From positions 124,001-188,000 of the forward strand of contig VLTN01000057.1 of assembly GCA_008330645.1 (NCBI GenBank): DNA of 64,000 nucleotides. Reading direction: 5' to 3'. Shown one piece after another: positions 1-64,000 of the stretch. This DNA is from Cafeteria roenbergensis (taxonomy: Eukaryota; Sar; Bigyra; Bicosoecida; Cafeteriaceae). The notes below the pieces were generated by a model. It worked only from the letters and a program-made list of their open reading frames with translations, ran no database searches and was not told the DNA's origin. The position numbers and the translations under genes are program-made. Position 1 is the stretch's first letter. The number at the start of each line of letters is the position of its first letter.

Positions 1-254
1 CGCGATTCGGACGCCGTGGCGGGCTTCGCCGGCGGGGAAGCGCCCTCGGTGGGCAGATGCGCGAGCCCTTGCTCGAGGCCAGTTTGCAACCCCGGGTTTG
101 CCCTTGTTTTGTGCCTTTCCTCCCCTCCGCCTGTCGCTCTCGCAGCCGTGTGTGCACCGCCCGCAGCGGCCTCATCCGCAAGTACCACCTCTTCGTGTGC
201 CGCCGGTGCTTCCGCGAGCGCGCCGCCCAGATCGGCTTCCTCAAGCTCAACTGA
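1..254 (+). CDS. RPS29: 40S ribosomal protein S29 / uS14, last exon (partial gene)
   Basis: The last coding exon runs from 146 to the TGA at 252-254. It encodes the C-terminal two thirds of uS14, a small zinc-ribbon protein of the 40S subunit head. The exon reads [13 protein letters not shown], then the second zinc pair C-R-R-C, and ends I-G-F-L-K-L-N, the typical end of the eukaryotic family. Bases 1-145 are the tail of an intron ending in a pyrimidine-rich tract and CGCAG. The splice is phase 2: the first base of the exon completes a codon begun upstream, which by homology is the first cysteine of the C-x-x-C pair. The N-terminal exon lies outside the window. Identity is secure; only the 5' part is missing. 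Confidence 0.93.
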
Positions 255-314
255 GCTGCTGATGGGACGAAGCAAGCCTCCGTCTCTGCGCGCGCCCCCG
301 GTCTCCGTGGAGGG

Positions 315-380
315 GTGCGCGCGCGGGGAGCGAGTGCGTGTGCGCGACTTTGTGTGTGCGCACGCGCGCGCGTCGGGCAG
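315..380. repeat. GT/GC-rich alternating purine-pyrimidine tract between convergent genes
   Basis: Short GTGCG, TGTGTG and CGCGCG runs fill this stretch, about 60-120 bases after the uS14 stop and before the convergent PTRHD1-like gene ends at 485. Such tracts can adopt Z-DNA. On the + strand it could also be the GU-rich downstream element of a 3' end signal; no AATAAA is seen nearby. Both readings are inference. Confidence 0.5.
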
Positions 381-484
381 GTGCTGACGAAACAACGGGT
401 TCTCGGGGACGAGCCTCCTGGCAGCGCGCTGCGCACACGTTCCGCACTTGTCCGGCTGGCGGCAGGCAAACGGTCCGTAGCGCA

Positions 485-1261
485 TTACTTGAGCAGGCGG
501 AAGCCCTTGCACAGCACCCGGGCCACGGTCCGCGGGTAGGGCTTGAGGGCAATTGCCGTGTGGATGCCCTCGGGCTGCTCGACCCAGGCGTGGAATCGCG
601 CTCCCCGCTCGCGCAGCTTGGTCGCAGCGTTTTGCAGCGCTGTCTCGCTCTTGGCCTCGTAGACCACCTTGTGCATGCCAAGCAAATTGTCGGCGTGCAA
701 GTATGCCGTCGTGGCCTCGTCGTGCCGGTTCTCCTCCACCGCGGCCATGCTCGCTGCAGGATGCGCGCAGCACAGGCGCCAAAGCGCTCGCACAATGGAA
801 GCTGCAGGGCGGCGCCAGCCGCATCGCGCAGGCGCGCGTGCGCCTCGAGCGGCCTGCCACACGTGACTCCGAGGGGAGAAGCGACCGCGCTGGAGCCACT
901 GCACACGCCGATTGCGCTGGCGCGAGAAGACTCACCGTGACACGCCTGCGCCATCAGGGCGCCCAGCGGCCATTCCAAATCCTGCGAACCACGCGGGGCG
1001 CGGCACAGACGAGCGAGGCGGCCAGGTATCGCATGTGGACCGCCCGGAGACGACAACAATCACGCTGGGAGCTTTGTTGCGGACCAGACAGTGGGAGCAG
1101 CCCCGCCTTGCACGGCCACGCACCTTGCGAACGATGATACACTGCACAATGGGGTCTTCCTCTGTCTCGGGCGTCGGCGCTGTGGCGGGGGCATCTGTGT
1201 GCGCACCCTCGCAAGCCTTGGGTGCTGCAATCGATGAGTCCGGGGGCGCGGCTGCCGCCAT
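485..1261 (-). CDS. PTRHD1: PTRHD1-like putative peptidyl-tRNA hydrolase domain protein
   Basis: I assemble three exons: 1261-1124, 981-936 and 753-485, giving 150 residues (human PTRHD1 has 140). Exon 1 starts M-A-A-A-A-P and ends in the strand I-V-Q-C-I-I-V-R-K. Exon 2 encodes D-L-E-W-P-L-G-A-L-M-A-Q-A-C-H, the family's signature around the catalytic-type histidine. Exon 3 holds T-T-A-Y-L, M-H-K-V-V-Y-E and W-V-E-Q-P-E, then A-L-K-P-Y-P and a basic end. Both introns (142 and 182 nt) start GTGCGT or GTGAGT and end GCAG. The family resembles PTH2, which cleaves peptidyl-tRNA, but its activity and role are poorly known. The gene converges with uS14 and lies in tandem with the IQ-motif gene upstream. 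Assignment is firm for the family; the start could lie further 5'. Confidence 0.85.
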
Positions 1262-1436
1262 ATTAGCCACTGGTGGACCGGAGGCGAAACGACGCACTCG
1301 TCCTTTGATCGGCTTGGCTGGTGGTGGGCCGGACCGCGCGGCTGACGAGTGCCGCGTGCAACCGGCCTGCTCACTGTTTTGGCGCTCAGACTTGGAGGCC
1401 TGAATCTGCAAATGACAAAAACAGTTGTTGACTTGG

Positions 1437-1442
1437 AGTTGG
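1437..1442 (-). promoter_or_regulatory. CCAACT element upstream of the PTRHD1-like gene
   Basis: CCAACT on the minus strand lies about 175 bases 5' of the PTRHD1-like start codon, in a locally AT-richer patch. The same hexamer recurs in several other 5' regions of this window. Its role is inferred only from that recurrence. Confidence 0.25.
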
Positions 1443-1559
1443 CGGTCCGATATTCGACAGTCGTGTGCAAAGACGAGCACAGCACTGTCAGCTGAGAGCG
1501 CACACACCGCACAGACCCTCGCGCCGTAGCACGCAGCCACGCCGGCCACAGAACATGCC

Positions 1560-3317
1560 TCATGCCGTGGCGCCGCCCATCTGCGCCACCCGCCGCCGCG
1601 CGAGCCGGCCCCTCGCTGCCGCCTGGATGCGAACGGCGCTCTGCCGCTCCGCGTCGCTCGCATCGCTCTCAGCCGCCCGCCCCTGCCGGGCCGCCCCTGC
1701 CGCCGGCCCTCCCGAGGGGACCCCGCCGCGCCGAGTGGCTCTGCCACGTGTCAGCGCCTGGATCTTCGTGGCTGCCGACACCTCCTCAGCGGACGGCGTT
1801 GCGCCTCGGCCCGCCTCGCCGGAGGCCTTGCCGCCGGCTGCCGTGGCAGCCGCTGCAGCGGCACGGGTCACCAGCCCATCAGCTGCCCGTCTCGCGCGGT
1901 CCTCCCCGCTGGCGTCGGCGTCCATACCTGCCAGCACAGCGGCTCTGCCAGACAGCGGCCGCGCCCTGGCGGCGGCGTCTCCCCGCCTCGCGGCCCTGCC
2001 GCGCGCGATGGCCTGAATTTTCACGGCGGCCCTCTCCCGCTCCGCCTCCTCCTGCTGGCGCGCGCGCAGCTCTGCCGCGCGGCGGGCCTCGTCCGCGTGT
2101 TGCAGCTCCACGTCGCCGGCTCGCGCCTGCTCCGCCGCGGCCTCGTCGCCAGCCGCTCGCACGGCAATGCGCTCCCCCCCCGACTGCAGCCCCTGCACCC
2201 GCCGCCGCGCCAGCCGCCCCCGCGCCGCCGCCTGGATATGCAGGGCGGCGCGGGCCTGCTCGTCGGACCACTCTCCCGATGCCGTCGGGTCGGCAGAGCC
2301 GGACTCACTTCGCGCCAGGTACCCTGTCATGCGGACGGCAGACGCGTCCTGCTCGGTCTTGGCGGCAAGCTCTGCCCGCAGGCGGGCGACGCGGAGTCGC
2401 TCGCTGCGCCCGCGGGCGGCCGCTTGGATGCGCGTGGCGCATCGCTCCTCCTCCGACGTCGTGCTGGGAGACGCAGACGTCGCCCGAGCGGACGCCGACG
2501 ACGCTTGCTGCCCCCCCGCCATCGCAGCGCCAGCGGCTGGCCCAGCGGGGGGCCCGGCAGGCCCGCCGGCCGCAGCTCCCGGACCCGCTCCCCCGCCCCC
2601 TCCCCACGGGGCCGAGCTGTGGCATCCGGCAGAGCCATGGGCGGAGCCGGGGGCGGGGGGCAGCCTGGTCTCCTCGAAGGGCTCGATAACGTCGAGCGCG
2701 GCGGCGGCCGCCGCGGCTCTGGCCATGGCCTGAACCGTCCGGAGCACGAGCTTGCGGCACAGCCGGGCCATCTCGGCGTCCGAGTAGACGTACGACTCGT
2801 GCTCAACTGCGAGAGCGTGCGTTGGGATGCGCGTGCGTTGGGAGGCGGTTGCGGGGCGGCCTCGCAAACACCACGGAGTCGGCAGCGTGGCGCAGTGCCA
2901 GTTCGACTGGGGCCCATAGTTGCACCTGCGGCCGGGCTGACTACAGTTTTGAGTTGCAAGCCCGAGTGACGATCGAACGGCAAACTTGCAGCCGTCCGCC
3001 CCTGCCTCATTCGTCGGCGGCGAGGCCACCGCAGGCCCAAAGGGTGCTGGCAGGCCCGCGAGGCGCCTGCAGCTCTCACGTCTGTACTGCGCGGACCAAG
3101 CCTTGCCGTCCGGCTGGCGGCGCATGGCGGCGGTGATGGTGGCGTAGTGCTCTGGCACCGGCTGGTGCGGCGTCGGCTGGCTCCAGCGCATCACAATGGG
3201 CACCACAGCGCCGCCGCTGGTCGCGGGCAGGGGCTTGATGGACACCTTGAGTGGGCCGCGGTCCCACCGCTCGATGTTGGCGCGCAGGGCAGCGACCGCG
3301 GCGCCCGGTCCGTCCAT
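1560..3317 (-). CDS. IQ-motif protein (five calmodulin-binding-type IQ motifs)
   Basis: There are two likely exons, 3317-3080 and 2806-1560, giving 494 residues. The intron of 273 nt starts GTGAGA and ends CTCGCAG. It is a multiple of three with no stop, so an unspliced reading is also open; splicing joins Q-Y-R-L-E-H-E-S-Y-V-Y-S-D smoothly. The first ~130 residues are non-repetitive and unrecognised. The rest is Ala/Arg-rich linker with five IQ motifs of the form IQxxxRGxxxR, for example A-L-H-I-Q-A-A-A-R-G-R-L-A-R-R and A-T-K-I-Q-A-L-T-R-G-R. IQ motifs bind calmodulin or related EF-hand light chains, so a Ca2+-linked scaffold is plausible but unproven. The 3' half carries GGCAGAGCC-type motifs; the first ~690 bases do not. 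Confidence 0.7.
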   Translation of the reverse strand: MDGPGAAVAALRANIERWDRGPLKVSIKPLPATSGGAVVPIVMRWSQPTPHQPVPEHYATITAAMRRQPDGKAWSAQYRRESCRRLAGLPAPFGPAVASPPTNEAGADGCKFAVRSSLGLATQNCSQPGRRCNYGPQSNWHCATLPTPWCLRGRPATASQRTRIPTHALAVEHESYVYSDAEMARLCRKLVLRTVQAMARAAAAAAALDVIEPFEETRLPPAPGSAHGSAGCHSSAPWGGGGGAGPGAAAGGPAGPPAGPAAGAAMAGGQQASSASARATSASPSTTSEEERCATRIQAAARGRSERLRVARLRAELAAKTEQDASAVRMTGYLARSESGSADPTASGEWSDEQARAALHIQAAARGRLARRRVQGLQSGGERIAVRAAGDEAAAEQARAGDVELQHADEARRAAELRARQQEEAERERAAVKIQAIARGRAARRGDAAARARPLSGRAAVLAGMDADASGEDRARRAADGLVTRAAAAAATAAGGKASGEAGRGATPSAEEVSAATKIQALTRGRATRRGGVPSGGPAAGAARQGRAAESDASDAERQSAVRIQAAARGRLARRRVAQMGGATA

Positions 3318-3985
3318 GCTTGCAGCGGCCCTGGGACTGGTCAGAGACTGTCAGAGGGCCTCTGAGGGCGCTCAGGCGTGCGCAGCGTCGACGCGGCACG
3401 CTTGCTGTGACCAAGGAACCGGGCCCGGTGGGCGGCCTGCAGAGTGCGCAACGGCTGCCGCGGGGGCTGGCTTGCTGTTCCCCCTCCCGGCTCGGGTGAG
3501 TTGCGCGCCGCCGGCAGAGCTGTCGCGCTGCTGCAACAGGAACCGCGAGAGCCGTCGCGCGCCCCGACCACGCCGCCCGCGAGCGGCGGCGCACAGCTCC
3601 AGCCTTGCAGAGCGCGAAGTACAGCGGGTTGGCCGAGCAGTCCCGGGCGTCTGGGCCCCCCACACCACCCTGCGGCTCCGGCCCAGCCGGCGTCTGCCGA
3701 GCGTTTCACGCCCGCAAGGCGAGAGAGAGGCCGAGCGGCCCCGTGGTCTGACTCCGACTCCCGCCCTGCATGGCGGGCAGGGCGTGCTTGAGGGGCAGAG
3801 GAAAGTCAAGTTCGCGTTTGTGGCGGGCGTGTGGCGGCAGAGGTCGTGATTTGAAGCGGGGCGGCGCCCGTCGCAAATCGTCGCGAACAAATGGGGCGCC
3901 CTCTGGTAATATTGGCAACTTCAACGAAAACCTGCGCGCGAGACCTCGACGCAGCCACTTGACCGCCAGCAGCTCAGAGCCAGCC
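3318..3985. other. Intergenic region between divergent IQ-motif and ML-domain genes
   Basis: This 668-base stretch separates two divergent start codons and should hold both promoters. I see no convincing coding exon, TATA box or RNA gene. The part closest to the ML gene (about 3840-3960) is less GC-rich, with short runs such as AATATTGG. Confidence 0.5.
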
Positions 3986-4789
3986 ATGCTCCGCGTCGTC
4001 GCCCTCCTCCTCGCCGGTGAGGTATTGCCAGGGCTCGCTATGGCCGCGTGCACAGCCCTGCGGGCCCCTCGTCGGGGCGTCTGGTCGGGAGGGACGCTTG
4101 CGTTTGCATTTGGCTGCCATAGGTTGCCGAGCCGACCCCCCCCCCCGGTGCTGCGCGCCCCGTTCCCCGAGCCGCGCGACCCTCGCAGCCCTCGCCGCAT
4201 CGGTGTCTGCCGCCAGCGGCGGGTCCAACTGCGGCACCGCCGGATACGAGGCCTCGATCTCGACTGTGACGCTCAGCCCGCTTCAGCCCATCAAGGGCCA
4301 GCCCGCGACGCTCAACGCCACTGGCACCCTCAACGCGGCCATCACTGGCGGCGCGGCCACCCTCACCGTTCAGCTCGAGGGCGTGAGTCCGCGCGCCGCG
4401 GCGCTGACGCGCACCGAGCCATGCGCGCCCCGGCTCGCTGCCAACGCTCTCTCGCTGTTCGCGGCTTGTGCGGAATATTGGCCTGCCACGTAACCATGCC
4501 ACCCACGCCTCCGCTGCGCCTGGCTGGCATTGCGCCCGTCCCGCAGGTGAACCTCTTCTCGCACGCCGCCAACACGTGCGGCGCGACCACCATCAACTTC
4601 CCGCTCAACTTCGGCTCTGCCACCATCAACGGCATCGCCTGCCCCGCCTCCGCTGGCGCGTCCATCGCCCCCGGCATGTCCATCGTGCTCCCCGCAGCTG
4701 CGCCCTCCGGCCAGTACACCGTCAAGATCGACTCCCAGGACACCACCTCCAAGGAGGTGTTCTGCATCCAGGCTGACTTCACCCTCTGA
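3986..4789 (+). CDS. Secreted ML (MD-2-related lipid recognition / NPC2-like) domain protein
   Basis: Three exons, 3986-4016, 4189-4382 and 4547-4789, give 155 residues. Exon 1 and the start of exon 2 encode a signal peptide, M-L-R-V-V-A-L-L-L-A-A-L-A-A-S-V-S-A. The mature part begins S-N-C-G-T and shows the small all-beta ML pattern: an N-terminal Cys, G-Q-P-A-T-L-N-A-T-G-T-L-N, A-A-N-T-C-G, then I-A-C-P, P-S-G-Q-Y-T-V-K-I and a Cys near the C-terminus. ML proteins such as NPC2 bind sterols or other lipids in a hydrophobic pocket, in endosomes or outside the cell. Introns of 172 and 164 nt start GTGAG and end CGCAG. The assignment rests on pattern and the signal peptide; the ligand is unknown. 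Confidence 0.78.
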   Translation: MLRVVALLLAGEVLPGLAMAACTALRAPRRGVWSGGTLAFAFGCHRLPSRPPPPVLRAPFPEPRDPRSPRRIGVCRQRRVQLRHRRIRGLDLDCDAQPASAHQGPARDAQRHWHPQRGHHWRRGHPHRSARGRESARRGADAHRAMRAPARCQRSLAVRGLCGILACHVTMPPTPPLRLAGIAPVPQVNLFSHAANTCGATTINFPLNFGSATINGIACPASAGASIAPGMSIVLPAAAPSGQYTVKIDSQDTTSKEVFCIQADFTL

Positions 4790-5181
4790 GGGGCGACGCC
4801 GTCTCCCCGCCAGCACCCCGCCGGCGCCAGCAACACCCGAACAGGCACACTGATTGTCGCGTGACTGACGCGTGATGGATGGCTTCGCAACAGGCGCACG
4901 CGCGCGAGCTTCCCCGCGCGAGCGCGCAGTTCAACGCCACACCGGGCGCGCGTTGCTCAGCCCCCCACTCCAGCGCGGCTGCCCCCCACTCACACCGCAC
5001 CCGCACCGCGCCCACCCAACTCCCCGCACGCTGGCAGCGCCGCTTGCTGCCCGCTCAGCGCTGTGTCCCAACTGCTCCGGCGGCGGATCGCAGCTCCGCG
5101 CGCCCGCCACGTCGCTCAACGCAGCCTGCTGCGTCGCTCACCACAGCTCGCCACCTCGCTCACCGCAGCCCGCCACGTCGC
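4790..5181. other. Intergenic region between convergent genes
   Basis: This is the 3' flank shared by the ML gene and the unknown gene ending at 5182. It holds a GT-containing patch near 4850-4875 and the 22-bp repeat listed separately. I see no coding exon. Confidence 0.5.
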
Positions 5182-5190
5182 TCACCGCGG
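5103..5190. repeat. Degenerate 22-bp tandem repeat, four units
   Basis: CGCTCA recurs at 5113, 5135, 5157 and 5179, exactly every 22 bases, inside units that read roughly CCGCCACGTCGCTCACCGCA. The array lies where two convergent genes end and slightly overlaps the last codons of the minus-strand gene. Confidence 0.75.
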
Positions 5191-7440
5191 GACGCGCGAC
5201 TGCACGACTGCTGTGGCCCGATTCTCCACGAAACCGCGGGCGGCTCCCCACACAGCCGCTGCCCACGCCGCGTCCTCAACGGACACGGACGAAACCGCGC
5301 CGTCCGAAGCGCCGGCCCCGCCCCCGCCCGGCCACCGAGCGTCCACGGGCGCAACCTCTCGGCAGACCGCCGACTCTGTGTCATATTCCTCACCCAGCGA
5401 GGAGGAGGAGACGTCGCGTCGGCCCAATCCGGCCGATCCGGCAGCGCAGTTGCCGCCGGCTCTGCCCCACCATGGCGGCGGCGACGGGGCCCAGACCAGC
5501 GCGCGACCATTCGCGCCGCCTTCCAGCGACCACGCGGCACGTGAAACCGCTGAGACGACGTCGGCATCCGTTTCCAGCACGGGACGTCGGCCGCCATCAG
5601 ACGGCAGAGCCGCGACGCTGGAGCGGATGGCAGAGCCGACAGCCTGAGCAACTCCTTCCATCACGGCAGAGCAGTGCCCGTCGATCGCTGCGAGTGGGAC
5701 GTCGTCCCGGCAGAGCTGCTCCGGAGCGGTACCAGCGTCTATCATTGTCCAGCTCTGCCAATCAGTTCCTGGCAGAGCTCTGTGTGACGCCGTGACGACG
5801 GAGAGCCAGCGGCGGGTAGCGGCCTTGCGAGGCGCTGCCGGGGCGCTGGCAGGGTCCGCTCTGCCAGTCAGAAGCCAATCACCCGGAAGCAGAGCTGTGA
5901 AGTGCGAGCCGGCACGGCCACCAGCTGCCACCGTAGCGGCAACACCAGCAGCAGCAGCAACATTTCCAGCAGCTCCAGCTGAAGCAGCTGCAGCGCCGCA
6001 CGCCCCGCCGCCGCCACCACCAGCACCGCCACCAGTGGCGCCACTGCCAGCGTCACCAGGGCGGGCCCCGCTTCCGAGTCGCGTGGCCCACAGCCGCGCG
6101 AAACCGCGCATCAGGGCCGTGTCAAAGGCCATCCCTCCCAGCGCGCCCCTCAGCGCCAGCGCCCCAACGACCTCAGCAGGGCCATCGGGCAGAGCCGCAG
6201 CCTCTCCGAGGCTGGGCGCTGTGGACGACCCCAGCTCTGCCAGCAGAGCTGCGCCGTGCGCAGCTGCCGCCGCGGCGGACACTCTCCGAGCAGGCCCGCC
6301 AGCGGTTTCACCCACCGGGCCCTGCCTGATCGCTTCGCCCACGGGCGGCAGCGGGTCCGCGTCTCTCACTGGGCAGACTGCCACTTCGCGCAGCACCTCC
6401 AGCAGTGCGCGGCTCTGCCGCGCCGACGGCACGTATCCCTTGGACGTCGCGGCCGCGAGCCACACCAACATCGGTAGAGCCGGGTGGTAGAGCCCGTCCT
6501 CCATGACGATGACGGGCAACCTCCGGCAGAGCTCCGTGACTCCCCAGGGGCAGACGCTGTCCCCACTGACGTCAGCGGGTCTGCCCCCGCCTGGCCGCTT
6601 GCCGGCCGGCTGTGGTTTCGCCACAATGCGCATGAGCTCTGCCGCGGCTGCAACAGCCCCCCGGGCTCTGCCGCGTCGAACGCACTTCTGGATGATGCTC
6701 TTCAGCTGTGAAGGAGACAGGCAGGTGACCCGCCGCTGCCCCACGACTGACTGGGGACCCCCTCCAGCTCCGCTCGGAACGGACGTCGCGACCGTCACGG
6801 TGGACCCGATCCTTCCGCCGGGGCAGCCGTACTTGGGGCTCGGTTTCACGTCGATACGAGCGGACCACGCGACGGCGGCAGGCGTGTCGGGAGCCGAACC
6901 CTGCGCGCGAAACCGCCAGCGGAACTGGGTCGCCGGCCCGCTCCCGGCTGCATCGGTGGTGGTAGCATCGACGGCAGCCGCAGCAGCGGCGACAGCACAA
7001 ATGGTGGCAGCAGCTGTTGCAGAATCGGTGGTGGCGGCGGTGGCGGTGGCCGCGGATGTGCTGGACGCTGCCACTGGATCTGATGCCACGGGTGCTGGCA
7101 GTGCTGCTTGCGACGCTGTTGGCTGGCTTTGCTCCTGCTCGCGCCGCTGTGGGAGGCGGGAGCCCGACCCTGGAACGGAGGCCGACGCTTCGTCCAGCGT
7201 GAAAAGAACGCGATCGGGCCGTGCAGCCGCCGCTCTCATCATGGTCGCAAATGCTCCAGATACAGCAGGAGGATGCGAGCCTCGGGAAGCAGCAGCAGCA
7301 GTAGCAGCAGCAGCAGGCGCGGAGGCGCGAGTCGGCGCGGAAGCAGTTGCCGAGCGCTTGCCGGCTGCCGCAGGCTTGGAGGCGTCGTCAGGGCGCGGTC
7401 GCTTCGCCGGGCGACGTGCTGCAATGGAAAACGGGTTCAT
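5182..7440 (-). CDS. Conserved-looking protein of unknown function (752 aa)
   Basis: Translation from the ATG at 7440 begins M-N-P-F-S-I-A-A-R-R-P-A-K-R-P-R-P, which is basic and nuclear-localisation-like. A low-complexity Ala/Thr region follows. The most protein-like core is around residues 290-345: V-R-R-G-R-A, E-L-C-R-R-L-P-V-I-V-M-E-D and L-Y-H-P-A-L-P-M-L-V-W-L. It looks like a folded helical domain with an invariant-looking L-P-V-I-x-x-E-D-x-x-x-H-P signature, but I cannot name the family. A second structured region lies near the C-terminus (D-W-L-L-T-G, W-Q-S-W-T-M-I-D). A pyrimidine-rich CAG just after the start leaves open a spliced start further upstream. The gene is dense in GGCAGAGCC-type motifs from 6672 down and is divergent from VPS53, with 113 bases between start codons. 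Confidence 0.65.
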   Translation of the reverse strand: MNPFSIAARRPAKRPRPDDASKPAAAGKRSATASAPTRASAPAAAATAAAASRGSHPPAVSGAFATMMRAAAARPDRVLFTLDEASASVPGSGSRLPQRREQEQSQPTASQAALPAPVASDPVAASSTSAATATAATTDSATAAATICAVAAAAAAVDATTTDAAGSGPATQFRWRFRAQGSAPDTPAAVAWSARIDVKPSPKYGCPGGRIGSTVTVATSVPSGAGGGPQSVVGQRRVTCLSPSQLKSIIQKCVRRGRARGAVAAAAELMRIVAKPQPAGKRPGGGRPADVSGDSVCPWGVTELCRRLPVIVMEDGLYHPALPMLVWLAAATSKGYVPSARQSRALLEVLREVAVCPVRDADPLPPVGEAIRQGPVGETAGGPARRVSAAAAAAHGAALLAELGSSTAPSLGEAAALPDGPAEVVGALALRGALGGMAFDTALMRGFARLWATRLGSGARPGDAGSGATGGGAGGGGGGACGAAAASAGAAGNVAAAAGVAATVAAGGRAGSHFTALLPGDWLLTGRADPASAPAAPRKAATRRWLSVVTASHRALPGTDWQSWTMIDAGTAPEQLCRDDVPLAAIDGHCSAVMEGVAQAVGSAIRSSVAALPSDGGRRPVLETDADVVSAVSRAAWSLEGGANGRALVWAPSPPPWWGRAGGNCAAGSAGLGRRDVSSSSLGEEYDTESAVCREVAPVDARWPGGGGAGASDGAVSSVSVEDAAWAAAVWGAARGFVENRATAVVQSRVPR

Positions 7441-7553
7441 TCTGCGCCGCGACTGCCGTTGTGTCGAGCCCAGAGTGTGCGGGAAGTTGGTTCTGGTGCA
7501 GCTATTGAATGGCATGAGTTGGTGTGCGTCAAAACGGCCAACTAGGGCTTGGA
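7441..7553. promoter_or_regulatory. Short bidirectional promoter region
   Basis: Only 113 bases separate the start codons of the unknown minus-strand gene and VPS53, so both promoters must lie here or inside the genes. AGTTGG occurs at 7485 and 7517 and CCAACT at 7538, three copies of one hexamer counting both strands. No TATA box is visible. Confidence 0.45.
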
Positions 7554-10500
7554 ATGGCGCCAGAGTTGGAGCCAGCAGCTCAGCCAAAGCAGTGGAGGGC
7601 CGCCAAACAAACTGACACCCCCGTGGCGCCAGGAGGCGCGGCGGCGACCGGCCAGTCGCTGCGCGGGCCGCCAATGGCTCTAGCGGCGCTGGAGAACCAC
7701 GCCATTGAGCTGAGCGACGATGTGGAGGAGGTGCTTCGCTTGGTGAGGCAGGCTCCGCCGCAGAACGCCTCGGACTGCCCTTGCGGCGCGGCTTGTGCGC
7801 AGAAAAGCGCGGCCTTTTCTGCCCTGCTTGGGGGCACGAGTCGGAATCGAGCTGCCCGGGTCTCGTGCTGTGCTACGCCGGGCGGAAATGCGCTTGGGAG
7901 GCGCTCAGTTGTTGATTCCGCACGGCTTCAAGCACGCCGATCCGGCAGCGTGGCCGTCCGCGCAGCTGCGTTGCGGCGCGGCTTGAGCCCCCAAGCGCCG
8001 CCGCCCTTCCCCGTGGAGCGGCCCAGCCGGCTCCGCATGCCGTGCCGCCGATGGCGCCGCGCCGTCCCTGCTGCTGGGGCACAGGGAACTTTGCGCTTCC
8101 TGCACGAGTGCTGCTGCATCCGCGTCTGCTTCTGCTGCTTCCGCGTCGACTGTCACTGCCGCCTTGAGCACCCCTTCGACCGAGCTTTTCTCCGCGCAGA
8201 TCGCTGCCAGCCCCGGCAACGACGGCGGGGCCGTGCTGGGCGACCTGGGCCCGGAGTTCCGGCTCATCGAGTCGCGAAGCGGCGCTGCCGCGGCCCGCGC
8301 CGACCCCATGGCGGAGCTGGACGTGGCCGACTTTGACCCGGTCGAGTACCTGAACAAGCACTTTCCGGACGAGGCGTCGCTGGCGGGGGGCCGGCTGGAG
8401 GCCACTCTCAGACAGTGGGACTACGAGGTGCGGCGCCTCGACGAGCAGGCCCTGGACGCGGTCAGGGCGCAGGCAGTGGCCGGGGCCCACGCCGCCAAGG
8501 ACGTCGACCACGCACGCGCCTCTGTGCTAGACCTCTTCGACAAGGTCGGCGAAATTAAACGCCGGGCCGACGACGCCGAGCGCATGGCGGACGAGATTTG
8601 CCGCGACATCAGAGACCTCGACACGGCCAAGACGCACCTCGCATCCACCCTCGCCGGCGTCAAGAACCTCCAGCTGCTCTGCACCTCCGTCGCCCAGCTG
8701 CAGCGCGCCGTGGCCGAGCGCCAGTACGCCGGCGCCGGCCAGCTCCTCTCCCTCGTCAGGCAGCTCATCGGCGTATCGTTTGCCCGGTACCACAAGTCGC
8801 CGGTCATTGCCGCTCTTGCTGATGCCGAAACCGCGGTCAGGTCCCGCCTCCGGGAGCTGATGGCGGAGCAGTTCGAAGTGCTGACAGAGGAAGGATCGGG
8901 GGCGGCGCTGTACGGCTCTGCCGGCGGAACAGGCGGCGGCAGCAGCGGCGGAGCCGATGGGGACGGCGACGGCGACGGCGACGGCGACGTGGACGTGGTT
9001 GTGGGCGCGGACGCGGCCAAGGCGGCGGTGAAACGTTTGGCCGACGCGTGCGAGGTGGTTGACGCGCTGGGAGGGCAGTGCCTGGCAGACCGCGTCGCCG
9101 CGATGGTCAGAAAATTCCTTCGCCCGTACAGCCAGGCCTTTGGCGGGGACAACGCCAAGGGCGACGGGCCGGGCGCGCTGGCCAACGCAGACCGCAGATT
9201 CGCGTGGTTTCGCCGCACCCTGCGGGAGTTTGAGAGCCGGTACGGCCCCGTGCTGCCGTCTCGATGGCAGGTCCCCCGCCGGCTGTGCAACGCGTTCGTC
9301 GATATGACGCGTGCGGACTTTGAAGCGGAGTTGGCAGCCTACGACCCCCCAGACAGCGCCCCCCCGGAGGCCCTCCTCAGGGCCCTGCAGCGGTCTATTG
9401 AGTTCGAGGCGCAGATGGCCAGACGATTCGAGGCGAAACCGCCGTCAGCCGACCAGTCAGCCGACGGCGGGACTGCCTCTGCCTCCTCTGCCGCCGCCGC
9501 CTCCGCCGCCGCCGCTGGTGCCGCCGCCAGTGGGGCCGGTGGAGGCGGGCTGGCGGGAGCGGTGCTGGCAGCGGCATCGGCTGCCGGCCACGACACCTCG
9601 GCGCATCGTTTGGCCGGCGCTGGTGACGACTATGACGACGTCGACGACGACGACGACGGTTCCGCCGCCGACGTCCTCGACGAAAGCGCTCCCCTGGTCA
9701 ACGCCGACGGCGAAGTGGTAGAGCCCATGAGCGCGGAAGGCATCCGGCTCAAGTACCGCCGCAGGAAGGAGTGGGCAGAGCAGGCAGAGCAGCGGAGGCA
9801 GGCACGCGCCGATAAGAAGGCCCGACGACGGTTCCTCAAGCAGCTGGGCGGCTCTGCCGGGGGCGGCGGGGCAGTGCGGGACGTTGGGCTTGACGCCGCG
9901 GGTCTCGGCCTGATGACGGCTCTGCCGGCTCTGCCACCACTGAAGCGTCGGCTGGCGTCTGCCTTCGAGCCCAACATGGGTTCCTATGTGCGGCTGGAGG
10001 CGAGCCGTCTGGATGACGTCATCACCTCGGCGGCGAAGAACCCGGACGCCGACAGCGCTGCCACGTTCGGCGACGAGGACGACGACATGTCCGGCTCTGC
10101 CGGGATGGCTGGCTCTGCCGGGAGTCTTGCTCTGTTCGCGTCGTCGACGCGGCTCTTCGTGCAGCTGCGCGGCGCGGTGGAGCGCTGCTGCCAGCTGTCG
10201 CGGGGTCAGACTCTCTTTGCGGTGTTCAAGGCTTCCCGCTCCGCCCTGGAGCGCTACGCGGCTGTGCTGGAGGGGCGGCTCCCGAAGCCGCAGCGGGGCG
10301 GCTCTGCCCTGGGGGCTCTGCCGGCCAGGACTGAGGCTGACGTGGAGCGTGCTGTGACGTACAGCACGCCTGCGACGATCGACGAGGCGGCCATCGCGAC
10401 GGTCCGGCGGCTCTGCCTGGTGGTGAACACTGCGGAGTTTTGCGGGGAGTCAGCTCCGCAGCTCGCGGAGCTGGTCATCGGCCGAGCGGACGCGGAGTTT

Positions 10501-11385
10501 GCGGAGCACGTCTCCGCCGACGCGATCGAGGACAGGTTCTTCGAGGTGGCCGCTCAGGCTGTGCGCGCGCTGGCGGCATGGACGTGGTCGGCCGTGGACC
10601 GGGACCTCGTGGATATGGTGCGCACGGACTGGTTCCGGGTGGTGGACATCGGCGACCAGTCGCCCTTCGTGGGCTCCATCGATCGAAAGCTCTGCGCCAT
10701 ATTCCCCGTGGTTCGCCAGCTGCTCGGCGGCGGGTACTTCCGCCAGTTCTGCGACCACTTCGTGCGCGGTTTCGCGCACCGTTTCATGTCCGCGCTCTAC
10801 AAGCCGCGGTCCTGCATTGGGGAGGTGGGGGCGCAGCAGCTGCTGCTGGACACACAGACGCTGCGGGTGGTGCTGCTGCAGGCGCCGCTGGCGCTGACGG
10901 AGGAGGAGGCCGACGCTGAGACGCAGCTGCCCCCGGCGCCCTCCAGCTACGTGCGCTTCGTCAAGGCGGAGCTGCCCCGCGCGGAGCTGCTGCTGAAGCT
11001 GGTGGGAACGCCGCCGGAGGCCCTCCCGGCCAATGTGCGCGCCATGTGGCCGCGGGCGTCACGCGCCGACCTGGAGCGGGTCATGACGCTCAAGGGCATG
11101 CCGCGCAAGGCCATGCTCCCGGTGGTGGCAGAGCTGGGACTGGACGGGGCGGCGACCCCGGGGGCAGCCGGGCCGGCGGCTGGCAGGCCCGGAAACCCCT
11201 TCGCGAGCCCGGCGACGCCGGCGGGCGGCGCGGCAGGGGCCGTGGTGGGGGTGCCCCCCTCCGCCGCCGCGGCCGGCGCGGGCATGGGCGCGGCTCTGTC
11301 GGCCATGGGGAAGGGTATCTCCGGCGCGGTGGGCGGTTTCGCCAAGTTCGGCCGCGGCGGAGGCACCCCCACGGGGCGGCCGTAG
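7554..11385 (+). CDS. VPS53: VPS53, subunit of the GARP/EARP tethering complex
   Basis: Exon 1 is 7554-7742 and exon 2 is 8200-11385, giving 1124 residues. The 457-nt intron starts GTGAGG and ends TCCGCGCAG. VPS53 is a core subunit of GARP, which tethers endosome-derived vesicles at the trans-Golgi. The N-terminal rod matches the family: D-F-D-P-V-E-Y-L-N-K-H-F-P-D-E, V-R-R-L-D, E-I-C-R-D-I-R-D-L-D-T-A-K and R-Q-Y-A-G-A. The C-terminal part keeps S-S-Y-V-R-F-V-K and R-A-E-L-L-L-K-L-V-G-T-P, ending in M-T-L-K-G-M-P-R. Relatives usually have 700-850 residues. The excess is low-complexity inserts (Gly/Ser/Asp near 8930-9000, Ala and Asp runs near 9460-9700) and a Gly/Ala tail. GGCTCTGCC motifs first appear at 8914. 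Confidence 0.9.
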
Positions 11386-11394
11386 CGCTCTCGC

Positions 11395-11518
11395 CGGGCA
11401 CAGCGGGCACAGCGGGCACAGCGGGCACAGCGGGCACAGCGGGCACAGCGGGCACAGCGGGCACAGCGGGCACAGCGGGCACAGCGGGCACAGCGGGCAC
11501 AGCGGGCACAGCGGGCGC
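11395..11518. repeat. 9-bp tandem repeat directly after VPS53
   Basis: About 13 nearly perfect copies of CGGGCACAG begin roughly ten bases after the VPS53 stop codon. The last unit decays into GCGGGCGCGC. It lies in the 3' flank and probably within the 3' UTR. Confidence 0.9.
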
Positions 11519-11947
11519 GCGCTGGCTGCGGTGGCGGCGTGTCCCTGGCAGGCCAGCTTGAGCGATCGTGTGCGCCTGGGGACCAGGGTGGCACCAGGCC
11601 GCCTCGCGCGTGTGTGCATCGACCACGGCATGCATAGGCCCGCTGATACACGCAGCGCCGTTCGCGAGCCCTGCAAGCCAGCCCACGCAGCCGGCCACGC
11701 GGCACGATTCGCACGCGCAATCCCGGCCCAGCTGGGGGTGGACGGCCAAAGGAATGCAGGGCGTGAGACTGCTGGGGGAGAGCTTGGATTGGATCGGGAT
11801 GGTTCACGATTGCGCTCGCTGGACTCGGTGCTGCGACAGAACCTCCTGCCGAACGATACCCTCGAGCCGCAATATTCACATTTGACAAACATCTCTCGCG
11901 GTGACTGTGGGTGCCGGAGCACTCAGCCTGCAGCAGGCTGGAGAACG
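11519..11947. other. Intergenic region upstream of SF3b5
   Basis: About 430 bases lie between the 9-bp repeat and the SF3b5 start codon. The stretch should hold the SF3b5 promoter and 5' UTR. It is less GC-rich near 11870-11900 (AATATTCACATTTGAC). No coding exon is supported. Confidence 0.4.
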
Positions 11948-12746
11948 ATGGTGAGCCCGCTGCTGCCCATGGTCGTAAAGTCGGCGTTGACTGTGCGCTT
12001 GGGGTCGACGCGGGCGCTGCCCGCTGGCCGCACCCCGCCGCGGGGAGCTGGTCCGCGGTGCATTGGCGCACGACATGTTTGCGCCCTCCAAACGCCGCCC
12101 CCCTGCGCGCGCAGGCCGGTGCATCTGACAGGTATAACGTGAACGTGTCGTTCAGCAAAAATTGGGACCACCTCAAGTCCAAGTTCGTCGGCACCGGCCA
12201 CCCTGAGATGACCAGACAGTGAGCCATCCGCCGCTGGCAGCCTGGCGGCCCGCGCTGCCTCGCCCCGCCCTTTGTCGTCGCCGCAGCAGCAGCGGCATTG
12301 CTGCCCTGCTGGTGTGCGCGTGCGTGGCGCGCTGGCTCGCCGCGGCGTTGCGTCCAGACTGCCCTTCCCGGCGGGGCGACGCGGCCGCGCGGCATCGCGC
12401 CCCGACTGCCCTGCGTCGCCCGAGCCCCCGCCCCCCCCCCTCCCCCTCCTTGGGAACAGCTCAAAGTCACGCTGCTGTCGTGTGTTGCTTTGTTTCTTCA
12501 ACCCGCCTCCCGCCTCCCTCCGCGCGTGACGTTGCGCGTCGCAGCGAGCTCGTCACCAACCACCACCGCGACTCCATCGCGTCCGCCGTCGGTCACTTCG
12601 ACATGCTCACATACCTCTCAGCCGGCCAGAACGAGGCGCCCGGCCGCGTGCGCTTCGCCATGCTGGACCGCATGCTCCAGCCCTGCGGCCCGCCCCCCCG
12701 CGCCGACGTCGAAGAGGCAGCCAGGCGACTTGGCTCTACCGGGTGA
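11948..12746 (+). CDS. SF3B5: Splicing factor 3B subunit 5 (SF3b10)
   Basis: Three exons, 11948-11950, 12115-12218 and 12545-12746, give 102 residues (human 86). The first coding exon consists only of the ATG, followed at once by a GTGAGC donor. Exon 2 begins A-G-A-S-D-R-Y-N-V and holds L-K-S-K-F-V-G-T-G-H-P. Exon 3 has N-H-H-R-D-S, V-G-H-F-D-M-L-T-Y-L, R-V-R-F-A-M-L-D-R-M and L-Q-P-C-G-P-P, all matching the family along its length. SF3b5 is a small structural subunit of the SF3b complex in U2 snRNP, which recognises the branch site. The extra length is a short C-terminal tail. Introns of 164 and 326 nt end GCGCGCAG and CGTCGCAG. Frames join exactly, so the model is strong. Confidence 0.92.
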
Positions 12747-12814
12747 CTGGCCGCTGATGGCAGCACTGGCCCCACCTTCGTGCAGAGTCGGTGCCCTAGT
12801 CCGGCATTGATGGG

Positions 12815-12870
12815 ACTGTGATGTGCGTGCGTGTGAGAGCGTGCATGTGAGAGCGTGCGTGTGAGTGCTT
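12815..12870. repeat. GT-rich tract downstream of SF3b5
   Basis: GTGCGTGCGTGTGAGAGC-type sequence with the unit GTGAGAGCGTGC repeated lies about 70-125 bases after the SF3b5 stop. It could act as a GU-rich 3' processing element; this is inference from position and composition. Confidence 0.5.
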
Positions 12871-12997
12871 GCAGCCGGAACGTTGGCCGCGAGCCTCGGC
12901 CTCCAGAACCGAAACGCTGTCACTCCGTCACACCGTCGCGGCCGGGCTCGCAGCCGCGCCTGTGGCTCAGGGCACTGTCCATCGCACGGGCAGTTCC

Positions 12998-14010
12998 CCG
13001 CCCTGCCACCGCTGCAGCCGCCGCCCTGCCACCGCTGCAGCAGTCGCCCTGCCACCGCTGCAGCCGCGGCCCTGTCACCGCTGCAGCCGCGGCCCTGCCA
13101 CCGCTGCAGCCGCCGCCCTGCCACCGCTGCAGCCGCCGCCCTGCCACCGCTGCAGCCGCGGCCCTGTCACCGCTGCAGCCGCCGCCCTGTCACCGCTGCA
13201 GCCGCGGCCCTGTCACCGCTGCAGCCGCGGCCCTGCCACCGCTGCAGCCGCCGCCCTGCCACCGCTGCAGCCGCGGCCCTGTCACCGCTGCAGCCGCCGC
13301 CCTGTCACCGCTGCAGCCGCGGCCCTGTCACCGCTGCAGCCGCAGCCCTGTCACCGCTGCAGCCGCCGCCCTGCCACCGCTGCAGCCGCCGCCCTGCCAC
13401 CGCTGCAGCCGCCGCCCTGTCACCGCTGCAGCCGCGGCCCTGTCACCGCTGCAGCCGCGGCCCTGTCACCGCTGCAGCCGCGGCCCTGCCACCGCTGCAG
13501 CCGCCGCCCTGCCACCGCTGCAGCCGCCGCCCTGCCACCGCTGCAGCCGCAGCCCTGTCACCGCTGCAGCCGCCGCCCTGCCACCGCTGCAGCCGCCGCC
13601 CTGTCACCGCTGCAGCCGCCGCCCTGTCACCGCTGCAGCCGCGGCCCTGTCACCGCTGCAGCCGCGGCCCTGCCACCGCTGCAGCCGCCGCCCTGCCACC
13701 GCTGCAGCCGCCGCCCTGCCACCGCTGCAGCCGCGGCCCTGTCACCGCTGCAGCCGCCGCCCTGTCACCGCTGCAGCCGCGGCCCTGTCACCGCTGCAGC
13801 CGCAGCCCTGTCACCGCTGCAGCCGCCGCCCTGTCACCGCTGCAGCCGCGGCCCTGTCACCGCTGCAGCCGCCGCCCTGTCACCGCTGCAGCCGCGGCCC
13901 TGTCACCGCTGCAGCCGCAGCCCTGTCACCGCTGCAGCCGCGGCCCTGCCACCGCTGCAGCCGCAGCCCTGCCACCGCTGCAGCCGCGGCCCTGTCACCG
14001 CTGCAGCCGC
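12998..14010. repeat. 23-bp minisatellite, 44 units in perfect register
   Basis: The unit is CTGCAGCCGCSGCCCTGYCACCG, written here with S = C or G and Y = C or T. CTGCAG falls at 13012 and then every 23 bases to 14001, which is 43 exact steps and so 44 units with no insertion or deletion. Variation is confined to two sites: CCG, CGG or CAG after the PstI-like core, and CTGTCAC or CTGCCAC. An early unit has CAGTCG. Because 23 is not a multiple of three, all three + frames stay open, but I regard none as a gene. The array fills the space between convergent SF3b5 and ALG12. Confidence 0.97.
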
Positions 14011-14051
14011 CGACCTCAGGCCCCGGCCCAGCCAGCAGTACCGTCCGACGC

Positions 14052-16670
14052 TCAGATGGTCTCGCCGGCGGCGTCAACTTCGGCGCGGCCGGTGCCGACT
14101 GCTGGGCCGCTGTCGCTCCTGCCGACGTCAGCGGCGCCGGGGGCCTTGGGCCCACGCAGGGTCCCGGCGGTGGGGCCCTCAGGGGCCCTGGGGGGCCCAA
14201 AGCTGTCGGCCGGCGGCCGCCGCACGCGAAGCAGCACCCACATTGACTCCTCGCGCGAAACCGCCACGCCCAGCGTCGTCGGCCGCTCCAGCAACGCGCT
14301 TGCGATTGACCATGGGTCAGCGACGATGGCTGCCGCGATGCGTTTCACGCGATCGACCAGGGGCAGGCTCTTGTCGCCAGCCAACGCACGCACCGCCTCC
14401 GGCAGAGCCGCGAGCCAGTCGATGCCCGCCGTGGCCTTGACTGCGGCAGCGACGGCGAACTGGGGGTCTGGCCCCGCGGTGAATCCGGAAGGGTCTGCCG
14501 TGACGATGACGTCGGCGCGGGCAAAGTCGCGCGGCGCAGAGAGCTCCTCCGTCTTGTCGTACACGATCAACGGACACACGCCGTCAGCTGATCGTCCGTT
14601 TCTCGCCGACAGCGGCACGGCATGCCGCGCCAGGGGCCCGTCGCTGTAGCGCAGCCGCGCCCAGAGGCCCTGCGGTTTCGCGGCTCCGGCGATCAGGGCG
14701 CAGTCAGAGGGGAGTCGCTCGCCGAACCGTGTGACCCCGGTCATCGCCGCGGAGACGTCGACGTGGACCACCACTCTGGCGACACCCGTTGCGCGGGTCT
14801 CTGCCAGCTCTGCAGCCGAGCGCCAGCTCCATCGTGACGGCAGATCAGCTGACACCATTGCCGCGCGGATGACGTCACTGGGCGGGACCAGGAGGGAAGC
14901 GTCGGCGCCGACGTCGGTGTCGGGCCGGCTGCTCCATCCAGGGAACATCACGGTTTCACCGTCGTCGCTGGCGTTGACGTCGGCGGACCCTTCCAACATG
15001 GCGTCGATGACGTCGTGCGCTGCGCGCAGGGCCAGACCGCCTGGATAGTTTCCCGCCGACGCGGCGAAGAAGACGACGGTGCCAGCAGCGCTGACAGCGG
15101 CCGCAGCCACCGCCAGAACGCCGGTCACCAGCACTGCGCCTGTGGGCATCCGCCGCCCCACGGGCGGACTGCCGCCGGTGCCGCCGCTGCCGCCGCTTCC
15201 ACTTCCGCCGCTTCCGCTTCCGCCGCGGCAGCAGCACCCTTGCAAAGTGGCTACAACCCACCACATGGCAGAGCCAAGCCGCACGACACCGACGGCAGAG
15301 GTCGCGAAGAGAAGTGGCAGAGCCGGGAATAGAAACCGCGTCTCCTTGTGCGGCAGAGCCGAGTACAGGACGACGAAGAGCACCGCCGGCAGAGCAAACT
15401 CGGACCACGACGAGGTGAAGAACGACGTCAGCGGGCCCAGGGCAGAGCAGCGACCCCGACCACAGGGGCCGGCAGAGCCCAGCTGCACGAGCGCGTGCGA
15501 TTGCGAGCGCCACCCCGGCAGAGCCAGCACGCCGAACGGGACGAAGCAGAGCCACGCCAGCATGGCTCTCGGCAGAGCCGAAGTGGCGTACCAGTGCCAG
15601 GGCGAGGTGCCCCACTCGGAGGAGCGGTTCTGGACGGCGTTGAACAGGAACACCGACCCCTCCGGCCACAGCCAGCGGCCCCACAGCGCGCTGTCCACCA
15701 CGACAGTCACCAGCAGAGCACCTGCGCCCAGCACCAGCCCCCACCCCGAGAGGCGGAGGAAGCCCACGCGGCCCGCGAGCAGAGCCGACAGGAGAGCCGG
15801 TGCGAGCATCACGAGCGTGTCGCAGCGGAACCACATGGTGGACGCGACGAACCACGCGCACGCCCACCACAGCGAAGTGAGAGACGCGTCGTCCCTGTTG
15901 GAGCACCCCTCGAAGTCAAGGCCGGGGGCTTCCGGCAGAGCCACTTCCGCCGGCCGCGGCGACGGCGCTGGCGCTGGCGCTGGCGCTGGCGACGGCGTCC
16001 GCTTTGGCGTTGCGTGCTGATGCTTTCCCGTGGCGGGGGAGCCGTGGCCGGCGCTCCCGCCACGGGTCGCTGCGTCGCCGCCGGCGCTGTCCGCGGGCGG
16101 CTGCTTCGCCCGCGCCGCTGCGGTTTCGGCAGCAAGTTTCGCCGACGCCTCTGACCAGTCTGCTAGGTGGCTGGAGTCCACCCAGAGAGCCGTTGCGACG
16201 GCGCAGGCCGCCATTGCGAAGGTGTTGGGAAGGGTTCGCGACGCGTAGAAGGGCAGGTGGGGCGCGGAGGCGAGCGCGAGGAGGAAGACCCTGGACGCGG
16301 CAGAGCCCTCACGGCGCCTCAGGGCCCTGGCTAGCTGCACGAGGGCGGCCCAGACAGCGACGGCCATGCAGACGCGCACGGCCAGCTGCGAGGACAGGCG
16401 CGGCCAGCCCAGAACCTGGGTCACCAGCGACGCTGGCGCCGCCATGGCCGCAAGCCCGATGCTTCCCAGGAACGTCCGCGGAACGACGCCCGGAAACGCG
16501 TGGTGGTCGTACTCGGCCGCGTCGCCGAACCAGAAGAGGAGGTCGTGCGCGGCCTGCGTGTTGAAGGACTCCTCAACCTTGGAGTAGGGCGCCGAGAAGA
16601 GCATGTCCAGCGACACAGCCAGCGGCAGAAAGGTCAGCGCCAGATCGAGCACTGCAGCGAGCACGCCCAT
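14052..16670 (-). CDS. ALG12: ALG12-type dolichyl-P-mannose alpha-1,6-mannosyltransferase (GT22)
   Basis: Translation from the ATG at 16670 gives 872 residues. GT22 enzymes of the ER membrane use dolichyl-phosphate-mannose; ALG12 adds the eighth mannose to the lipid-linked oligosaccharide for N-glycosylation. The N-terminus shows the family signature: A-P-Y-S-K-V-E-E-S-F-N-T-Q-A-A-H-D with the acidic catalytic-loop pair, then Y-D-H-H-A-F-P-G-V-V-P-R-T-F-L-G. Many hydrophobic segments follow, with F-Y-A-S-R-T-L-P-N-T-F-A and H-K-E-T-R-F-L-F-P in place. Typical length is 480-600. Inserts include an Ala/Lys/Pro loop near residues 190-260, a Gly-Ser array near 480 (15185-15235) and a long C-terminal extension. 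GGCAGAGCC motifs start about 365 bases into the gene. ALG9 and PIG-B are the nearest alternatives, but the N-terminal motifs favour ALG12. Confidence 0.87.
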   Translation of the reverse strand: MGVLAAVLDLALTFLPLAVSLDMLFSAPYSKVEESFNTQAAHDLLFWFGDAAEYDHHAFPGVVPRTFLGSIGLAAMAAPASLVTQVLGWPRLSSQLAVRVCMAVAVWAALVQLARALRRREGSAASRVFLLALASAPHLPFYASRTLPNTFAMAACAVATALWVDSSHLADWSEASAKLAAETAAARAKQPPADSAGGDAATRGGSAGHGSPATGKHQHATPKRTPSPAPAPAPAPSPRPAEVALPEAPGLDFEGCSNRDDASLTSLWWACAWFVASTMWFRCDTLVMLAPALLSALLAGRVGFLRLSGWGLVLGAGALLVTVVVDSALWGRWLWPEGSVFLFNAVQNRSSEWGTSPWHWYATSALPRAMLAWLCFVPFGVLALPGWRSQSHALVQLGSAGPCGRGRCSALGPLTSFFTSSWSEFALPAVLFVVLYSALPHKETRFLFPALPLLFATSAVGVVRLGSAMWWVVATLQGCCCRGGSGSGGSGSGGSGGTGGSPPVGRRMPTGAVLVTGVLAVAAAAVSAAGTVVFFAASAGNYPGGLALRAAHDVIDAMLEGSADVNASDDGETVMFPGWSSRPDTDVGADASLLVPPSDVIRAAMVSADLPSRWSWRSAAELAETRATGVARVVVHVDVSAAMTGVTRFGERLPSDCALIAGAAKPQGLWARLRYSDGPLARHAVPLSARNGRSADGVCPLIVYDKTEELSAPRDFARADVIVTADPSGFTAGPDPQFAVAAAVKATAGIDWLAALPEAVRALAGDKSLPLVDRVKRIAAAIVADPWSIASALLERPTTLGVAVSREESMWVLLRVRRPPADSFGPPRAPEGPTAGTLRGPKAPGAADVGRSDSGPAVGTGRAEVDAAGETI

Positions 16671-17139
16671 GGTGCAAGATCCCTGGCCCCGAAGACCGAA
16701 AGGACCGCGAACGAAGACAGGTAGGGGCCGGGGGACCGCAGGAGCGGCGAGCCGGGCGGCAGGAGCGGCCGGTGTCTCTGTTGGTTGCCTGTTCGGCACT
16801 CGAGCGCGGCTGCGCCTGACAAGACTGACCCAGTGAGCCGGGCGGGCAAGGCTCTGGCTGCTTGCCAGTAATGCCAGGTCGCTTGACCTGCCTGTGCGGC
16901 ACGCGTGGGGTCGCGCGCGGCGCAAGAGTGCAGCAGGCAGCCACGTGGGATTGCCGCTCGCCGCTCAATGTTTGCAGCACTGCAAACAAACCGTTCGGTT
17001 GCATTCGCGCAGGCGCCCCACAGCGTCGAAATCGAGAGCTGGGCCCTCTCACCCGTTTGCCCCGCAACACAGCGAACTACGGGGGGAGGTGGGGTAGAGG
17101 GCGTGCTCCACCAGCTGCTGGCTGCAGGCGCTGTCGGCA
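16671..17139. other. Intergenic region between divergent ALG12 and the LRR gene
   Basis: About 470 bases should hold both promoters. A GTGAGC at 16833 and CCCGCAG at 17174-17180 could belong to an upstream exon and intron of the LRR gene, but I cannot assemble a convincing one. Nothing else is recognised. Confidence 0.4.
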
Positions 17140-20100
17140 ATGCGGCGCCGGCCTGCCGGACGTGCGCGCTCGCCCGCAGGCAAGGACGCGCCGGGCGTGA
17201 AGCGCGCTCGTGCGCCCCGCACGTGCGCTGTGACCGGCCAGCTGAACCCCAGCCTGGTTGTGGCCTCGTTCGGGTCCTTCACCCGGCTCAGGGCGGGCTG
17301 GCTGAGCGAGGCCGGCTGGCAAATCGTCCTGGCGCACGCCGGCGAGCCAGCAGGCGTGAGGGACGCATCCGTCCAGTGCCTGCACGAAGCCAGGCGCGCT
17401 GCAGCGAGGCACCTGTCCGCTGAGACGCGCAGGGCCCAGGAGGCGCTGCTCGGCCAAGCGGCGGACCAGCTCCAGGCGCGACAGCAGCCGACAAAGCCGC
17501 AGCAGCCACAGCCGCAGAACCCGGCAGCGACGCCGGCGGGTGCTGCGGCAACGGAAGCGACGGCACCCCAAGCGCACGAAACCGCTGCTGACAGGCCCGT
17601 GATGGTGGTCGGCCAGCGAAACAGGCCGCCCCCGCTGACAGCAGCACTCGCCGCCGCCCAGCCGTGGAGCGCCGCCGCGCGATCGAACAAGGACGACAAG
17701 GGCGCGCCCCCCAAGCACTGGTGGGTCATGGACATGCAGCTGACACCGTGGGACGCAACGGCAGGCCCTTACCGGGGATGGCGACGCGGCAGAGCAACTT
17801 CGTCTCCAAACAGAGCCACTGGGAACGGGCGCGACATATCCAAGGCAGATAGCGGCAGAGCCGTACGAAGTGGCAGAGCATCCAAGGGCGCGGCCGCAGC
17901 ACCTGTGGCCGCATCGCTCGGCGACGACGTCGACGCAGAAACTAGGAGGTTTCAGGTGCCCTGCTTGGCATGGCTCGCTGCCGCTGCTCTCGCGAAACCG
18001 TCAGAAGTGTTGCTTCAGGCGGCAGAGCCTCGACGCAGCGCGGCGAGCGCCAGCTCTGCCGATGATGGCGCCACTTGCGTTGCCGCTGCTGGTGATGGCT
18101 CGCTGACCGGAACACGGCGTGACGTGACTGACCCATATGCGGGACAGGAGGCGAGAGATTTCGGTCGGGCATTTGTTTCTCCGACGCTGCCTGCCCAGGG
18201 CACAGAGAGCGACCGTGGGGGGGGAGGAATTGCACCCCACGGGGGAGGCATTGCCGGCCGTGCCGCCACAGGCGCGTCAGCGAGAGGCCAAGCGCAGACG
18301 GATGCCGGCACGGTCGACGCCATCTCTGGCCAATCAGGCGCAGGCTTTGCGCCAATCATCGCCGAGTCTTCGAATGCTGGCTTCGGCTGGAGTCAGGGAC
18401 TCCCTGACGACGTGCCATCGGCGCTCCCAGAACAGGAAGGATTGGCTCTGCCGGTGCCACGGATGCGACGACTTCCGCCAGTCCGTTTGGAGGGCCTGCA
18501 AGCCGAGTCAGTGTCTGGTCACGTGTCGGTCAAGGCCGAGTCAGCGAGAGGCGAGCGACGACTCGAACCCATCGCAGCCCCGGCCCCGCGGCCGATGACG
18601 TCATCGGTGGGTGTGCGTGGCGAAGTGGGCGAGTATGGCTCTGCCGCGGATTCCGCAGCCTCGTCGGGCGCCCAGGGCCGCTTGCGCCCGATCCAACGCA
18701 CAGCCGCCGGCGGAGGCGCGGCGGTAAGCCGGAGCGACGCCGCCGCCTCGCGGCCGATGACCGGCCTTGAGAAGCGTCTCTCACGACGACGGCAACGTCG
18801 ATCGTCGTCCCGGCAGAGCCGCACGGCCGTCGGCGGCGCTGCGTCTGAACGGGGCGCAGACGCCTCAGACTCAGTCGGGCTGGTTGCGTCTCACCGTGGC
18901 GGCGTGCGTGCCGGCGCCACTGCGATGGGCGCTGCCGCTGTCGCATCGTGCAACCGCAGCAGCAACGGCCTCCACTGCAGCGTCCCTCAGTGGGTGTTGC
19001 TGCGGCTTCAGCGGTTACGCGGGGTGTTCCGGCGGCAGGTCTGCCATGTTTGGAGGGCGCTTGCTGAGCAGGGTGTAGACCTCGACGCGGAGAGAGCCGG
19101 TCGTGTGGGTGATGGACGTGTGATGGGGCCAGGACTGTGGTCAGGAAGCGGGTGCAGCAGAGCCGTGAGGTCTCTTCTGGCAGAGCTGTCGGCCATCGGC
19201 ACGCCCGAGAGCATTGCGTCTCCGCCATTTGCGAGCGAAGGACTGACGCACTTCGTGGCTCTGCCGGACCTGCTGCCGCCCCCAGCCCCCCCCAAGTCAG
19301 CCGCCAGCTCTGCCGCATCGTCGAGGGCCGCGAGCCGCCGCGGATCCGCGGCAGAGCTTGATTTTTCTGCGTTGACTGGGGCCAGCGACCGCATTCCGGG
19401 AGGAGGCATTGCGATGGCAGTGACCGAAGTGCCCATCCCGAAACCGCCGGCGGCCTACCCGCTTCGCGCACGTTGGCAGCAGCCGCTCCATCGGGACGCC
19501 GGGGGACGCGACTTGCCTCCAGCAGAGCCACGAAACGAAGCTGGTGGGCTCAAATTGAGCGACTCACCCGCCGGAGCGATGGCGGTTGCTGGTGCTGGCG
19601 CCGGCGCTGGTGCCAGTGGTGCTGGTGCTGACGGCGCTGGTGCTAATGGTGCTTGTTCTGATGGCGCTGGTGACACCGCCGCCGGTGGCGACAGCGATGT
19701 TGGTCTTGGTCCGGGTGGCTGGCGCGTTTGCGCGGAGTCACTGCAGGGCCCAGCCGGGTGCCCTCTGACGTGGTCAGGCTTGCAGCGTCGCTTCGGCGGC
19801 GGCATGGGTTGGTCGATCGTCAGAGACTCCCTGCCCGCTGCCGCTGCGATGGTTTCGCGGGCCAGGGCGGTCGCTGCGGAGGTGACGGAGGATCGATACG
19901 CCGACGGAGCGACGGATGCTGCAGCGGCAGCCGCTGCCGCAGACGCGGAAATTTCCGCTGTTCCCGGTATCCGCGCCATTCAAGTCTTAGTCGATCGTCT
20001 TGAAACGCGGATTCGCGCAGCCACGTGGGCGAGCGACCCCCGCCTCCGCTTGCCAGAGCGAAGGCCGGCTGTGCCCGGCATGCCGGTGGCTGCCGACGCC

Positions 20101-22236
20101 GTGGACCAGCTTGCGGCTCTGCGCACGCTGGACACTGGCTATGCGGTGGACTCGCCGGCTCACGCGCCGGCAGCCGCAGCACCGTCACCGTCACCGTCTC
20201 ATTCACCGGCTCCGGCTCCGGCTCCGGCTCTGGCGGCAGCAGGAGGGAGGGACCCGTCCGCAGGGCCCGCCCCGGGCGGCAGGACGGCGGAACAATCCGC
20301 CGAGGATGAGCGCTCCCCGCAGAGCCGCTCCGTGCTGGGTCCGTGGCGGGCGCTGCGAAGGCTCTGGCTCAGGGGCGCGGCGCTGACGTCCCTTGATGCC
20401 CACTTCGTGGCTCTGCTGGCTCTGCAGCACGGGCCCCAGGGTACGCGGAACTCGGTGGCGCTTCAGGAAGCTGATGTTGCGGTGACTGGATCGGCAAAAA
20501 GACTCGCCGATGCAACCAACAGCGCTCTGACCCCGCCGTGTGGACGCGCAGATGTGGCTGGCGAAACCGCTGCTGCGGCAGCCGATGGCGCGCCGGGCAG
20601 CGCGGGCAGTGACCGCCGTAGTCAGCCCCAGCCGCCGCTCCGGCCAGCGGTGCCGTGCTGTGAGGAGCTGGATCTTGGCTGCGCACACCGCCTCGGTGGC
20701 TCTACCGCGAAGTTGCTCTGCCCGACGGTGTTTGCGCTCAGTCGGGGTCTTCGATCGGTCGACGTGTCCTACTGCCCGCTGCGCGACGAGGGGCTGAAGT
20801 GGCTCTGCTCGGCTCTGCACGGAAGTGTGTCGCTGACGCGGCTGCGCATGGCGGGGTGCGGCTTAGGTCCTCAGTCGGCCTCTTCGATCGTTTCGCTGGC
20901 GACGTCGTGCCCGGCTCTGCAAGCTTTGGCTCTGCCCTTCAACGCTCTCCGTGCGCCTGGTCTGGCAACGCTTGCTCAGCTGATCGGCGGCCGGCGCGAA
21001 AGCGGCGCGTTGAACGGGAGTCGCTCTTCCAGAAGGAGCAGAAGTCGCTCATCGCGTCACGCGCCGCGACGCCTCCCGACCCCAGGCCAACCGGCAGCAG
21101 CCGCCGCCGCAGCCACTCACGTCAGTGGCGGCGATGCACACCGCGGCGTCGACCGGGGCACCGGCCGCTGGGCCAGCAGCGGCTCTGCCACTTCCACTTC
21201 GCGTCCACCCGCCTCCCCAATCGACGTCCATGGTCGCGGCGAGCACGCCGCCCCAACGGACGGCTTGGCGGCAGAGCCCCACCCCAACCTGGTGGAGTGG
21301 GACTTGCGATCGACGAGTCTTGGCCCCGCCGGTGGCGCCGTGCTCGCCGCAGCCATTGTCTCCCGCGGCAGAGCCACTTCGAAGCATGGCTCCCGGGTTC
21401 TGCCGCTCCGCGCTCTGAACGTGGCTGACAACCACCTGACCCCGCCGGTTGCTGCGGGCATCGCGTCGTCGCTCAGGCGGGCGTTCGGCTGGCGCACGGC
21501 TGCCACGCTCGCCTGCGTGGTGCCGTCCTTCCCGTCAGGGCTGGAGTCGCTCTTTTCCGAGAGACTCCTCGGCGAGAGTGCCATCGTTGGCGGTTTCGCG
21601 TCCCTGTCCGAGTTGAGCTTCCTGATGCAGGGCTCTGCTGGACATGCACGCGCGACACGTCTTCTGGCTCTGCAGCGTTCCAGAGCCCAAAAGCACCACG
21701 AACTGATGAGCCACGATGGGAGAGACGCCGCGTCTCGCCTGGGCCACCGCCGAGCGGACGGGGCCGCTGCCTCCGAAGCCAAGCGGACGGACGACGACGG
21801 TGGTGCGGAGTTTGACGTCGCTCTCCGGGCGTGGAACGGCCGGTCGTCCGTTGCCGCGTCGCGCCGGCCCTCGCTGGTGTCACTGGAGTCAGACCTTGCG
21901 TTCGATCAGTCAACGGCAGGCGAGCTCGGGGGCGGTCGCGACGGCAAGAACGCGCCTCACCCGGAAGGCGGCTTCACCGGCAGGAGCGGAGAATGGTTCG
22001 AAGGCGAAGAAGCGGAGAGGTCCGTTGGGCTGCTGGAAGGGTTTGCGTCTGTGGAAGTGCCCCCCGACGGGGACGAGGCGCTGCCGGCGCCAGACTGGAT
22101 TCGGGCGCGGTTCCCGGCCCAGCACCGAGGCTCGGACGCTGCCGGGGCACGGGTGCTGCTCGACGGACCCGAGGGACGAGCGAGGTTGCTTTTGGTCGCC
22201 GGGGGGTCGGATGAAGGGCAAAATGATGGTGAGTGA
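17140..22236 (+). CDS. Large leucine-rich-repeat protein (ribonuclease-inhibitor-type LRRs)
   Basis: The open frame from the ATG at 17140 encodes 1698 residues. Most of it is low-complexity Ala/Ser/Gly/Arg linker, including a Gly-Ala array near 19580-19690. The folded part is near the C-terminus, roughly residues 1170-1460. It has L-D-L-G-C-A, L-R-S-V-D-V-S-Y-C-P-L-R-D-E-G-L-K-W-L, L-T-R-L-R-M-A-G-C-G-L-G, L-Q-A-L-A-L-P-F-N-A-L and L-R-A-L-N-V-A-D-N-H-L-T-P, the LxxLxLxxN pattern of RI-type LRRs used in protein binding. The true start is uncertain because CCCGCAG lies just inside the frame. GATG-GTGAGT at 22224-22231, four codons before the stop, looks like a donor, so a further 3' exon is possible. 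Motif density is very high from 17790 on. No specific orthologue is recognised. Confidence 0.72.
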   Translation: MRRRPAGRARSPAGKDAPGVKRARAPRTCAVTGQLNPSLVVASFGSFTRLRAGWLSEAGWQIVLAHAGEPAGVRDASVQCLHEARRAAARHLSAETRRAQEALLGQAADQLQARQQPTKPQQPQPQNPAATPAGAAATEATAPQAHETAADRPVMVVGQRNRPPPLTAALAAAQPWSAAARSNKDDKGAPPKHWWVMDMQLTPWDATAGPYRGWRRGRATSSPNRATGNGRDISKADSGRAVRSGRASKGAAAAPVAASLGDDVDAETRRFQVPCLAWLAAAALAKPSEVLLQAAEPRRSAASASSADDGATCVAAAGDGSLTGTRRDVTDPYAGQEARDFGRAFVSPTLPAQGTESDRGGGGIAPHGGGIAGRAATGASARGQAQTDAGTVDAISGQSGAGFAPIIAESSNAGFGWSQGLPDDVPSALPEQEGLALPVPRMRRLPPVRLEGLQAESVSGHVSVKAESARGERRLEPIAAPAPRPMTSSVGVRGEVGEYGSAADSAASSGAQGRLRPIQRTAAGGGAAVSRSDAAASRPMTGLEKRLSRRRQRRSSSRQSRTAVGGAASERGADASDSVGLVASHRGGVRAGATAMGAAAVASCNRSSNGLHCSVPQWVLLRLQRLRGVFRRQVCHVWRALAEQGVDLDAERAGRVGDGRVMGPGLWSGSGCSRAVRSLLAELSAIGTPESIASPPFASEGLTHFVALPDLLPPPAPPKSAASSAASSRAASRRGSAAELDFSALTGASDRIPGGGIAMAVTEVPIPKPPAAYPLRARWQQPLHRDAGGRDLPPAEPRNEAGGLKLSDSPAGAMAVAGAGAGAGASGAGADGAGANGACSDGAGDTAAGGDSDVGLGPGGWRVCAESLQGPAGCPLTWSGLQRRFGGGMGWSIVRDSLPAAAAMVSRARAVAAEVTEDRYADGATDAAAAAAAADAEISAVPGIRAIQVLVDRLETRIRAATWASDPRLRLPERRPAVPGMPVAADAVDQLAALRTLDTGYAVDSPAHAPAAAAPSPSPSHSPAPAPAPALAAAGGRDPSAGPAPGGRTAEQSAEDERSPQSRSVLGPWRALRRLWLRGAALTSLDAHFVALLALQHGPQGTRNSVALQEADVAVTGSAKRLADATNSALTPPCGRADVAGETAAAAADGAPGSAGSDRRSQPQPPLRPAVPCCEELDLGCAHRLGGSTAKLLCPTVFALSRGLRSVDVSYCPLRDEGLKWLCSALHGSVSLTRLRMAGCGLGPQSASSIVSLATSCPALQALALPFNALRAPGLATLAQLIGGRRESGALNGSRSSRRSRSRSSRHAPRRLPTPGQPAAAAAAATHVSGGDAHRGVDRGTGRWASSGSATSTSRPPASPIDVHGRGEHAAPTDGLAAEPHPNLVEWDLRSTSLGPAGGAVLAAAIVSRGRATSKHGSRVLPLRALNVADNHLTPPVAAGIASSLRRAFGWRTAATLACVVPSFPSGLESLFSERLLGESAIVGGFASLSELSFLMQGSAGHARATRLLALQRSRAQKHHELMSHDGRDAASRLGHRRADGAAASEAKRTDDDGGAEFDVALRAWNGRSSVAASRRPSLVSLESDLAFDQSTAGELGGGRDGKNAPHPEGGFTGRSGEWFEGEEAERSVGLLEGFASVEVPPDGDEALPAPDWIRARFPAQHRGSDAAGARVLLDGPEGRARLLLVAGGSDEGQNDGE

Positions 22237-22446
22237 GCCGGCAGCGCATACCGTGGCTTGGGTTTGGCTGCACTTGCGTATGGGTGTGCCCTGGCACAGC
22301 GTTGCGTCTCGCCGTTTCGTCGAGCGTCCGTGTCTCGATTACCTGATGCTGGCGGGTGTCAGTGAGATGGCGCCGGCGTTGGCCCGTGCAGCGTGTGTGC
22401 TGCTGCAGCAAATTTGCTCCACGTCGAGAGAGAACGCAAGCATCAG

Positions 22447-24538
22447 TCACGACACGGCTCGCTCGTCGCCCAAGGCAATGCCAGCCGAGCCATCCGCACG
22501 CACCACAACCTCGAGATGTTCGCTAGCCAGTTGCAGCAACTCCAGCCACGCGTCATGGGAGGTCACTGCTTCATGCGACTGGTGGGCGCTCCGCCAGTCC
22601 TGCCCAGGCAAGTGCTCACGTAGCCAGGACTGCGCAAACTCGCGCTTGTGGATCTTCGCAGTGGCAGGGTCCATCACGCTTACGAGGAGCTGCTTGCGGC
22701 GAACCTGAGCAGTCAGGGTCACGAGGCCAATGCGGTAGCTCGGGCTGGCTGCGATTCGAATGCTGAACTGGCGCACGATGCGGTCCCTTGACACGAGCAC
22801 CGAGTCAGCTGCGAGCAAGGGGCTGTGAAGGGCGACTGTACTAGGGGTGGTCTCAAGAGCAGCAGGCACTTGAGAACTTGTCGGCGTCGCAACTGGAGTG
22901 GCTGAAGCGCAAGCAAAGTCCAGGGTCGGTATCCGGAACGGAGACGACGACGCGCCCTCAGAAGACTGCCGTCGTGAGCAGCTCGTCGCGGGCGTGAAGA
23001 CGTGTGAGCTTGCGCCGGGCGTTGACGGGCGGCTAGGTTGGCCAAACGGGCAGTCGACCTCGTCTTCGCGGCGCCAAATGTCCACTCCCTGCTGAATGGG
23101 CAGCGCACTCTGCGGCCTCGACGGCTCAACTCCTGTGCAAGTTTCCTCCCATGAATCGGAGCCGGAGGAATCCTCCTCCTCTGCAATAGCGGAAGCGGCG
23201 ACTTGAACCCGCTGCGCGCCCGTTCGTGCCGCGCCGACACCCGGCCATTTGGAGCCAGCTGCTTTTGATCCACCGTGGTCAGCAGTCTCGTCACGACCTT
23301 GCCGGTCTTCTCTTGTGCCACTTGCTGTCCCTGCGCGCCTGTTTGATCGCCACACGGCGACCCGCACGGAGGTTGGCTGAGCAGCGCTGTGAGGCCGGAC
23401 TGGCTGATTTGCCCGGCCAAGCAACGGCAGAGACCCCCCTGGCAACTCTGGAATAGGCTTGTGCGATGAGGTCCACCACGACGACGCACGGCCTGCTTCC
23501 AACGAGGCGGCACTATCGCTGTGGCTCAGAGACGGCAAGGAGCGCCGCTCTGAGAGGCATTCGCTCCGACTGGGAATTCTGGCGAACCGGCTGCCGACGC
23601 CCTCGCTTGGCCGCGGCAGCGGAGTTTGCGCCCGTGGGGCAGGCGAGCCCCAGAAGGACGAGGGCGAAGTCTCGGAGAGCACTGGGGCCGTGACCGGCGT
23701 GGCCACAGGCTTGGGAGGAGACCGAGGCAGTGTCTCGGACTCTCGGCGCCTGGTGAACAATGGCATGGCCGGTGTCTGCAGCCCCGGCTTTGAGGTGTTG
23801 CTGTGCAGTTTCGCCCTGTGGCCAAAGTGCCCACCACCGCCCATCGCGCGGTGCGCTGGGGTCCTCATGTCTGCGGACCGTGTTCGGGCCCTTCCCAGTG
23901 CGCGCGACAGCGGGCTCGACGCCGGCACCCGAGCTGGCAGAAGCCGGATGGAGACTGCGGCCCGTGGAAATTGCGAAACGAAAAGTTGGTGCTCCAGAGC
24001 CTTTGGTATCGCCCTGCCATTAGGGCTGACGAACAGGAAGTCGTCCGTCACGGCCCCGCCATCAGCGATCTGCGCTTGGCAAGCGGCAGCTGGCGCAGGA
24101 GCAGAGCGAAGTCAGCAGGGCGCTAATTGTGATGCACGCAGCCGCAATGTCGAGAGCGGAGGAGGGGCTGGGCGGTGCTATTGGGAATGTCGCTTTTTCG
24201 GCCAGGGAACCCCAGCGCAATCGGGAAGGCGCACCGCCCAGGGCTTCGCAGCGGCTGGCTGCTGGTGCACGAGTGCACCCGCTGCCTAGCCATGCAAGCC
24301 GTTAGCCAGGTGCCAACGCCGCCCCGGTGCCGTGGTACCGTCGGCGCGTGCTTGGCCCAGCTCGGACGGCATGCCGGCGCTTCCCGAAACCGAACTTTGG
24401 CGGGCTCAAGCGCGCGTGCGTCCGGCTCACGCGGGATCGAAGCTCAGCAAGCGAAGCCCCTTCGCGAGCCGTCGCGGTTGCCACAGTCCGGCCTGTAAGG
24501 CTGCTCATGACCGTGATGCGGGGCGGCCTGACGGCCAT
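22447..24538 (-). CDS. Protein with ubiquitin-like N-terminal domain, function unknown
   Basis: I join exon 1 (24538-24431) to exon 2 (24069-22447) across a 361-nt intron that starts GTGAGC and ends AGCGCAG. Both ends are phase 0 and the product is 576 residues. The join creates R-I-T-V-M-S-S-L-T-G-R-T-V-A, then A-S-L-A-E-L-R-S-R-I-A-D, D-D-F-L-F-V-S-P-N-G-R-A-I-P: a beta-hairpin, helix and strands in ubiquitin-fold order over residues 6-75. A Ser/Pro/Arg-rich middle follows. The last ~110 residues are again structured (I-G-L-V-T-L-T-A-Q-V, L-L-V-S-V-M-D-P, H-D-A-W-L-E-L-L-Q-L-A-S). Neither end lets me name the family. Unlike its neighbours it contains essentially no GGCAGAGCC motifs. It is divergent from RPB6 and convergent with the LRR gene. 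Confidence 0.68.
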
Positions 24539-24925
24539 CTCCGCCCGGCCTGCTTGTTGGAAATGCCGCCAGCTGCTTGCAGCTTCTTGGACCTCCAGCA
24601 AGACTTGCCAATGCTCGGGCCTTGCCTCTCCAGCTGCCCAGCTATTCTTGGCCCAAGCGGAGGGGGAGAGGGGCGGTGAGACCGCCAGGGCACTCGCTGC
24701 CGCTGCTGGTTCGCGAGGCAGCGGCATTCGGTATTCGCAGCTGTCACATGGAACTTGCCGCCTTCAAATGCGCGCCCAAATTGCTCTGCCAGTTCTTCTC
24801 GGTTCGTCCGCCCCTCGCCATTTCCGTCGAGGCGCGCTCTTCCGCGCACTCAAGTGAGGCCAGCGGCCAAAGCAGGTCCTCCTCGCCCACCCCCTGCCTC
24901 CTCCCAACTGTTCCCTTTGGAAGGC
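24539..24925. promoter_or_regulatory. Intergenic region between divergent UBL-protein gene and RPB6
   Basis: This 387-base stretch separates two start codons. CCAACT at 24904-24909, about 20 bases before the RPB6 ATG, is the hexamer seen upstream of several other genes here. No TATA box or coding exon is evident. Confidence 0.4.
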
Positions 24926-25472
24926 ATGGACACTGAGCCAGTGTTCGGCGCGTCTGCAGCCTCGGTGAGCGTCCGCGGGCGCAGCAGAGCGCCCCGACAA
25001 GCCGATTTTGTTTTCGCCCGCCCGACGGCGAGCCCTGGTGCGCCTGACGGCGTCCAGGCTCCGGTGATGCGCGACCCGGGGACTGCGCTTGGTTTCTCCG
25101 CTTCGGTGCTCTCTAGTCCCGCAGGCTGCCGGTGCTGGTACGGAGTTTCTTGCCGCGGGCGCGGCCTCGGCCGGAGCCGCCAGCGCCGCCGCGGCCGCTG
25201 CGGAGCACAAGCCCAAGGGCCTCGGCGTCGGCGACCCGCGCCGCAGCACCACCCGGTACATGACCAAGTACGAGCGCGCCCGCATCCTCGGCACTCGCGC
25301 GCTGCAGCTGTCCATGAACGCGCCCCCGCTCGTGGACATCAAGCAGGAGACGGACCCGCTTCGCATTGCGCAGCTCGAAATGGGCGAGGACCGCATCCCC
25401 ATCATTGTGCGCCGCCACCTCCCCGACGGCTCCTACGAGGACTGGTCCGCATCGGAGCTGCTCCAGGCGTGA
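24926..25472 (+). CDS. RPB6: RNA polymerase subunit RPABC2 (Rpb6)
   Basis: Exon 1 is 24926-24964 (13 codons, M-D-T-E-P-V-F-G). Exon 2 is 25125-25472, giving 128 residues, the usual length. The 160-nt intron starts GTGAGC and ends CCCGCAG at phase 0. Rpb6 is shared by RNA polymerases I, II and III and helps hold the clamp and assemble the enzyme. After an Ala-rich acidic-poor N-terminus, the conserved domain reads [20 protein letters not shown], then [25 protein letters not shown]. The N-terminal tail is Ala-rich rather than the acidic tail usual in the family. Identity is certain from the C-terminal domain. Confidence 0.96.
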
Positions 25473-26023
25473 GCGGCGGGCCGGTGGCGGAGCAGAGGGC
25501 CAGGCAAAGGCTGCGCCATCGCAGGCCTGCCCCCCGCGCCGAGCGGCCTGGGCCGGGCCTTGCATGGGTTAACGCAGTCGTGCGTGCGTGTACGAGTGCA
25601 TCTGTGTGCGTATTCATGAGGCCAGAGGCAACGGAGGCCGAGACACCCGTGCGTGTTTGGCGGACACGCAATTGCGCCCAGGAGGCTTGCACCCCCATGC
25701 GGGCAGTGCCAGTGGTACAGCGATGCGTTGTGGAACTATGTTGCAGTGCAGCGTAGAGCCTGCGCCCCCTCTCGGTGCGCGAAGCGAGGTTGCGACGAGG
25801 CGCAGCGCTGTAATCAAGCCGCGAAACACGCAGGTGCACAGTGCGATCGCTCCAGCAACACGCGTCTTCGCCGCTGTGCCAGGAGGAGCCTAGGGACGAT
25901 CGTGAGCGGGGGTTGCCGCGGCTGGGCGAGCTGCCGGGCATTCAGAGGGAGTTGAACGGGCGCCCACTTGGGGCAGAGCTGCAACCGAATGCTTGCGCAT
26001 GTCCAGGCAGTGGTTGGCGCGGC
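25473..26023. other. Intergenic region between convergent RPB6 and the propeller gene
   Basis: These 551 bases hold a GT-rich tract at about 25574-25612 (TGCGTGCGTGTACGAGTGC), 100-140 bases after the RPB6 stop, comparable to the tracts after uS14 and SF3b5. The rest shows no gene or repeat that I can support. Confidence 0.45.
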
Positions 26024-28855
26024 TCATACACGCGCACTCGCGTCCGGGACATCGGCGTGGGCCGGGGTGGACGCAGCCGACCTGGGCTGGAGGGCGTCTG
26101 GAGCGCCGCCGGTGGACTGCCCTGCCGCGAAATCGTGCCTGCGGCTCGCATTGGTGGCTGCCCGCTTGCCGCACGAGTACACTGCCGCCAGCACCATGGC
26201 CTGTACGGCCACTGCCGACACGCAGATGGCCACGATGGCGCCAGCGGAAATGTCGGAGGCGCCCAGGGAGCCGGCGCCGCTGAGCCCCGCTGCCGAGTTG
26301 CCGCCGGCGCTGCCGACCGAGGACGCGGTCGGGGTGGGGGTGGAGGTCGGGCTGGCGCTGACGGTGGTGGAGGGGGTGGGGCTGGCGCTGACGGTGGTGG
26401 AGGGGGTGGGGCTGGCGCTGACGGTGGTGGAGGGGCTGGGGCTGGCGCTGACGGTGGTGGAGGGGGTGGGGCTGGCGCTGACGGTGGTGGAGGGGGTGGG
26501 GCTGGCGCTGACGGTGGTGGAGGGGCTGGGGCTGGCGCTGACGGTGGTGGACGGGGTGGGGCTGGCGCTGACGGTCGTGGAGGGGGACTGCGTCGCGCTG
26601 GTGCTGGCACTGGGGCTGGAAGATGGTGACGCGCTGGTGCTGGCACTGGGGCTGGAAGATGATGACGCGCTGGGGCTGGCACTTGGGCTGGAAGATGATG
26701 ACGCACTGGGGCTGGCACTGGGGCTGGAAGATGATGACGCGCTGGGGCTGGCGCTGGGGCTGGACGAAGGAGTTGAAGCCGACGCGTCGCTCCACGGGAA
26801 GGAAAACATCTCCAGGCCGTACCGTCGGTCCATGAAGGCGACAACTAACATCTCTCCCTCGAACTCTTGAAGGTACCACGGCTCTGAAGTTGCGGGCCCT
26901 GGAAGCAGATCGAACAGAGTAAAGTTTCCGGTTTCGGGTGAGTACAGCCACGGCTCCTCGCCATGGTCATCCGTTGTTGCATAGAAAAGCAAGTTCGAGC
27001 CGAGAACCTCGAGACTGTACTCGTACAAGCTGTGAATTTCGGATGGGAAGATCGCAGACATTGGCTCGAGCATCCCCGCGGCCACGTCCACCCTGGCCAA
27101 GTCGATGACGTTTCGGGTGGCGTCGTCCACCCACCACATGTACAATTGGCCATCGACAGCCACCATGGAGTTCACAAGTCCATTGTCTCCACCGCCAATC
27201 TCCAACACTTTATCCATGGCGTCGTCTTCCGAGTAGCTGAACAGTGCCAGGTTGGAGTTTTCGCCTCTTGCCATGAAGAACAGGGTTTCGTTCGCAACGG
27301 AAAGAAATCGCGGCCAGCTGCTTAGACGGCCTGGCCAAAGGTCACGGATCATGTATGTGAGGCCACTCTCCTCGTGCACCCAAAGCTCTACATTTGAATC
27401 TCCTGGCCCGGCTGCGAAAAAGAGCCTGGACCCGAACGAGCAAAGTGAGTTGAAGGTTGTGCTGGCGTCCCACGGGGTCAAGTCGGCAACCCACTGAACC
27501 CCCTCGTCCTCGCTGTAGCTCCCCAGCTCCCAGCCGCGGCCCGGGAAAATGCCAAAGAAGAAGAGCTTGCCGTTGTGCGACACCATTAACCAAGGATCCA
27601 GCCCATCGCTCCCGGGCACGAAGTCTGCAACCATTGTGGCCCCGTGGGTCGAGTTGTACTTCCACAGCTCGGCGCCGTGCACGCCGTCATCTGCCCCAAA
27701 GAAGGCTTGGCCGTTGAGCACCACGGGCAGTGTCGAACTCGAATCGCCAGTGGTGGGATTCACAGATGGAAGCTTCTCGATGTTGCCAGAGCTGGACAGC
27801 CTGTGGAGCTCGGCAGAATCGACGGGATCGAGCGTGAAGAACAGCTCTCCCTGCACCACGGTAAAGTCGTCGGGGAACGAGCCGTCCTGCCCCGCCTCAA
27901 AGTCAGCGAGGAGCTCGATGGTCGTTCCATTGTACACGAAGATCTCTTCTCCAACGTTTTCTCCTGCCGCCTCGAAGTAGAGCTTGCCGTCGAACACGAC
28001 CATGGCGTATGGGTCTGATGAGTCGCTCGGGTTGACGTCGGCAACGCGAAATGCACCGTTGACCCCGTCGTAGGCCCAAAGCTCGTAGTCGCCGTCCCCG
28101 TCGGCGGCCCCAAAGGAAAGCTTGTCTTCGTTCACTGTCAAGGCCCCTGGGTAGAAGAAGCCTTCGACTCCCGGAACCTCCACCACTCCGTGCGTTTTGT
28201 TGTACGAGTGCAGGGAGAGGCGGCTTGACGATGCCCGGGCTACGAAATAGAGTGACTCCCGGAACACCGCCAAATGGCTCGGCCTGCCCCCGTCAGCATT
28301 CGAGGTCGAGTCCGGGAAATCGAAGAGCATGCGCATCTGCTCTGCGGAGTCCATGGCCCAGAGCTTGTACCTGTCATCGGTTGGCCCTTTTGCGCCGAAG
28401 TACATATCGCCATCGTACACGGTCATGTGCTCTGGGCTGAAGTGTTCTCCGGCGTACTGTTCGGGCAGCATGCGCGCCTCGTTCGTCGCGGGGTCGTGCA
28501 CCCACATCTCGCGTCGCGGCCCTGGGACGTACGCGCCGAAGTAGAGCTTGCCGTTGAATGCACACAGGTGCCTGGGACTTGAGCCGTCACCGCCCTCTCG
28601 AATATCGGCCACGAGCTCGTAGGTTCCGTCAGCGTTTCGTACGACGAGCTCGTCGCCGTATGCCTCGCTCATCGTTGCGGCCATGTAGAGCTTGTCGCCA
28701 AGTGCGGCCATGTGTTCGATCTTTGACTGGCCAACAGGGGTTTTGTGGATGTCGGCAACGAGTCTGGGGGAGGGTGTCACGACGGTTGTCGTGGCTGACG
28801 CAGCCGACACAGCCAGCAAGAGCGCAATGGCACCCAGCGCCGCTAGTCGGACCAC
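26024..28855 (-). CDS. Secreted or surface-anchored repeat-propeller protein with Ser/Pro/Thr stalk
   Basis: The product has 943 residues. It opens with a signal peptide (M-V-R-L-A-A-L-G-A-I-A-L-L-L-A-V-S-A-A-S-A). Residues ~30-720 contain many copies of an ELWxYDGT-like motif: E-L-W-A-Y-D-G, K-L-W-A-M-D, E-L-W-K-Y-N-S-T-H-G, E-L-W-V-H-E, E-P-W-L-Y-S. Each comes with a K-L-Y-F or L-F-F strand, as expected for a beta-propeller. A stalk of Ser/Pro/Thr repeats follows, then a transmembrane helix (A-I-V-A-I-C-V-S-A-V-A-V-Q-A-M-V-L-A-A-V-Y) and a short basic tail. This is the layout of a type I membrane protein with an extracellular propeller. Such repeats are common in bacterial and protist surface proteins; the ligand is unknown. 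It lacks the GGCAGAGCC motifs despite its length. Confidence 0.82.
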   Translation of the reverse strand: MVRLAALGAIALLLAVSAASATTTVVTPSPRLVADIHKTPVGQSKIEHMAALGDKLYMAATMSEAYGDELVVRNADGTYELVADIREGGDGSSPRHLCAFNGKLYFGAYVPGPRREMWVHDPATNEARMLPEQYAGEHFSPEHMTVYDGDMYFGAKGPTDDRYKLWAMDSAEQMRMLFDFPDSTSNADGGRPSHLAVFRESLYFVARASSSRLSLHSYNKTHGVVEVPGVEGFFYPGALTVNEDKLSFGAADGDGDYELWAYDGVNGAFRVADVNPSDSSDPYAMVVFDGKLYFEAAGENVGEEIFVYNGTTIELLADFEAGQDGSFPDDFTVVQGELFFTLDPVDSAELHRLSSSGNIEKLPSVNPTTGDSSSTLPVVLNGQAFFGADDGVHGAELWKYNSTHGATMVADFVPGSDGLDPWLMVSHNGKLFFFGIFPGRGWELGSYSEDEGVQWVADLTPWDASTTFNSLCSFGSRLFFAAGPGDSNVELWVHEESGLTYMIRDLWPGRLSSWPRFLSVANETLFFMARGENSNLALFSYSEDDAMDKVLEIGGGDNGLVNSMVAVDGQLYMWWVDDATRNVIDLARVDVAAGMLEPMSAIFPSEIHSLYEYSLEVLGSNLLFYATTDDHGEEPWLYSPETGNFTLFDLLPGPATSEPWYLQEFEGEMLVVAFMDRRYGLEMFSFPWSDASASTPSSSPSASPSASSSSSPSASPSASSSSSPSASPSASSSSSPSASTSASPSSSPSASTSATQSPSTTVSASPTPSTTVSASPSPSTTVSASPTPSTTVSASPTPSTTVSASPSPSTTVSASPTPSTTVSASPTPSTTVSASPTSTPTPTASSVGSAGGNSAAGLSGAGSLGASDISAGAIVAICVSAVAVQAMVLAAVYSCGKRAATNASRRHDFAAGQSTGGAPDALQPRSAASTPAHADVPDASARV
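26341..26590. repeat. 30-bp coding tandem repeat (SASPxPSTTV units)
   Basis: Eight units with an exact 30-base period encode alternating S-A-S-P-T-P-S-T-T-V and S-A-S-P-S-P-S-T-T-V on the minus strand, differing at only one or two bases. The near identity suggests recent expansion or homogenisation of the stalk of the propeller protein. Confidence 0.93.
26600..26772. repeat. 36-bp coding tandem repeat (Ser/Pro/Ala units)
   Basis: Between four and five units with a 36-base period encode S-S-S-S-P-S-A-S-P-S-A-S on the minus strand, next to the 30-bp array and closer to the propeller domain. Units differ at a few bases only. Confidence 0.88.
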
Positions 28856-29925
28856 AAAGCTGCGAGCCGCGGCGGCAACGGGTGCGCAGGAGCAAGGGTC
28901 AGTCTTGAGTGTGGCGGGAGGTCGGTATGGGCACCGCAGATGATTCCCAGAGGCGGCAATGTTCGGAGCAGGAAGCTATGTGACTCGGCGCCGATGGGGC
29001 GAGGCGGGCGCGTGCCTCTCTCGGTGCTTGCCCGAGGCGAGCGCCGACTTGCTTCATGTCTGCCGCATGCATGAGGCGAAGGAACTGCCGCGCCGCTCAC
29101 CGTGCTCGCAAGGAAGGCATCGCAAGACGCCCCAGGGCGCGAGAGGTGCAAAGTTCCCTGCAAATCGCAGCGTGTCAGAGCTCTGCTTCGACAGCGGCCG
29201 GGAGATCAATTGCCCGACTTTTGACGGGTCCATTTGCTGCGAGGCGATGGGCGAGCTACTCAGCAGCCATGCAGGGCGCGGTTCCCGCGGCAAACTGCTG
29301 GCCGCGGACTGTGCGCCGGTTGGAGAATCGCTAGGCGTTGGGTTCCGTCGCTGAGCGCGTGATGCACGTGCGGCTGCAGGGGTTGGCTCGCCGACCGCCC
29401 GCCTTTTGGAGTAAACTGGCCTCCCGGTTGTTGCGCCACGGGCTGCGAGAGCTGTCCAGGCCTGCAGCCGCCCGCGGCACAACGCCTGACACTCCGGCTT
29501 GACTCTGCGAGTCGGCGCCTGCAAGCCCGCCATACTGCTGCGAGCCGGCGCTTGGACATTGCCCACGCTGCAACACGCGTGCGGTTGCGACGTGTTTCCC
29601 CTCGCTCGGTGCCAGCTTGGGCACCGGGGGCATAAAAAGCGTGTTTGCAAGTCACGCTGTCCCCGCAGAGCCAGCCTGCACGGGCTGCCCCAGCAAGAAA
29701 GCACGCGGCGTGCAGACGCAGCGCGGCACCACAACGCATTTCGCTTGGGCTACAAAGGCTCACAAAGTGGCCGAAATGCTCGCTCAGTGTGCTTCGTGGT
29801 GCCGTGACTGGTGGTGGCATTGCGTCACATGCACCCATTCACAGGTGGCAGCTGTTCCCGACGAGCTCGCGGCCGCCAATGCTTCACAGCATCTGGCCCC
29901 ATCCAGCCACGGCAAACGCAACACA
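28856..29925. other. Gene-free region between the propeller gene and the TBC gene
   Basis: About 1.07 kb, less GC-rich than the coding regions. It contains the 5' flank of the propeller gene (transcribed leftward) and the 3' flank of the TBC gene. Several chance open frames occur, none with recognisable protein features. CATAAAAAG at about 29633 is the most TATA-like string, but it points toward no identified start. Confidence 0.45.
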
Positions 29926-30353
29926 TCACGGCCGCACCACACCTGCTCGTGCCTCAAGCGGCCGCTGCCTGCTGTGCAGCCTTCCAGCCACAGAGCCCTG
30001 CATCGTCGCTTCCACAAGCGTGTCGTCGTCGCTCTGCTCCGCCTCGCCCCCTGGAACCGCCCGGGGCAGTGGCAGCGGCAAGGGGAGGGGGAGGTCGCTC
30101 AGCCCATCACACCCCTGTCCATCTTCCATCGCTGCACTGCCAACGGCAGCTTGGGCAACGAAGAGTCGCCCGCTTTCACGGCTCTGCGCGACTGCTCTGC
30201 CACCAGCTCTGCCACTCACGTCACTCGGCTGAGGCTCTGCCTCGATCCCTCCCAGTGCCGTTGCCGTTCGGCGTTTCGGCAAGACCCACGCCCCCGCCAA
30301 GCTCCGCACCCGTCGCGACGGCTGGGGTCTGACCCACCCCGCGCCCGCAGCTC

Positions 30354-30390
<37 letters not shown>

Positions 30391-33300
30391 AGCGCCATCG
30401 TGCCAAGCAGCCCCCCCCGCAAGGCCGCTGCCCTCGGCACTCTCCGCCCCGAACCCGGACGGCGACAGCGGCAGAGCCCGGAGCGAGAAGGGCCCCGCGC
30501 TCGCCGTGGTGGCTGTGCCCTCCATGTCTGACAGGCCCACGCTGGCTCTGCCGGTTGCTGGCTCTGCCGGAGCCGCCACTCCGTGCTTGCCTTTCAACTG
30601 CAGCTGCAGTTGCAGTTGCAGCTGACCCTCGAAGTGGTCCGGGTCGGTGCCGTCTGTCCCATGAGTGGCAGATCCACCAGTGGGTTTGTCCGTTGTCGGC
30701 GGTGCACTTCGCGGCGCCTCACGTCGGCTTGCTGGCCATGTGCTGGCCAGGCGATCGACCTTCCCCTCGCCGTCGTCGTCGGCATCACCAAGGTGGTCCC
30801 TGCCCTCTGCGTCAGACTCACGCCGCGAAACCGCGCTGATGTCATCGGGCGACGGCTGGCGGCGGAAGTCAGCGCCGGCGGCGGGCTCCGATCCCGCCCG
30901 ACGCCGGGCAGTGATCCAATGTTCCTGTTCCATCACCGCGGCATCAGCAGCGGCTTCGACAGCTCCCCACAGCCCCGCGCCCCCGACAACTCCACCGCCC
31001 GCGGACCCCTTCCGAGCCGCCCGATCCGTCAGCGGGCGCGAAACCGCACCAGCTGTCCGGTCTGGTCCCCCTGACGTGCGGAGCGGTGAAACCGCGGCGG
31101 CGCCAGCCACCGTCACGTTGGAGGCGGCGGTGCTGGCTCCCGACAGCGCCGGGTCACGGTGCGGGAGACTCGGCTGCAAGCGTTGCGCGCGATCAGCTGA
31201 CACGTCGACGTCGACGTCGCCTCCTGGCCCGGCCTGCAGAGTGGCAACTTGTTGGCAACCGCCCGGTTGCAGCTGCAGCCGAACGCTCCGCACGGCAGAG
31301 CTTCCCGGTCGGTCGTCCTCGCTAGCTGCCACAGCCGACTCAGTTGCAGTTGCAGTTGCAGCTACAGTGGCTGCTGCAGTTTTGGTTTCCGTAGCCGAAA
31401 CTCCGCTTGCGGAAACTGCTGCGGCAACGTCAGCGCGCGTCACGTCCCTCGCTGACCGCGTATTGGCTCTGCCGCGCAAGTGACTCCCCGCGTCGCTCAG
31501 GTCAACGGTTGCTGTTGTGGCATCGGTGTGGGCGGTGCGAACCGACTCGCCCCCGCCCCCGCCCCCGCCTGCACAGGCGCCTGCTCCGGCAAAACCATTG
31601 GCCGAGGATACGACGAGGCGCTGTCCCACTGGTGGGCCGCTTTCGGCTCTGCAGCGGTTTCGCGCGGGCGAGCTTTCGGCTTCAGGGTTGGCCGCGTCTC
31701 GGCTGCCGGGCACGTCTGCAGGGGCCGGGTCGCTGGACCCGGCAGGTGCTTCGTGGGAGTCCGGCTGGCTTGCAATGGATGGGGACGTTGAGCGACTCGT
31801 CGGTGACGTGGGGATGATGGCCCCGTGAAGAGCAGCAATGAGTCGCTCATTCTGCCTTTGCGATCGACGCGAGCTTCGATCACGAGCGTGTCCACGACCC
31901 AGCAGCAGAGAGTCGTCCGTCCGTCGACGTCTGGTTTCGGCGTCGCCGCGGACGTGAGGCACGGTTGCAGTTGATCCTTGCGCAAGTGACACAGTGCCTG
32001 CCATTGACGTCACTTGAGTGGCAGTTGCAGTTGCAGTGTCTGATCCCGCCGTGGCTCTGCTCGCGGCCCTGTCCTCAGACGACGTCGACGCGGCTGACTG
32101 GCGCGGCGACCCAACCCCGCCTCCGCCTCCGCCTCCGCGAGCGGTGTCTGCGCCCTTGGAAGCAGTGCCTTCCCCCGCTGCTCCGCCGTGGGCTCCCGCA
32201 CTCCCGCCACCGCTGCCCACTTCGCTCCCAGCCCTTCCGGCAGAGCCGTCCCTCCACCTCCACACCGCCTCGGCAAGCTTCGCGGTGGCGGCAGCAGCCT
32301 CCGCCTTGGCCGCCGCCCGCTGCCGACGTCGCTCCTGCCGGGAATCCTTCCCAACCGACGGCAGGCCCGCCCCCGCAGCGGCGACGGCGGCGCCGGCGGC
32401 GGCGGTGGACTCTGACCCTGAGGGCAGGGACAGGGGGAGGTTTCGCAGCTCCGGGGCGGCCTCCCCGTCGACGTCCAGCTCCTCCAGCTCCTCGGATCCT
32501 TCCTGTCCGGCCCGCAGCCGCCACGCAGGGGAAGTTGCTCCGGCGTGGCTCTGCCGCTGCCCGCTGATCTCGTCAATGTCCCAGGGCGAGTCGCTGGAAG
32601 GATCTGTGGCTCTGCCGGGAGTCGAACCACGTGCAGCTCCCGCTCGGAGCTGCTGCGGGTGGAGGGCGTTGGGCGTGGAGCCAGCCAGTGATGGTCCATC
32701 GGGGGACAGTGGCGACGTCGGCGCCGCGGACGTGCGATCGATGGAGGAATCAGCTGATTCGATCGAAGTGGCAGAGCTGACGAGGTGCAAGCGGCGCCTC
32801 GGAACCGCGAAACCGCTGCCCTGCACCCGCGAGCGGGCGTGTGTCTGTCGCGGCCGCCCAGCCATCGCCCCGACCCCGGCAGAGCCGCCGGCCCCGGCAG
32901 GCCCAACCGGCGGGGCCGTGCTCGGCCATCGATGTTGGTCCATGACAGCTCTGCCGGTACCCTGGTGCCTCTGGCCCGGCAGAGCTGTCCGCCTCCCTGC
33001 AGCGGCAGCGGTCGCGGCAGCCGCGGCGGCGGAGGCGGCGGCGGCGGCGCTAGAGGCGTTGGTGGGGGTGGTGGCGGGAGACGGCGGCGGAGGGGCCGGC
33101 AGAGCCGATCGAAGTGGGCGGGAGTCGTGCTCGTGGGTGATGCGGCTCTGCCGGCTGCTCGGAGGGTTGGCCATCGGCCTGCCGGGCGGCGGCCTATAGC
33201 CGCCCGGCAGCCTGGACGGGGACAGCAGGAAGCGCTGACCGGCACCTGACTGGGAGCTGATGTTTCCGTGACTGCTGCTTGAAAAGCCCATCGCGAACCC

Positions 33301-36090
33301 TAGCCTCCCCAACGGCCCCAGAGACGTCGCCCGGACAGTCGTGCCGCCGTCAGCACCTACACCAGCGTCAGCGTCAGCAGCAGCACCAACACCAGCGCCA
33401 CTTCCGGTTGCCGCCGCCGTGAAACCGCGGCGATGGGGCGGGTGTTGCAGGGCTTCGACAGCGTCAGAATCGCCGCCGCCGCTGCCGCCGCCGCTGCCGC
33501 CGCTGCCGCCGCCGCCGCCGCCCCCCCTCGCAGGGGTGGTGCTCTCCCCCGGGGAGCGTTCCGCCGAACCGTACGAAGCAGCGCTGCGCGGCAGAGCCGC
33601 AGCTGTGGCAGCACGCACGTGCCTCGGAGCAGGAGGCGACCGGCCAGCATCATGGGACAGTCTCCTGTCCATCACGCGTGAATCACCTGCACCAGCCGCG
33701 GCGCCAGCTGCACCGCGGCGGGGATGCCGCTCAGACACACCAGTGACGTAGCCATGATGGGCCGCTGACGTTCCCACAACACTGGAGCCGGCAGCGGTGG
33801 TTGCGGTTGCGGTTGCGGTTGCGGTTGCAGAGCTTGTCCGCCCCCAGTCCGCAACGGAATCTGCCGGATCCCGGTCCGAGGTAGAGCCGGTGACATCGAC
33901 GTCGCCTGAATCAGCCCTGCCGAAGCCACCAGCGTAGTCGCCGATTGCGGCAAGTGCAACCGTCGACCCGCTGGCAGCGGCTGGCGATGGCGGCATGGGC
34001 GGCGGAACGATTCGCCGAGGGGACGGAGGGCCCCCCACCACCGAGGTGTAGGGCATCCCTGCCGGCAGAGCCACTTCGCCTAGCCAAGGCATGAGGTGCT
34101 GCGGCGACTCGGGCGGGAGATCACATGGGGCGGCGACGGCAGAGCCGGAGGGCAGCCCCGACGAGTCGAGCGAGTCAGCCCTGGTGCGAAACCGCACAGG
34201 CGCTCTGGCGGCTGCACCGGCGCTGTCGCTGCCGCCGCCGGCGGATTCAGCAGCATCCGCCGCGCCGCCGCCCCGCGCGCCAGCCCCCCCGTGGCAGACT
34301 GCGGTTTCGCGCAGCGTCGCCGCCCCCTCCGAGGCCGTCCAGAGCGACGCGCTGTCGGCCCAGAAGACGGCTTCGGGGTCGTCCAGCCCGGCGTCGCGGT
34401 CGAACGCCGTGGCGGTTTCGCGCCACGCGGCGGCCGTGGCCTCGTCGCCGGCCTCCGCCGCCTGTTCCGCGGCGATCCGTCCCCTCGCTGCGGCGGCGGC
34501 CTTCCGAGCCGCCACCTTGCGCCCGCACTCTCTGCGGGCGACCCTGCCTTCGGTGCTGGTGCGGAAGGCGGAGCGGAGTTTCATGACCTCCTCTGATGTC
34601 ACGCTGATGGCCATGGCCTTGGACATCACCTCGTCGGCGTTGAGTTTGGCCGGAAGGGTCCGCAGGGCCTTGAGCAACGCGTGCCCGGGAGTGTCGAGCA
34701 GCCGCTGCCGCAGCAGCCGCAGCACCGCAACAACCACTCTCAGCAGGGCCTTGTGCCCCTCCAGGCAGACGACGTCGACCACCCTGACCACGAACTCAAA
34801 GGGGAAACTGTGGGCGAACAGGGTGAGCAGCCACTGCATGCCGAACATGGTGAAACCGATGGACTCCGCCTCAAAGAGCCGGTAGATGGCCGGCTCGTGC
34901 TTTGCCAGCAGGCCCATCAGGACGGCGACGTGCTCGAGGTACAACGGAAACTGCGGCAAATAGTGCCCCCGAAGGCCCCTGCGTCGGAGCACCGCCACGA
35001 GCGTCCAGAAGGCAATCTCCTCCGGCATGTAGGTTATGAGCAGAGCCGCGACGAAGGCCATGCCCTGGCAGTAGCCCACCTCTGTGTCGTAGGCAGCGTA
35101 TGCCCGGAGCACCCGCATGAGGGCGAGCTGGCCGGGTCCGCCCTCCTCCTTGAACTGCTCGTGCCGCGGAAAGGTCCGGAACAGGTCGTTGCGAATCACG
35201 GCGAAGTCGTCCTCGCGCGGGGCTGCCATGAGCAGGCGGCGGTACATGGAGGGGTGCCGGCGCGCGAGCTCGTCGCCGCCGGCCAGCACCGGCCAAACGA
35301 TTCCCCGAAGGGAGTCGGGGATGCCCTTGCGCACGCGGCGCTTGACGGTGGCGGGGTGCCGGCGCGTGAAGACCCCCCAGTTGGCCAGCATGACGCGCCA
35401 TTTTTCGGTGCGCGCGTTCTCGCGCCTGGCCTCGGCGCGGGTCACCGGCGTCGGGGCGGCGGCGGCGGCCTCGTCCGAGGGACCGCTGCGAGCGTCCTCG
35501 TCGTTGTCGTCAGCCGTGAAGAACCCGAACCGGTTCACGGCCCGCGACGTGGGGCGGCGGACGCCGGCCCCGCCGGCACCGCTGGCGGCGTCAGAGCCGC
35601 TTGCGCCACTCGCTGCGCTGACGGCACTGCCGGGCCCACCGCCGCCGTAGCCACCGCCAGCGGACGAAGTGTGCGGAGCATGCCGCACGGCGGCAGCCGC
35701 CCCGCTGGCGGTCCCTGCGCCCGTGGCGGGAGCGGCGGCCGACGCGCCGCCACTGGAGCCCGCATTGCCCGCGGACTGCCCCGTCAGGAACGCCCCGTGC
35801 GTTGCAGGGCCCGCGGACGACGCCGCGGCGCTGCTGGCGACGCTGCTGCAGGGAGCGCGCCCAGAGGACACGCTGCTGCGCGCCGGGGAGACGGCCAAAG
35901 CGGGCGCCTTCTTGTGTCGGCCTGTTGCCGTGGGCCGGCCGCCGGCCGACGAACACGCCGCCTCGCGCCCCGCCCCGCCCCGCCCCGGGGCCCCGGGCAG
36001 CTCGGGGGGAACGCAGCGCGCTGCGCTGGGCCCGAGAGGCCGCCCCGGGGCCGCCGGGAGGGCTCCGCTGGCCCGGCCGGGGCTTGCCAT
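29926..36090 (-). CDS. Very large TBC-domain protein (probable Rab GTPase-activating protein)
   Basis: The open frame from the ATG at 36090 encodes 2054 residues. The TBC domain lies near residues 240-470: R-K-G-I-P-D-S-L-R-G-I-V-W-P-V-L-A, then I-R-N-D-L-F-R-T-F-P-R-H carrying the arginine finger, and T-E-V-G-Y-C-Q-G-M-A-F carrying the glutamine finger (YxQG). Then come E-E-I-A-F-W-T-L and F-G-M-Q-W-L-L-T-L-F. Both catalytic fingers are intact, so it should speed GTP hydrolysis by a Rab and so control membrane traffic. N-terminal to it is ~240 residues of Ala/Gly/Ser linker. C-terminal to it is ~1580 residues of low-complexity sequence with poly-Ala, Thr-Ala and Gln-Leu hexamer-encoded arrays. 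The TBC-coding DNA is nearly free of GGCAGAGCC motifs; the tail is dense in them. Confidence 0.85.
30353..30396. repeat. 6-bp tandem repeat GCGCCC in the TBC gene tail
   Basis: About seven copies of GCGCCC encode an alternating two-residue tract (Gly-Ala type) near the C-terminus of the TBC protein. Confidence 0.85.
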
Positions 36091-36877
36091 GTTGCCGCGG
36101 CGCGGGCAAGTGGCGCTTCCGCGGCAGCCGCAAGCGCGTCCTGCGCGAGCCCCGCAAGCCGTCGGGGGCAGCCCTGGCCTGGGAGAGCGCCTGCAAGCTC
36201 AAGCCTTTGCCGCCCGGTCGCGGTCCCGGTGTCGCGGCGCGGCGCCGTGGCCGCCAAGCAGCAAGTGCAAGCCCCGCATGGCGCCCTCGCCCCCCGTCCC
36301 GCCGCAAATGAGCCCCGATTTGGCCAACTGCCGGCAGAGCCGGCCCCGACTACAGGCCATGTCCGGCCAGTCCGCCGCGCAGCAAGGGCCGGGCCCGCAA
36401 GCCGAGGAGCACAGAGAGCCGAGAGGCACCCCTGGCAACTGTGCGGCCTTGGTACGGGCGAGGGTGGGGGCTGCGCAGCTCCGAGCGGGCGGGCGTGGCG
36501 CTCGCCGGCCGTCCCTCTACTGCAACTTGGGCTCCCAACTACGGGCGGCGGAGTTGCAGTGTCCCCGCCCAACTCAGGGACGGGTAGTTGCGCCCAACTC
36601 AAGGCCGACTCTGAGACGAGGCGTCAGTCCGGAGCGGAACACTGCGACCCCGGCTCAACCGCAATTGCGCTGGGCAGAGTCGCTGCTCGCGCTTCCCCGC
36701 CCTGCCGCAGAATTCGGCTCCCAACTAGGCTGCTCAGTTCTGCCGACTAGGAGCCCGCAGGAGAGGCACTCTCGCCTTCACGCCGCTTTCCCCTCGACAT
36801 CTCGCTCAACCCCCCCCGCCTCGTCCGCCCGGCCACGCGCTCGCGGCTGGAGGGCCGACCCGGGGGCCCCGGCGGCC
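36091..36877. promoter_or_regulatory. Bidirectional promoter region of the TBC and kinase genes, with repeated CCAACT
   Basis: 787 bases separate the two divergent start codons. CCAACT occurs at 36324, 36535, 36569, 36594 and 36721, four of them within 190 bases and often as CCCAACT. This is far denser than elsewhere in the window. No TATA box is seen. I infer a promoter element from position and clustering only. Confidence 0.4.
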
Positions 36878-39800
36878 ATGGACCGCTACGACAAGATCCG
36901 CACGCTCGGGCGCGGCGCCTTTGCCACAGTCCACCACGTGCGGCACCGCGAGACGGGCGAGAACCTCGTGGTGAAGGTCTTCCACACGCCCATGGAGGAG
37001 CTGGGACAGCGCGAGCGCGAGGAAATTCTCCAGGAAATCAAGCTCCTCGCCCACCTGCGCCACGACGGTGAGCCCGCGCCCCCGAGCGGCCAGCGCGCCC
37101 CGCCTGGCCTCGCAAGTCAGCGCTCCGGCCATGGTCTCTGCAACGGCAGCCCGAGCCCTGCGGCAATCGCCCGCCCAGCCCCCCCCCCAGCCCTGCTCGC
37201 CTGCGGTCCGCCGCGGCGCGCGTGCGCTGCGGTACCGGCTCCACAGCCCCGCCGCTGCGCTGGCTGCGCGCGGCCGATGGGGCGGCAAGCGCGGTGCGAG
37301 GCAGGGCTGTCAGCAACGCCGCACGGCCACGACCACTCCAGCGCAAGCCCCGTGACCGCCACCCCGGGCCCGTGCTGCGGCCCCACGCCGCGCCAGACGC
37401 CGTGGCCAAAGCCGGACGGCGCTCCAGTGCACCGCGAGCCCTTGCTGTCGTGGCCGCGTGCGGTCCACCCATCTCCACTGCAGCGCCGCCCGCAAGCCTG
37501 CCGCCCACTCCAGCGACCCCCCCCCCACGCCCCCTCCCGCCATGTGCCACGCGCGCCTTTTGCTCGTGCCACCACTGTGCCCGCCTCGCCGCGCCCGTCA
37601 CGGTGCTGTCGCAGGCGTCGTGCGGTTCGTGGACAACTTCGTCGAGGAGGGCACGATGCACATTGTCATGGAGTACGCGAGCGCAGGCACGCTGCAGCGC
37701 CGGCTGCAAGAGGCCGAGGGCGAGTACTTTGACGAGCAGCAGCTCTGGGAGTGGTTCGTGCAAATCGTCGATGCGCTCCGCTACGTGCACAGCCGCAGCA
37801 TCCTCCACCGCGACCTCAAGCCCGCGAACATCATGCTGGCCGGGGCGCAGGGCCGCACTATCAAGCTCGGCGACTTTGGAATCGCGAAAATTCTCGGAAA
37901 GGAGGAACGGGCCGCCACAATCGTCGGCACGCCGCACTACCTGTCGCCAGAGGTATGCTCCGGGCAGCGCTATGACGTCAAGAGCGACGTCTGGGGCCTC
38001 GGCTGCGTCCTGTACGAGCTCGCTGCGCTCAGGCGCCCCTTTTGACGGGTCCAATCTCCCCTCAATCATCTTCTCTATCATGCGAAACCGCCCGGACGCC
38101 CTGCCGCGGCACTATTCCAAGGAGCTCCGAGCAATGGTGGCGCTGCTGCTGCAGCCCAACCCGTCAGACCGGCCCACGCTGGGGCAGGTGTGGCGGATGC
38201 CTCTGGTGTCGGCGCACCTGCGGCAGTGGCGCGGGGTCAGACGCCGGCTCAGGGGGGACCTGCCAACTCCGCAGGGAATGTCAAGCGCTGCCACCCTTGC
38301 TGCCGGCTCTGCCGGGCCAGGCACGACGTCGGCCCCGCACCCGCCGCACTCCGCCCGCGCCGCCTCCGGCGGCTCAACAAGCGCACGCTCCGCGTCGCGC
38401 CGCGCCGCCAGCGGCGCAGACGGCGCCGCCACCCCCGCCGACCACCACGACGACCGCCGCTCCCGAACAGGCGCGGTTTCGGCGGCATCGCGCGGGGTGG
38501 GCGCAGGTGCGGGCGCGGGCGCGGGCGCGGGCGCCGACGCTGCGCCGCTCACGCCGCGCGGACCCGACGGCTGGGGATCGGCAGAGCTGACTGAGCGACG
38601 CGGAAGTGCGCCCGGCAGAGCCGTGCCATACCTCCCCACTTCGTCGGCGATACCGGGGGCGCGTGGGGCCGCCCTGTCCTCCCGTTCTCAGGCCACGGTG
38701 GAGTCGGTGTCAGTGCGCGGGGGTCCGACCCCGCGGTCGGCGAGGGACGCTGGCTCTCTCGTGGCAACGCCCCGCGGCCGGCGGATCCTTCCGCCGGAGC
38801 ACGAGTCGTTGCTGAAGCAGCTGGCTGCTGTCACCGCGGAGGCCAGCACGGCAGGCACGTCTGCCAACGGCAACCGCAACAACCCCGAAACCGCCGCCGC
38901 CGTTGAGAAGGCGATCCACGATGCACAGCACGGTTTTGCGCGAAGTGGGTCGCGAACTGGCAGGACCGCCCGAGGGGAAGTGGAGGAGGCGTCTTTCCCG
39001 CTGACGTCTGCCCGGACCGACCGTCACACTGCCCGGACCGACAACAGTGCCACCGGTCTGGGAAGCTCTGCCGGGGGTCACAACGGCTCTGCCGTTGGTG
39101 CCGGCCCGGTTGCAGTTGCCGTCGTGGACGATGACGTGTGTCGCTCAAGCGTGAGCAGGCACGTGGACAGCGACTTCGAGGGCGGTTTCGCGTCCGGACC
39201 AGTGGCAGTTGAAGATGCGGAGGCGGAGGCAGGCATCAGCGGCAGCGACCCCCACGACCGCCATCGGCACCTCGATGGCGGTCTTCGGGACGGTCCGGTC
39301 GACGGCCACGGCGACGACGACGACGATGATGACGACGAGGAGGAGGCGCCGGCGCCGATCGAAGTGAGGGTTGGAAGGATCCACGGCCGGATGCTGGCCA
39401 CGGGCGCTGCCGCAAACGGTGTTCTGTGGGAGTCGCTCGGCAGAGCCTGGGCAGAGCTGGGTCACTTCGACCGCGCCATCGCTGCCTACCGCATGTCGCT
39501 GAAGCGGTCAGGCAGCCGGGCGTCCGTCGGGGCGATGGAGCAGTTGGGCAACCTGCTGGTTCGGAGGGCGCAGCAGGTGTGGTCGCTCGCGCGGCTGGGA
39601 GACGTCGACCAGGCGGCGTCGCTCATGGTTGCTGCAGGCAGCAAGCGGCTGCGCAGGGCGGTGCGGAGTTTCGTGCGGAGACAGGGGTCAGGCATGGGCA
39701 GGCATGATTCGGCAGGGCCCTGTCTGGTGTCCGTCAAGGCTGAAAAGGGAGGGATCTTCCGTCAAGCTGCCGACGCAGGAACCAAGACGTCAACGTCTCC

Positions 39801-42800
39801 AAAGGCAACTTCAATTTCACGGTCAACTCCTACTGGAGGTGACGTCGGCGTCGCCGTCGGCGTCGGCGGCCGAGCTTCGGGCAGACGCGCCTCAGAGACG
39901 TCGTACCAGTCGCCTCAGCACCCGCAACTGCAACCGCGCGCGCAGGCGGGGGATGGCACTGCGTCGCCAGTGCCTGCCAAAACGGTGATTCGTTCTGCCG
40001 AACCTTCAACCGCAACCGCAACTGCAGCTACTGGGTTGCCACCACGAAGGCCCAGCCTGGCCGCAGCTGCAGGCGGAGGCGGAGGCGGAGGCGGAGGCGG
40101 AGTGCCCGCTTCAACTGCATCCACCAACGCGGCTGCAACCGGCGTTCCTGCTGCTGCGGCTGGTGACTCGACGCCGAAAGAGTGGCGACGCCTGGCTGAT
40201 GAGCTGATGATGGAGGGACTGGGTCTGCTGGAGCGGCTCTGCCTGCTGGTCTACGCGGCAGAGCCAAAGTGTCTGTTGGGCTCTGCCTACAAGCGACGCG
40301 CGTGGACGGGGCTGGGGTCAGACCCCGAGGAGGACCTGCGACGGGCAGCTGCTGCCTACGGGGAGGCCCACGAAGCGGAGTTGCAGCAGATTGAGGAAGC
40401 CGGTGGCGGTTTCGTGGGGGTCCCTCACGACGGCGTTGGCTCCGGCCCCGGCGGTGGCGGCCTGGGCGCGGCCAGCTCTGCCGCCGCGGGGCTGGTTCCG
40501 AGCCCCTACGCGCGGCTGAATCAGCTGACTCTGGAGCTGCTAGCGTGCGACGGCGACGAGGAGCAGCTGCGCACACTGAGAGCGGCTGTGCGGGAGGCGG
40601 AGGGGTGGGCGCGACAGCGCGTTGAGGCTGAGCCGGCGGACGTGTGGGGTTGGCTGCAGCTGATCGACGCGAGGTTCCTGCGGGCGCTGCTAGGCGACAG
40701 GGCCGTGGACGAGGAGGAGGTGGCTTCGCAGTACAAGCAGCAGTTTCACTTCGGGGCGTCGCAGCGCGTGCGTGCGAGCGTGCTGGATCAGATGTCGTTC
40801 CTCGTCGATGTCATCGACCGGCGGCTTGAGGCCCAGGCAGAGCGAATCGCATCGTATCCGCGCGTAGGCCCCGCCGGGGCCGGTGCCGGGGCCGGCGATG
40901 GCACCGCCGATGGTACCGCCGATGGCGCTGGTGCTGGCGCTGGTGCTGGAGGCGGGAACCCGATTGCCGCCGCCGCCGCAGCTGCTGCCGCCGCCGCCGC
41001 CGCCGCCGCTGCTGCAGGAACCTCTGCAGGAACCGCTGTCGCTGCTGCTGGCACGGCCGGCTCGGCAGACGCTGCGGCAGCCAGTGGCAGTGGCAGCGAC
41101 GCGGACCGGGGTCACTGGGCAGTCGGAAGCAGGTCAGCCTCCAGCACGACGCAGCCCGCCCGCATAATCGGACCTGGCGACGGTGCCTCCAGCGGTTTCA
41201 CGTCGTCAAGGTATCCGTTGCTGGCCGAGCAACGCCGAAGTCTGCTGTTTTTGCGGGGCGTTCGAACGAAGGTGGTTGCGATGGTCGATCGTCTGACAGT
41301 CAGCGACGCCGGGGCAGGTAGCGGTGCTGACGCGGAGGCGGAGGCGGAGGCGGAGCTGGCCATGTCTCCGCAGCAGCAGCAATCACGCGGCGGGTCGACG
41401 AGTCCCCGCGATGGACCATCAACGGGCAAGAGCGGTTTCAAGCCGGTTGGGTCCGGGTCGCGCCACTCGAAGTCCCCTTCGTCAAAAGATGCAACTGCAA
41501 CTGCAACTGCAACTACGAGGGGGGCCCGTGGGGAGCGGAGCGTGCCTGCCAACCCCGACGAGGCCGTGAGAACGCTTTACGAGTCGGTGCTGAAACAGCA
41601 ACCGTCTGGCGACGTCGGGTCTGAGTCCGACTCCGTTGCCGACCCTGTGGCAGCTGCTGCCGCTCTCGGGGGTCTGACTGCGGGGTCACCCCCAAAGGTG
41701 GTCGGCAGAGCCACGGTTTCGGCATCGCGTTCGCCGAGAGTGCTGTCCAAGGCGTCGTCCGCGGGGGGGTCCCCGAGCCACCACGGGGGCCGGGGTCTGA
41801 CCGTTGACACGGCCGCGGGTCACGTCGATGACGGTCTCTGCCTTGGCACACGTCGCTCGGGGAGCGATGGCGTTGAATCCAGGCGAGCAAACGACGACGA
41901 CCTCGACGACGACGACGACGGGTCCCTTGGACGTCGGGAGTCAATCTCGTCCATGTCACCGAGGTCGCGAAACCGCAACCCGAGGTTAGGGTTCTTAACC
42001 CCGGACAACTTGAACGAGGCCAACGTGGCAGCGTCGGTGCGGAGTCAGGCCGAATCAGCATCCTATCACCCCCACGTGACGTCGTCGCATTCTGCTCGGG
42101 CTCTGCCGACCTGGTCCCGAACGGCGGAAAGTTCCGCCGAAGAGCAGGCCGCTGGCGGGCTTGGGCTGCGCCGACATGGCGCCAGCGGAGCCGGAGCGAA
42201 CAGTGGCGGCGGAGGCGCCGACGCCGATGCGGCCGGCGGCGGCGGCTCTGGCAGTGGCGAAGCTGCCAGGCGTGGCATCGGAATCGGCGGCGGGCAGAGC
42301 CACTGGCCGGCCCGTCGACCGCGTCTCTCACCCAGAGACCCCAACTCCGCCGACACCCACACCGGCATCGCACCCGCTGTCACTGCTGCCGCCGCCGCTG
42401 CCGCTGCCGCTGCCGCCGCCGCTGCCGTCGGAGCAGGCGCTGGCGCGAGCGCCGGAGCCGGTGCTGGTGCGGACGCTGGCGCCGGTGCTGGCGGCAGAGC
42501 CAAGTCGTCCGCCGGACCGGCTCTGCCGAGAGGTAGAGCCGCCGCTCACCACGGCGGCTCGCCACCGGTCCAGGCCGTTGGCGGAGAGATCGTGCCAGCG
42601 GCAGGCACTGGCAGGGGCAGGGGTCACTCGATGACGAAGTCGCTCCCGATGTCGAGTGCAACTGCAACTGCAACTGCAGCTACAACCACGGGTGCTGCTG
42701 AGGTGTCTGCGTCGATGCTGCTTCCCGGGCCCTATCCGAAGCAGCCTGGGGCCACCAGACTTGGGGCCCTGCCCGAAGACAGGTCTGTCCATCAGGACGG

Positions 42801-44274
42801 GACCCCCCAGTCAGGGAAGGGTCACTCGTCCTTCGATGATCTGTCTTCCGGCAGTCGTCCGGCAGTCAGACCGGCATCATCATCGGCAGCGGCGGCGGCG
42901 AATCCTTTTGCCCGCAGGTCGGGCGCCAAAGCCCCCCCATCGCGCCAAGCCGTCGCCAGAGCAATGGCAGCGCCCTCTCACGCCCTCCCTCCTGCAAGCG
43001 CTGCCGGTGCTGCTGTCGGTGCCGGTGCCGGTGCCGGTGCCGGTGCCGGTGCCAGTGCTGGTGCTGGTGCCGGTTCGGCTGCTGGTGCAGTTGCCGTTGC
43101 TGCCAACCCGTTCAGCAGAGCTGCCAACAACCGCCGTCCTCCCTCCGTGACCACTCTTGTGAGAGCCGGAGTGGACAGTGCACTTCCCTTGGCGAAGGCG
43201 TCAGACGTCGCGTCACGTCGCAGGATCCACACCGCAAGCCTCAAGCCTGACAGGACCCCTGCGGAGGCGGAGGCGGAAGCAGCACTATGGCAGGCTGAGG
43301 CCGCTGCAACTTCATCTGCAACTGCAGCTGGTGCTTCCGATGGAAAAGTTGTGAAGGGGTCTGGCACAGCCACTCTTGCAGCGACGTCGGGCGCAGGCGT
43401 TCCGCGCCCAATGGTTGCAGTTGCAGTTGAAGGCACGGATGCAGGCGTCCCTGGGCAGAGTCAAAAAATGCGTGATGGTGCTCTGACTGCCGATACTCCC
43501 TCCTATTCCGCGACTGACGCCGCGACGACAACCGCCATCGTGACGGCAATGTCCGTTGCGACGGGCGGGGCCGGCGGCCAGCAAGTGACCAAGTCAGCTG
43601 CGTCATCAGCTTGTGGCAGCGCCGCAGTGACTCCGAGCGGGGAAGATTCAGGCGACGTGCCTGCCAGCGGCGTGCCCGGGAAGCAGCGACTCCCCGCGCC
43701 TGAACGCGACGACCAACACCGTGTCTCGCACCACGATGCAGCTTCAACTGCAACCAGGTCAGGAGCAGCGGTTTCGTCAGGCGGGCAGGCCAAGGCCGGC
43801 TCTGCCGCGGACGAGGCCAAGTTGCAGCCTGCCGTCGGTGCCGCGAGGGCTGGGGCTGAGCCTGGGGCTGGTGCTGGTGCTGGTGCAGTTGCAGTTGCAG
43901 TCGCAGCGGGTGGTTCTGTGCCTGCTTCGGGCGGGGCGCTCCCAAACGCATCGGTTGCAGTTGAAGTCAAGAGTGGCCAGTCACGGAGCGGTCATGGCAG
44001 CGGAATTCCTGAGTGGTCGAAGCCTGCCATCGACACGTCGCCAGTTCCGCATCGGACGAAATCTGTCCCGAGCCACGCTCCGTTGGGGTCAGACCCCAGG
44101 AGCGACACCTCCCTCTGCCGTGACGGCTCTGCCGGGCCGCTGATCACTTCGCCAGAGGACGCTGCTGCCGCCGCCGGAGCCGGACACCGCGCGACAGTCG
44201 TTGGCCAATCGTCAGCATCGCCGCTGGTGGAGGTGAAGCCGTCGGGAGGGCGGCCCTGCTGCGCAGTGATGTGA
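36878..44274 (+). CDS. Giant NEK-like protein kinase with TPR-like regions and CaaX box; frame joined by an apparent +1 shift
   Basis: Exon 1 is 36878-37067; exon 2 starts at 37615 after a 547-nt intron (GTGAGC to GTCGCAG). The kinase domain opens M-D-R-Y-D-K-I-R-T-L-G-R-G-A-F-A-T-V with the ATP lysine in V-V-K-V-F. It has H-R-D-L-K-P-A-N, L-G-D-F-G-I-A-K and Y-L-S-P-E, most like NEK family kinases. In the L-Y-E-L-A-A-L-R-R-P-F element the frame meets TGA at 38043; the rest (F-D-G-S-N-L-P-S-I, then D-R-P-T) is in the +1 frame and runs to 44274. One +1 step at TTT-TGA-C restores a complete kinase and a 2282-residue protein. Later regions: two TPR-like repeats near residues 650-750, a helical region near 915-1140 (L-L-G-S-A-Y-K-R-R-A) resembling bacterial TPR modules, long Gly/Ala linkers, and the C-terminus C-C-A-V-M, a prenylation-type CaaX box. 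A sequencing error at the CCCCTTTT run is the main alternative to a real frameshift. Confidence 0.8.
38037..38046 (+). other. Candidate +1 ribosomal frameshift site (UUU-UGA-C)
   Basis: Zero-frame codons are CCC TTT TGA. A tRNA-Phe slipping one base from 38040-38042 to 38041-38043 re-pairs perfectly with TTT, and the next codon GAC (38044) continues the kinase sequence. A slow UGA stop in the A site after a slippery P-site codon is the known design of +1 shifts, as in bacterial RF2 and antizymes. An extra T in the CCCCTTTT run would look the same. Confidence 0.45.
40064..40100. repeat. 6-bp GGAGGC array in the kinase gene
   Basis: Six copies of GGAGGC encode a Gly run within a linker of the kinase. 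Similar short arrays in the same gene include GGCGCG near 38510, GCC near 40975-41010, GCCGCT near 42385-42430 and GGTGCC near 43017-43070. All encode Ala/Gly low complexity. Confidence 0.85.
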
Positions 44275-45276
44275 CACGACATGACGTGACGCGACTCGAC
44301 GTGGTTTGATACGATGTGATGTGATGCCATGTGACACGGTGGTTGGAAGTGGTTCGAGTTGCTTCGTGACGGTGGCTGCGGCTGCAAGGACGTCGACCGG
44401 CCGCTGTGACGGACCAGGATCAGGCAGAGGCATCGCAAGGCCATCTCGTGCAAGTCGCCACCTCGAGGACGGAGAGAGCCGTTAAGAACTGCGGCCACAG
44501 CCCCCGCCGGCCACAGTCGCCCGCCCCGATCCCCCAGTTGCCCGCCCGCTGCTCTCGAGCGGCTATCTATGAATGACAGCTCCCAAGCAAGTATGTCCCG
44601 CCGATCGCGCGCACCTGGAGCGCCACGCACAGACCAACCGACGAAGAATCAATCAGCGAACGCAGATTATGGCTGCTGTGGCGACGCTGACACGCGATTC
44701 GACACCAAGCGCTGTCACCCTAGCCAGCGCCACAAAAACAGGATGATCGTGCACGCGGAGGGCTCGTACCGCCGGGGTTCGAGCACAACTGCAGCGCGTG
44801 ACTCAGGAGACATCCGGGTTCGAACGCAAGCGCAGGCATGCAGCGACTGACAGCCACATTCGCAGTCGCAATCACATTTGCCGACGCAACCACAGTCGCA
44901 TCCACAGTTGCAACCACAGCCACAGCCACGGTTGCAACCTCAGTCACAGCCACGGTTGCAACCACAGTCGCTGTCGACGTTGCAGGCGGCGTGCAGAGCC
45001 TTGGCAACCTGCGCTTGGCGGGGGCTCGCGGCATTGAGCCCCACAGAGCCGCGTGTGCAAGCGGTCTGCTCGGCGCTCGCAACCGCCAAATCATTTGGGC
45101 GCGATTGCGGTCAGCTTGCTGCGCTGTGAGAGCGCGTGCGGCGCATACGCGCGCGCGGCAACCGCGTGGCGGGGAGGCGGCGATCGACCACTAGCACGCG
45201 CGCCCGTCAGCAACGCACCGACGACAAATCCAAAACTCGCTGCTTCGCTACGCCGCAGCAGCCGCGGCCCTCTAGC
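44275..45276. other. Intergenic region between the convergent kinase and USE1-like genes
   Basis: About 1 kb. Just after the kinase stop (44275-44340) is a degenerate tract of ATGTGA- and GACGTG-like words, GT-containing on the + strand. Two TTCGAGC/TTCGAAC strings near 44777 and 44820 look like tRNA T-loops but have no matching stems. The hexamer-like repeat at 44860-44985 is listed separately. No gene is supported. Confidence 0.5.
44858..44985. repeat. Degenerate 6-bp-phased repeat (GCAACC / ACAGTC / CCACAG words)
   Basis: Short words such as CGCAACCACAGTCGCA, CAACCACAGCCACAG and CACGGTTGCAACC recur in a six-base phase for about 125 bases. The array is impure and lies between convergent genes, like several other tandem repeats in the window. 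Confidence 0.75.
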
Positions 45277-46580
45277 CTACAGACTGCCACGAGGCATGAC
45301 CCGGATCACCATATATGTGAGCACGAACGCCACGACTGCCCCAGCCAGCGCTGCCAGGTGGTTCAGCAGAGCCATCCAGGACGAGCGATTGCTCTGCCCG
45401 AGCTCTGCGATGCAGGCATCCGCTCGGCGTTGGTTGGCGCGCACGCCGGCTCGAACGGCCTCCACTCGCGAAGTGCCTTCTGCAAGGGCAGAGCTGATCC
45501 CTCCGGCAGTGCCAAGCAACCCATCCGTGACGCCTTCAAGCTCCGCAAGGGCGCTCTCCCCTGATGTGTCCCTGACGCTTCCGTGACCCGCCGCTGACTC
45601 GTGGGCGACGCGCTCGCGAGCGGCTGACGCCACGTGTGACTCCATCAGGCGCAGGCGCTCCGCCCGGGCCCGGAGCCGCGCGACTGACCCGTGGGACGGG
45701 GCCCTGTCTCTGGTGTGGCCCTGCCACTCTGGCGCGGGAGCCGGCGTGGCGGCGCTCGCTGCAGCTCGCGTCGCGGTCACCTCAGCATCAGCGGTTTCGT
45801 CCGCTGCGTCGAGCTGGGCCGCCAGCCACGCCTCCCACCCGCCGGGCTCAGCCAGGGCAAAGACGCCGCCTGCAGCCGCTCCCTCGCCGGGGCCGCCGGC
45901 AGAGCCGCTCCCGGCAGAGCCGCGCCGGGGGTGTTCGCCCGGCGACGACGCTGGCTGCAAACGCTCCCGCTGTGGCCTGTACTGCAGTTGCGGTTGCTGT
46001 TGCGGTTCCAGTTCGAACTCAAGCGGGGTTGCGAGCCCGATGGCGGTCGCGTCCAGCGGCTGGAGCGCCGAAACCGCTGAGGCGAGGGCGTTTGCTCGGG
46101 CGACGACGGCCTGACTGAGAGCGACCGCCTCTTGACTGGCCCGAGACTGGCCTCGGCGTTCAGACTGGCCGGTGATGGCGATGGAGCGGAGCGCTTCCGC
46201 GGCCTGCGAGGAGGAGGGTCGGGCGGGCGCTGGGTGGGACGACGGCTGGCCGGCGGGCGGCCGGCGGGCGGCCGGCGGTCTGTCGGCGGATTTGGCTGGC
46301 GGTCAGTCGGCGGATTTGGCTGGCGGGTGATCGCTGGCAAATGACACGCAAATGACGGCACGCCGCAGCCCGGGTGGAGAGGCCACGCCACCACAACACT
46401 CACCGCGACCCACCCGCTGACATCGTCTGCGGACGCTTCCGCCGGGAGCGCCGATGCGACTGCGCGGTCCAGCGCAGCCAGGTCCGCGAGGAGCCCCAGG
46501 TCCGCCGGCACCCGCCCCGACGCGCCCAAGGACGGCAGGTACCCGTGGTCCTCTGACCCAGTCGCGGGGCCCGCGGCCAT
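45277..46580 (-). CDS. USE1: USE1-like SNARE (tail-anchored, ER/Golgi traffic)
   Basis: Exon 1 is 46580-46404 and exon 2 is 46203-45277, giving 367 residues. The 200-nt intron starts GTGAGT and ends CCTCGCAG; both junctions are phase 0. Exon 1 starts M-A-A-G-P-A-T-G-S-E-D-H-G. The middle is Ala-rich with Gln hexamer repeats. The last ~90 residues form a helical heptad region (L-E-G-V-T-D-G-L-L, I-S-S-A-L-A-E-G), a Q-S-N-R-S-S-W start and a tail anchor ending F-V-L-T-Y-M-V-I-R-V-M-P-R. That end closely parallels animal USE1 (I-R-I-M-P-K). USE1 is a Q-SNARE for Golgi-to-ER retrograde fusion. The zero-layer residue is unclear to me, and SEC20-like or other tail-anchored proteins remain possible. 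Confidence 0.62.
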
Positions 46581-46849
46581 GGGACGCGGTGGCGCACCAG
46601 AGCGAGCGGCAAAAGCCGGTCAGCGCTGCCGCCAGTGCAACGACGGCGCTGCCTCCTGCCCGGAAGCCGAAGGCGAGCCCACAACCACGCAGTCCACCGC
46701 TTCGCACGTAGCCGAGACGCGCCCTCTCCCGTCGGAGTCCCGGACCCGGCTGTGGCCGCCGGAGCTCGGCGCGCGCAGCCGGTGGCAGAGCCGGAGCGCG
46801 GCGGAACAAACTGTCTGTCCTGCTGCGCACTTGCAAAGCCCCGCACAGC

Positions 46850-47830
46850 ATGATTCCGGCCGCCCTGAGAGCGCAGGCGGGCGCCAAGCCGCTGAGACGG
46901 CACGCTTCCAGCTGGCTGAGCATGATCCGGCGCTCGCAAGGCGGCATTCAGCCGGGCAAGACGCGGCCGGCGCTGCCGGTGCCGGAGCACATCGTCAGGC
47001 CGCCCTACGCGGAGACAGGGGACCCCGGCGCTGCCATGCCGGCTGCGGTGGTGCTTTCCGAGGAACAAACGGAGGCCATGGTGCACGCCACGGCCCTGGC
47101 GCGCGACGTGCTGGATCTTGCCGGAACGCTTGTGATGCCAGGCGTGCAGACTTGCGACTTGGACGACCAGCTGCACCAGGCCATCATTGCGCGGAACGGG
47201 TACCCCAGCCCTCTCAACTACCGGGGCTTCCCGCGGTCCAACTGTATTTCTGTGAACGAAATCGTGTGTCACGGCATCCCAGACGACCGACCCCTCGAGG
47301 ACGGCGACGTCGTCAGCATCGACGTGAGTTGCTTCCTCAACGGCGTGCACGGCGACACGTGCCGCACCTTTTACGTCGGGGAGCCCGACGACGAGACGCG
47401 GCACCTCGTTCGCACCACCAAGCGTGCGTTGGACGCCGCGATTGCAATCTGCGGGCCAGGAGTGCCGGTGTCGGAAATCGGCGAGGTGATCGAGCGGGTC
47501 GCAAACAAGGCCGGCCTCGGCACGGTGCGTGAGTTTGTGGGCCACGGCATCGGGCCCACGTTCCACACGCGGCCTCAGGTGTTCCACTTTGCGGGATCGC
47601 GGTCCACTGAGGTGTTGCAAGCGGGAACCTGCTTCACAATCGAGCCAATGCTCACGGCCGGATCGCCAAAGGTAACGCTCTGGCGGGACGGCTGGACCGT
47701 GGCCACGGCAGACCGGAAGCGGTCCGCGCAGTTCGAGCACACCCTCCACGTCACGGAGAGCGGAGTGGAGGTCCTCACGGCCTACGATAGGGAGTTTGAA
47801 GAGGACGCTGGAGCCAACCGCCTTGCTTGA
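46850..47830 (+). CDS. MAP1D: Type 1 methionine aminopeptidase, probably organellar (MAP1D-like)
   Basis: The product has 326 residues and no intron is needed. It removes the initiator methionine from new proteins. The metal ligands of the pita-bread fold are present: D in V-S-I-D-V-S, D in H-G-D-T, H in V-G-H-G-I-G-P, E in F-T-I-E-P-M and E in Q-F-E-H-T. So is the substrate-side histidine in V-C-H-G-I-P. The first ~55 residues (M-I-P-A-A-L-R-A-Q-A-G-A-K-P-L-R-R-H-A) are basic and free of acidic residues, like a mitochondrial presequence, and P-V-P-E-H-I-V-R-P-P-Y matches the MAP1D linker. It lacks the N-terminal zinc-finger domain of cytosolic MAP1. It is divergent from the USE1-like gene, with 269 bases between starts. 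Confidence 0.92.
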   Translation: MIPAALRAQAGAKPLRRHASSWLSMIRRSQGGIQPGKTRPALPVPEHIVRPPYAETGDPGAAMPAAVVLSEEQTEAMVHATALARDVLDLAGTLVMPGVQTCDLDDQLHQAIIARNGYPSPLNYRGFPRSNCISVNEIVCHGIPDDRPLEDGDVVSIDVSCFLNGVHGDTCRTFYVGEPDDETRHLVRTTKRALDAAIAICGPGVPVSEIGEVIERVANKAGLGTVREFVGHGIGPTFHTRPQVFHFAGSRSTEVLQAGTCFTIEPMLTAGSPKVTLWRDGWTVATADRKRSAQFEHTLHVTESGVEVLTAYDREFEEDAGANRLA

Positions 47831-49505
47831 GCGACGGGGCCCACTGCGCCTCGAGCGGATCGATGGACGAGGCGGTCGGTCCAGCCGACTGTCCGTGACC
47901 CCGGCTGCAGCCTTGGGCACCACGGGGGGGCGGGGCTTGTTTTTGCGGAGGCATGCGGCGCGATGCGAGAGCGCCACTGACTGGCACTGCACTGGCCAAC
48001 GCGAATGAACACGTGTGAATTCCGCGCGCGCACACGCGATGCGAGAGCGCCACTGACTGGCACTGCACTGGCCAACGCGAATGAACACGTGTGAATACCG
48101 CGCGCGCACACGCGATGCGGTGAGCCCATTCGCCACGCACGGCTCGCACCGACCGCCGCAGTCTTCGATCGCTTTGGATTTTGCGTGCTGTCTGGCGGGA
48201 GGGTGCGAGGCGTCACCCCGCCCGCAGGTGTGCAGCTATCCGATCAGCTGATCAGCAAAAGCCCCTACTCGAGGGGCATGTGCGGCGGCGCGACAGCTGC
48301 AGGGTGGGCGAGGTCGCCCTGCCCCGCACTCCGCCCGAAGTGTGATGTGCGCCGCGCCAAGGCGCCGCCCCCAGCTGTGAAACATTGCTTGCGTGCCTGA
48401 CCCTGTCACGCGCCGGGATAGTGGCGTGCGCCGCACACCAGCACTGCGCGAGGCGTTGCGTCGCGTTCGCCAGCCAGTGCAGGCTGACAGCCGCACCGTC
48501 CGGTGCTTGCACGGGCACACCGGCTGTGGGTCGCAGCCGCGCGCCGCCAATCGCGCTCGGCGCTTATGGTGTGGTGGGGTACTTGTGGCTCGTGCGACTG
48601 CGCTGGGCAACATCGCTCGCAGCCGCCACCCTCCCGCGCAAACGGCTGTTCGACGCGGCCGACTGGTGCACGCGTTTGCATGGCATCCGGCCCAGCCGTT
48701 CTTTTGGTGTGCCCCAGGCAGACCAGCACTGCGCGATGGAGCCACACCAGTCGCGTTTGCCAGCGCCTCGAGTAGGCTGACAGCCGCACCGGCGCTGGCG
48801 CATTGCGACTCGCACCCTCAGGAGCGCGCAGCGGCGCGGCGCGGCAGCGGTCCCGTTTGTCGCCAAGGCTCGCGCTGCTGGGCAGCCGGCAGCTGGTATG
48901 AAGTGCCGGCGGCATGGTGGTGGTCGCCCGACCGGCTGCCTCCGCTCGGGCGGCGGGCGGCAGCGCGGCTCTGAGGCGGCAGCGCGGGCTGCCTGCGAGG
49001 CAAAGCGCCGCCTCGTGTCCTCGCCGGCCTCCCAGCAGGCCGGGCGGGCTTCTGCCCCACAGCTGCGCGCCGGCTATGCAGTCCCGAGCCGAGGTGGCCC
49101 GCGGGCGAGCTGCGCGCAGCATAGCAGCAGTCACACAGCTCCGATGCGATGGCTGCAGATGCTTGGCGGAGGCCCAATACCAAGGCGGGGCTCTGCTGGA
49201 GGCGGGCGCATTTCCCGAAGCTTTCGGCACTCCCGATCATCGAGACGATCCCGTCGTGTGAGGCAGCTCCGCGACCCCGCGCGCCCCCCCCTGCCAGCAA
49301 GGCGCGCCCTTGGGGCGCTCCGCGAAGCTCAGAGTCCCACATGCAGCGTTAAAACCCCGCGTTGCCCGCAGCGTTGCGCGCACGCGGCGAACGTCGCTTG
49401 CAAGTGACTGTTGTTGAAGCCGCCCTGTTACGCCGTGTCTCGACTGGTCGCTCCTCTTCTCCCGCAGCAGCCCCCCACCAGCCGGCTCCACAAGCACCCC
49501 AAGCA
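47831..49505. other. Gene-free region, 1.7 kb, with two repeat systems
   Basis: I find no coding exon with recognisable protein features. The region holds the 76-bp tandem repeat at 47960-48124. It also holds a diverged direct repeat: ACCAGCACTGCGCGA followed within ~60 bases by GGCTGACAGCCGCACCG, seen near 48437-48505 and again near 48722-48795. Potential promoter sequence for the gene at 49506 lies at its right end, where a short AT-containing string GCGTTAAAACC occurs near 49347. Confidence 0.5.
47960..48124. repeat. 76-bp direct tandem repeat, two full units plus a partial third
   Basis: GCGATGCG begins at 47960, 48036 and 48112, exactly every 76 bases. The two full units differ at a single base (GAATTCC against GAATACC). 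The third stops after about a dozen bases. It starts about 130 bases after the aminopeptidase stop codon. Confidence 0.95.
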
Positions 49506-50240
49506 ATGGCCCGCTCTGACCGCGTTGCTCTGACGCACGGCGTGCCCACCGAGATCGACGGCGAGCCCGTGCTCGTGTCTGCGGAACTTTCCTCGAAGTG
49601 GACCAAGTTCCGTTGCTGCACGTGCTCGATGATGCCGTGCGTCGCGGGGCCCGTTGGCATCGTTGTGGGCATGTTCTACGCCCCCATCTACGCGCTCTTC
49701 TGTGGCGGCAAGCGCGAGGAGGAGGCCGCCAGCTGGCAGCTGCTGCTCACCCCGACGGCGCTTCATTTCACGCAAAAGGTGTACTCGTGCGGGTGCTGCT
49801 GCCAGACGACCCGCACCATGGCCATTCCCCTGGACAAGATCCAGGACCTGGCCATGGTCAGCGACTGCTGCGGCGACTGCTGCGGCTTCAGCGAGGGCGA
49901 CGGCATCCCTTGGCAGTTGCACGTGCAGACCGCAGGCAGCAGCGCCTCCGCCGACGGCCACGCGTCCAAGGCCGAGCTCGTCGTCTTCTGCCTCAAGGAC
50001 ATGACGGCCTTCCGCTCCCAGGTCCTGACGGCGAAGCGGAAGCTGCTGCGCGGCGACGTGAGCGGCGCGCCCGCCGGCAAGGAATCAACGATGGTCGCGC
50101 CGGCTGCGGCGGGCCTGGACTCGTCAGCGGCCGCCGCCACGCTCGGCCGCATGGAGGCTCTCATGGAGGAGGCTCTTGGCCTCATGCGCTCGGGGTCTGC
50201 GCCCGCGGGGGGCGCCTCGGCGGCCAAGGCCGACCTCTGA
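49506..50240 (+). CDS. Cys-rich membrane protein with PH-like domain, function unknown
   Basis: The product has 244 residues from the ATG at 49506. A Cys-rich stretch (F-R-C-C-T-C-S-M-M-P-C) leads into one long hydrophobic segment, V-A-G-P-V-G-I-V-V-G-M-F-Y-A-P-I-Y-A-L-F, around residues 45-66. Then comes a beta-rich region typical of bacterial-PH-like domains: W-Q-L-L-L-T-P-T-A-L-H-F, the Cys cluster C-G-C-C-C, M-A-I-P-L-D-K-I-Q-D-L-A-M-V and W-Q-L-H-V-Q-T-A-G. A helical tail follows. Cys clusters beside the membrane could be palmitoylated. I recognise the general pattern from other protists but cannot name a family. No GGCAGAGCC motif is present. The frame is open further upstream, but this ATG gives the most natural start. 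Confidence 0.72.
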   Translation: MARSDRVALTHGVPTEIDGEPVLVSAELSSKWTKFRCCTCSMMPCVAGPVGIVVGMFYAPIYALFCGGKREEEAASWQLLLTPTALHFTQKVYSCGCCCQTTRTMAIPLDKIQDLAMVSDCCGDCCGFSEGDGIPWQLHVQTAGSSASADGHASKAELVVFCLKDMTAFRSQVLTAKRKLLRGDVSGAPAGKESTMVAPAAAGLDSSAAAATLGRMEALMEEALGLMRSGSAPAGGASAAKADL

Positions 50241-50916
50241 TTCCTGTTCCTTGGCTTGATTTCGGTTGATCCAGCCGCGGCCTCGCTTGCCGTCGGCCTC
50301 GAGGGCGACCCGAGCGTGTTGCGTGTCCCGCGGGCGACTCTGAATACTGGTAGCGCAAACACCCTGGCCCTTACACGCCTCCCAGCCCCCAGGCGCGCTT
50401 GCAAACCTCGAACCTGCGCTTCCATGGTCACTATGGTTCAACTAGGGTCCGAGTCCCCACAACTTGGATCATAGTCGGCTGCGAATTCAAGAGGAACACT
50501 CATGCCCGCGGGAACGACTGGCTCGGCGCCCTGGCCTGCGATTGATGTGTGCCTCCTGGCGAAGCAGCGTTGGCCTGATGCCCGGCACTTGCCGTGGTGC
50601 GGACGACTGCTGATCGACTATGCAGCAAGGGGCGCTTCCAGCCCGCTTGCCAATCGCGCCCGCGCTCAACCGCACAGTCGCCAGCACGCTGCCGCCGCCG
50701 TCGCAGCGGCTGGCGGCCAACACCTGGCCAGCCCCCCCACGGACCCGCGGCCCAGCGCTGGCACACACTCACAGAAACGCACAATCACAGGAACGCACTC
50801 TCGCGCACATCCGCTCACACCACCACCACCGCTGTCACCGCCCAGTGGTGGCCAAGCCAGCTGTCAGGCCGCCCCGTTGCCTCGGAGGGCGGTTGCAGTG
50901 GCACGCAGTGCCGGAG
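50241..50916. other. Intergenic region between convergent genes
   Basis: About 676 bases. A T-richer stretch follows the stop at 50240. CACACTCACAG and related CA-rich words occur near 50760-50830, which read as GT-rich on the minus strand just after the split-PH gene ends. I see no gene. Confidence 0.45.
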
Positions 50917-53661
50917 TCACTCGTCATCGCGAGGGGGCAGAGCCGGCGGCTCTGTCTCCGCCTCCGCCTGAGGGACCACGCCTGCCTGGACCAACATCGT
51001 CGCGCCGCTGCTGTGCCGGCTCCCGACGCTGCCCGCGCGCCGGGGTGCCGTGGACGACGTCGCACGATTCGGCTCTGCAGAGCCTGCCGACGTCTGCGAC
51101 GCAGTCACTGCGGCGATGGCTCCCGCGGTCTGTCGGGCGGCTGTCACCGCCAGCCCGGCCGAGCTGGCGCTCGAAGGCGACGGCATCAACTTTCCATCAC
51201 CGGTCGGTCCGTTTCCAGTCACTTGCGATTCGCGAGACTCGTCAGGCGCCGAGCCCGGCGCTGCCGTGGCGGCAGCCGCAGCAGCAGCGGCAGAAGCGGC
51301 ATCAGCTGCAGCAGCGAGGGCGGCCACGCTGACGTCACTGGCCGGCAGCAGGGCCACTGCAAATTGCAAACAGTCCAGGAACACCCCCCCAAGCGACGCT
51401 CGGCGCGACGCTGTCGGCTCAGCGGACCCGCCCGACGCCGCCGCCGCCGCCGCCGCCGCGCTGGCGGCGGACGGCTTGGCAGAGCCCGGGAGCCTGGCGG
51501 TTTCACCGGCAGAGTCGATCCGGCTGGTCTGACCCCCAGCAGCGAGACGGTCCGCCAGACGGGCGAGTGCCTGCCTGCAGGCGTTTCTCCAAGACCTGTC
51601 TCGCTCGCGCACGGCCTGCTCCGCGAGCGACACTGCAGAGCCGCGAATGGCCTCTTCAAGCTCCGCCCGACTGGCCCGTGACGCGGTGGTGATGGCCTGC
51701 TGATGGCCGAGCAACACCGCTGCCCGCTTCTCGGCCGCCGCTTCCGCCCGCGAAACCGCCGCCGTGACCGCCTCCGCCTGTGCAGCCGACGCAGCGACCT
51801 CCCACGCCTGCCGGGCAGCGTCAACTGCAACTGCAACTGCATGCTCCACTTCCTCTTCCGTGTACGGCGCGTCATCGTCGTCCGACCCCGGCCCCATCAC
51901 GCGCCCATCACCTGTGCGCGAAACCGCGCCTGCAAGCGCCGCCTCCGCCGCGTCGCGGGCCTCAGCTTCCTCCTCTGCCGCCTCACGAAGTGATTCCGCC
52001 TCTGCCGACAGAGCCGCCACGCGCGCAGCCAAACCCCGCTTTTCCCTTCGAAGTGAGGAGAGCTCTGCCCGCAGAGCCGCCAATGCGGCAGGGTTCGACT
52101 CGCCGGCGGCAGCGTCTGCCGGCTTGTCGCGAGCAGTTGCAGTTGCGGTTGCAGCTCTGCTCTCAAGGATGGCCCACGCAGTCTGGAGCGACGGCGGGCA
52201 CGCAAGCAGAGCCAGCCGGGCGGTTTCGTCCAGGACTACTCCCGAAGAGGCAGGCATGACGAAGTTGCCGGTGGAGTCCGTCGGCCAATCTGATCGGCCG
52301 GATGCGTCGCTCCCACGGTGAGCAGCACCGGCAGAGCTGCCGAGTGGCTCGTCCCGAGCATCCGGCTCTGCCTGATGCGGGGGCGACTGGCGTGCGTCGC
52401 TTGAGGCCGCTGACTGTTGCATAGCCGCGTCCAGCTCTGCCTGCTCCACGGCCGCGAGCACGGTCATGGCCTCCTCGTCAGCTGCCGCGGCGGTTGCGTG
52501 CGACGCAACGCGAGCCTCCATCGCAGGGTCCAGCAGCCCCTTCCACCCCGGCAGCTCAACGGACACTGCCGCGCCAGCGCGCATCTCCTCGATCCACGAC
52601 AGCGCGTCGCTCACTAGCTCGGCGCGGAAGTGAAACCGCCGGCCGCTGCTGGTCTTGACCTGGAAGGCGCGACAGACGCACGGTCCGGCAGAGCCATCAA
52701 CTGGCAGAGCCGACTCGTCCACTTCACCACTGGGCGAGTCGGCGTCGGCAGGCGCTGCCGGAGCCGCATCGGCGGCGGTGGTGGCGTTGGCGGCGGTGGC
52801 AGTGGCGGTGGCATCGTCTGCAGCAGCGTCGGCGGTGGCGGTGGCATCGTCTGCAGCAGCGTCGGCAGTGCTCGAGGCCGTGTCGGCAGCGGCCGGCGCG
52901 TCAACGGACGAGGCTGCGTCGCCCGCTGAGGCGGCTGGGGCTGCCGTGTCCTGGGCAGCGGCGGCGGCAGTGGCGGTGGCCGCCGGTGCCGGTGCGGGCG
53001 TTGGCTCCGAAGGGGGCTGCTGCGCATGCGCCTGGGAATCCAGCTGCGCGGCTGGGTCGGCAGCGGGGGCGGCTGCGGGGGCGGTGTGCCCGTCTGATGC
53101 TTGTGATGCGTCAGTGTTGGGGGCCGCGAGTTCGTCCGCTTGCGCAGCTGCACTGGCCCCGGAACCGGTCCCAGCCTCTTGGGGCGCATCGTCCGGTTCG
53201 GCTGCAGTGCCCGGGCGGGCGTCCTGAGAGGCCTCGTCGGCTGTGGTCGCTGTCGCGTCGGGGGCGGGCGACGAGGCCTTGCCGTTGGAGTGCAACGACG
53301 CCCACACGCCGGCCGAGGGCGCGTCTCGGCGCTGCTTGGAGCGCACATCGCGCGCGCTCACTAGCTCGCACTCCGGCGGCGTGCCGCGCGGCGAGGGGGA
53401 AATCGTTGCGCCCTCAAGGTTGATCGCGCCCTTGGGGCTCTTGCTGTCGCCCGTGGTGTAGTAAAGCAGCAGGCCGCCCGAAAGGACCACGAAGCGCGTG
53501 AGCCAGCGCTTGCGGAAGGACTGCTCGCCCAGCTTGTCCAGCCAGCCGGCCTTGCCGCAGCCGCGGAGCGCCTCGGCGACTGGCACAATGTCGGACGCAA
53601 GCACCCCCTCGGCCTCCTCGTCGCGGCGCAGCCCGCGGCTGGGCCGCCGCGAGTGACTCAT
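50917..53661 (-). CDS. Protein with a split PH domain and a coiled coil
   Basis: From the ATG at 53661 the product has 914 residues. Residues ~36-100 give the first half of a PH domain (G-W-L-D-K-L-G, F-R-K-R-W-L-T-R-F-V-V-L-S-G-G-L-L-L-Y-Y-T). About 225 residues of Ala/Thr/Asp/Pro low complexity follow. Then residues ~327-365 supply the last strands and helix: C-R-A-F-Q-V-K-T, R-R-F-H-F-R-A-E and A-L-S-W-I-E-E-M-R-A, with the PH tryptophan. PH domains bind phosphoinositides or proteins at membranes; K-R-W in the early strands is the usual lipid-contact region. A coiled coil (L-R-A-E-L-S-S-L-R-R-E-K-R) covers ~520-600, and Ala-rich helices lead to the C-terminus. GGCAGAGCC motifs begin about 975 bases in. 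Confidence 0.8.
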   Translation of the reverse strand: MSHSRRPSRGLRRDEEAEGVLASDIVPVAEALRGCGKAGWLDKLGEQSFRKRWLTRFVVLSGGLLLYYTTGDSKSPKGAINLEGATISPSPRGTPPECELVSARDVRSKQRRDAPSAGVWASLHSNGKASSPAPDATATTADEASQDARPGTAAEPDDAPQEAGTGSGASAAAQADELAAPNTDASQASDGHTAPAAAPAADPAAQLDSQAHAQQPPSEPTPAPAPAATATAAAAAQDTAAPAASAGDAASSVDAPAAADTASSTADAAADDATATADAAADDATATATAANATTAADAAPAAPADADSPSGEVDESALPVDGSAGPCVCRAFQVKTSSGRRFHFRAELVSDALSWIEEMRAGAAVSVELPGWKGLLDPAMEARVASHATAAAADEEAMTVLAAVEQAELDAAMQQSAASSDARQSPPHQAEPDARDEPLGSSAGAAHRGSDASGRSDWPTDSTGNFVMPASSGVVLDETARLALLACPPSLQTAWAILESRAATATATARDKPADAAAGESNPAALAALRAELSSLRREKRGLAARVAALSAEAESLREAAEEEAEARDAAEAALAGAVSRTGDGRVMGPGSDDDDAPYTEEEVEHAVAVAVDAARQAWEVAASAAQAEAVTAAVSRAEAAAEKRAAVLLGHQQAITTASRASRAELEEAIRGSAVSLAEQAVRERDRSWRNACRQALARLADRLAAGGQTSRIDSAGETARLPGSAKPSAASAAAAAAAASGGSAEPTASRRASLGGVFLDCLQFAVALLPASDVSVAALAAAADAASAAAAAAAATAAPGSAPDESRESQVTGNGPTGDGKLMPSPSSASSAGLAVTAARQTAGAIAAVTASQTSAGSAEPNRATSSTAPRRAGSVGSRHSSGATMLVQAGVVPQAEAETEPPALPPRDDE

Positions 53662-54243
53662 TCCAGACGGCCTGAGCGGTGCGCCGATCCCGCGGCCGGC
53701 GCGGTCGTGGCGGGTCCGGGTGCCGCCGGGATGCGCCCCTTGCGGAACTCGGCGGGCGATCCGCGCTGCGGCAACCGCTCTACTCAGGGCCCGTATTTGG
53801 CCAGCTTCGGCCGAGGGAGGGTGGCAGAGTTGGGCTGGGCTCAACGGGACTCGCGGCGTCGCGCGAACTATGCTCCCCGCCTATTGCAGCGTTGACTCAG
53901 CTTCCAACTCACCCGGCGGCTCTGCCGAGGCCGGTTCTGCAGCCTCGCCGTCAGTGGGAGCGCCGTGGTCCCGCCGGCTTGGCGAGCACTGGCGGACCGG
54001 ACGGCAAGGCGGCCGACCCCGCGAAGCCCACCGCTCCCATGGACGATCCGTGAGCCTCCCGTCGCGAGCACGACTGCAGCGGCGCTTCTGGCGAATCGAT
54101 TGTGCATTTCCCGGCCGCCTGCAAAGACACTGAGTGCTGCATCGGGATCCGCGCAGTGCCGCCTTTCGCGCGCATCCAGTGCCCCGAAGCGCCGTCACGC
54201 CCTGGCCGCCGTGTGATACTGAGTGCACCCTTCCCGCAGTGAC
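53662..54243. promoter_or_regulatory. Bidirectional promoter region of the split-PH and SWR1-type genes
   Basis: 582 bases separate the two start codons. AGTTGG at 53828 and CCAACT at 53904 repeat the hexamer seen in other 5' regions. CCCTTCCCGCAG at 54228-54239, four bases before the SWR1 ATG, is a good acceptor match, so the 5' UTR may be spliced and a short upstream coding exon is not excluded. Confidence 0.4.
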
Positions 54244-57200
54244 ATGGACGCCTTCTTGGCATCCTTTGGGGCAGCGGCAAAGCAGCAAAACGCCTCGCCA
54301 GCGCGGGCTGTCGTCAAGCGCCCCGCGGCTGCCGCGGCCCCCACGCCACCACAGGCTGCCTCGCTCGCCCAGCCGGCTGTGGCTTCGACTGCCAGCTGCG
54401 CCCCGGCGACCGCCCGGCGCCCGGCCCAGCCGCGGCCAGACGCTGGCCCGTCCGCTGGCCGCACGCGGCGGCAGCCAGCCCGCGACGAAGCAGCCGCCGC
54501 TCCTGCTGCACCAAAGGCGCCCCCCCGCGTGCCGACAATTGCCTCGTCAGGCGGTCCTGCTGGTGGCGCCGGCACTGGCGCTGAAACTGGCGCTGTCTCT
54601 GCCGCTGGTGCCGCGTCTGCCGCTGCCGCTGGTGCCGCTGCCGCTGCCAGTTCAGCGGCGGGGAACGACGATGCGCCCGCCCGCAGAACGAGGTCGGCGC
54701 GGGCGGCACCATCAGCGGCCGCCACCAGCACCCGCGCCACCAGCGCCAGCAGCAGCAGCAGCAGCAGCAGCACGCACGCGCCGCCGGCCGGTGATGGCCC
54801 CGTGATGGACGCCGCACCGGCCCGGCTAGCCCAGGGAGAGCGCCGACGCCGAAGACGCGCAGCCCTGCCGGCGGCCCCAGCTGCGGGTCTGGCAGACGAC
54901 CGAGGCCGGGACGACGCTCGCGCTGGGGGCGCAGCCAGACAGCAGGGTGCCAGCGGCGGCGGTGCTGGTGCCGGCGGCGGCGGCCGTGGCGGCGGCCGTG
55001 CGGATGCCGCTGCCGGCGACGACGACGACGCTGCCGCTGCCGCTGCCTCAGGCGACGACGACGACGACGACGACGATGACGACGACGACGACGGTGACTT
55101 TGATGGGGCCATGACAGGTCCCCCGTCCGACGACGAAGATACTCTTCTCGAGGCTGAGCAGGCCGATGCAGATGAAGTGGGGAGCAGCTCTGCATGCCAG
55201 TCGGCAGAGCTGGCGGCACTGGCAGAGGAGGAGACGATGCCTGTGGAGGCGTTGCTCGCCCGGTACGGCGGCTATACGCCGAGCGCAGGAGCGGTTTCGT
55301 CTAGCGGGCGGGACTCGAAGCCGCCGCAAGCGGCCTCAACCCGGGCCTCTGACGCGGCCGACGCAGCGGCGCAGCCGCCGGCCGAAGGGCCACGCCGCCA
55401 AGCTGCTGACATCCCTGAGGGGTCAAATGGCTCTACCCTGATGGCAGAGCTGGTAGCCGACGTCCGAACGTCGCGCGCAGAGTCACGGGCGGTGGCGGCA
55501 TCCAGCCGGGCAAATGCGCGGAGGAGCATGAAACGTCCCCGGACCGAAACGAGTGACCCGGCAGAGCCGATCTTGCCGACGTCACAACCACAACTGCAAC
55601 CGCAACCACAGCTGACGTCGTCGTCGTCGTCGTCGTCGTCATCGTCGGCAGCACCGGCAGCGGCAGCGGCAGCGGCAGCGGCAGCACCCCCCGCTTTGAG
55701 GCTCGCTGGCCAATCCGCCACCGCCGCCGCCTCATCGGGCCCGTCGTTTGGTCAATCGTCTGGACATGTAGAGCTGCGAGCGACGTCCCTAGTGCAGATC
55801 GGAGGCCGAACAGCCATTGCGCTGCGGCCGCCAACGGCGAAAGAAGACGCCGCGGCAGTGAAGTCGATCCAAGCTGCAACTGCAACTGAAGTTGCTGCAA
55901 GCTCCGCACTCGCCCTCGTCGTCCGCCGCGCTGGCGTGGTTGCTCGGCTGACAGAGCTGGATGCTGATAGGGACGTGACTGGACTCTTCTTCCTCGGCCC
56001 GGCAGAGCCGCCGTCCACTTCGGCAGGATCCAAGAGGGCAGGGTCTGGATCCAAGTCGGCCAAACCACGAACCCCAACCGCAACTTCTGCAACTGGAGCT
56101 GCAACTGCAACTTCAACTGCGAACGGGGCAGCGCGGCCTTGGAAGCCTGCAGACTACGCTGGGCGGTGGGTTCGGGGCGGCAGGTCGCTTCTGCCCACCG
56201 TGCCGCCGGTGTGGGTCACTGGGTGGGAGCTATCCGTTGCGCCCCGACCACTCTTCCGAGCTGTCTCCGGGGTCCCGTCGCAGCGCCGCGCGACCCTGCT
56301 TGACACGGAGCCGATGGAGGTTGACAGGGCCCCCGTCGTGACGGTCGGGGCAGTCGCCGTGCCAACGTCACCAACGGCGGAGCAGAGCCGCGAAACCGCC
56401 GGGGCCCCTGTGAGCGATGACACGGTCGAGTACTGGGCCCCGTTCATCGACCCGTCCGTCTACGACGACGACGGAGGAGTTGCAGTTGCAGCAGCACGGC
56501 AGAGCCGACGCGACGAAGCTCTGCGCAGAGCCATCGTGCCACTCTCCCCAGCTGAGGCCAGCGCTGCACAGTCAACGACAGCGCCCCCAACACCGACGTC
56601 GGCAGCAGGCGCTGGCGACCCAGGCTCGGCACGTGAAACCGCCGTGTCACCGTCCGTCACGACTGTGAACGCACGCGGTCGTCGGGCGCGTCGCTTGGCC
56701 AATCAGCAGCGAGTCTTAGCGCAGGGCAGTGACGCTGGTCCGACCCTGCCCAGGCAGGCATCCGCTGATGCCGCCGTGACTGGCTCTGCCGGGGCAGAGC
56801 GGAGCGGGGTTCCGTCGACTGCAGCGTCAGGCTCTGCCGGAGCCGGCGAACGTTCCGGCAGTGTCCGTCGGTCCTGGGACCCGTCCCTGCGCGAAACCGC
56901 TGCAGCATCCGCGGCGCGTCTCATGGAGGGGGCCCCTCCGCACACCATGTTGCAGCCAGGGCCCCTGGAGCCGCCGCGAAACCGCTCTCACTGGGACCTG
57001 CTTCTCGACGAGATGGCGTGGCTGTCAGCTGACTACAGCGAAGAGCGACGCTGGAAGGATCGGCAGCGGAAGCAGCTCTGCCAGGACGTCGTTGCGTACT
57101 GGCGGGCGCAAGAGACGCGAAACCTCCGAGCGGCCAGGCAGGCAGAGGCCCGGCGCCGACGTCGGGCGGCTCTGCTTGCCCAGGAGGCGACTCGGTGGTG

Positions 57201-60200
57201 GCGCGGTGTTGACAAGGTTGTGATGTGGAGGCAGCGCTGCCGGCTGGAGGCGCGACGCCGAGCGACGCTCGATCGCCAGCTGGCGTTTCTGGTTGGCCAG
57301 GTGGAGCGATACACAGCCATGCTGGCAGAGCCAGGCGGTGACAGCGAAGAAGTGACCGCCGGTGACGTCGTCGGGGACGTCGTTGGTAGCGTCGCCAACA
57401 ATGACGTCGGCAAAGACGTCGGCAAAGACGTCGGCGCTGCTGCTCGCCGCACAGACCCTGGCGAGTCACCCACCCGCGACGCCAGCTCAGACGACGACGA
57501 CGACGCTGCCGCTGCCGCCGGTGACAAAGACGACGATGACGACGACGACGACGGTGACTTTGATGGGGCCATGACAGGTCCCCCGTCCGACGACGAAGAC
57601 ACTCTTCTCGAGGCTGAGCAGGCCGATGCAGATGAAGTGGGGAGCAGCTCTGCAGGCCAGTCGGCAGAGCTGGCGGCACTGGCAGAGGAGGAGACGATGC
57701 CTGTGGAGGCGTTGCTCGCCCGGTACGGCGGCTATATGCCGAGCGCAGGAGCGGTTTCGTCTAGCGGGCGGGACTCGAAGCCGCCGCAAGCGGCCTCAAC
57801 CCGGGCCACTGATGGGGCACTGCCAGACGCGACAGGCGCCGCCACAGGCCCGAAGCCAGCGTCCAAGCCAGCCTCTTCCTCCTCCTCCTCCTCCTCGGCG
57901 TCGTCCTCCTCCTCCTCCTCGTCATTGAGGCCGAATCCGGAGGTTACTGCGTCGTCAGCGTCAGCGTCGGCAGCGCTCGGATCTGCAGCCGAGCCGTCGA
58001 CCTCCCAAGCCTCCACGTCGCTCACTACCTCCACGAAACCGCCTCTTGCCACTCTTCCCCGTCCCGTCGGCCTGTATAAAGTCCGAATTCCGTTTCTGCT
58101 CCGGCGGGGTCACTTGCTCCGGGCATACCAGCGACAGGGCCTTGACTGGCTCGTGAGTCTGCATGACCGCCGTCTGAACGGCATCCTGGCCGACGAGATG
58201 GGTCTCGGGAAGACACTTCAAACGGTTTCGCTTCTCGCCCACCTGGCGGCAGAGCGGTGCATCTGGGGCCCCCACCTGATCGTGGTGCCGACGTCCACGT
58301 TGCTCAACTGGGAGCAGGAGCTGAAGCGGTGGGCGCCCGCCCTCAAGGTGGTCACGTACTACGGGTCGCCGCGGGAACGGCGGCTGAAGCGCCAGGGGTG
58401 GTCCGGGCCAAACAGCATGCACGTCTGCGTCACGTCGTACAGCGTGGTGCTCCAGGACGCAGCCATATTCCGCCGCCGCCGCTGGTACTGCCTCGTGCTT
58501 GACGAGGCACACTTCATCAAGAACTTCCGGTCAAAGCGCTGGCAGACCCTCATTCAGATGCCCGCCCGCCGCCGCCTCCTCCTCACCGGCACGCCGCTCC
58601 AGAACAGCCTCATGGAGCTGTGGGCGCTACTTCACTTCCTTATGCCGCACCTCTTCCGCTCGCAGTCGCAGTTCAAAGAGTGGTTCGACAAGCCCCTCAC
58701 AGGACAAGTCGCAAATGCAACTTCAACTTCAACGACAGGTGCAACCGCAACTACAACTTCAACAGTGACTGCAAGCTCGGGTTCCAGGTCCGCGGGAGCG
58801 TCTGCGGCTGCGGCGGGTGCCAGGGCAGCCGTGCCAGGCCAAACCGCTGGAGGAAGCGGAAGGGGAAGTGGAAGTGGCTCTGCCACCGGCTCTACCGGAG
58901 CGGATCAGGTTCTGGTCGGGCGGCTCCACGCTCTGCTGAGGCCCTTCGTGCTGCGTCGCCTCAAGCGTGAGGTGGCGACGCAGCTGCCTGCCAAGCGCGA
59001 AGTGGCGGTGCTCTGCCGGATGAGCCGACGTCAGCGGGTGCTTTACGAGGACTTTATGAGTCGCTCTGCCACGCGAGCGTCTCTCACTTCGGGCGGTTAC
59101 ATGGGCATGCTTCGGGTGTTGCTCAGCCTGCGAAAGGTGTGCAACCACCCGGACCTGTTCGAGCCCCGCCCAATTGAAGAGCCTTTGGCTCTGCCGGCTC
59201 TACCGATGGCTCTGCCGATGACAGTGCTTGCGCCCGGTTTCGCCATCGTCCAGGGCCTCGCCGCCGGGCCCGGGCCCCCGCCGCGGATTGGGTCCGGGTA
59301 CTGCGGAGTGCCCCTGCAACTCACTTCGCCAAGCAGAGCCGCTGCGGGGTATTCCTCAACTGCAACTGCAACTGCAACTGGTGGGGCATCGCATTCCTCG
59401 CTCACCCACGCGCAGGCGGGTGGTGGAGCCAACGCCGGCGGTTTCGCGGGAGGGGCTGCCAGCTCAATTCGCGTGCCTGGTATCGGCATCGGTCACGGGT
59501 TGATCAGCAGTGTGTCACGGGCCGATCACGGATGTGGTCCACGGAGCAGCGTCGTGTCGCTTCGTGCAGCCATCGTGAGCCCTTCCAGCGTCGGTCAGTG
59601 GATGGTCACGAACGCTTCCAGCGACGATGCGACTTCCAAGGGCAACTGCAACCGCAGCGACTCCGTGCAGGGGCAACGCCCCGGTGCTTCGTTCCGCGCC
59701 AGGCAGGTGACCCTTCTCACAGGGCAGGACGCCGCGGGAGAGTGGCCGCGGCTGTCTGTGGCGGAACACTCGCCCGCAGCGCACGCCACTGCCAGATACG
59801 CCTGCGAAACCGCCGAACGTGCCGGGGCGCTCCTCAGACCCCGAGCTGGAGTTGGAGGCGGATGCGGAGGCGGATGCGGAGTTGGATGCGGAGTTGGATG
59901 CGGGTCGTCGACGCGGCGCGCAGGCGCCACAGGCGCCACAGGCCGGCTGAGCCGAACGGTCCCCTCCGCCGCGGCAGCAGCGGCAGCGGCGGCCCCCTGG
60001 GTGGACAGCGTGGCGCAGGGCGTTGCCCTGTCCCGGCTAGGCCTGGGGACCACCACCCTGCTGGTGCAGAGGGGCCCCCGACTGAGCGACGCGCTGGCAG
60101 CTGACGGCATCACTGCCGCGTCACAGGCTTGGCTCGGAGGAGTCGGCTCTGCAAAGTCTGCGTTGGACGGCGCGCTGCGCGCGGCAGAGCCCGGATATCC

Positions 60201-63200
60201 GGCCGCCAGTGGCCTCCCAGCGGCCCTACGCGCCCGCATGCTCGTGGTGGTGGCGGCAGCGGCGGCGGCGGGCGGAGACGCCACCGGGGCGGAGGCGGCG
60301 AGACAGGCAGCGGCAGAGGCCTTCGTCGGCTCGCAAGAGTGGCAGGCAGCCTACGCAAGCTCCAACGCCTCGGCGACGTCGGCAGCGACGTCGGCAGCGG
60401 CGGAGGTGCCGAGTCAGACCACGACGTCGTCAGCTGCCGGAGCGGGCTCTGCCGGCTCTGCTCAGCGGGAAGCGCCGGCTGATGCGCAGGAGATGGCGGC
60501 TGCGCGTGCGGCGGTTTCGCGGTGGGAAACTCCGCTTGCCACTCTGTCTGCGGCGGGAATTTCGTCCGCGGCAGCGGCAGCAGCTTCAGCTGAAAGTGCG
60601 ACTTCAGCTTCAACTTCAACTTCAACCTCTGCAACAGCAACCGCGGCAGCGACCTCGTCGGTTGCTGGCTTGCTGGCAGCCGTTGCCGCTGAGGCGGCCG
60701 CCACGCCTGTGCTGGCCCTCCGTCGGGCATGCGAGCTGTCAGCTGACAGTCAGCTGACTCCGCGTGTTGCGGAGTTTATCATCCGCACGCTCTGCCAGGA
60801 GACGTCGGCAGGGTCGGGGGAGGTTTCCTTCGCGGGGCACACGCAGGCATGGATGCTTGCCCTCGGAGTCACTCATGCAACGGCTCTTTTCAAGCGGTGG
60901 ATCAGCCGCAGGCAGTCGCAACGGCGCTGCGCCGTGGAGTCGATCGTTCGCTGGTCAGCTGACAGGGCATGTCCGTTGCACGCTGATACGGTGGAAATGT
61001 GCTGGCGACTCGCCGGTGCTGGAGGCGGTGAAACCGCTGCTAGCACCGGCACCGCCGCGGCAGTGCGTGCGCAAGTCAACGCAGACGCAGAGCTTGGGTA
61101 CGGCTCTGCCGCATCCGTTGCCCCGCTGGGACCCATCAGCTACCCATCAACTTTCGAAGTGAAGTGGAGACTTGATAATCTCGGCTCTGCCGGTAGAGCC
61201 CTCATCGGATCGGTTCCGGCTTGGCTGCAGCCGGGTCGCTGGCACGAGCCGTCGGCAGTGGGGCGAATGCTGTCCGCTGTCCGACGCCCGGGCTCTGCCG
61301 GCAGAGCTGCGGCTCGAGAGGATGAGTTGCTCTGCAGCGCGGCCAACGGTGGTGCTGCTGGCGGCGGCTGCGGAGCCGGTGGTGGTGGTGGTCACGGCGG
61401 CACTGGGTGCCACGGCTTGGCTCACAGTGGTGGTGGCGGCCACGGCTTGGCTCACAGTAGTGGTGGCGGCCACGGCTTGGCTCACAGTGGTGGTGGCGGC
61501 CACAGGGACACGCGGCCGTCGTCGTGGCGACCCCGGCATGCGGTTTCGCGGGCAGGGGGCCGGAGTCGAAGTGGCTCTGCCAGCAACCTGCACGAGTCGG
61601 GTTCGTCCTGGAGCTCTGTCAGCGGCGGGCTGCGTCACGATGTTGGTCGTGGTCGCTGGCGGGGTCGCTGCCGTGATCCAGTTGAGGCTCGGCATGCTGG
61701 AGCGGCTCTACCGGACGCTGTTGACGTCCCAACAGGGCTCTGCCGCAGGATGGAAGATGCTGACTTGCCACCCCTGGTCGTGTCACCGGCCCAACGATTG
61801 GCCGAAGCCGCTTCTGTTTCGCGGGTGTTTTCGGCCAAGTCGGTTCGAGCCGTTGCAGCGTCACCTGCCCTGGACATCACCGGCGCATCAACGCCCAGTC
61901 ATGGCCAGGTCCATTGCGAAACCGTTGCTCGTGCTGCTGCGGCGTCGCTCCTGGCCGATGGCCACGAGATACGGTCAGCGCAGCGGCTGAAGTTGCCGGG
62001 GCGGAGTTTGGTGGAGTCAGACTCCGGCAAGCTGCAGGCACTGGCAGGCATTCTGCGCGAGCGCCTGGCCACGGGCAACCGCTGCCTGATATTTACCCAA
62101 ATGTCAAGAATGCTCGACGTGCTAGAGACGTGGCTCAACGTGCACGGGTGGGCGTATCTCCGCCTGGACGGCGCCACGCCGGTGTCGGCCCGTCAGCAAA
62201 TGATGGACCGGTTCAACGGCGACGACAGCATCCCCGTGTTCATCCTTTCAACGCGCGCCGGCGGCCTGGGTATCAACCTCACGGGCGCAAGCACCGTCGT
62301 GTTCTACGACAGCGACTGGAACCCGGCCATGGACGCTCAGGCGCAGGACCGCGCCCACCGCATCGGCCAGACGCGAGAGGTGGTCGTCTACCGCCTTGTG
62401 ACGGCGGGATCCGTGGAGGAGGCCATTCTCCACAAGGCAGCGCAGAAGAAACGCCTCGTCGGCCTATCTATTGACCGGGGACAGTTCGGAGGCAGGGAGG
62501 CTAGGTCCGCTGAAACTGGTTCCGCAACTTCAACTTCAACTTCAACTTCAACTTCAACTGCAGCCGCGTCGGCTGGTGGCGCTGGCGGAGGATCCGCAGC
62601 CAACGCCGGCTCGTCAGTCGACGAAACCGCAGCAGAGCCGACAGCGGCTTCGTCGATCATGGGAAGGAGCGAGCTGGCCAGCCTGCTGGGAGTGGATCCG
62701 GGCTCTGCCACCGACGCCGACGTCGACGACACCGTGACGGCCGATGCGCTGGCCGCTGCGGAGGACGACGAAGATGCTGCTGCCGGCAGAGCCGCCGCTG
62801 CAGAGGCCGCGGCAGAGCTTGGGGAGTTTGGGGACGTCGAACAGACTTCAACGGCTCCTCAGCCCAAGGCACGGGCGGTTTCGTCAACTGGGCGAGGTGC
62901 TACAGCCGCGTCCAAGTCAACGCGCTTCCGCGAAACCGCGTCGACGTCGCGTCGGTCGGGTCCGTCGCAGTCGCCAACCGGCACAGAGGCGTCCTACACC
63001 CCAGGCGCCGGGTCTGGCGACGACGACGCTGACGGCGGCGACGGCGGCGGCGGTGCGGGAGCGACGGCTGACGATGGCGGCGATGCCGACCACGACCACG
63101 AAGACTACGGCGGTGACGACGACGGTGACGACGACGGTGACGACGGTGACGACGACGGTGACGACGACGGTGACGACGGTGACGACGCCACCGCCGCTGC

Positions 63201-64000
63201 GGCTGCTGCTGCTGCTGCTGCGGCGGAGGCGGAGGCGGAGTCACGTCTTGACCGGCTCTTGACGGAGGCCCCGGATGACGACGACTTCGACGAAGCGTCC
63301 CAACAACAGCAGAGCCAGCGGCAGAGCCAGGGTGGCGCCACTGCCACTCATGCCTCCTCCTCCTCCTCCTCCTCGTCGTCCTCGTCGTCCTCCGCCGCAG
63401 ATGCCGGCTCTGCCGGTTCAACGGCCGCAAACGTTCTCGGAAGCTTCTCCGGGGACGGCAGAGCTGTGGTTGGGTCAGACGCCATCGCCTCAACGGCTGA
63501 GCGACGTCTCCAAACGGCAGAGCGGCGGTTTCGCGAGGTCGCATCGCGCCTGCGGCCGATGGAGCGACGCGGTATCGACTACCGTCAGACGGTCCGACCT
63601 CACCCAGCGGTTTCGCCAGACGTGATTGCGGCCGCGGAGGCTGCGTTTGAGGTGAGTGAACAGTCGTGGAAGAACGATCAGCTGATCGCGGAGCGTGAGG
63701 AGGCGGAGGCGGAGGCGGAGGCTGATGCGGAGCTGATGCTGCTGCGACAGGTCTCGTCGTCAGCCACCGACTCTGCCGGGGTCGACGGAGGCGTCGCAGC
63801 GGCGGAACGGCTCTACCGCGAGCGACTTCGGCTGTTGCGGGGTCAAAAGATGTGTCGTGAGCTGGACGGCTCTGCTTGGAGAGTGGTTGAGCGACGCGGT
63901 CGTCGCCGGGGTGCCGGGTGGGAGGTCGCGTGGGGCTGGACCAACATCGACACAGCGGAGTCACTGCCGCTGGGCAGGTGGCCTGTGCGCGTTCGCGCTT
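54244..64000 (+). CDS. SWR1: SWR1/SRCAP-type SNF2 chromatin remodelling ATPase (3' end beyond window)
   Basis: The frame is open from the ATG at 54244 to the window edge, 3252 codons. SWR1-type enzymes exchange H2A-H2B for H2A.Z-H2B in nucleosomes. Order of parts: low-complexity N-terminus; an acidic module (residues ~275-369); an HSA domain for actin/Arp binding (~912-1022, W-L-S-A-D-Y-S-E-E-R-R-W-K); a second copy of the acidic module (~1095-1190); and ATPase lobe 1 (~1285-1660). Lobe 1 has D-E-M-G-L-G-K-T at 58192, D-E-A-H at 58501 and R-K-V-C-N-H-P-D-L-F. After an insert of ~940 residues comes lobe 2 (~2589-2746) with L-I-F-T-Q-M-S, R-L-D-G-A-T, G-L-G-I-N-L-T and R-A-H-R-I-G-Q-T. The HSA domain plus the huge inter-lobe insert point to the SWR1/SRCAP/p400 group. 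A further insert of ~65 residues sits inside lobe 1 (58700-58900). Confidence 0.92.
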   Translation, partial: MDAFLASFGAAAKQQNASPARAVVKRPAAAAAPTPPQAASLAQPAVASTASCAPATARRPAQPRPDAGPSAGRTRRQPARDEAAAAPAAPKAPPRVPTIASSGGPAGGAGTGAETGAVSAAGAASAAAAGAAAAASSAAGNDDAPARRTRSARAAPSAAATSTRATSASSSSSSSSTHAPPAGDGPVMDAAPARLAQGERRRRRRAALPAAPAAGLADDRGRDDARAGGAARQQGASGGGAGAGGGGRGGGRADAAAGDDDDAAAAAASGDDDDDDDDDDDDDGDFDGAMTGPPSDDEDTLLEAEQADADEVGSSSACQSAELAALAEEETMPVEALLARYGGYTPSAGAVSSSGRDSKPPQAASTRASDAADAAAQPPAEGPRRQAADIPEGSNGSTLMAELVADVRTSRAESRAVAASSRANARRSMKRPRTETSDPAEPILPTSQPQLQPQPQLTSSSSSSSSSSAAPAAAAAAAAAAPPALRLAGQSATAAASSGPSFGQSSGHVELRATSLVQIGGRTAIALRPPTAKEDAAAVKSIQAATATEVAASSALALVVRRAGVVARLTELDADRDVTGLFFLGPAEPPSTSAGSKRAGSGSKSAKPRTPTATSATGAATATSTANGAARPWKPADYAGRWVRGGRSLLPTVPPVWVTGWELSVAPRPLFRAVSGVPSQRRATLLDTEPMEVDRAPVVTVGAVAVPTSPTAEQSRETAGAPVSDDTVEYWAPFIDPSVYDDDGGVAVAAARQSRRDEALRRAIVPLSPAEASAAQSTTAPPTPTSAAGAGDPGSARETAVSPSVTTVNARGRRARRLANQQRVLAQGSDAGPTLPRQASADAAVTGSAGAERSGVPSTAASGSAGAGERSGSVRRSWDPSLRETAAASAARLMEGAPPHTMLQPGPLEPPRNRSHWDLLLDEMAWLSADYSEERRWKDRQRKQLCQDVVAYWRAQETRNLRAARQAEARRRRRAALLAQEATRWWRGVDKVVMWRQRCRLEARRRATLDRQLAFLVGQVERYTAMLAEPGGDSEEVTAGDVVGDVVGSVANNDVGKDVGKDVGAAARRTDPGESPTRDASSDDDDDAAAAAGDKDDDDDDDDGDFDGAMTGPPSDDEDTLLEAEQADADEVGSSSAGQSAELAALAEEETMPVEALLARYGGYMPSAGAVSSSGRDSKPPQAASTRATDGALPDATGAATGPKPASKPASSSSSSSSASSSSSSSSLRPNPEVTASSASASAALGSAAEPSTSQASTSLTTSTKPPLATLPRPVGLYKVRIPFLLRRGHLLRAYQRQGLDWLVSLHDRRLNGILADEMGLGKTLQTVSLLAHLAAERCIWGPHLIVVPTSTLLNWEQELKRWAPALKVVTYYGSPRERRLKRQGWSGPNSMHVCVTSYSVVLQDAAIFRRRRWYCLVLDEAHFIKNFRSKRWQTLIQMPARRRLLLTGTPLQNSLMELWALLHFLMPHLFRSQSQFKEWFDKPLTGQVANATSTSTTGATATTTSTVTASSGSRSAGASAAAAGARAAVPGQTAGGSGRGSGSGSATGSTGADQVLVGRLHALLRPFVLRRLKREVATQLPAKREVAVLCRMSRRQRVLYEDFMSRSATRASLTSGGYMGMLRVLLSLRKVCNHPDLFEPRPIEEPLALPALPMALPMTVLAPGFAIVQGLAAGPGPPPRIGSGYCGVPLQLTSPSRAAAGYSSTATATATGGASHSSLTHAQAGGGANAGGFAGGAASSIRVPGIGIGHGLISSVSRADHGCGPRSSVVSLRAAIVSPSSVGQWMVTNASSDDATSKGNCNRSDSVQGQRPGASFRARQVTLLTGQDAAGEWPRLSVAEHSPAAHATARYACETAERAGALLRPRAGVGGGCGGGCGVGCGVGCGSSTRRAGATGATGRLSRTVPSAAAAAAAAAPWVDSVAQGVALSRLGLGTTTLLVQRGPRLSDALAADGITAASQAWLGGVGSAKSALDGALRAAEPGYPAASGLPAALRARMLVVVAAAAAAGGDATGAEAARQAAAEAFVGSQEWQAAYASSNASATSAATSAAAEVPSQTTTSSAAGAGSAGSAQREAPADAQEMAAARAAVSRWETPLATLSAAGISSAAAAAASAESATSASTSTSTSATATAAATSSVAGLLAAVAAEAAATPVLALRRACELSADSQLTPRVAEFIIRTLCQETSAGSGEVSFAGHTQAWMLALGVTHATALFKRWISRRQSQRRCAVESIVRWSADRACPLHADTVEMCWRLAGAGGGETAASTGTAAAVRAQVNADAELGYGSAASVAPLGPISYPSTFEVKWRLDNLGSAGRALIGSVPAWLQPGRWHEPSAVGRMLSAVRRPGSAGRAAAREDELLCSAANGGAAGGGCGAGGGGGHGGTGCHGLAHSGGGGHGLAHSSGGGHGLAHSGGGGHRDTRPSSWRPRHAVSRAGGRSRSGSASNLHESGSSWSSVSGGLRHDVGRGRWRGRCRDPVEARHAGAALPDAVDVPTGLCRRMEDADLPPLVVSPAQRLAEAASVSRVFSAKSVRAVAASPALDITGASTPSHGQVHCETVARAAAASLLADGHEIRSAQRLKLPGRSLVESDSGKLQALAGILRERLATGNRCLIFTQMSRMLDVLETWLNVHGWAYLRLDGATPVSARQQMMDRFNGDDSIPVFILSTRAGGLGINLTGASTVVFYDSDWNPAMDAQAQDRAHRIGQTREVVVYRLVTAGSVEEAILHKAAQKKRLVGLSIDRGQFGGREARSAETGSATSTSTSTSTSTAAASAGGAGGGSAANAGSSVDETAAEPTAASSIMGRSELASLLGVDPGSATDADVDDTVTADALAAAEDDEDAAAGRAAAAEAAAELGEFGDVEQTSTAPQPKARAVSSTGRGATAASKSTRFRETASTSRRSGPSQSPTGTEASYTPGAGSGDDDADGGDGGGGAGATADDGGDADHDHEDYGGDDDGDDDGDDGDDDGDDDGDDGDDATAAAAAAAAAAAEAEAESRLDRLLTEAPDDDDFDEASQQQQSQRQSQGGATATHASSSSSSSSSSSSSAADAGSAGSTAANVLGSFSGDGRAVVGSDAIASTAERRLQTAERRFREVASRLRPMERRGIDYRQTVRPHPAVSPDVIAAAEAAFEVSEQSWKNDQLIAEREEAEAEAEADAELMLLRQVSSSATDSAGVDGGVAAAERLYRERLRLLRGQKMCRELDGSAWRVVERRGRRRGAGWEVAWGWTNIDTAESLPLGRWPVRVRA
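55070..55352 (+). repeat. Acidic module copy 1 (direct repeat, partner at 57530)
   Basis: This 283-base segment matches 57530-57812 at a fixed offset of 2460 bases (820 codons), with only about five mismatches, and keeps frame. It encodes D-D-G-D-F-D-G-A-M-T, P-S-D-D-E-D-T-L-L-E-A-E and E-E-E-T-M-P-V-E-A-L-L, matching the acidic segment that SWR1/SRCAP proteins carry between HSA and ATPase. Confidence 0.95.
57530..57812 (+). repeat. Acidic module copy 2 (direct repeat, partner at 55070)
   Basis: This is the copy in the canonical position between the HSA domain and the ATPase. The substitutions relative to copy 1 include GAT to GAC, GCATGCC to GCAGGCC and TATACG to TATATG. Identity ends abruptly on both sides. 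Confidence 0.95.
61417..61506 (+). repeat. 30-bp coding tandem repeat, three units
   Basis: Three 30-base units starting CACGGCTTGGCTCACAGT encode H-G-L-A-H-S-G-G-G-G within the inter-lobe insert of the SWR1-type protein. One unit differs by one base (S for G). Confidence 0.92.
63104..63190 (+). repeat. GGTGACGAC-type array encoding an Asp/Gly tract
   Basis: Units GGTGACGAC and GGTGACGACGAC alternate for nearly 90 bases and encode D-D-G-D-D-D-G-D-D-G C-terminal to the ATPase. Acidic tails are common in histone-handling proteins, but this one is plain low complexity. Confidence 0.88.

Follow-up and report, generated by a model that had tools for sequence, protein, structure and literature searches.

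The window, which is the whole stretch of DNA analysed here (64 kb, 69% GC), consists of long open reading frames (ORFs) on alternating strands. It is read from its sequence as a probable eukaryotic nuclear segment, and a eukaryotic origin is supported by Pfam or PDB matches of its VPS53, SWR1/SRCAP-type, TBC, and type 1 methionine aminopeptidase (MetAP1) genes. The word analysis covers this one 64-kb window. Genes were modelled as ORFs that either begin at ATG, GTG, or TTG or run from stop to stop, and their 5′ ends may be in part non-coding. The mannosyltransferase is presumably ALG12-type, from its conserved peptides. ARAGORN run on the window and Rfam at gathering scores both returned nothing. 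A plasmid collection queried with 54223-62000 in near mode gave no match, VPS53 had none among PDB sequences, and relatives of VPS53 and the mannosyltransferase sought in viral_contigs were not found. Two nine-base words, A (GGCAGAGCC/GGCTCTGCC) and B (CGAAACCGC), recur through the genes below, which are given with the starts and strands of their copies or with copy number and range:

1560-3317, minus strand: IQ-motif gene (Pfam IQ); A at 1737-, 1941-, 2292+, 2628+
3770-4789, plus strand: ML-domain gene (Pfam E1_DerP2_DerF2); A at 4613-
5182-7674, minus strand: ORF without a Pfam family; A at 5458-, 5603+, 5629+, 6188+, 6411-, 6664-; B at 5229+, 5290+, 6099+, 6908+
8164-11385, plus strand: VPS53 gene (Pfam Vps53_N); A at 8914, 9850, 9918, 9927, 10093, 10111, 10300, 10314, 10409, all -; B at 8826+, 9434+, 10766-, 11333-
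14052-16925, minus strand: GT22 mannosyltransferase gene (Pfam Glyco_transf_22, PDB 9s6t); A at 14401, 15267, 15316, 15352, 15471, 15517, 15571, 15934, 16299, all +; B at 14256+, 14672-, 16120-
17140-22236, plus strand: leucine-rich-repeat gene (Pfam LRR_6); A at 17854+, 18021+, 18444-, 18637-, 18812+, 19257-, 20928-, 21181-, 21270+, 21367+; B at 17577+, 19439+, 20562+, 21590-
29926-36090, minus strand: TBC (RabGAP) gene (Pfam RabGAP-TBC); 14 A copies from 30233 to 34138; B at 30826+, 31039+, 31654-, 32808+, 34187+, 34301-, 34412-
36333-36341, plus strand: A in no ORF, some 240 bp upstream of the TBC ORF
37222-44274, plus strand: ORF of 2350 aa (Pfam TPR-S match below cut-off only); 14 A copies from 38305 to 44125; B at 38083+, 38473-, 38886+, 39182-, 40406-, 41968+, 43768-
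45277-46302, minus strand: ORF with a C-terminal hydrophobic segment, SNARE-like by eye, and no significant Pfam match; A at 45898+, 45913+; B at 45791-, 46069+
46712-47830, plus strand: methionine aminopeptidase gene (Pfam Peptidase_M24); a single A at 46784+
50917-53844, minus strand: PH-domain gene (Pfam PH); A at 50936+, 51478+, 52364-, 52687+, 52703+; B at 51751+, 51919+, 52220-
53918-53926, minus strand: A in no ORF, some 75 bp upstream of the PH ORF
54223-63999, plus strand: SWR1/SRCAP-type remodeller gene (PDB SRCAP and SWR1) that runs past the window end; 20 A copies from 55560 to 63406; B at 55291-, 56391+, 56892+, 56977+, 57751-, 58034+, 59438-, 59805+, 60511-, 61540-, 62622+, 62875-, 62931+, 63525-, 63607-

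Word A has 97 exact copies in the 64 kb, 47 on the plus and 50 on the minus strand, and the highest z-score among the 9-mers of the window. Its expectation is 3.3 under an order-2 Markov model of trinucleotide composition, an excess of about 30-fold that bears out, and goes beyond, a preliminary description of the nonamer as far above chance. Each of the 11 positions at which that description placed exact copies does hold one, with two off by a single base (17853 for 17854 and 55559 for 55560). For 5600 to 6700 it gave about 15 sites, which is correct if the 8-mer core (13 sites) and the two GGTAGAGCC variants at 6473 and 6486 are included. Word B, which the preliminary description overlooked, has 49 copies against 1.1 expected (about 45-fold over composition) and shares the habit of A, occurring in both orientations, in all frames, and only in ORFs.

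When core copies of A are aligned, they agree over the nonamer and, less strongly, over one or two adjoining bases, but not further out. Its wider form is YGGYAGAGCYR, while B often appears as GCGAAACCGC. One-mismatch forms of A number 142 against 45.6 expected, and the excess lies mostly at the word ends and in the change of C3 to T. The most frequent are GGCAGAGCT (32 against 1.4), AGCAGAGCC (17 against 1.4), and the C3-to-T form GGTAGAGCC (12 against 0.1), with lesser excesses of GGCAGAGCA, TGCAGAGCC, and GGCAGAGCG; once positions 1 and 9 and C3-to-T are set aside, 49 remain against 35.1. One-mismatch forms of B number 38 against 18.4, chiefly TGAAACCGC (10 against 0.4), and 18 against 14.7 without positions 1, 8, and 9. 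Word A is no more than quasi-palindromic: its AGA centre is fixed, and its tolerance is asymmetric, as the change of C3 to T is frequent, whereas that of G7 to A is seen once against 0.9 expected. Word B (CGAAACCGC) is not palindromic.

The excess of both words persists when every protein and the codon counts of each gene are preserved. Across 500 such shuffles of ten ORFs (42.4 kb), A occurs 92 times, whereas the shuffles average 5.56 and never exceed 14; B occurs 47 times, with shuffles that average 2.25 and reach 7 at most. These ten ORFs were picked on domain hits and length after the word counts of 28 candidate ORFs were visible, and the ORF at 26024-28855, which has neither word, was omitted though longer than one of them. 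Two further shuffle sets were run to remove the effect of ORF choice. All 15 defined ORFs give A 95 against 5.9 (maximum 13) and B 49 against 2.52 (maximum 7), and the nine Pfam-matched ORFs give A 73 against 4.24 (maximum 10) and B 36 against 1.84. When all 9-mers are compared with 200 synonymous shuffles, A tops the list, and only a form that overlaps A stands between it and B. Together, A (including its 8-mer core) and B account for 44 of 159 TCT codons and 22 of 95 AGA codons.

The preliminary description proposed a DNA-level signal that is not protein-driven, to be refuted by counts at the level of codon-preserving shuffles or by restriction to one codon frame. Both checks leave the proposal standing, since the shuffles fall far below the observed counts and all six combinations of frame and orientation are used. 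In the ten ORFs, A falls into these classes as 14, 7, and 10 forward and 34, 3, and 24 reverse, the class with 3 copies having merely 5 sites at which the protein permits the word. B fills all six classes, with 21 copies forward and 26 reverse. Occurrence of both orientations of A within single genes, likewise described earlier, holds for 7 of the 10 ORFs; it fails in VPS53 and the mannosyltransferase, each with 9 of 9 copies in one orientation, and in the ML gene with its one copy. In this window the words act as a property of double-stranded DNA, present in both orientations and in all frames.

A permitted site is one at which synonymous recoding could yield the word. In the ten ORFs, A is realised at 92 of 185 permitted sites and B at 47 of 76. 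Domain stretches, defined as Pfam- or PDB-matched, comprise 1441 of 14129 residues; A occupies 8 of their 9 permitted sites, where 0.4 is expected from codon usage, and B occupies 2 of 2. In the remaining residues, the linkers, A is found at 84 of 176 permitted sites (4.8 expected) and B at 45 of 74 (2.1 expected). Two of the domain A sites, at residues 1655 and 1662 of the SWR1-type protein, lie on the trailing edge of the SNF2 matched stretch; without them A stands at 6 of 7 in domains, and the P value of the domain/linker contrast moves from 0.018 to 0.064. The peptides that the words encode are themselves in excess. A-L-P occurs 42 times against 13.6 expected, with 24 of these word-coded, and G-S-A occurs 67 times against 30.8, with 34 word-coded. 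Within the window, then, conserved protein accommodates the words by its choice among synonymous codons, and residues are added where the protein is free.

The copies are scattered through gene bodies, as the preliminary description had it, and are nearly absent elsewhere, which it overlooked. Outside the ten ORFs (21.6 kb) there are 5 A and 2 B; 3 of those A and both B sit in two of five further ORFs, which were assigned post hoc from translations or Pfam. Outside all 15 ORFs (13.96 kb) there are 2 A and no B, where composition would give 0.58 and 0.22. The words are nearly confined to ORFs in this window, and so scarce a presence outside them calls for some tie to genes, to transcription, or to the age of the sequence. 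Copies are also rare at the start of ORFs: 1 of 104 lies in the first tenth of nine ORFs, the SWR1-type gene being left out.

Three ORFs, 5.5 kb together, hold neither word: 26024-28975, 22447-24111 (a candidate gene), and 49353-50240. The signal is therefore genic but not in every ORF. They contain 1, 6, and 2 sites permitting A, respectively, and none of these 9 is realised. In the three, the 8-mer core is realised at 0 of 23 permitted sites, compared with 142 of 325 for the ten ORFs (P = 7e-6). This comparison is biased, as the words give rise to permitted sites of their own, which inflates the ten-ORF figure. Against shuffles, the absence of the core from the three ORFs is not unusual (0 against 0.84 expected).

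The explanation we lean towards is that the DNA words repeated so often in these gene bodies, at least two of them, form a double-stranded signal similar to the cyanobacterial HIP1, produced through a putative sequence-specific factor and a gene-linked biased process. A DNA-binding or DNA-modifying factor would recognise A and B, and gene-linked biased repair, conversion, or selection would pull permitted sites to the exact word. The same gene-linked process may then keep them there, a mode of working like that of HIP1 with gene linkage added. The high share of permitted sites that are occupied, which is highest in conserved domains, and the mild clustering of A in place of even spacing suit a biased process as well as they suit selection. 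More tentatively, and at somewhat less than even probability, the locus may represent a eukaryotic nucleus with a HIP1-class system, in which the factor draws two words into many permitted gene-body sites in either orientation, setting codon choice, adding amino acids, and marking a class of genes off from other DNA.

The main rival explanation, which is rather unlikely, is that the words are functionless and that DNA which is long-lived or transcribed acquires them through a context-dependent bias of mutation, repair, or gene conversion. The spacing of A is compatible with such an origin, being uneven and mildly clustered, with copies as close as 9 to 26 bp and 27 gaps between neighbours shorter than 100 bp, where 16.8 are expected; B is unclustered (4 such gaps against 4.8). 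Saturation also follows the presumed age of the sequence, from domains through linkers (8/9 and 84/176 for A) to near background outside ORFs. A by-product reading has likewise been considered for HIP1, beside two arguments for function (PMC4390886). Two unrelated nine-base words are, on the other hand, much to ask of bare mutational context, which should produce them outside ORFs too unless turnover there is fast or the bias depends on transcription. Permitted sites one step from A are also not depleted (35 against 33.1 expected; for B, 10 against 15.3), so a ratchet that consumes its neighbours is not supported. An argument from missing neighbours was rejected as well. GGCCGAGCC (0 against 6.2) and GAGACCGC (0 against 6.8) are among the 12 most depleted, but at a z of only about -2.5, and unrelated words outrank them, such as GCGGCCGC (13 against 32.3).

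An RNA-level signal, in the form of a splicing enhancer, an RNA-binding site, or an mRNA hairpin, is improbable. It would account for words that lie almost only in ORFs and for a bias on the sense strand of the ten ORFs, where GGCTCTGCC outnumbers GGCAGAGCC by 61 to 31 (raw P = 0.002). This bias largely follows protein capacity: A is realised at 31 of 74 forward and 61 of 111 reverse permitted sites, and the corrected P value is 0.10. Copies within a gene share orientation slightly more often than on permutation across genes (49 against 40.8, P = 0.044), yet permutation within genes reveals no orientation clustering (P = 0.37), and the orientations of B are nearly even. The ten ORFs are open throughout and thus have no internal introns to serve. 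As for a hairpin, double changes that compensate in the arms show hardly any enrichment (4 against 0.8 in the best case), and among the alternative loops of GGCNNNGCC even the highest, at 9 against 5.0, stays far from AGA/TCT. An exonic splicing enhancer, which would have one orientation and lie near exon ends, was rejected, as both orientations are present and ORFs are open for up to 9.8 kb.

Repeated insertion of a tiny mobile or duplicated element is very improbable, the point in its favour being the identical copies of 9 to 11 bp in both orientations. Similarity of the flanks of A ends about one base out; their 30-base flanks compared pairwise have a mean of 8.96 against 8.59 at random positions, and a value of 18 or more is reached by 3 pairs, compared with 4 for random positions. 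The word also occurs in all frames within open reading frames. In the mannosyltransferase, one A site codes for the conserved peptide SALPRA, which is identical and ungapped in PDB 9s6t, and two more lie within the ungapped LYSALPHKE and FPALP region. This alignment points to word A having been reached by substitution, without insertion, at the one conserved peptide that can be aligned. Codon usage, peptide repeats, or low-complexity protein are the least credible source. In their favour are the abundance of Ala, Gly, and Ser in the proteins and the over-representation of G-S-A and A-L-P; against them, the synonymous shuffles refute this source for the window, the peptide excess consists largely of word-coded copies, and tandem arrays contain just 4 of the 97 A copies.

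One local duplication does contribute copies. The SWR1-type gene has an internal duplication (55017-55358 and 57492-57818, 92.7% identical), and the B pair at 55291 and 57751 exists because of it. As a before/after test of the words the duplication was set aside, as both copies retain the B site and a GGCAGAGCT variant and so carry little information. Nucleosome phasing of the copies was also rejected, the mean cosine of pair distances being -0.02 to -0.05 at periods of 10, 10.25, 10.5, and 147; it is near 0 at 165 and 180 and 0.12 at 200.

HIP1 (GCGATCGC), which with the alternate HIPs of cyanobacteria is among the closest known systems, occurs in most cyanobacteria outside group C1 at 300 to 2700 copies per Mb and a 55- to 228-fold excess, with deviations commonest at the word ends (PMC4390886). 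The resemblance to HIP1 proposed in the preliminary description extends to density, with A at 1516 and B at 766 per Mb, both within that range, though these are words of 9 bases and HIP1 is one of 8. By nucleotide frequency, B (60.4-fold) is inside the reported range of excess and A (53.7-fold) just under its lower bound. The words are also exact and GC-rich, are present in coding DNA independently of frame and strand, and, in the case of A, deviate mostly at the ends. The resemblance does not extend to the palindrome or to a cyanobacterial genome: the present words are non-palindromic, two unrelated ones stand side by side, and they occupy eukaryotic genes and are almost absent outside ORFs. 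They are not classed as HIP because the palindromic and cyanobacterial features are lacking and a methyltransferase association is only putative, although by analogy they would work like one.

Chi of bacteria is a short, asymmetric, GC-rich word scattered in coding DNA; it stimulates recombination and is biased in orientation along the direction of replication. Word A is likewise short, asymmetric, GC-rich, and scattered in coding DNA, and its copies number 47 on the plus and 50 on the minus strand of the 64-kb window. The periodic An/Tn clusters (PATC) of Caenorhabditis germline genes are AT-rich, mainly intronic, and periodic at about 10 bp. They too are a gene-linked DNA-level signal in a eukaryote, whereas the words here are exact, GC-rich, and coding, and periodicity at 10 to 10.5 bp is absent. 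The Chi word numbers 1008 against 151 expected in E. coli K12 (PMC1939737, Table 6), an excess far less extreme, on the figures of that table, than that of the present words. The DNA uptake sequences of Neisseriaceae and Pasteurellaceae are over-represented words for which build-up by molecular drive has been proposed (PMC1939737). They share with A and B the form of a short over-represented word, but there are two words here and they are nearly confined to genes. To our knowledge, no natural uptake is known in the present organism.

Oligonucleotide excess alone is not new in eukaryotes, because such words are on record, as for GCAGCGCCC on C. elegans chromosome V, with 1022 copies against 13 and listed as of unknown function (PMC1939737, Table 7). 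Among the papers listed in the literature searched, which excludes bioRxiv preprints and most subscription papers, none is by its title and abstract opening about a eukaryotic counterpart of HIP1, and none of the four nine-base strings occurs as a stand-alone word. Nor did that literature yield nuclear words that keep to genes, set codon choice, and reach the density of HIP1. It is still being discussed whether HIP1 has a function or arises as a repair by-product (PMC4390886). If the favoured explanation is true, a eukaryotic, two-word counterpart nearly confined to genes would serve as an independent case for testing the roles of transcription, chromatin, and repair. It would also imply that a force acting on DNA can be powerful enough to mould proteins, which bears on work on codon usage and protein evolution in GC-rich protists.

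Pattern scans for two close A copies returned 41 loci and at least 120 loci in viral_contigs and at least 118 in genome_contigs, for a total of at least 279; these loci were selected for paired copies and do not form a survey. Ten of the 15 densest were inspected and proved to be mostly short-period arrays, along with extended palindromes (L054 and L156) and loose one-strand runs (L244 and L072). Among the matches listed, two or more B copies occur in 3 of the at least 279 loci, each with two A.

The nine-base word B, CGAAACCGC, is present in 49 copies across the whole window against 1.1 expected, and all 49 sites fall within ORFs, with none elsewhere in the window. The form GCGAAACCGC is frequent among these copies. 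Short runs of the CAACTG unit (CAACTGCAAC) number 28 in the window, and 28/28 lie in word-bearing ORFs, i.e., those with copies of word A, word B, or both; synonymous shuffles, which preserve each protein and each gene's codon counts, predict 0.9. The related word CTGCAACTG is present in both orientations.

Example sites
30826, 38083, 56391: CGAAACCGC
30607, 41495, 55874, 59360: CAACTGCAAC

Several weaker words also fall mainly inside word-bearing ORFs, which make up 70% of the window.

Copies of weaker words inside word-bearing ORFs
CGACGTCG: 25/26
TCAGCTGA: 12/14
CGAAGTG: 36/39
GATCCTTCC: 7/7
TGACGTCA: 7/7

Exact copies of words A and B are both absent from one ORF of lower GC content:

26024-28975, - strand, ORF, 63% GC

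A Pfam search of this ORF returned no match. By eye, its protein resembles a surface protein, with repeats of the ELW type, a hydrophobic segment, and a repeat tail rich in Ser, Pro, and Thr.

The ten ORFs used in the shuffle test alternate in strand, and all ten are open end to end, with no interruption of the reading frame. TGA is the stop codon in 8/9 of those ending within the window. The SWR1/SRCAP-type remodeller gene contains an internal duplication (55017-55358 and 57492-57818, 92.7% identity), with one duplicate ahead of the HSA domain and the other between the HSA and SNF2 domains. A minisatellite separates VPS53 from the mannosyltransferase gene:

12998-14016, minisatellite, 44 copies of the 23-bp unit CCGCCCTGTCACCGCTGCAGCCG
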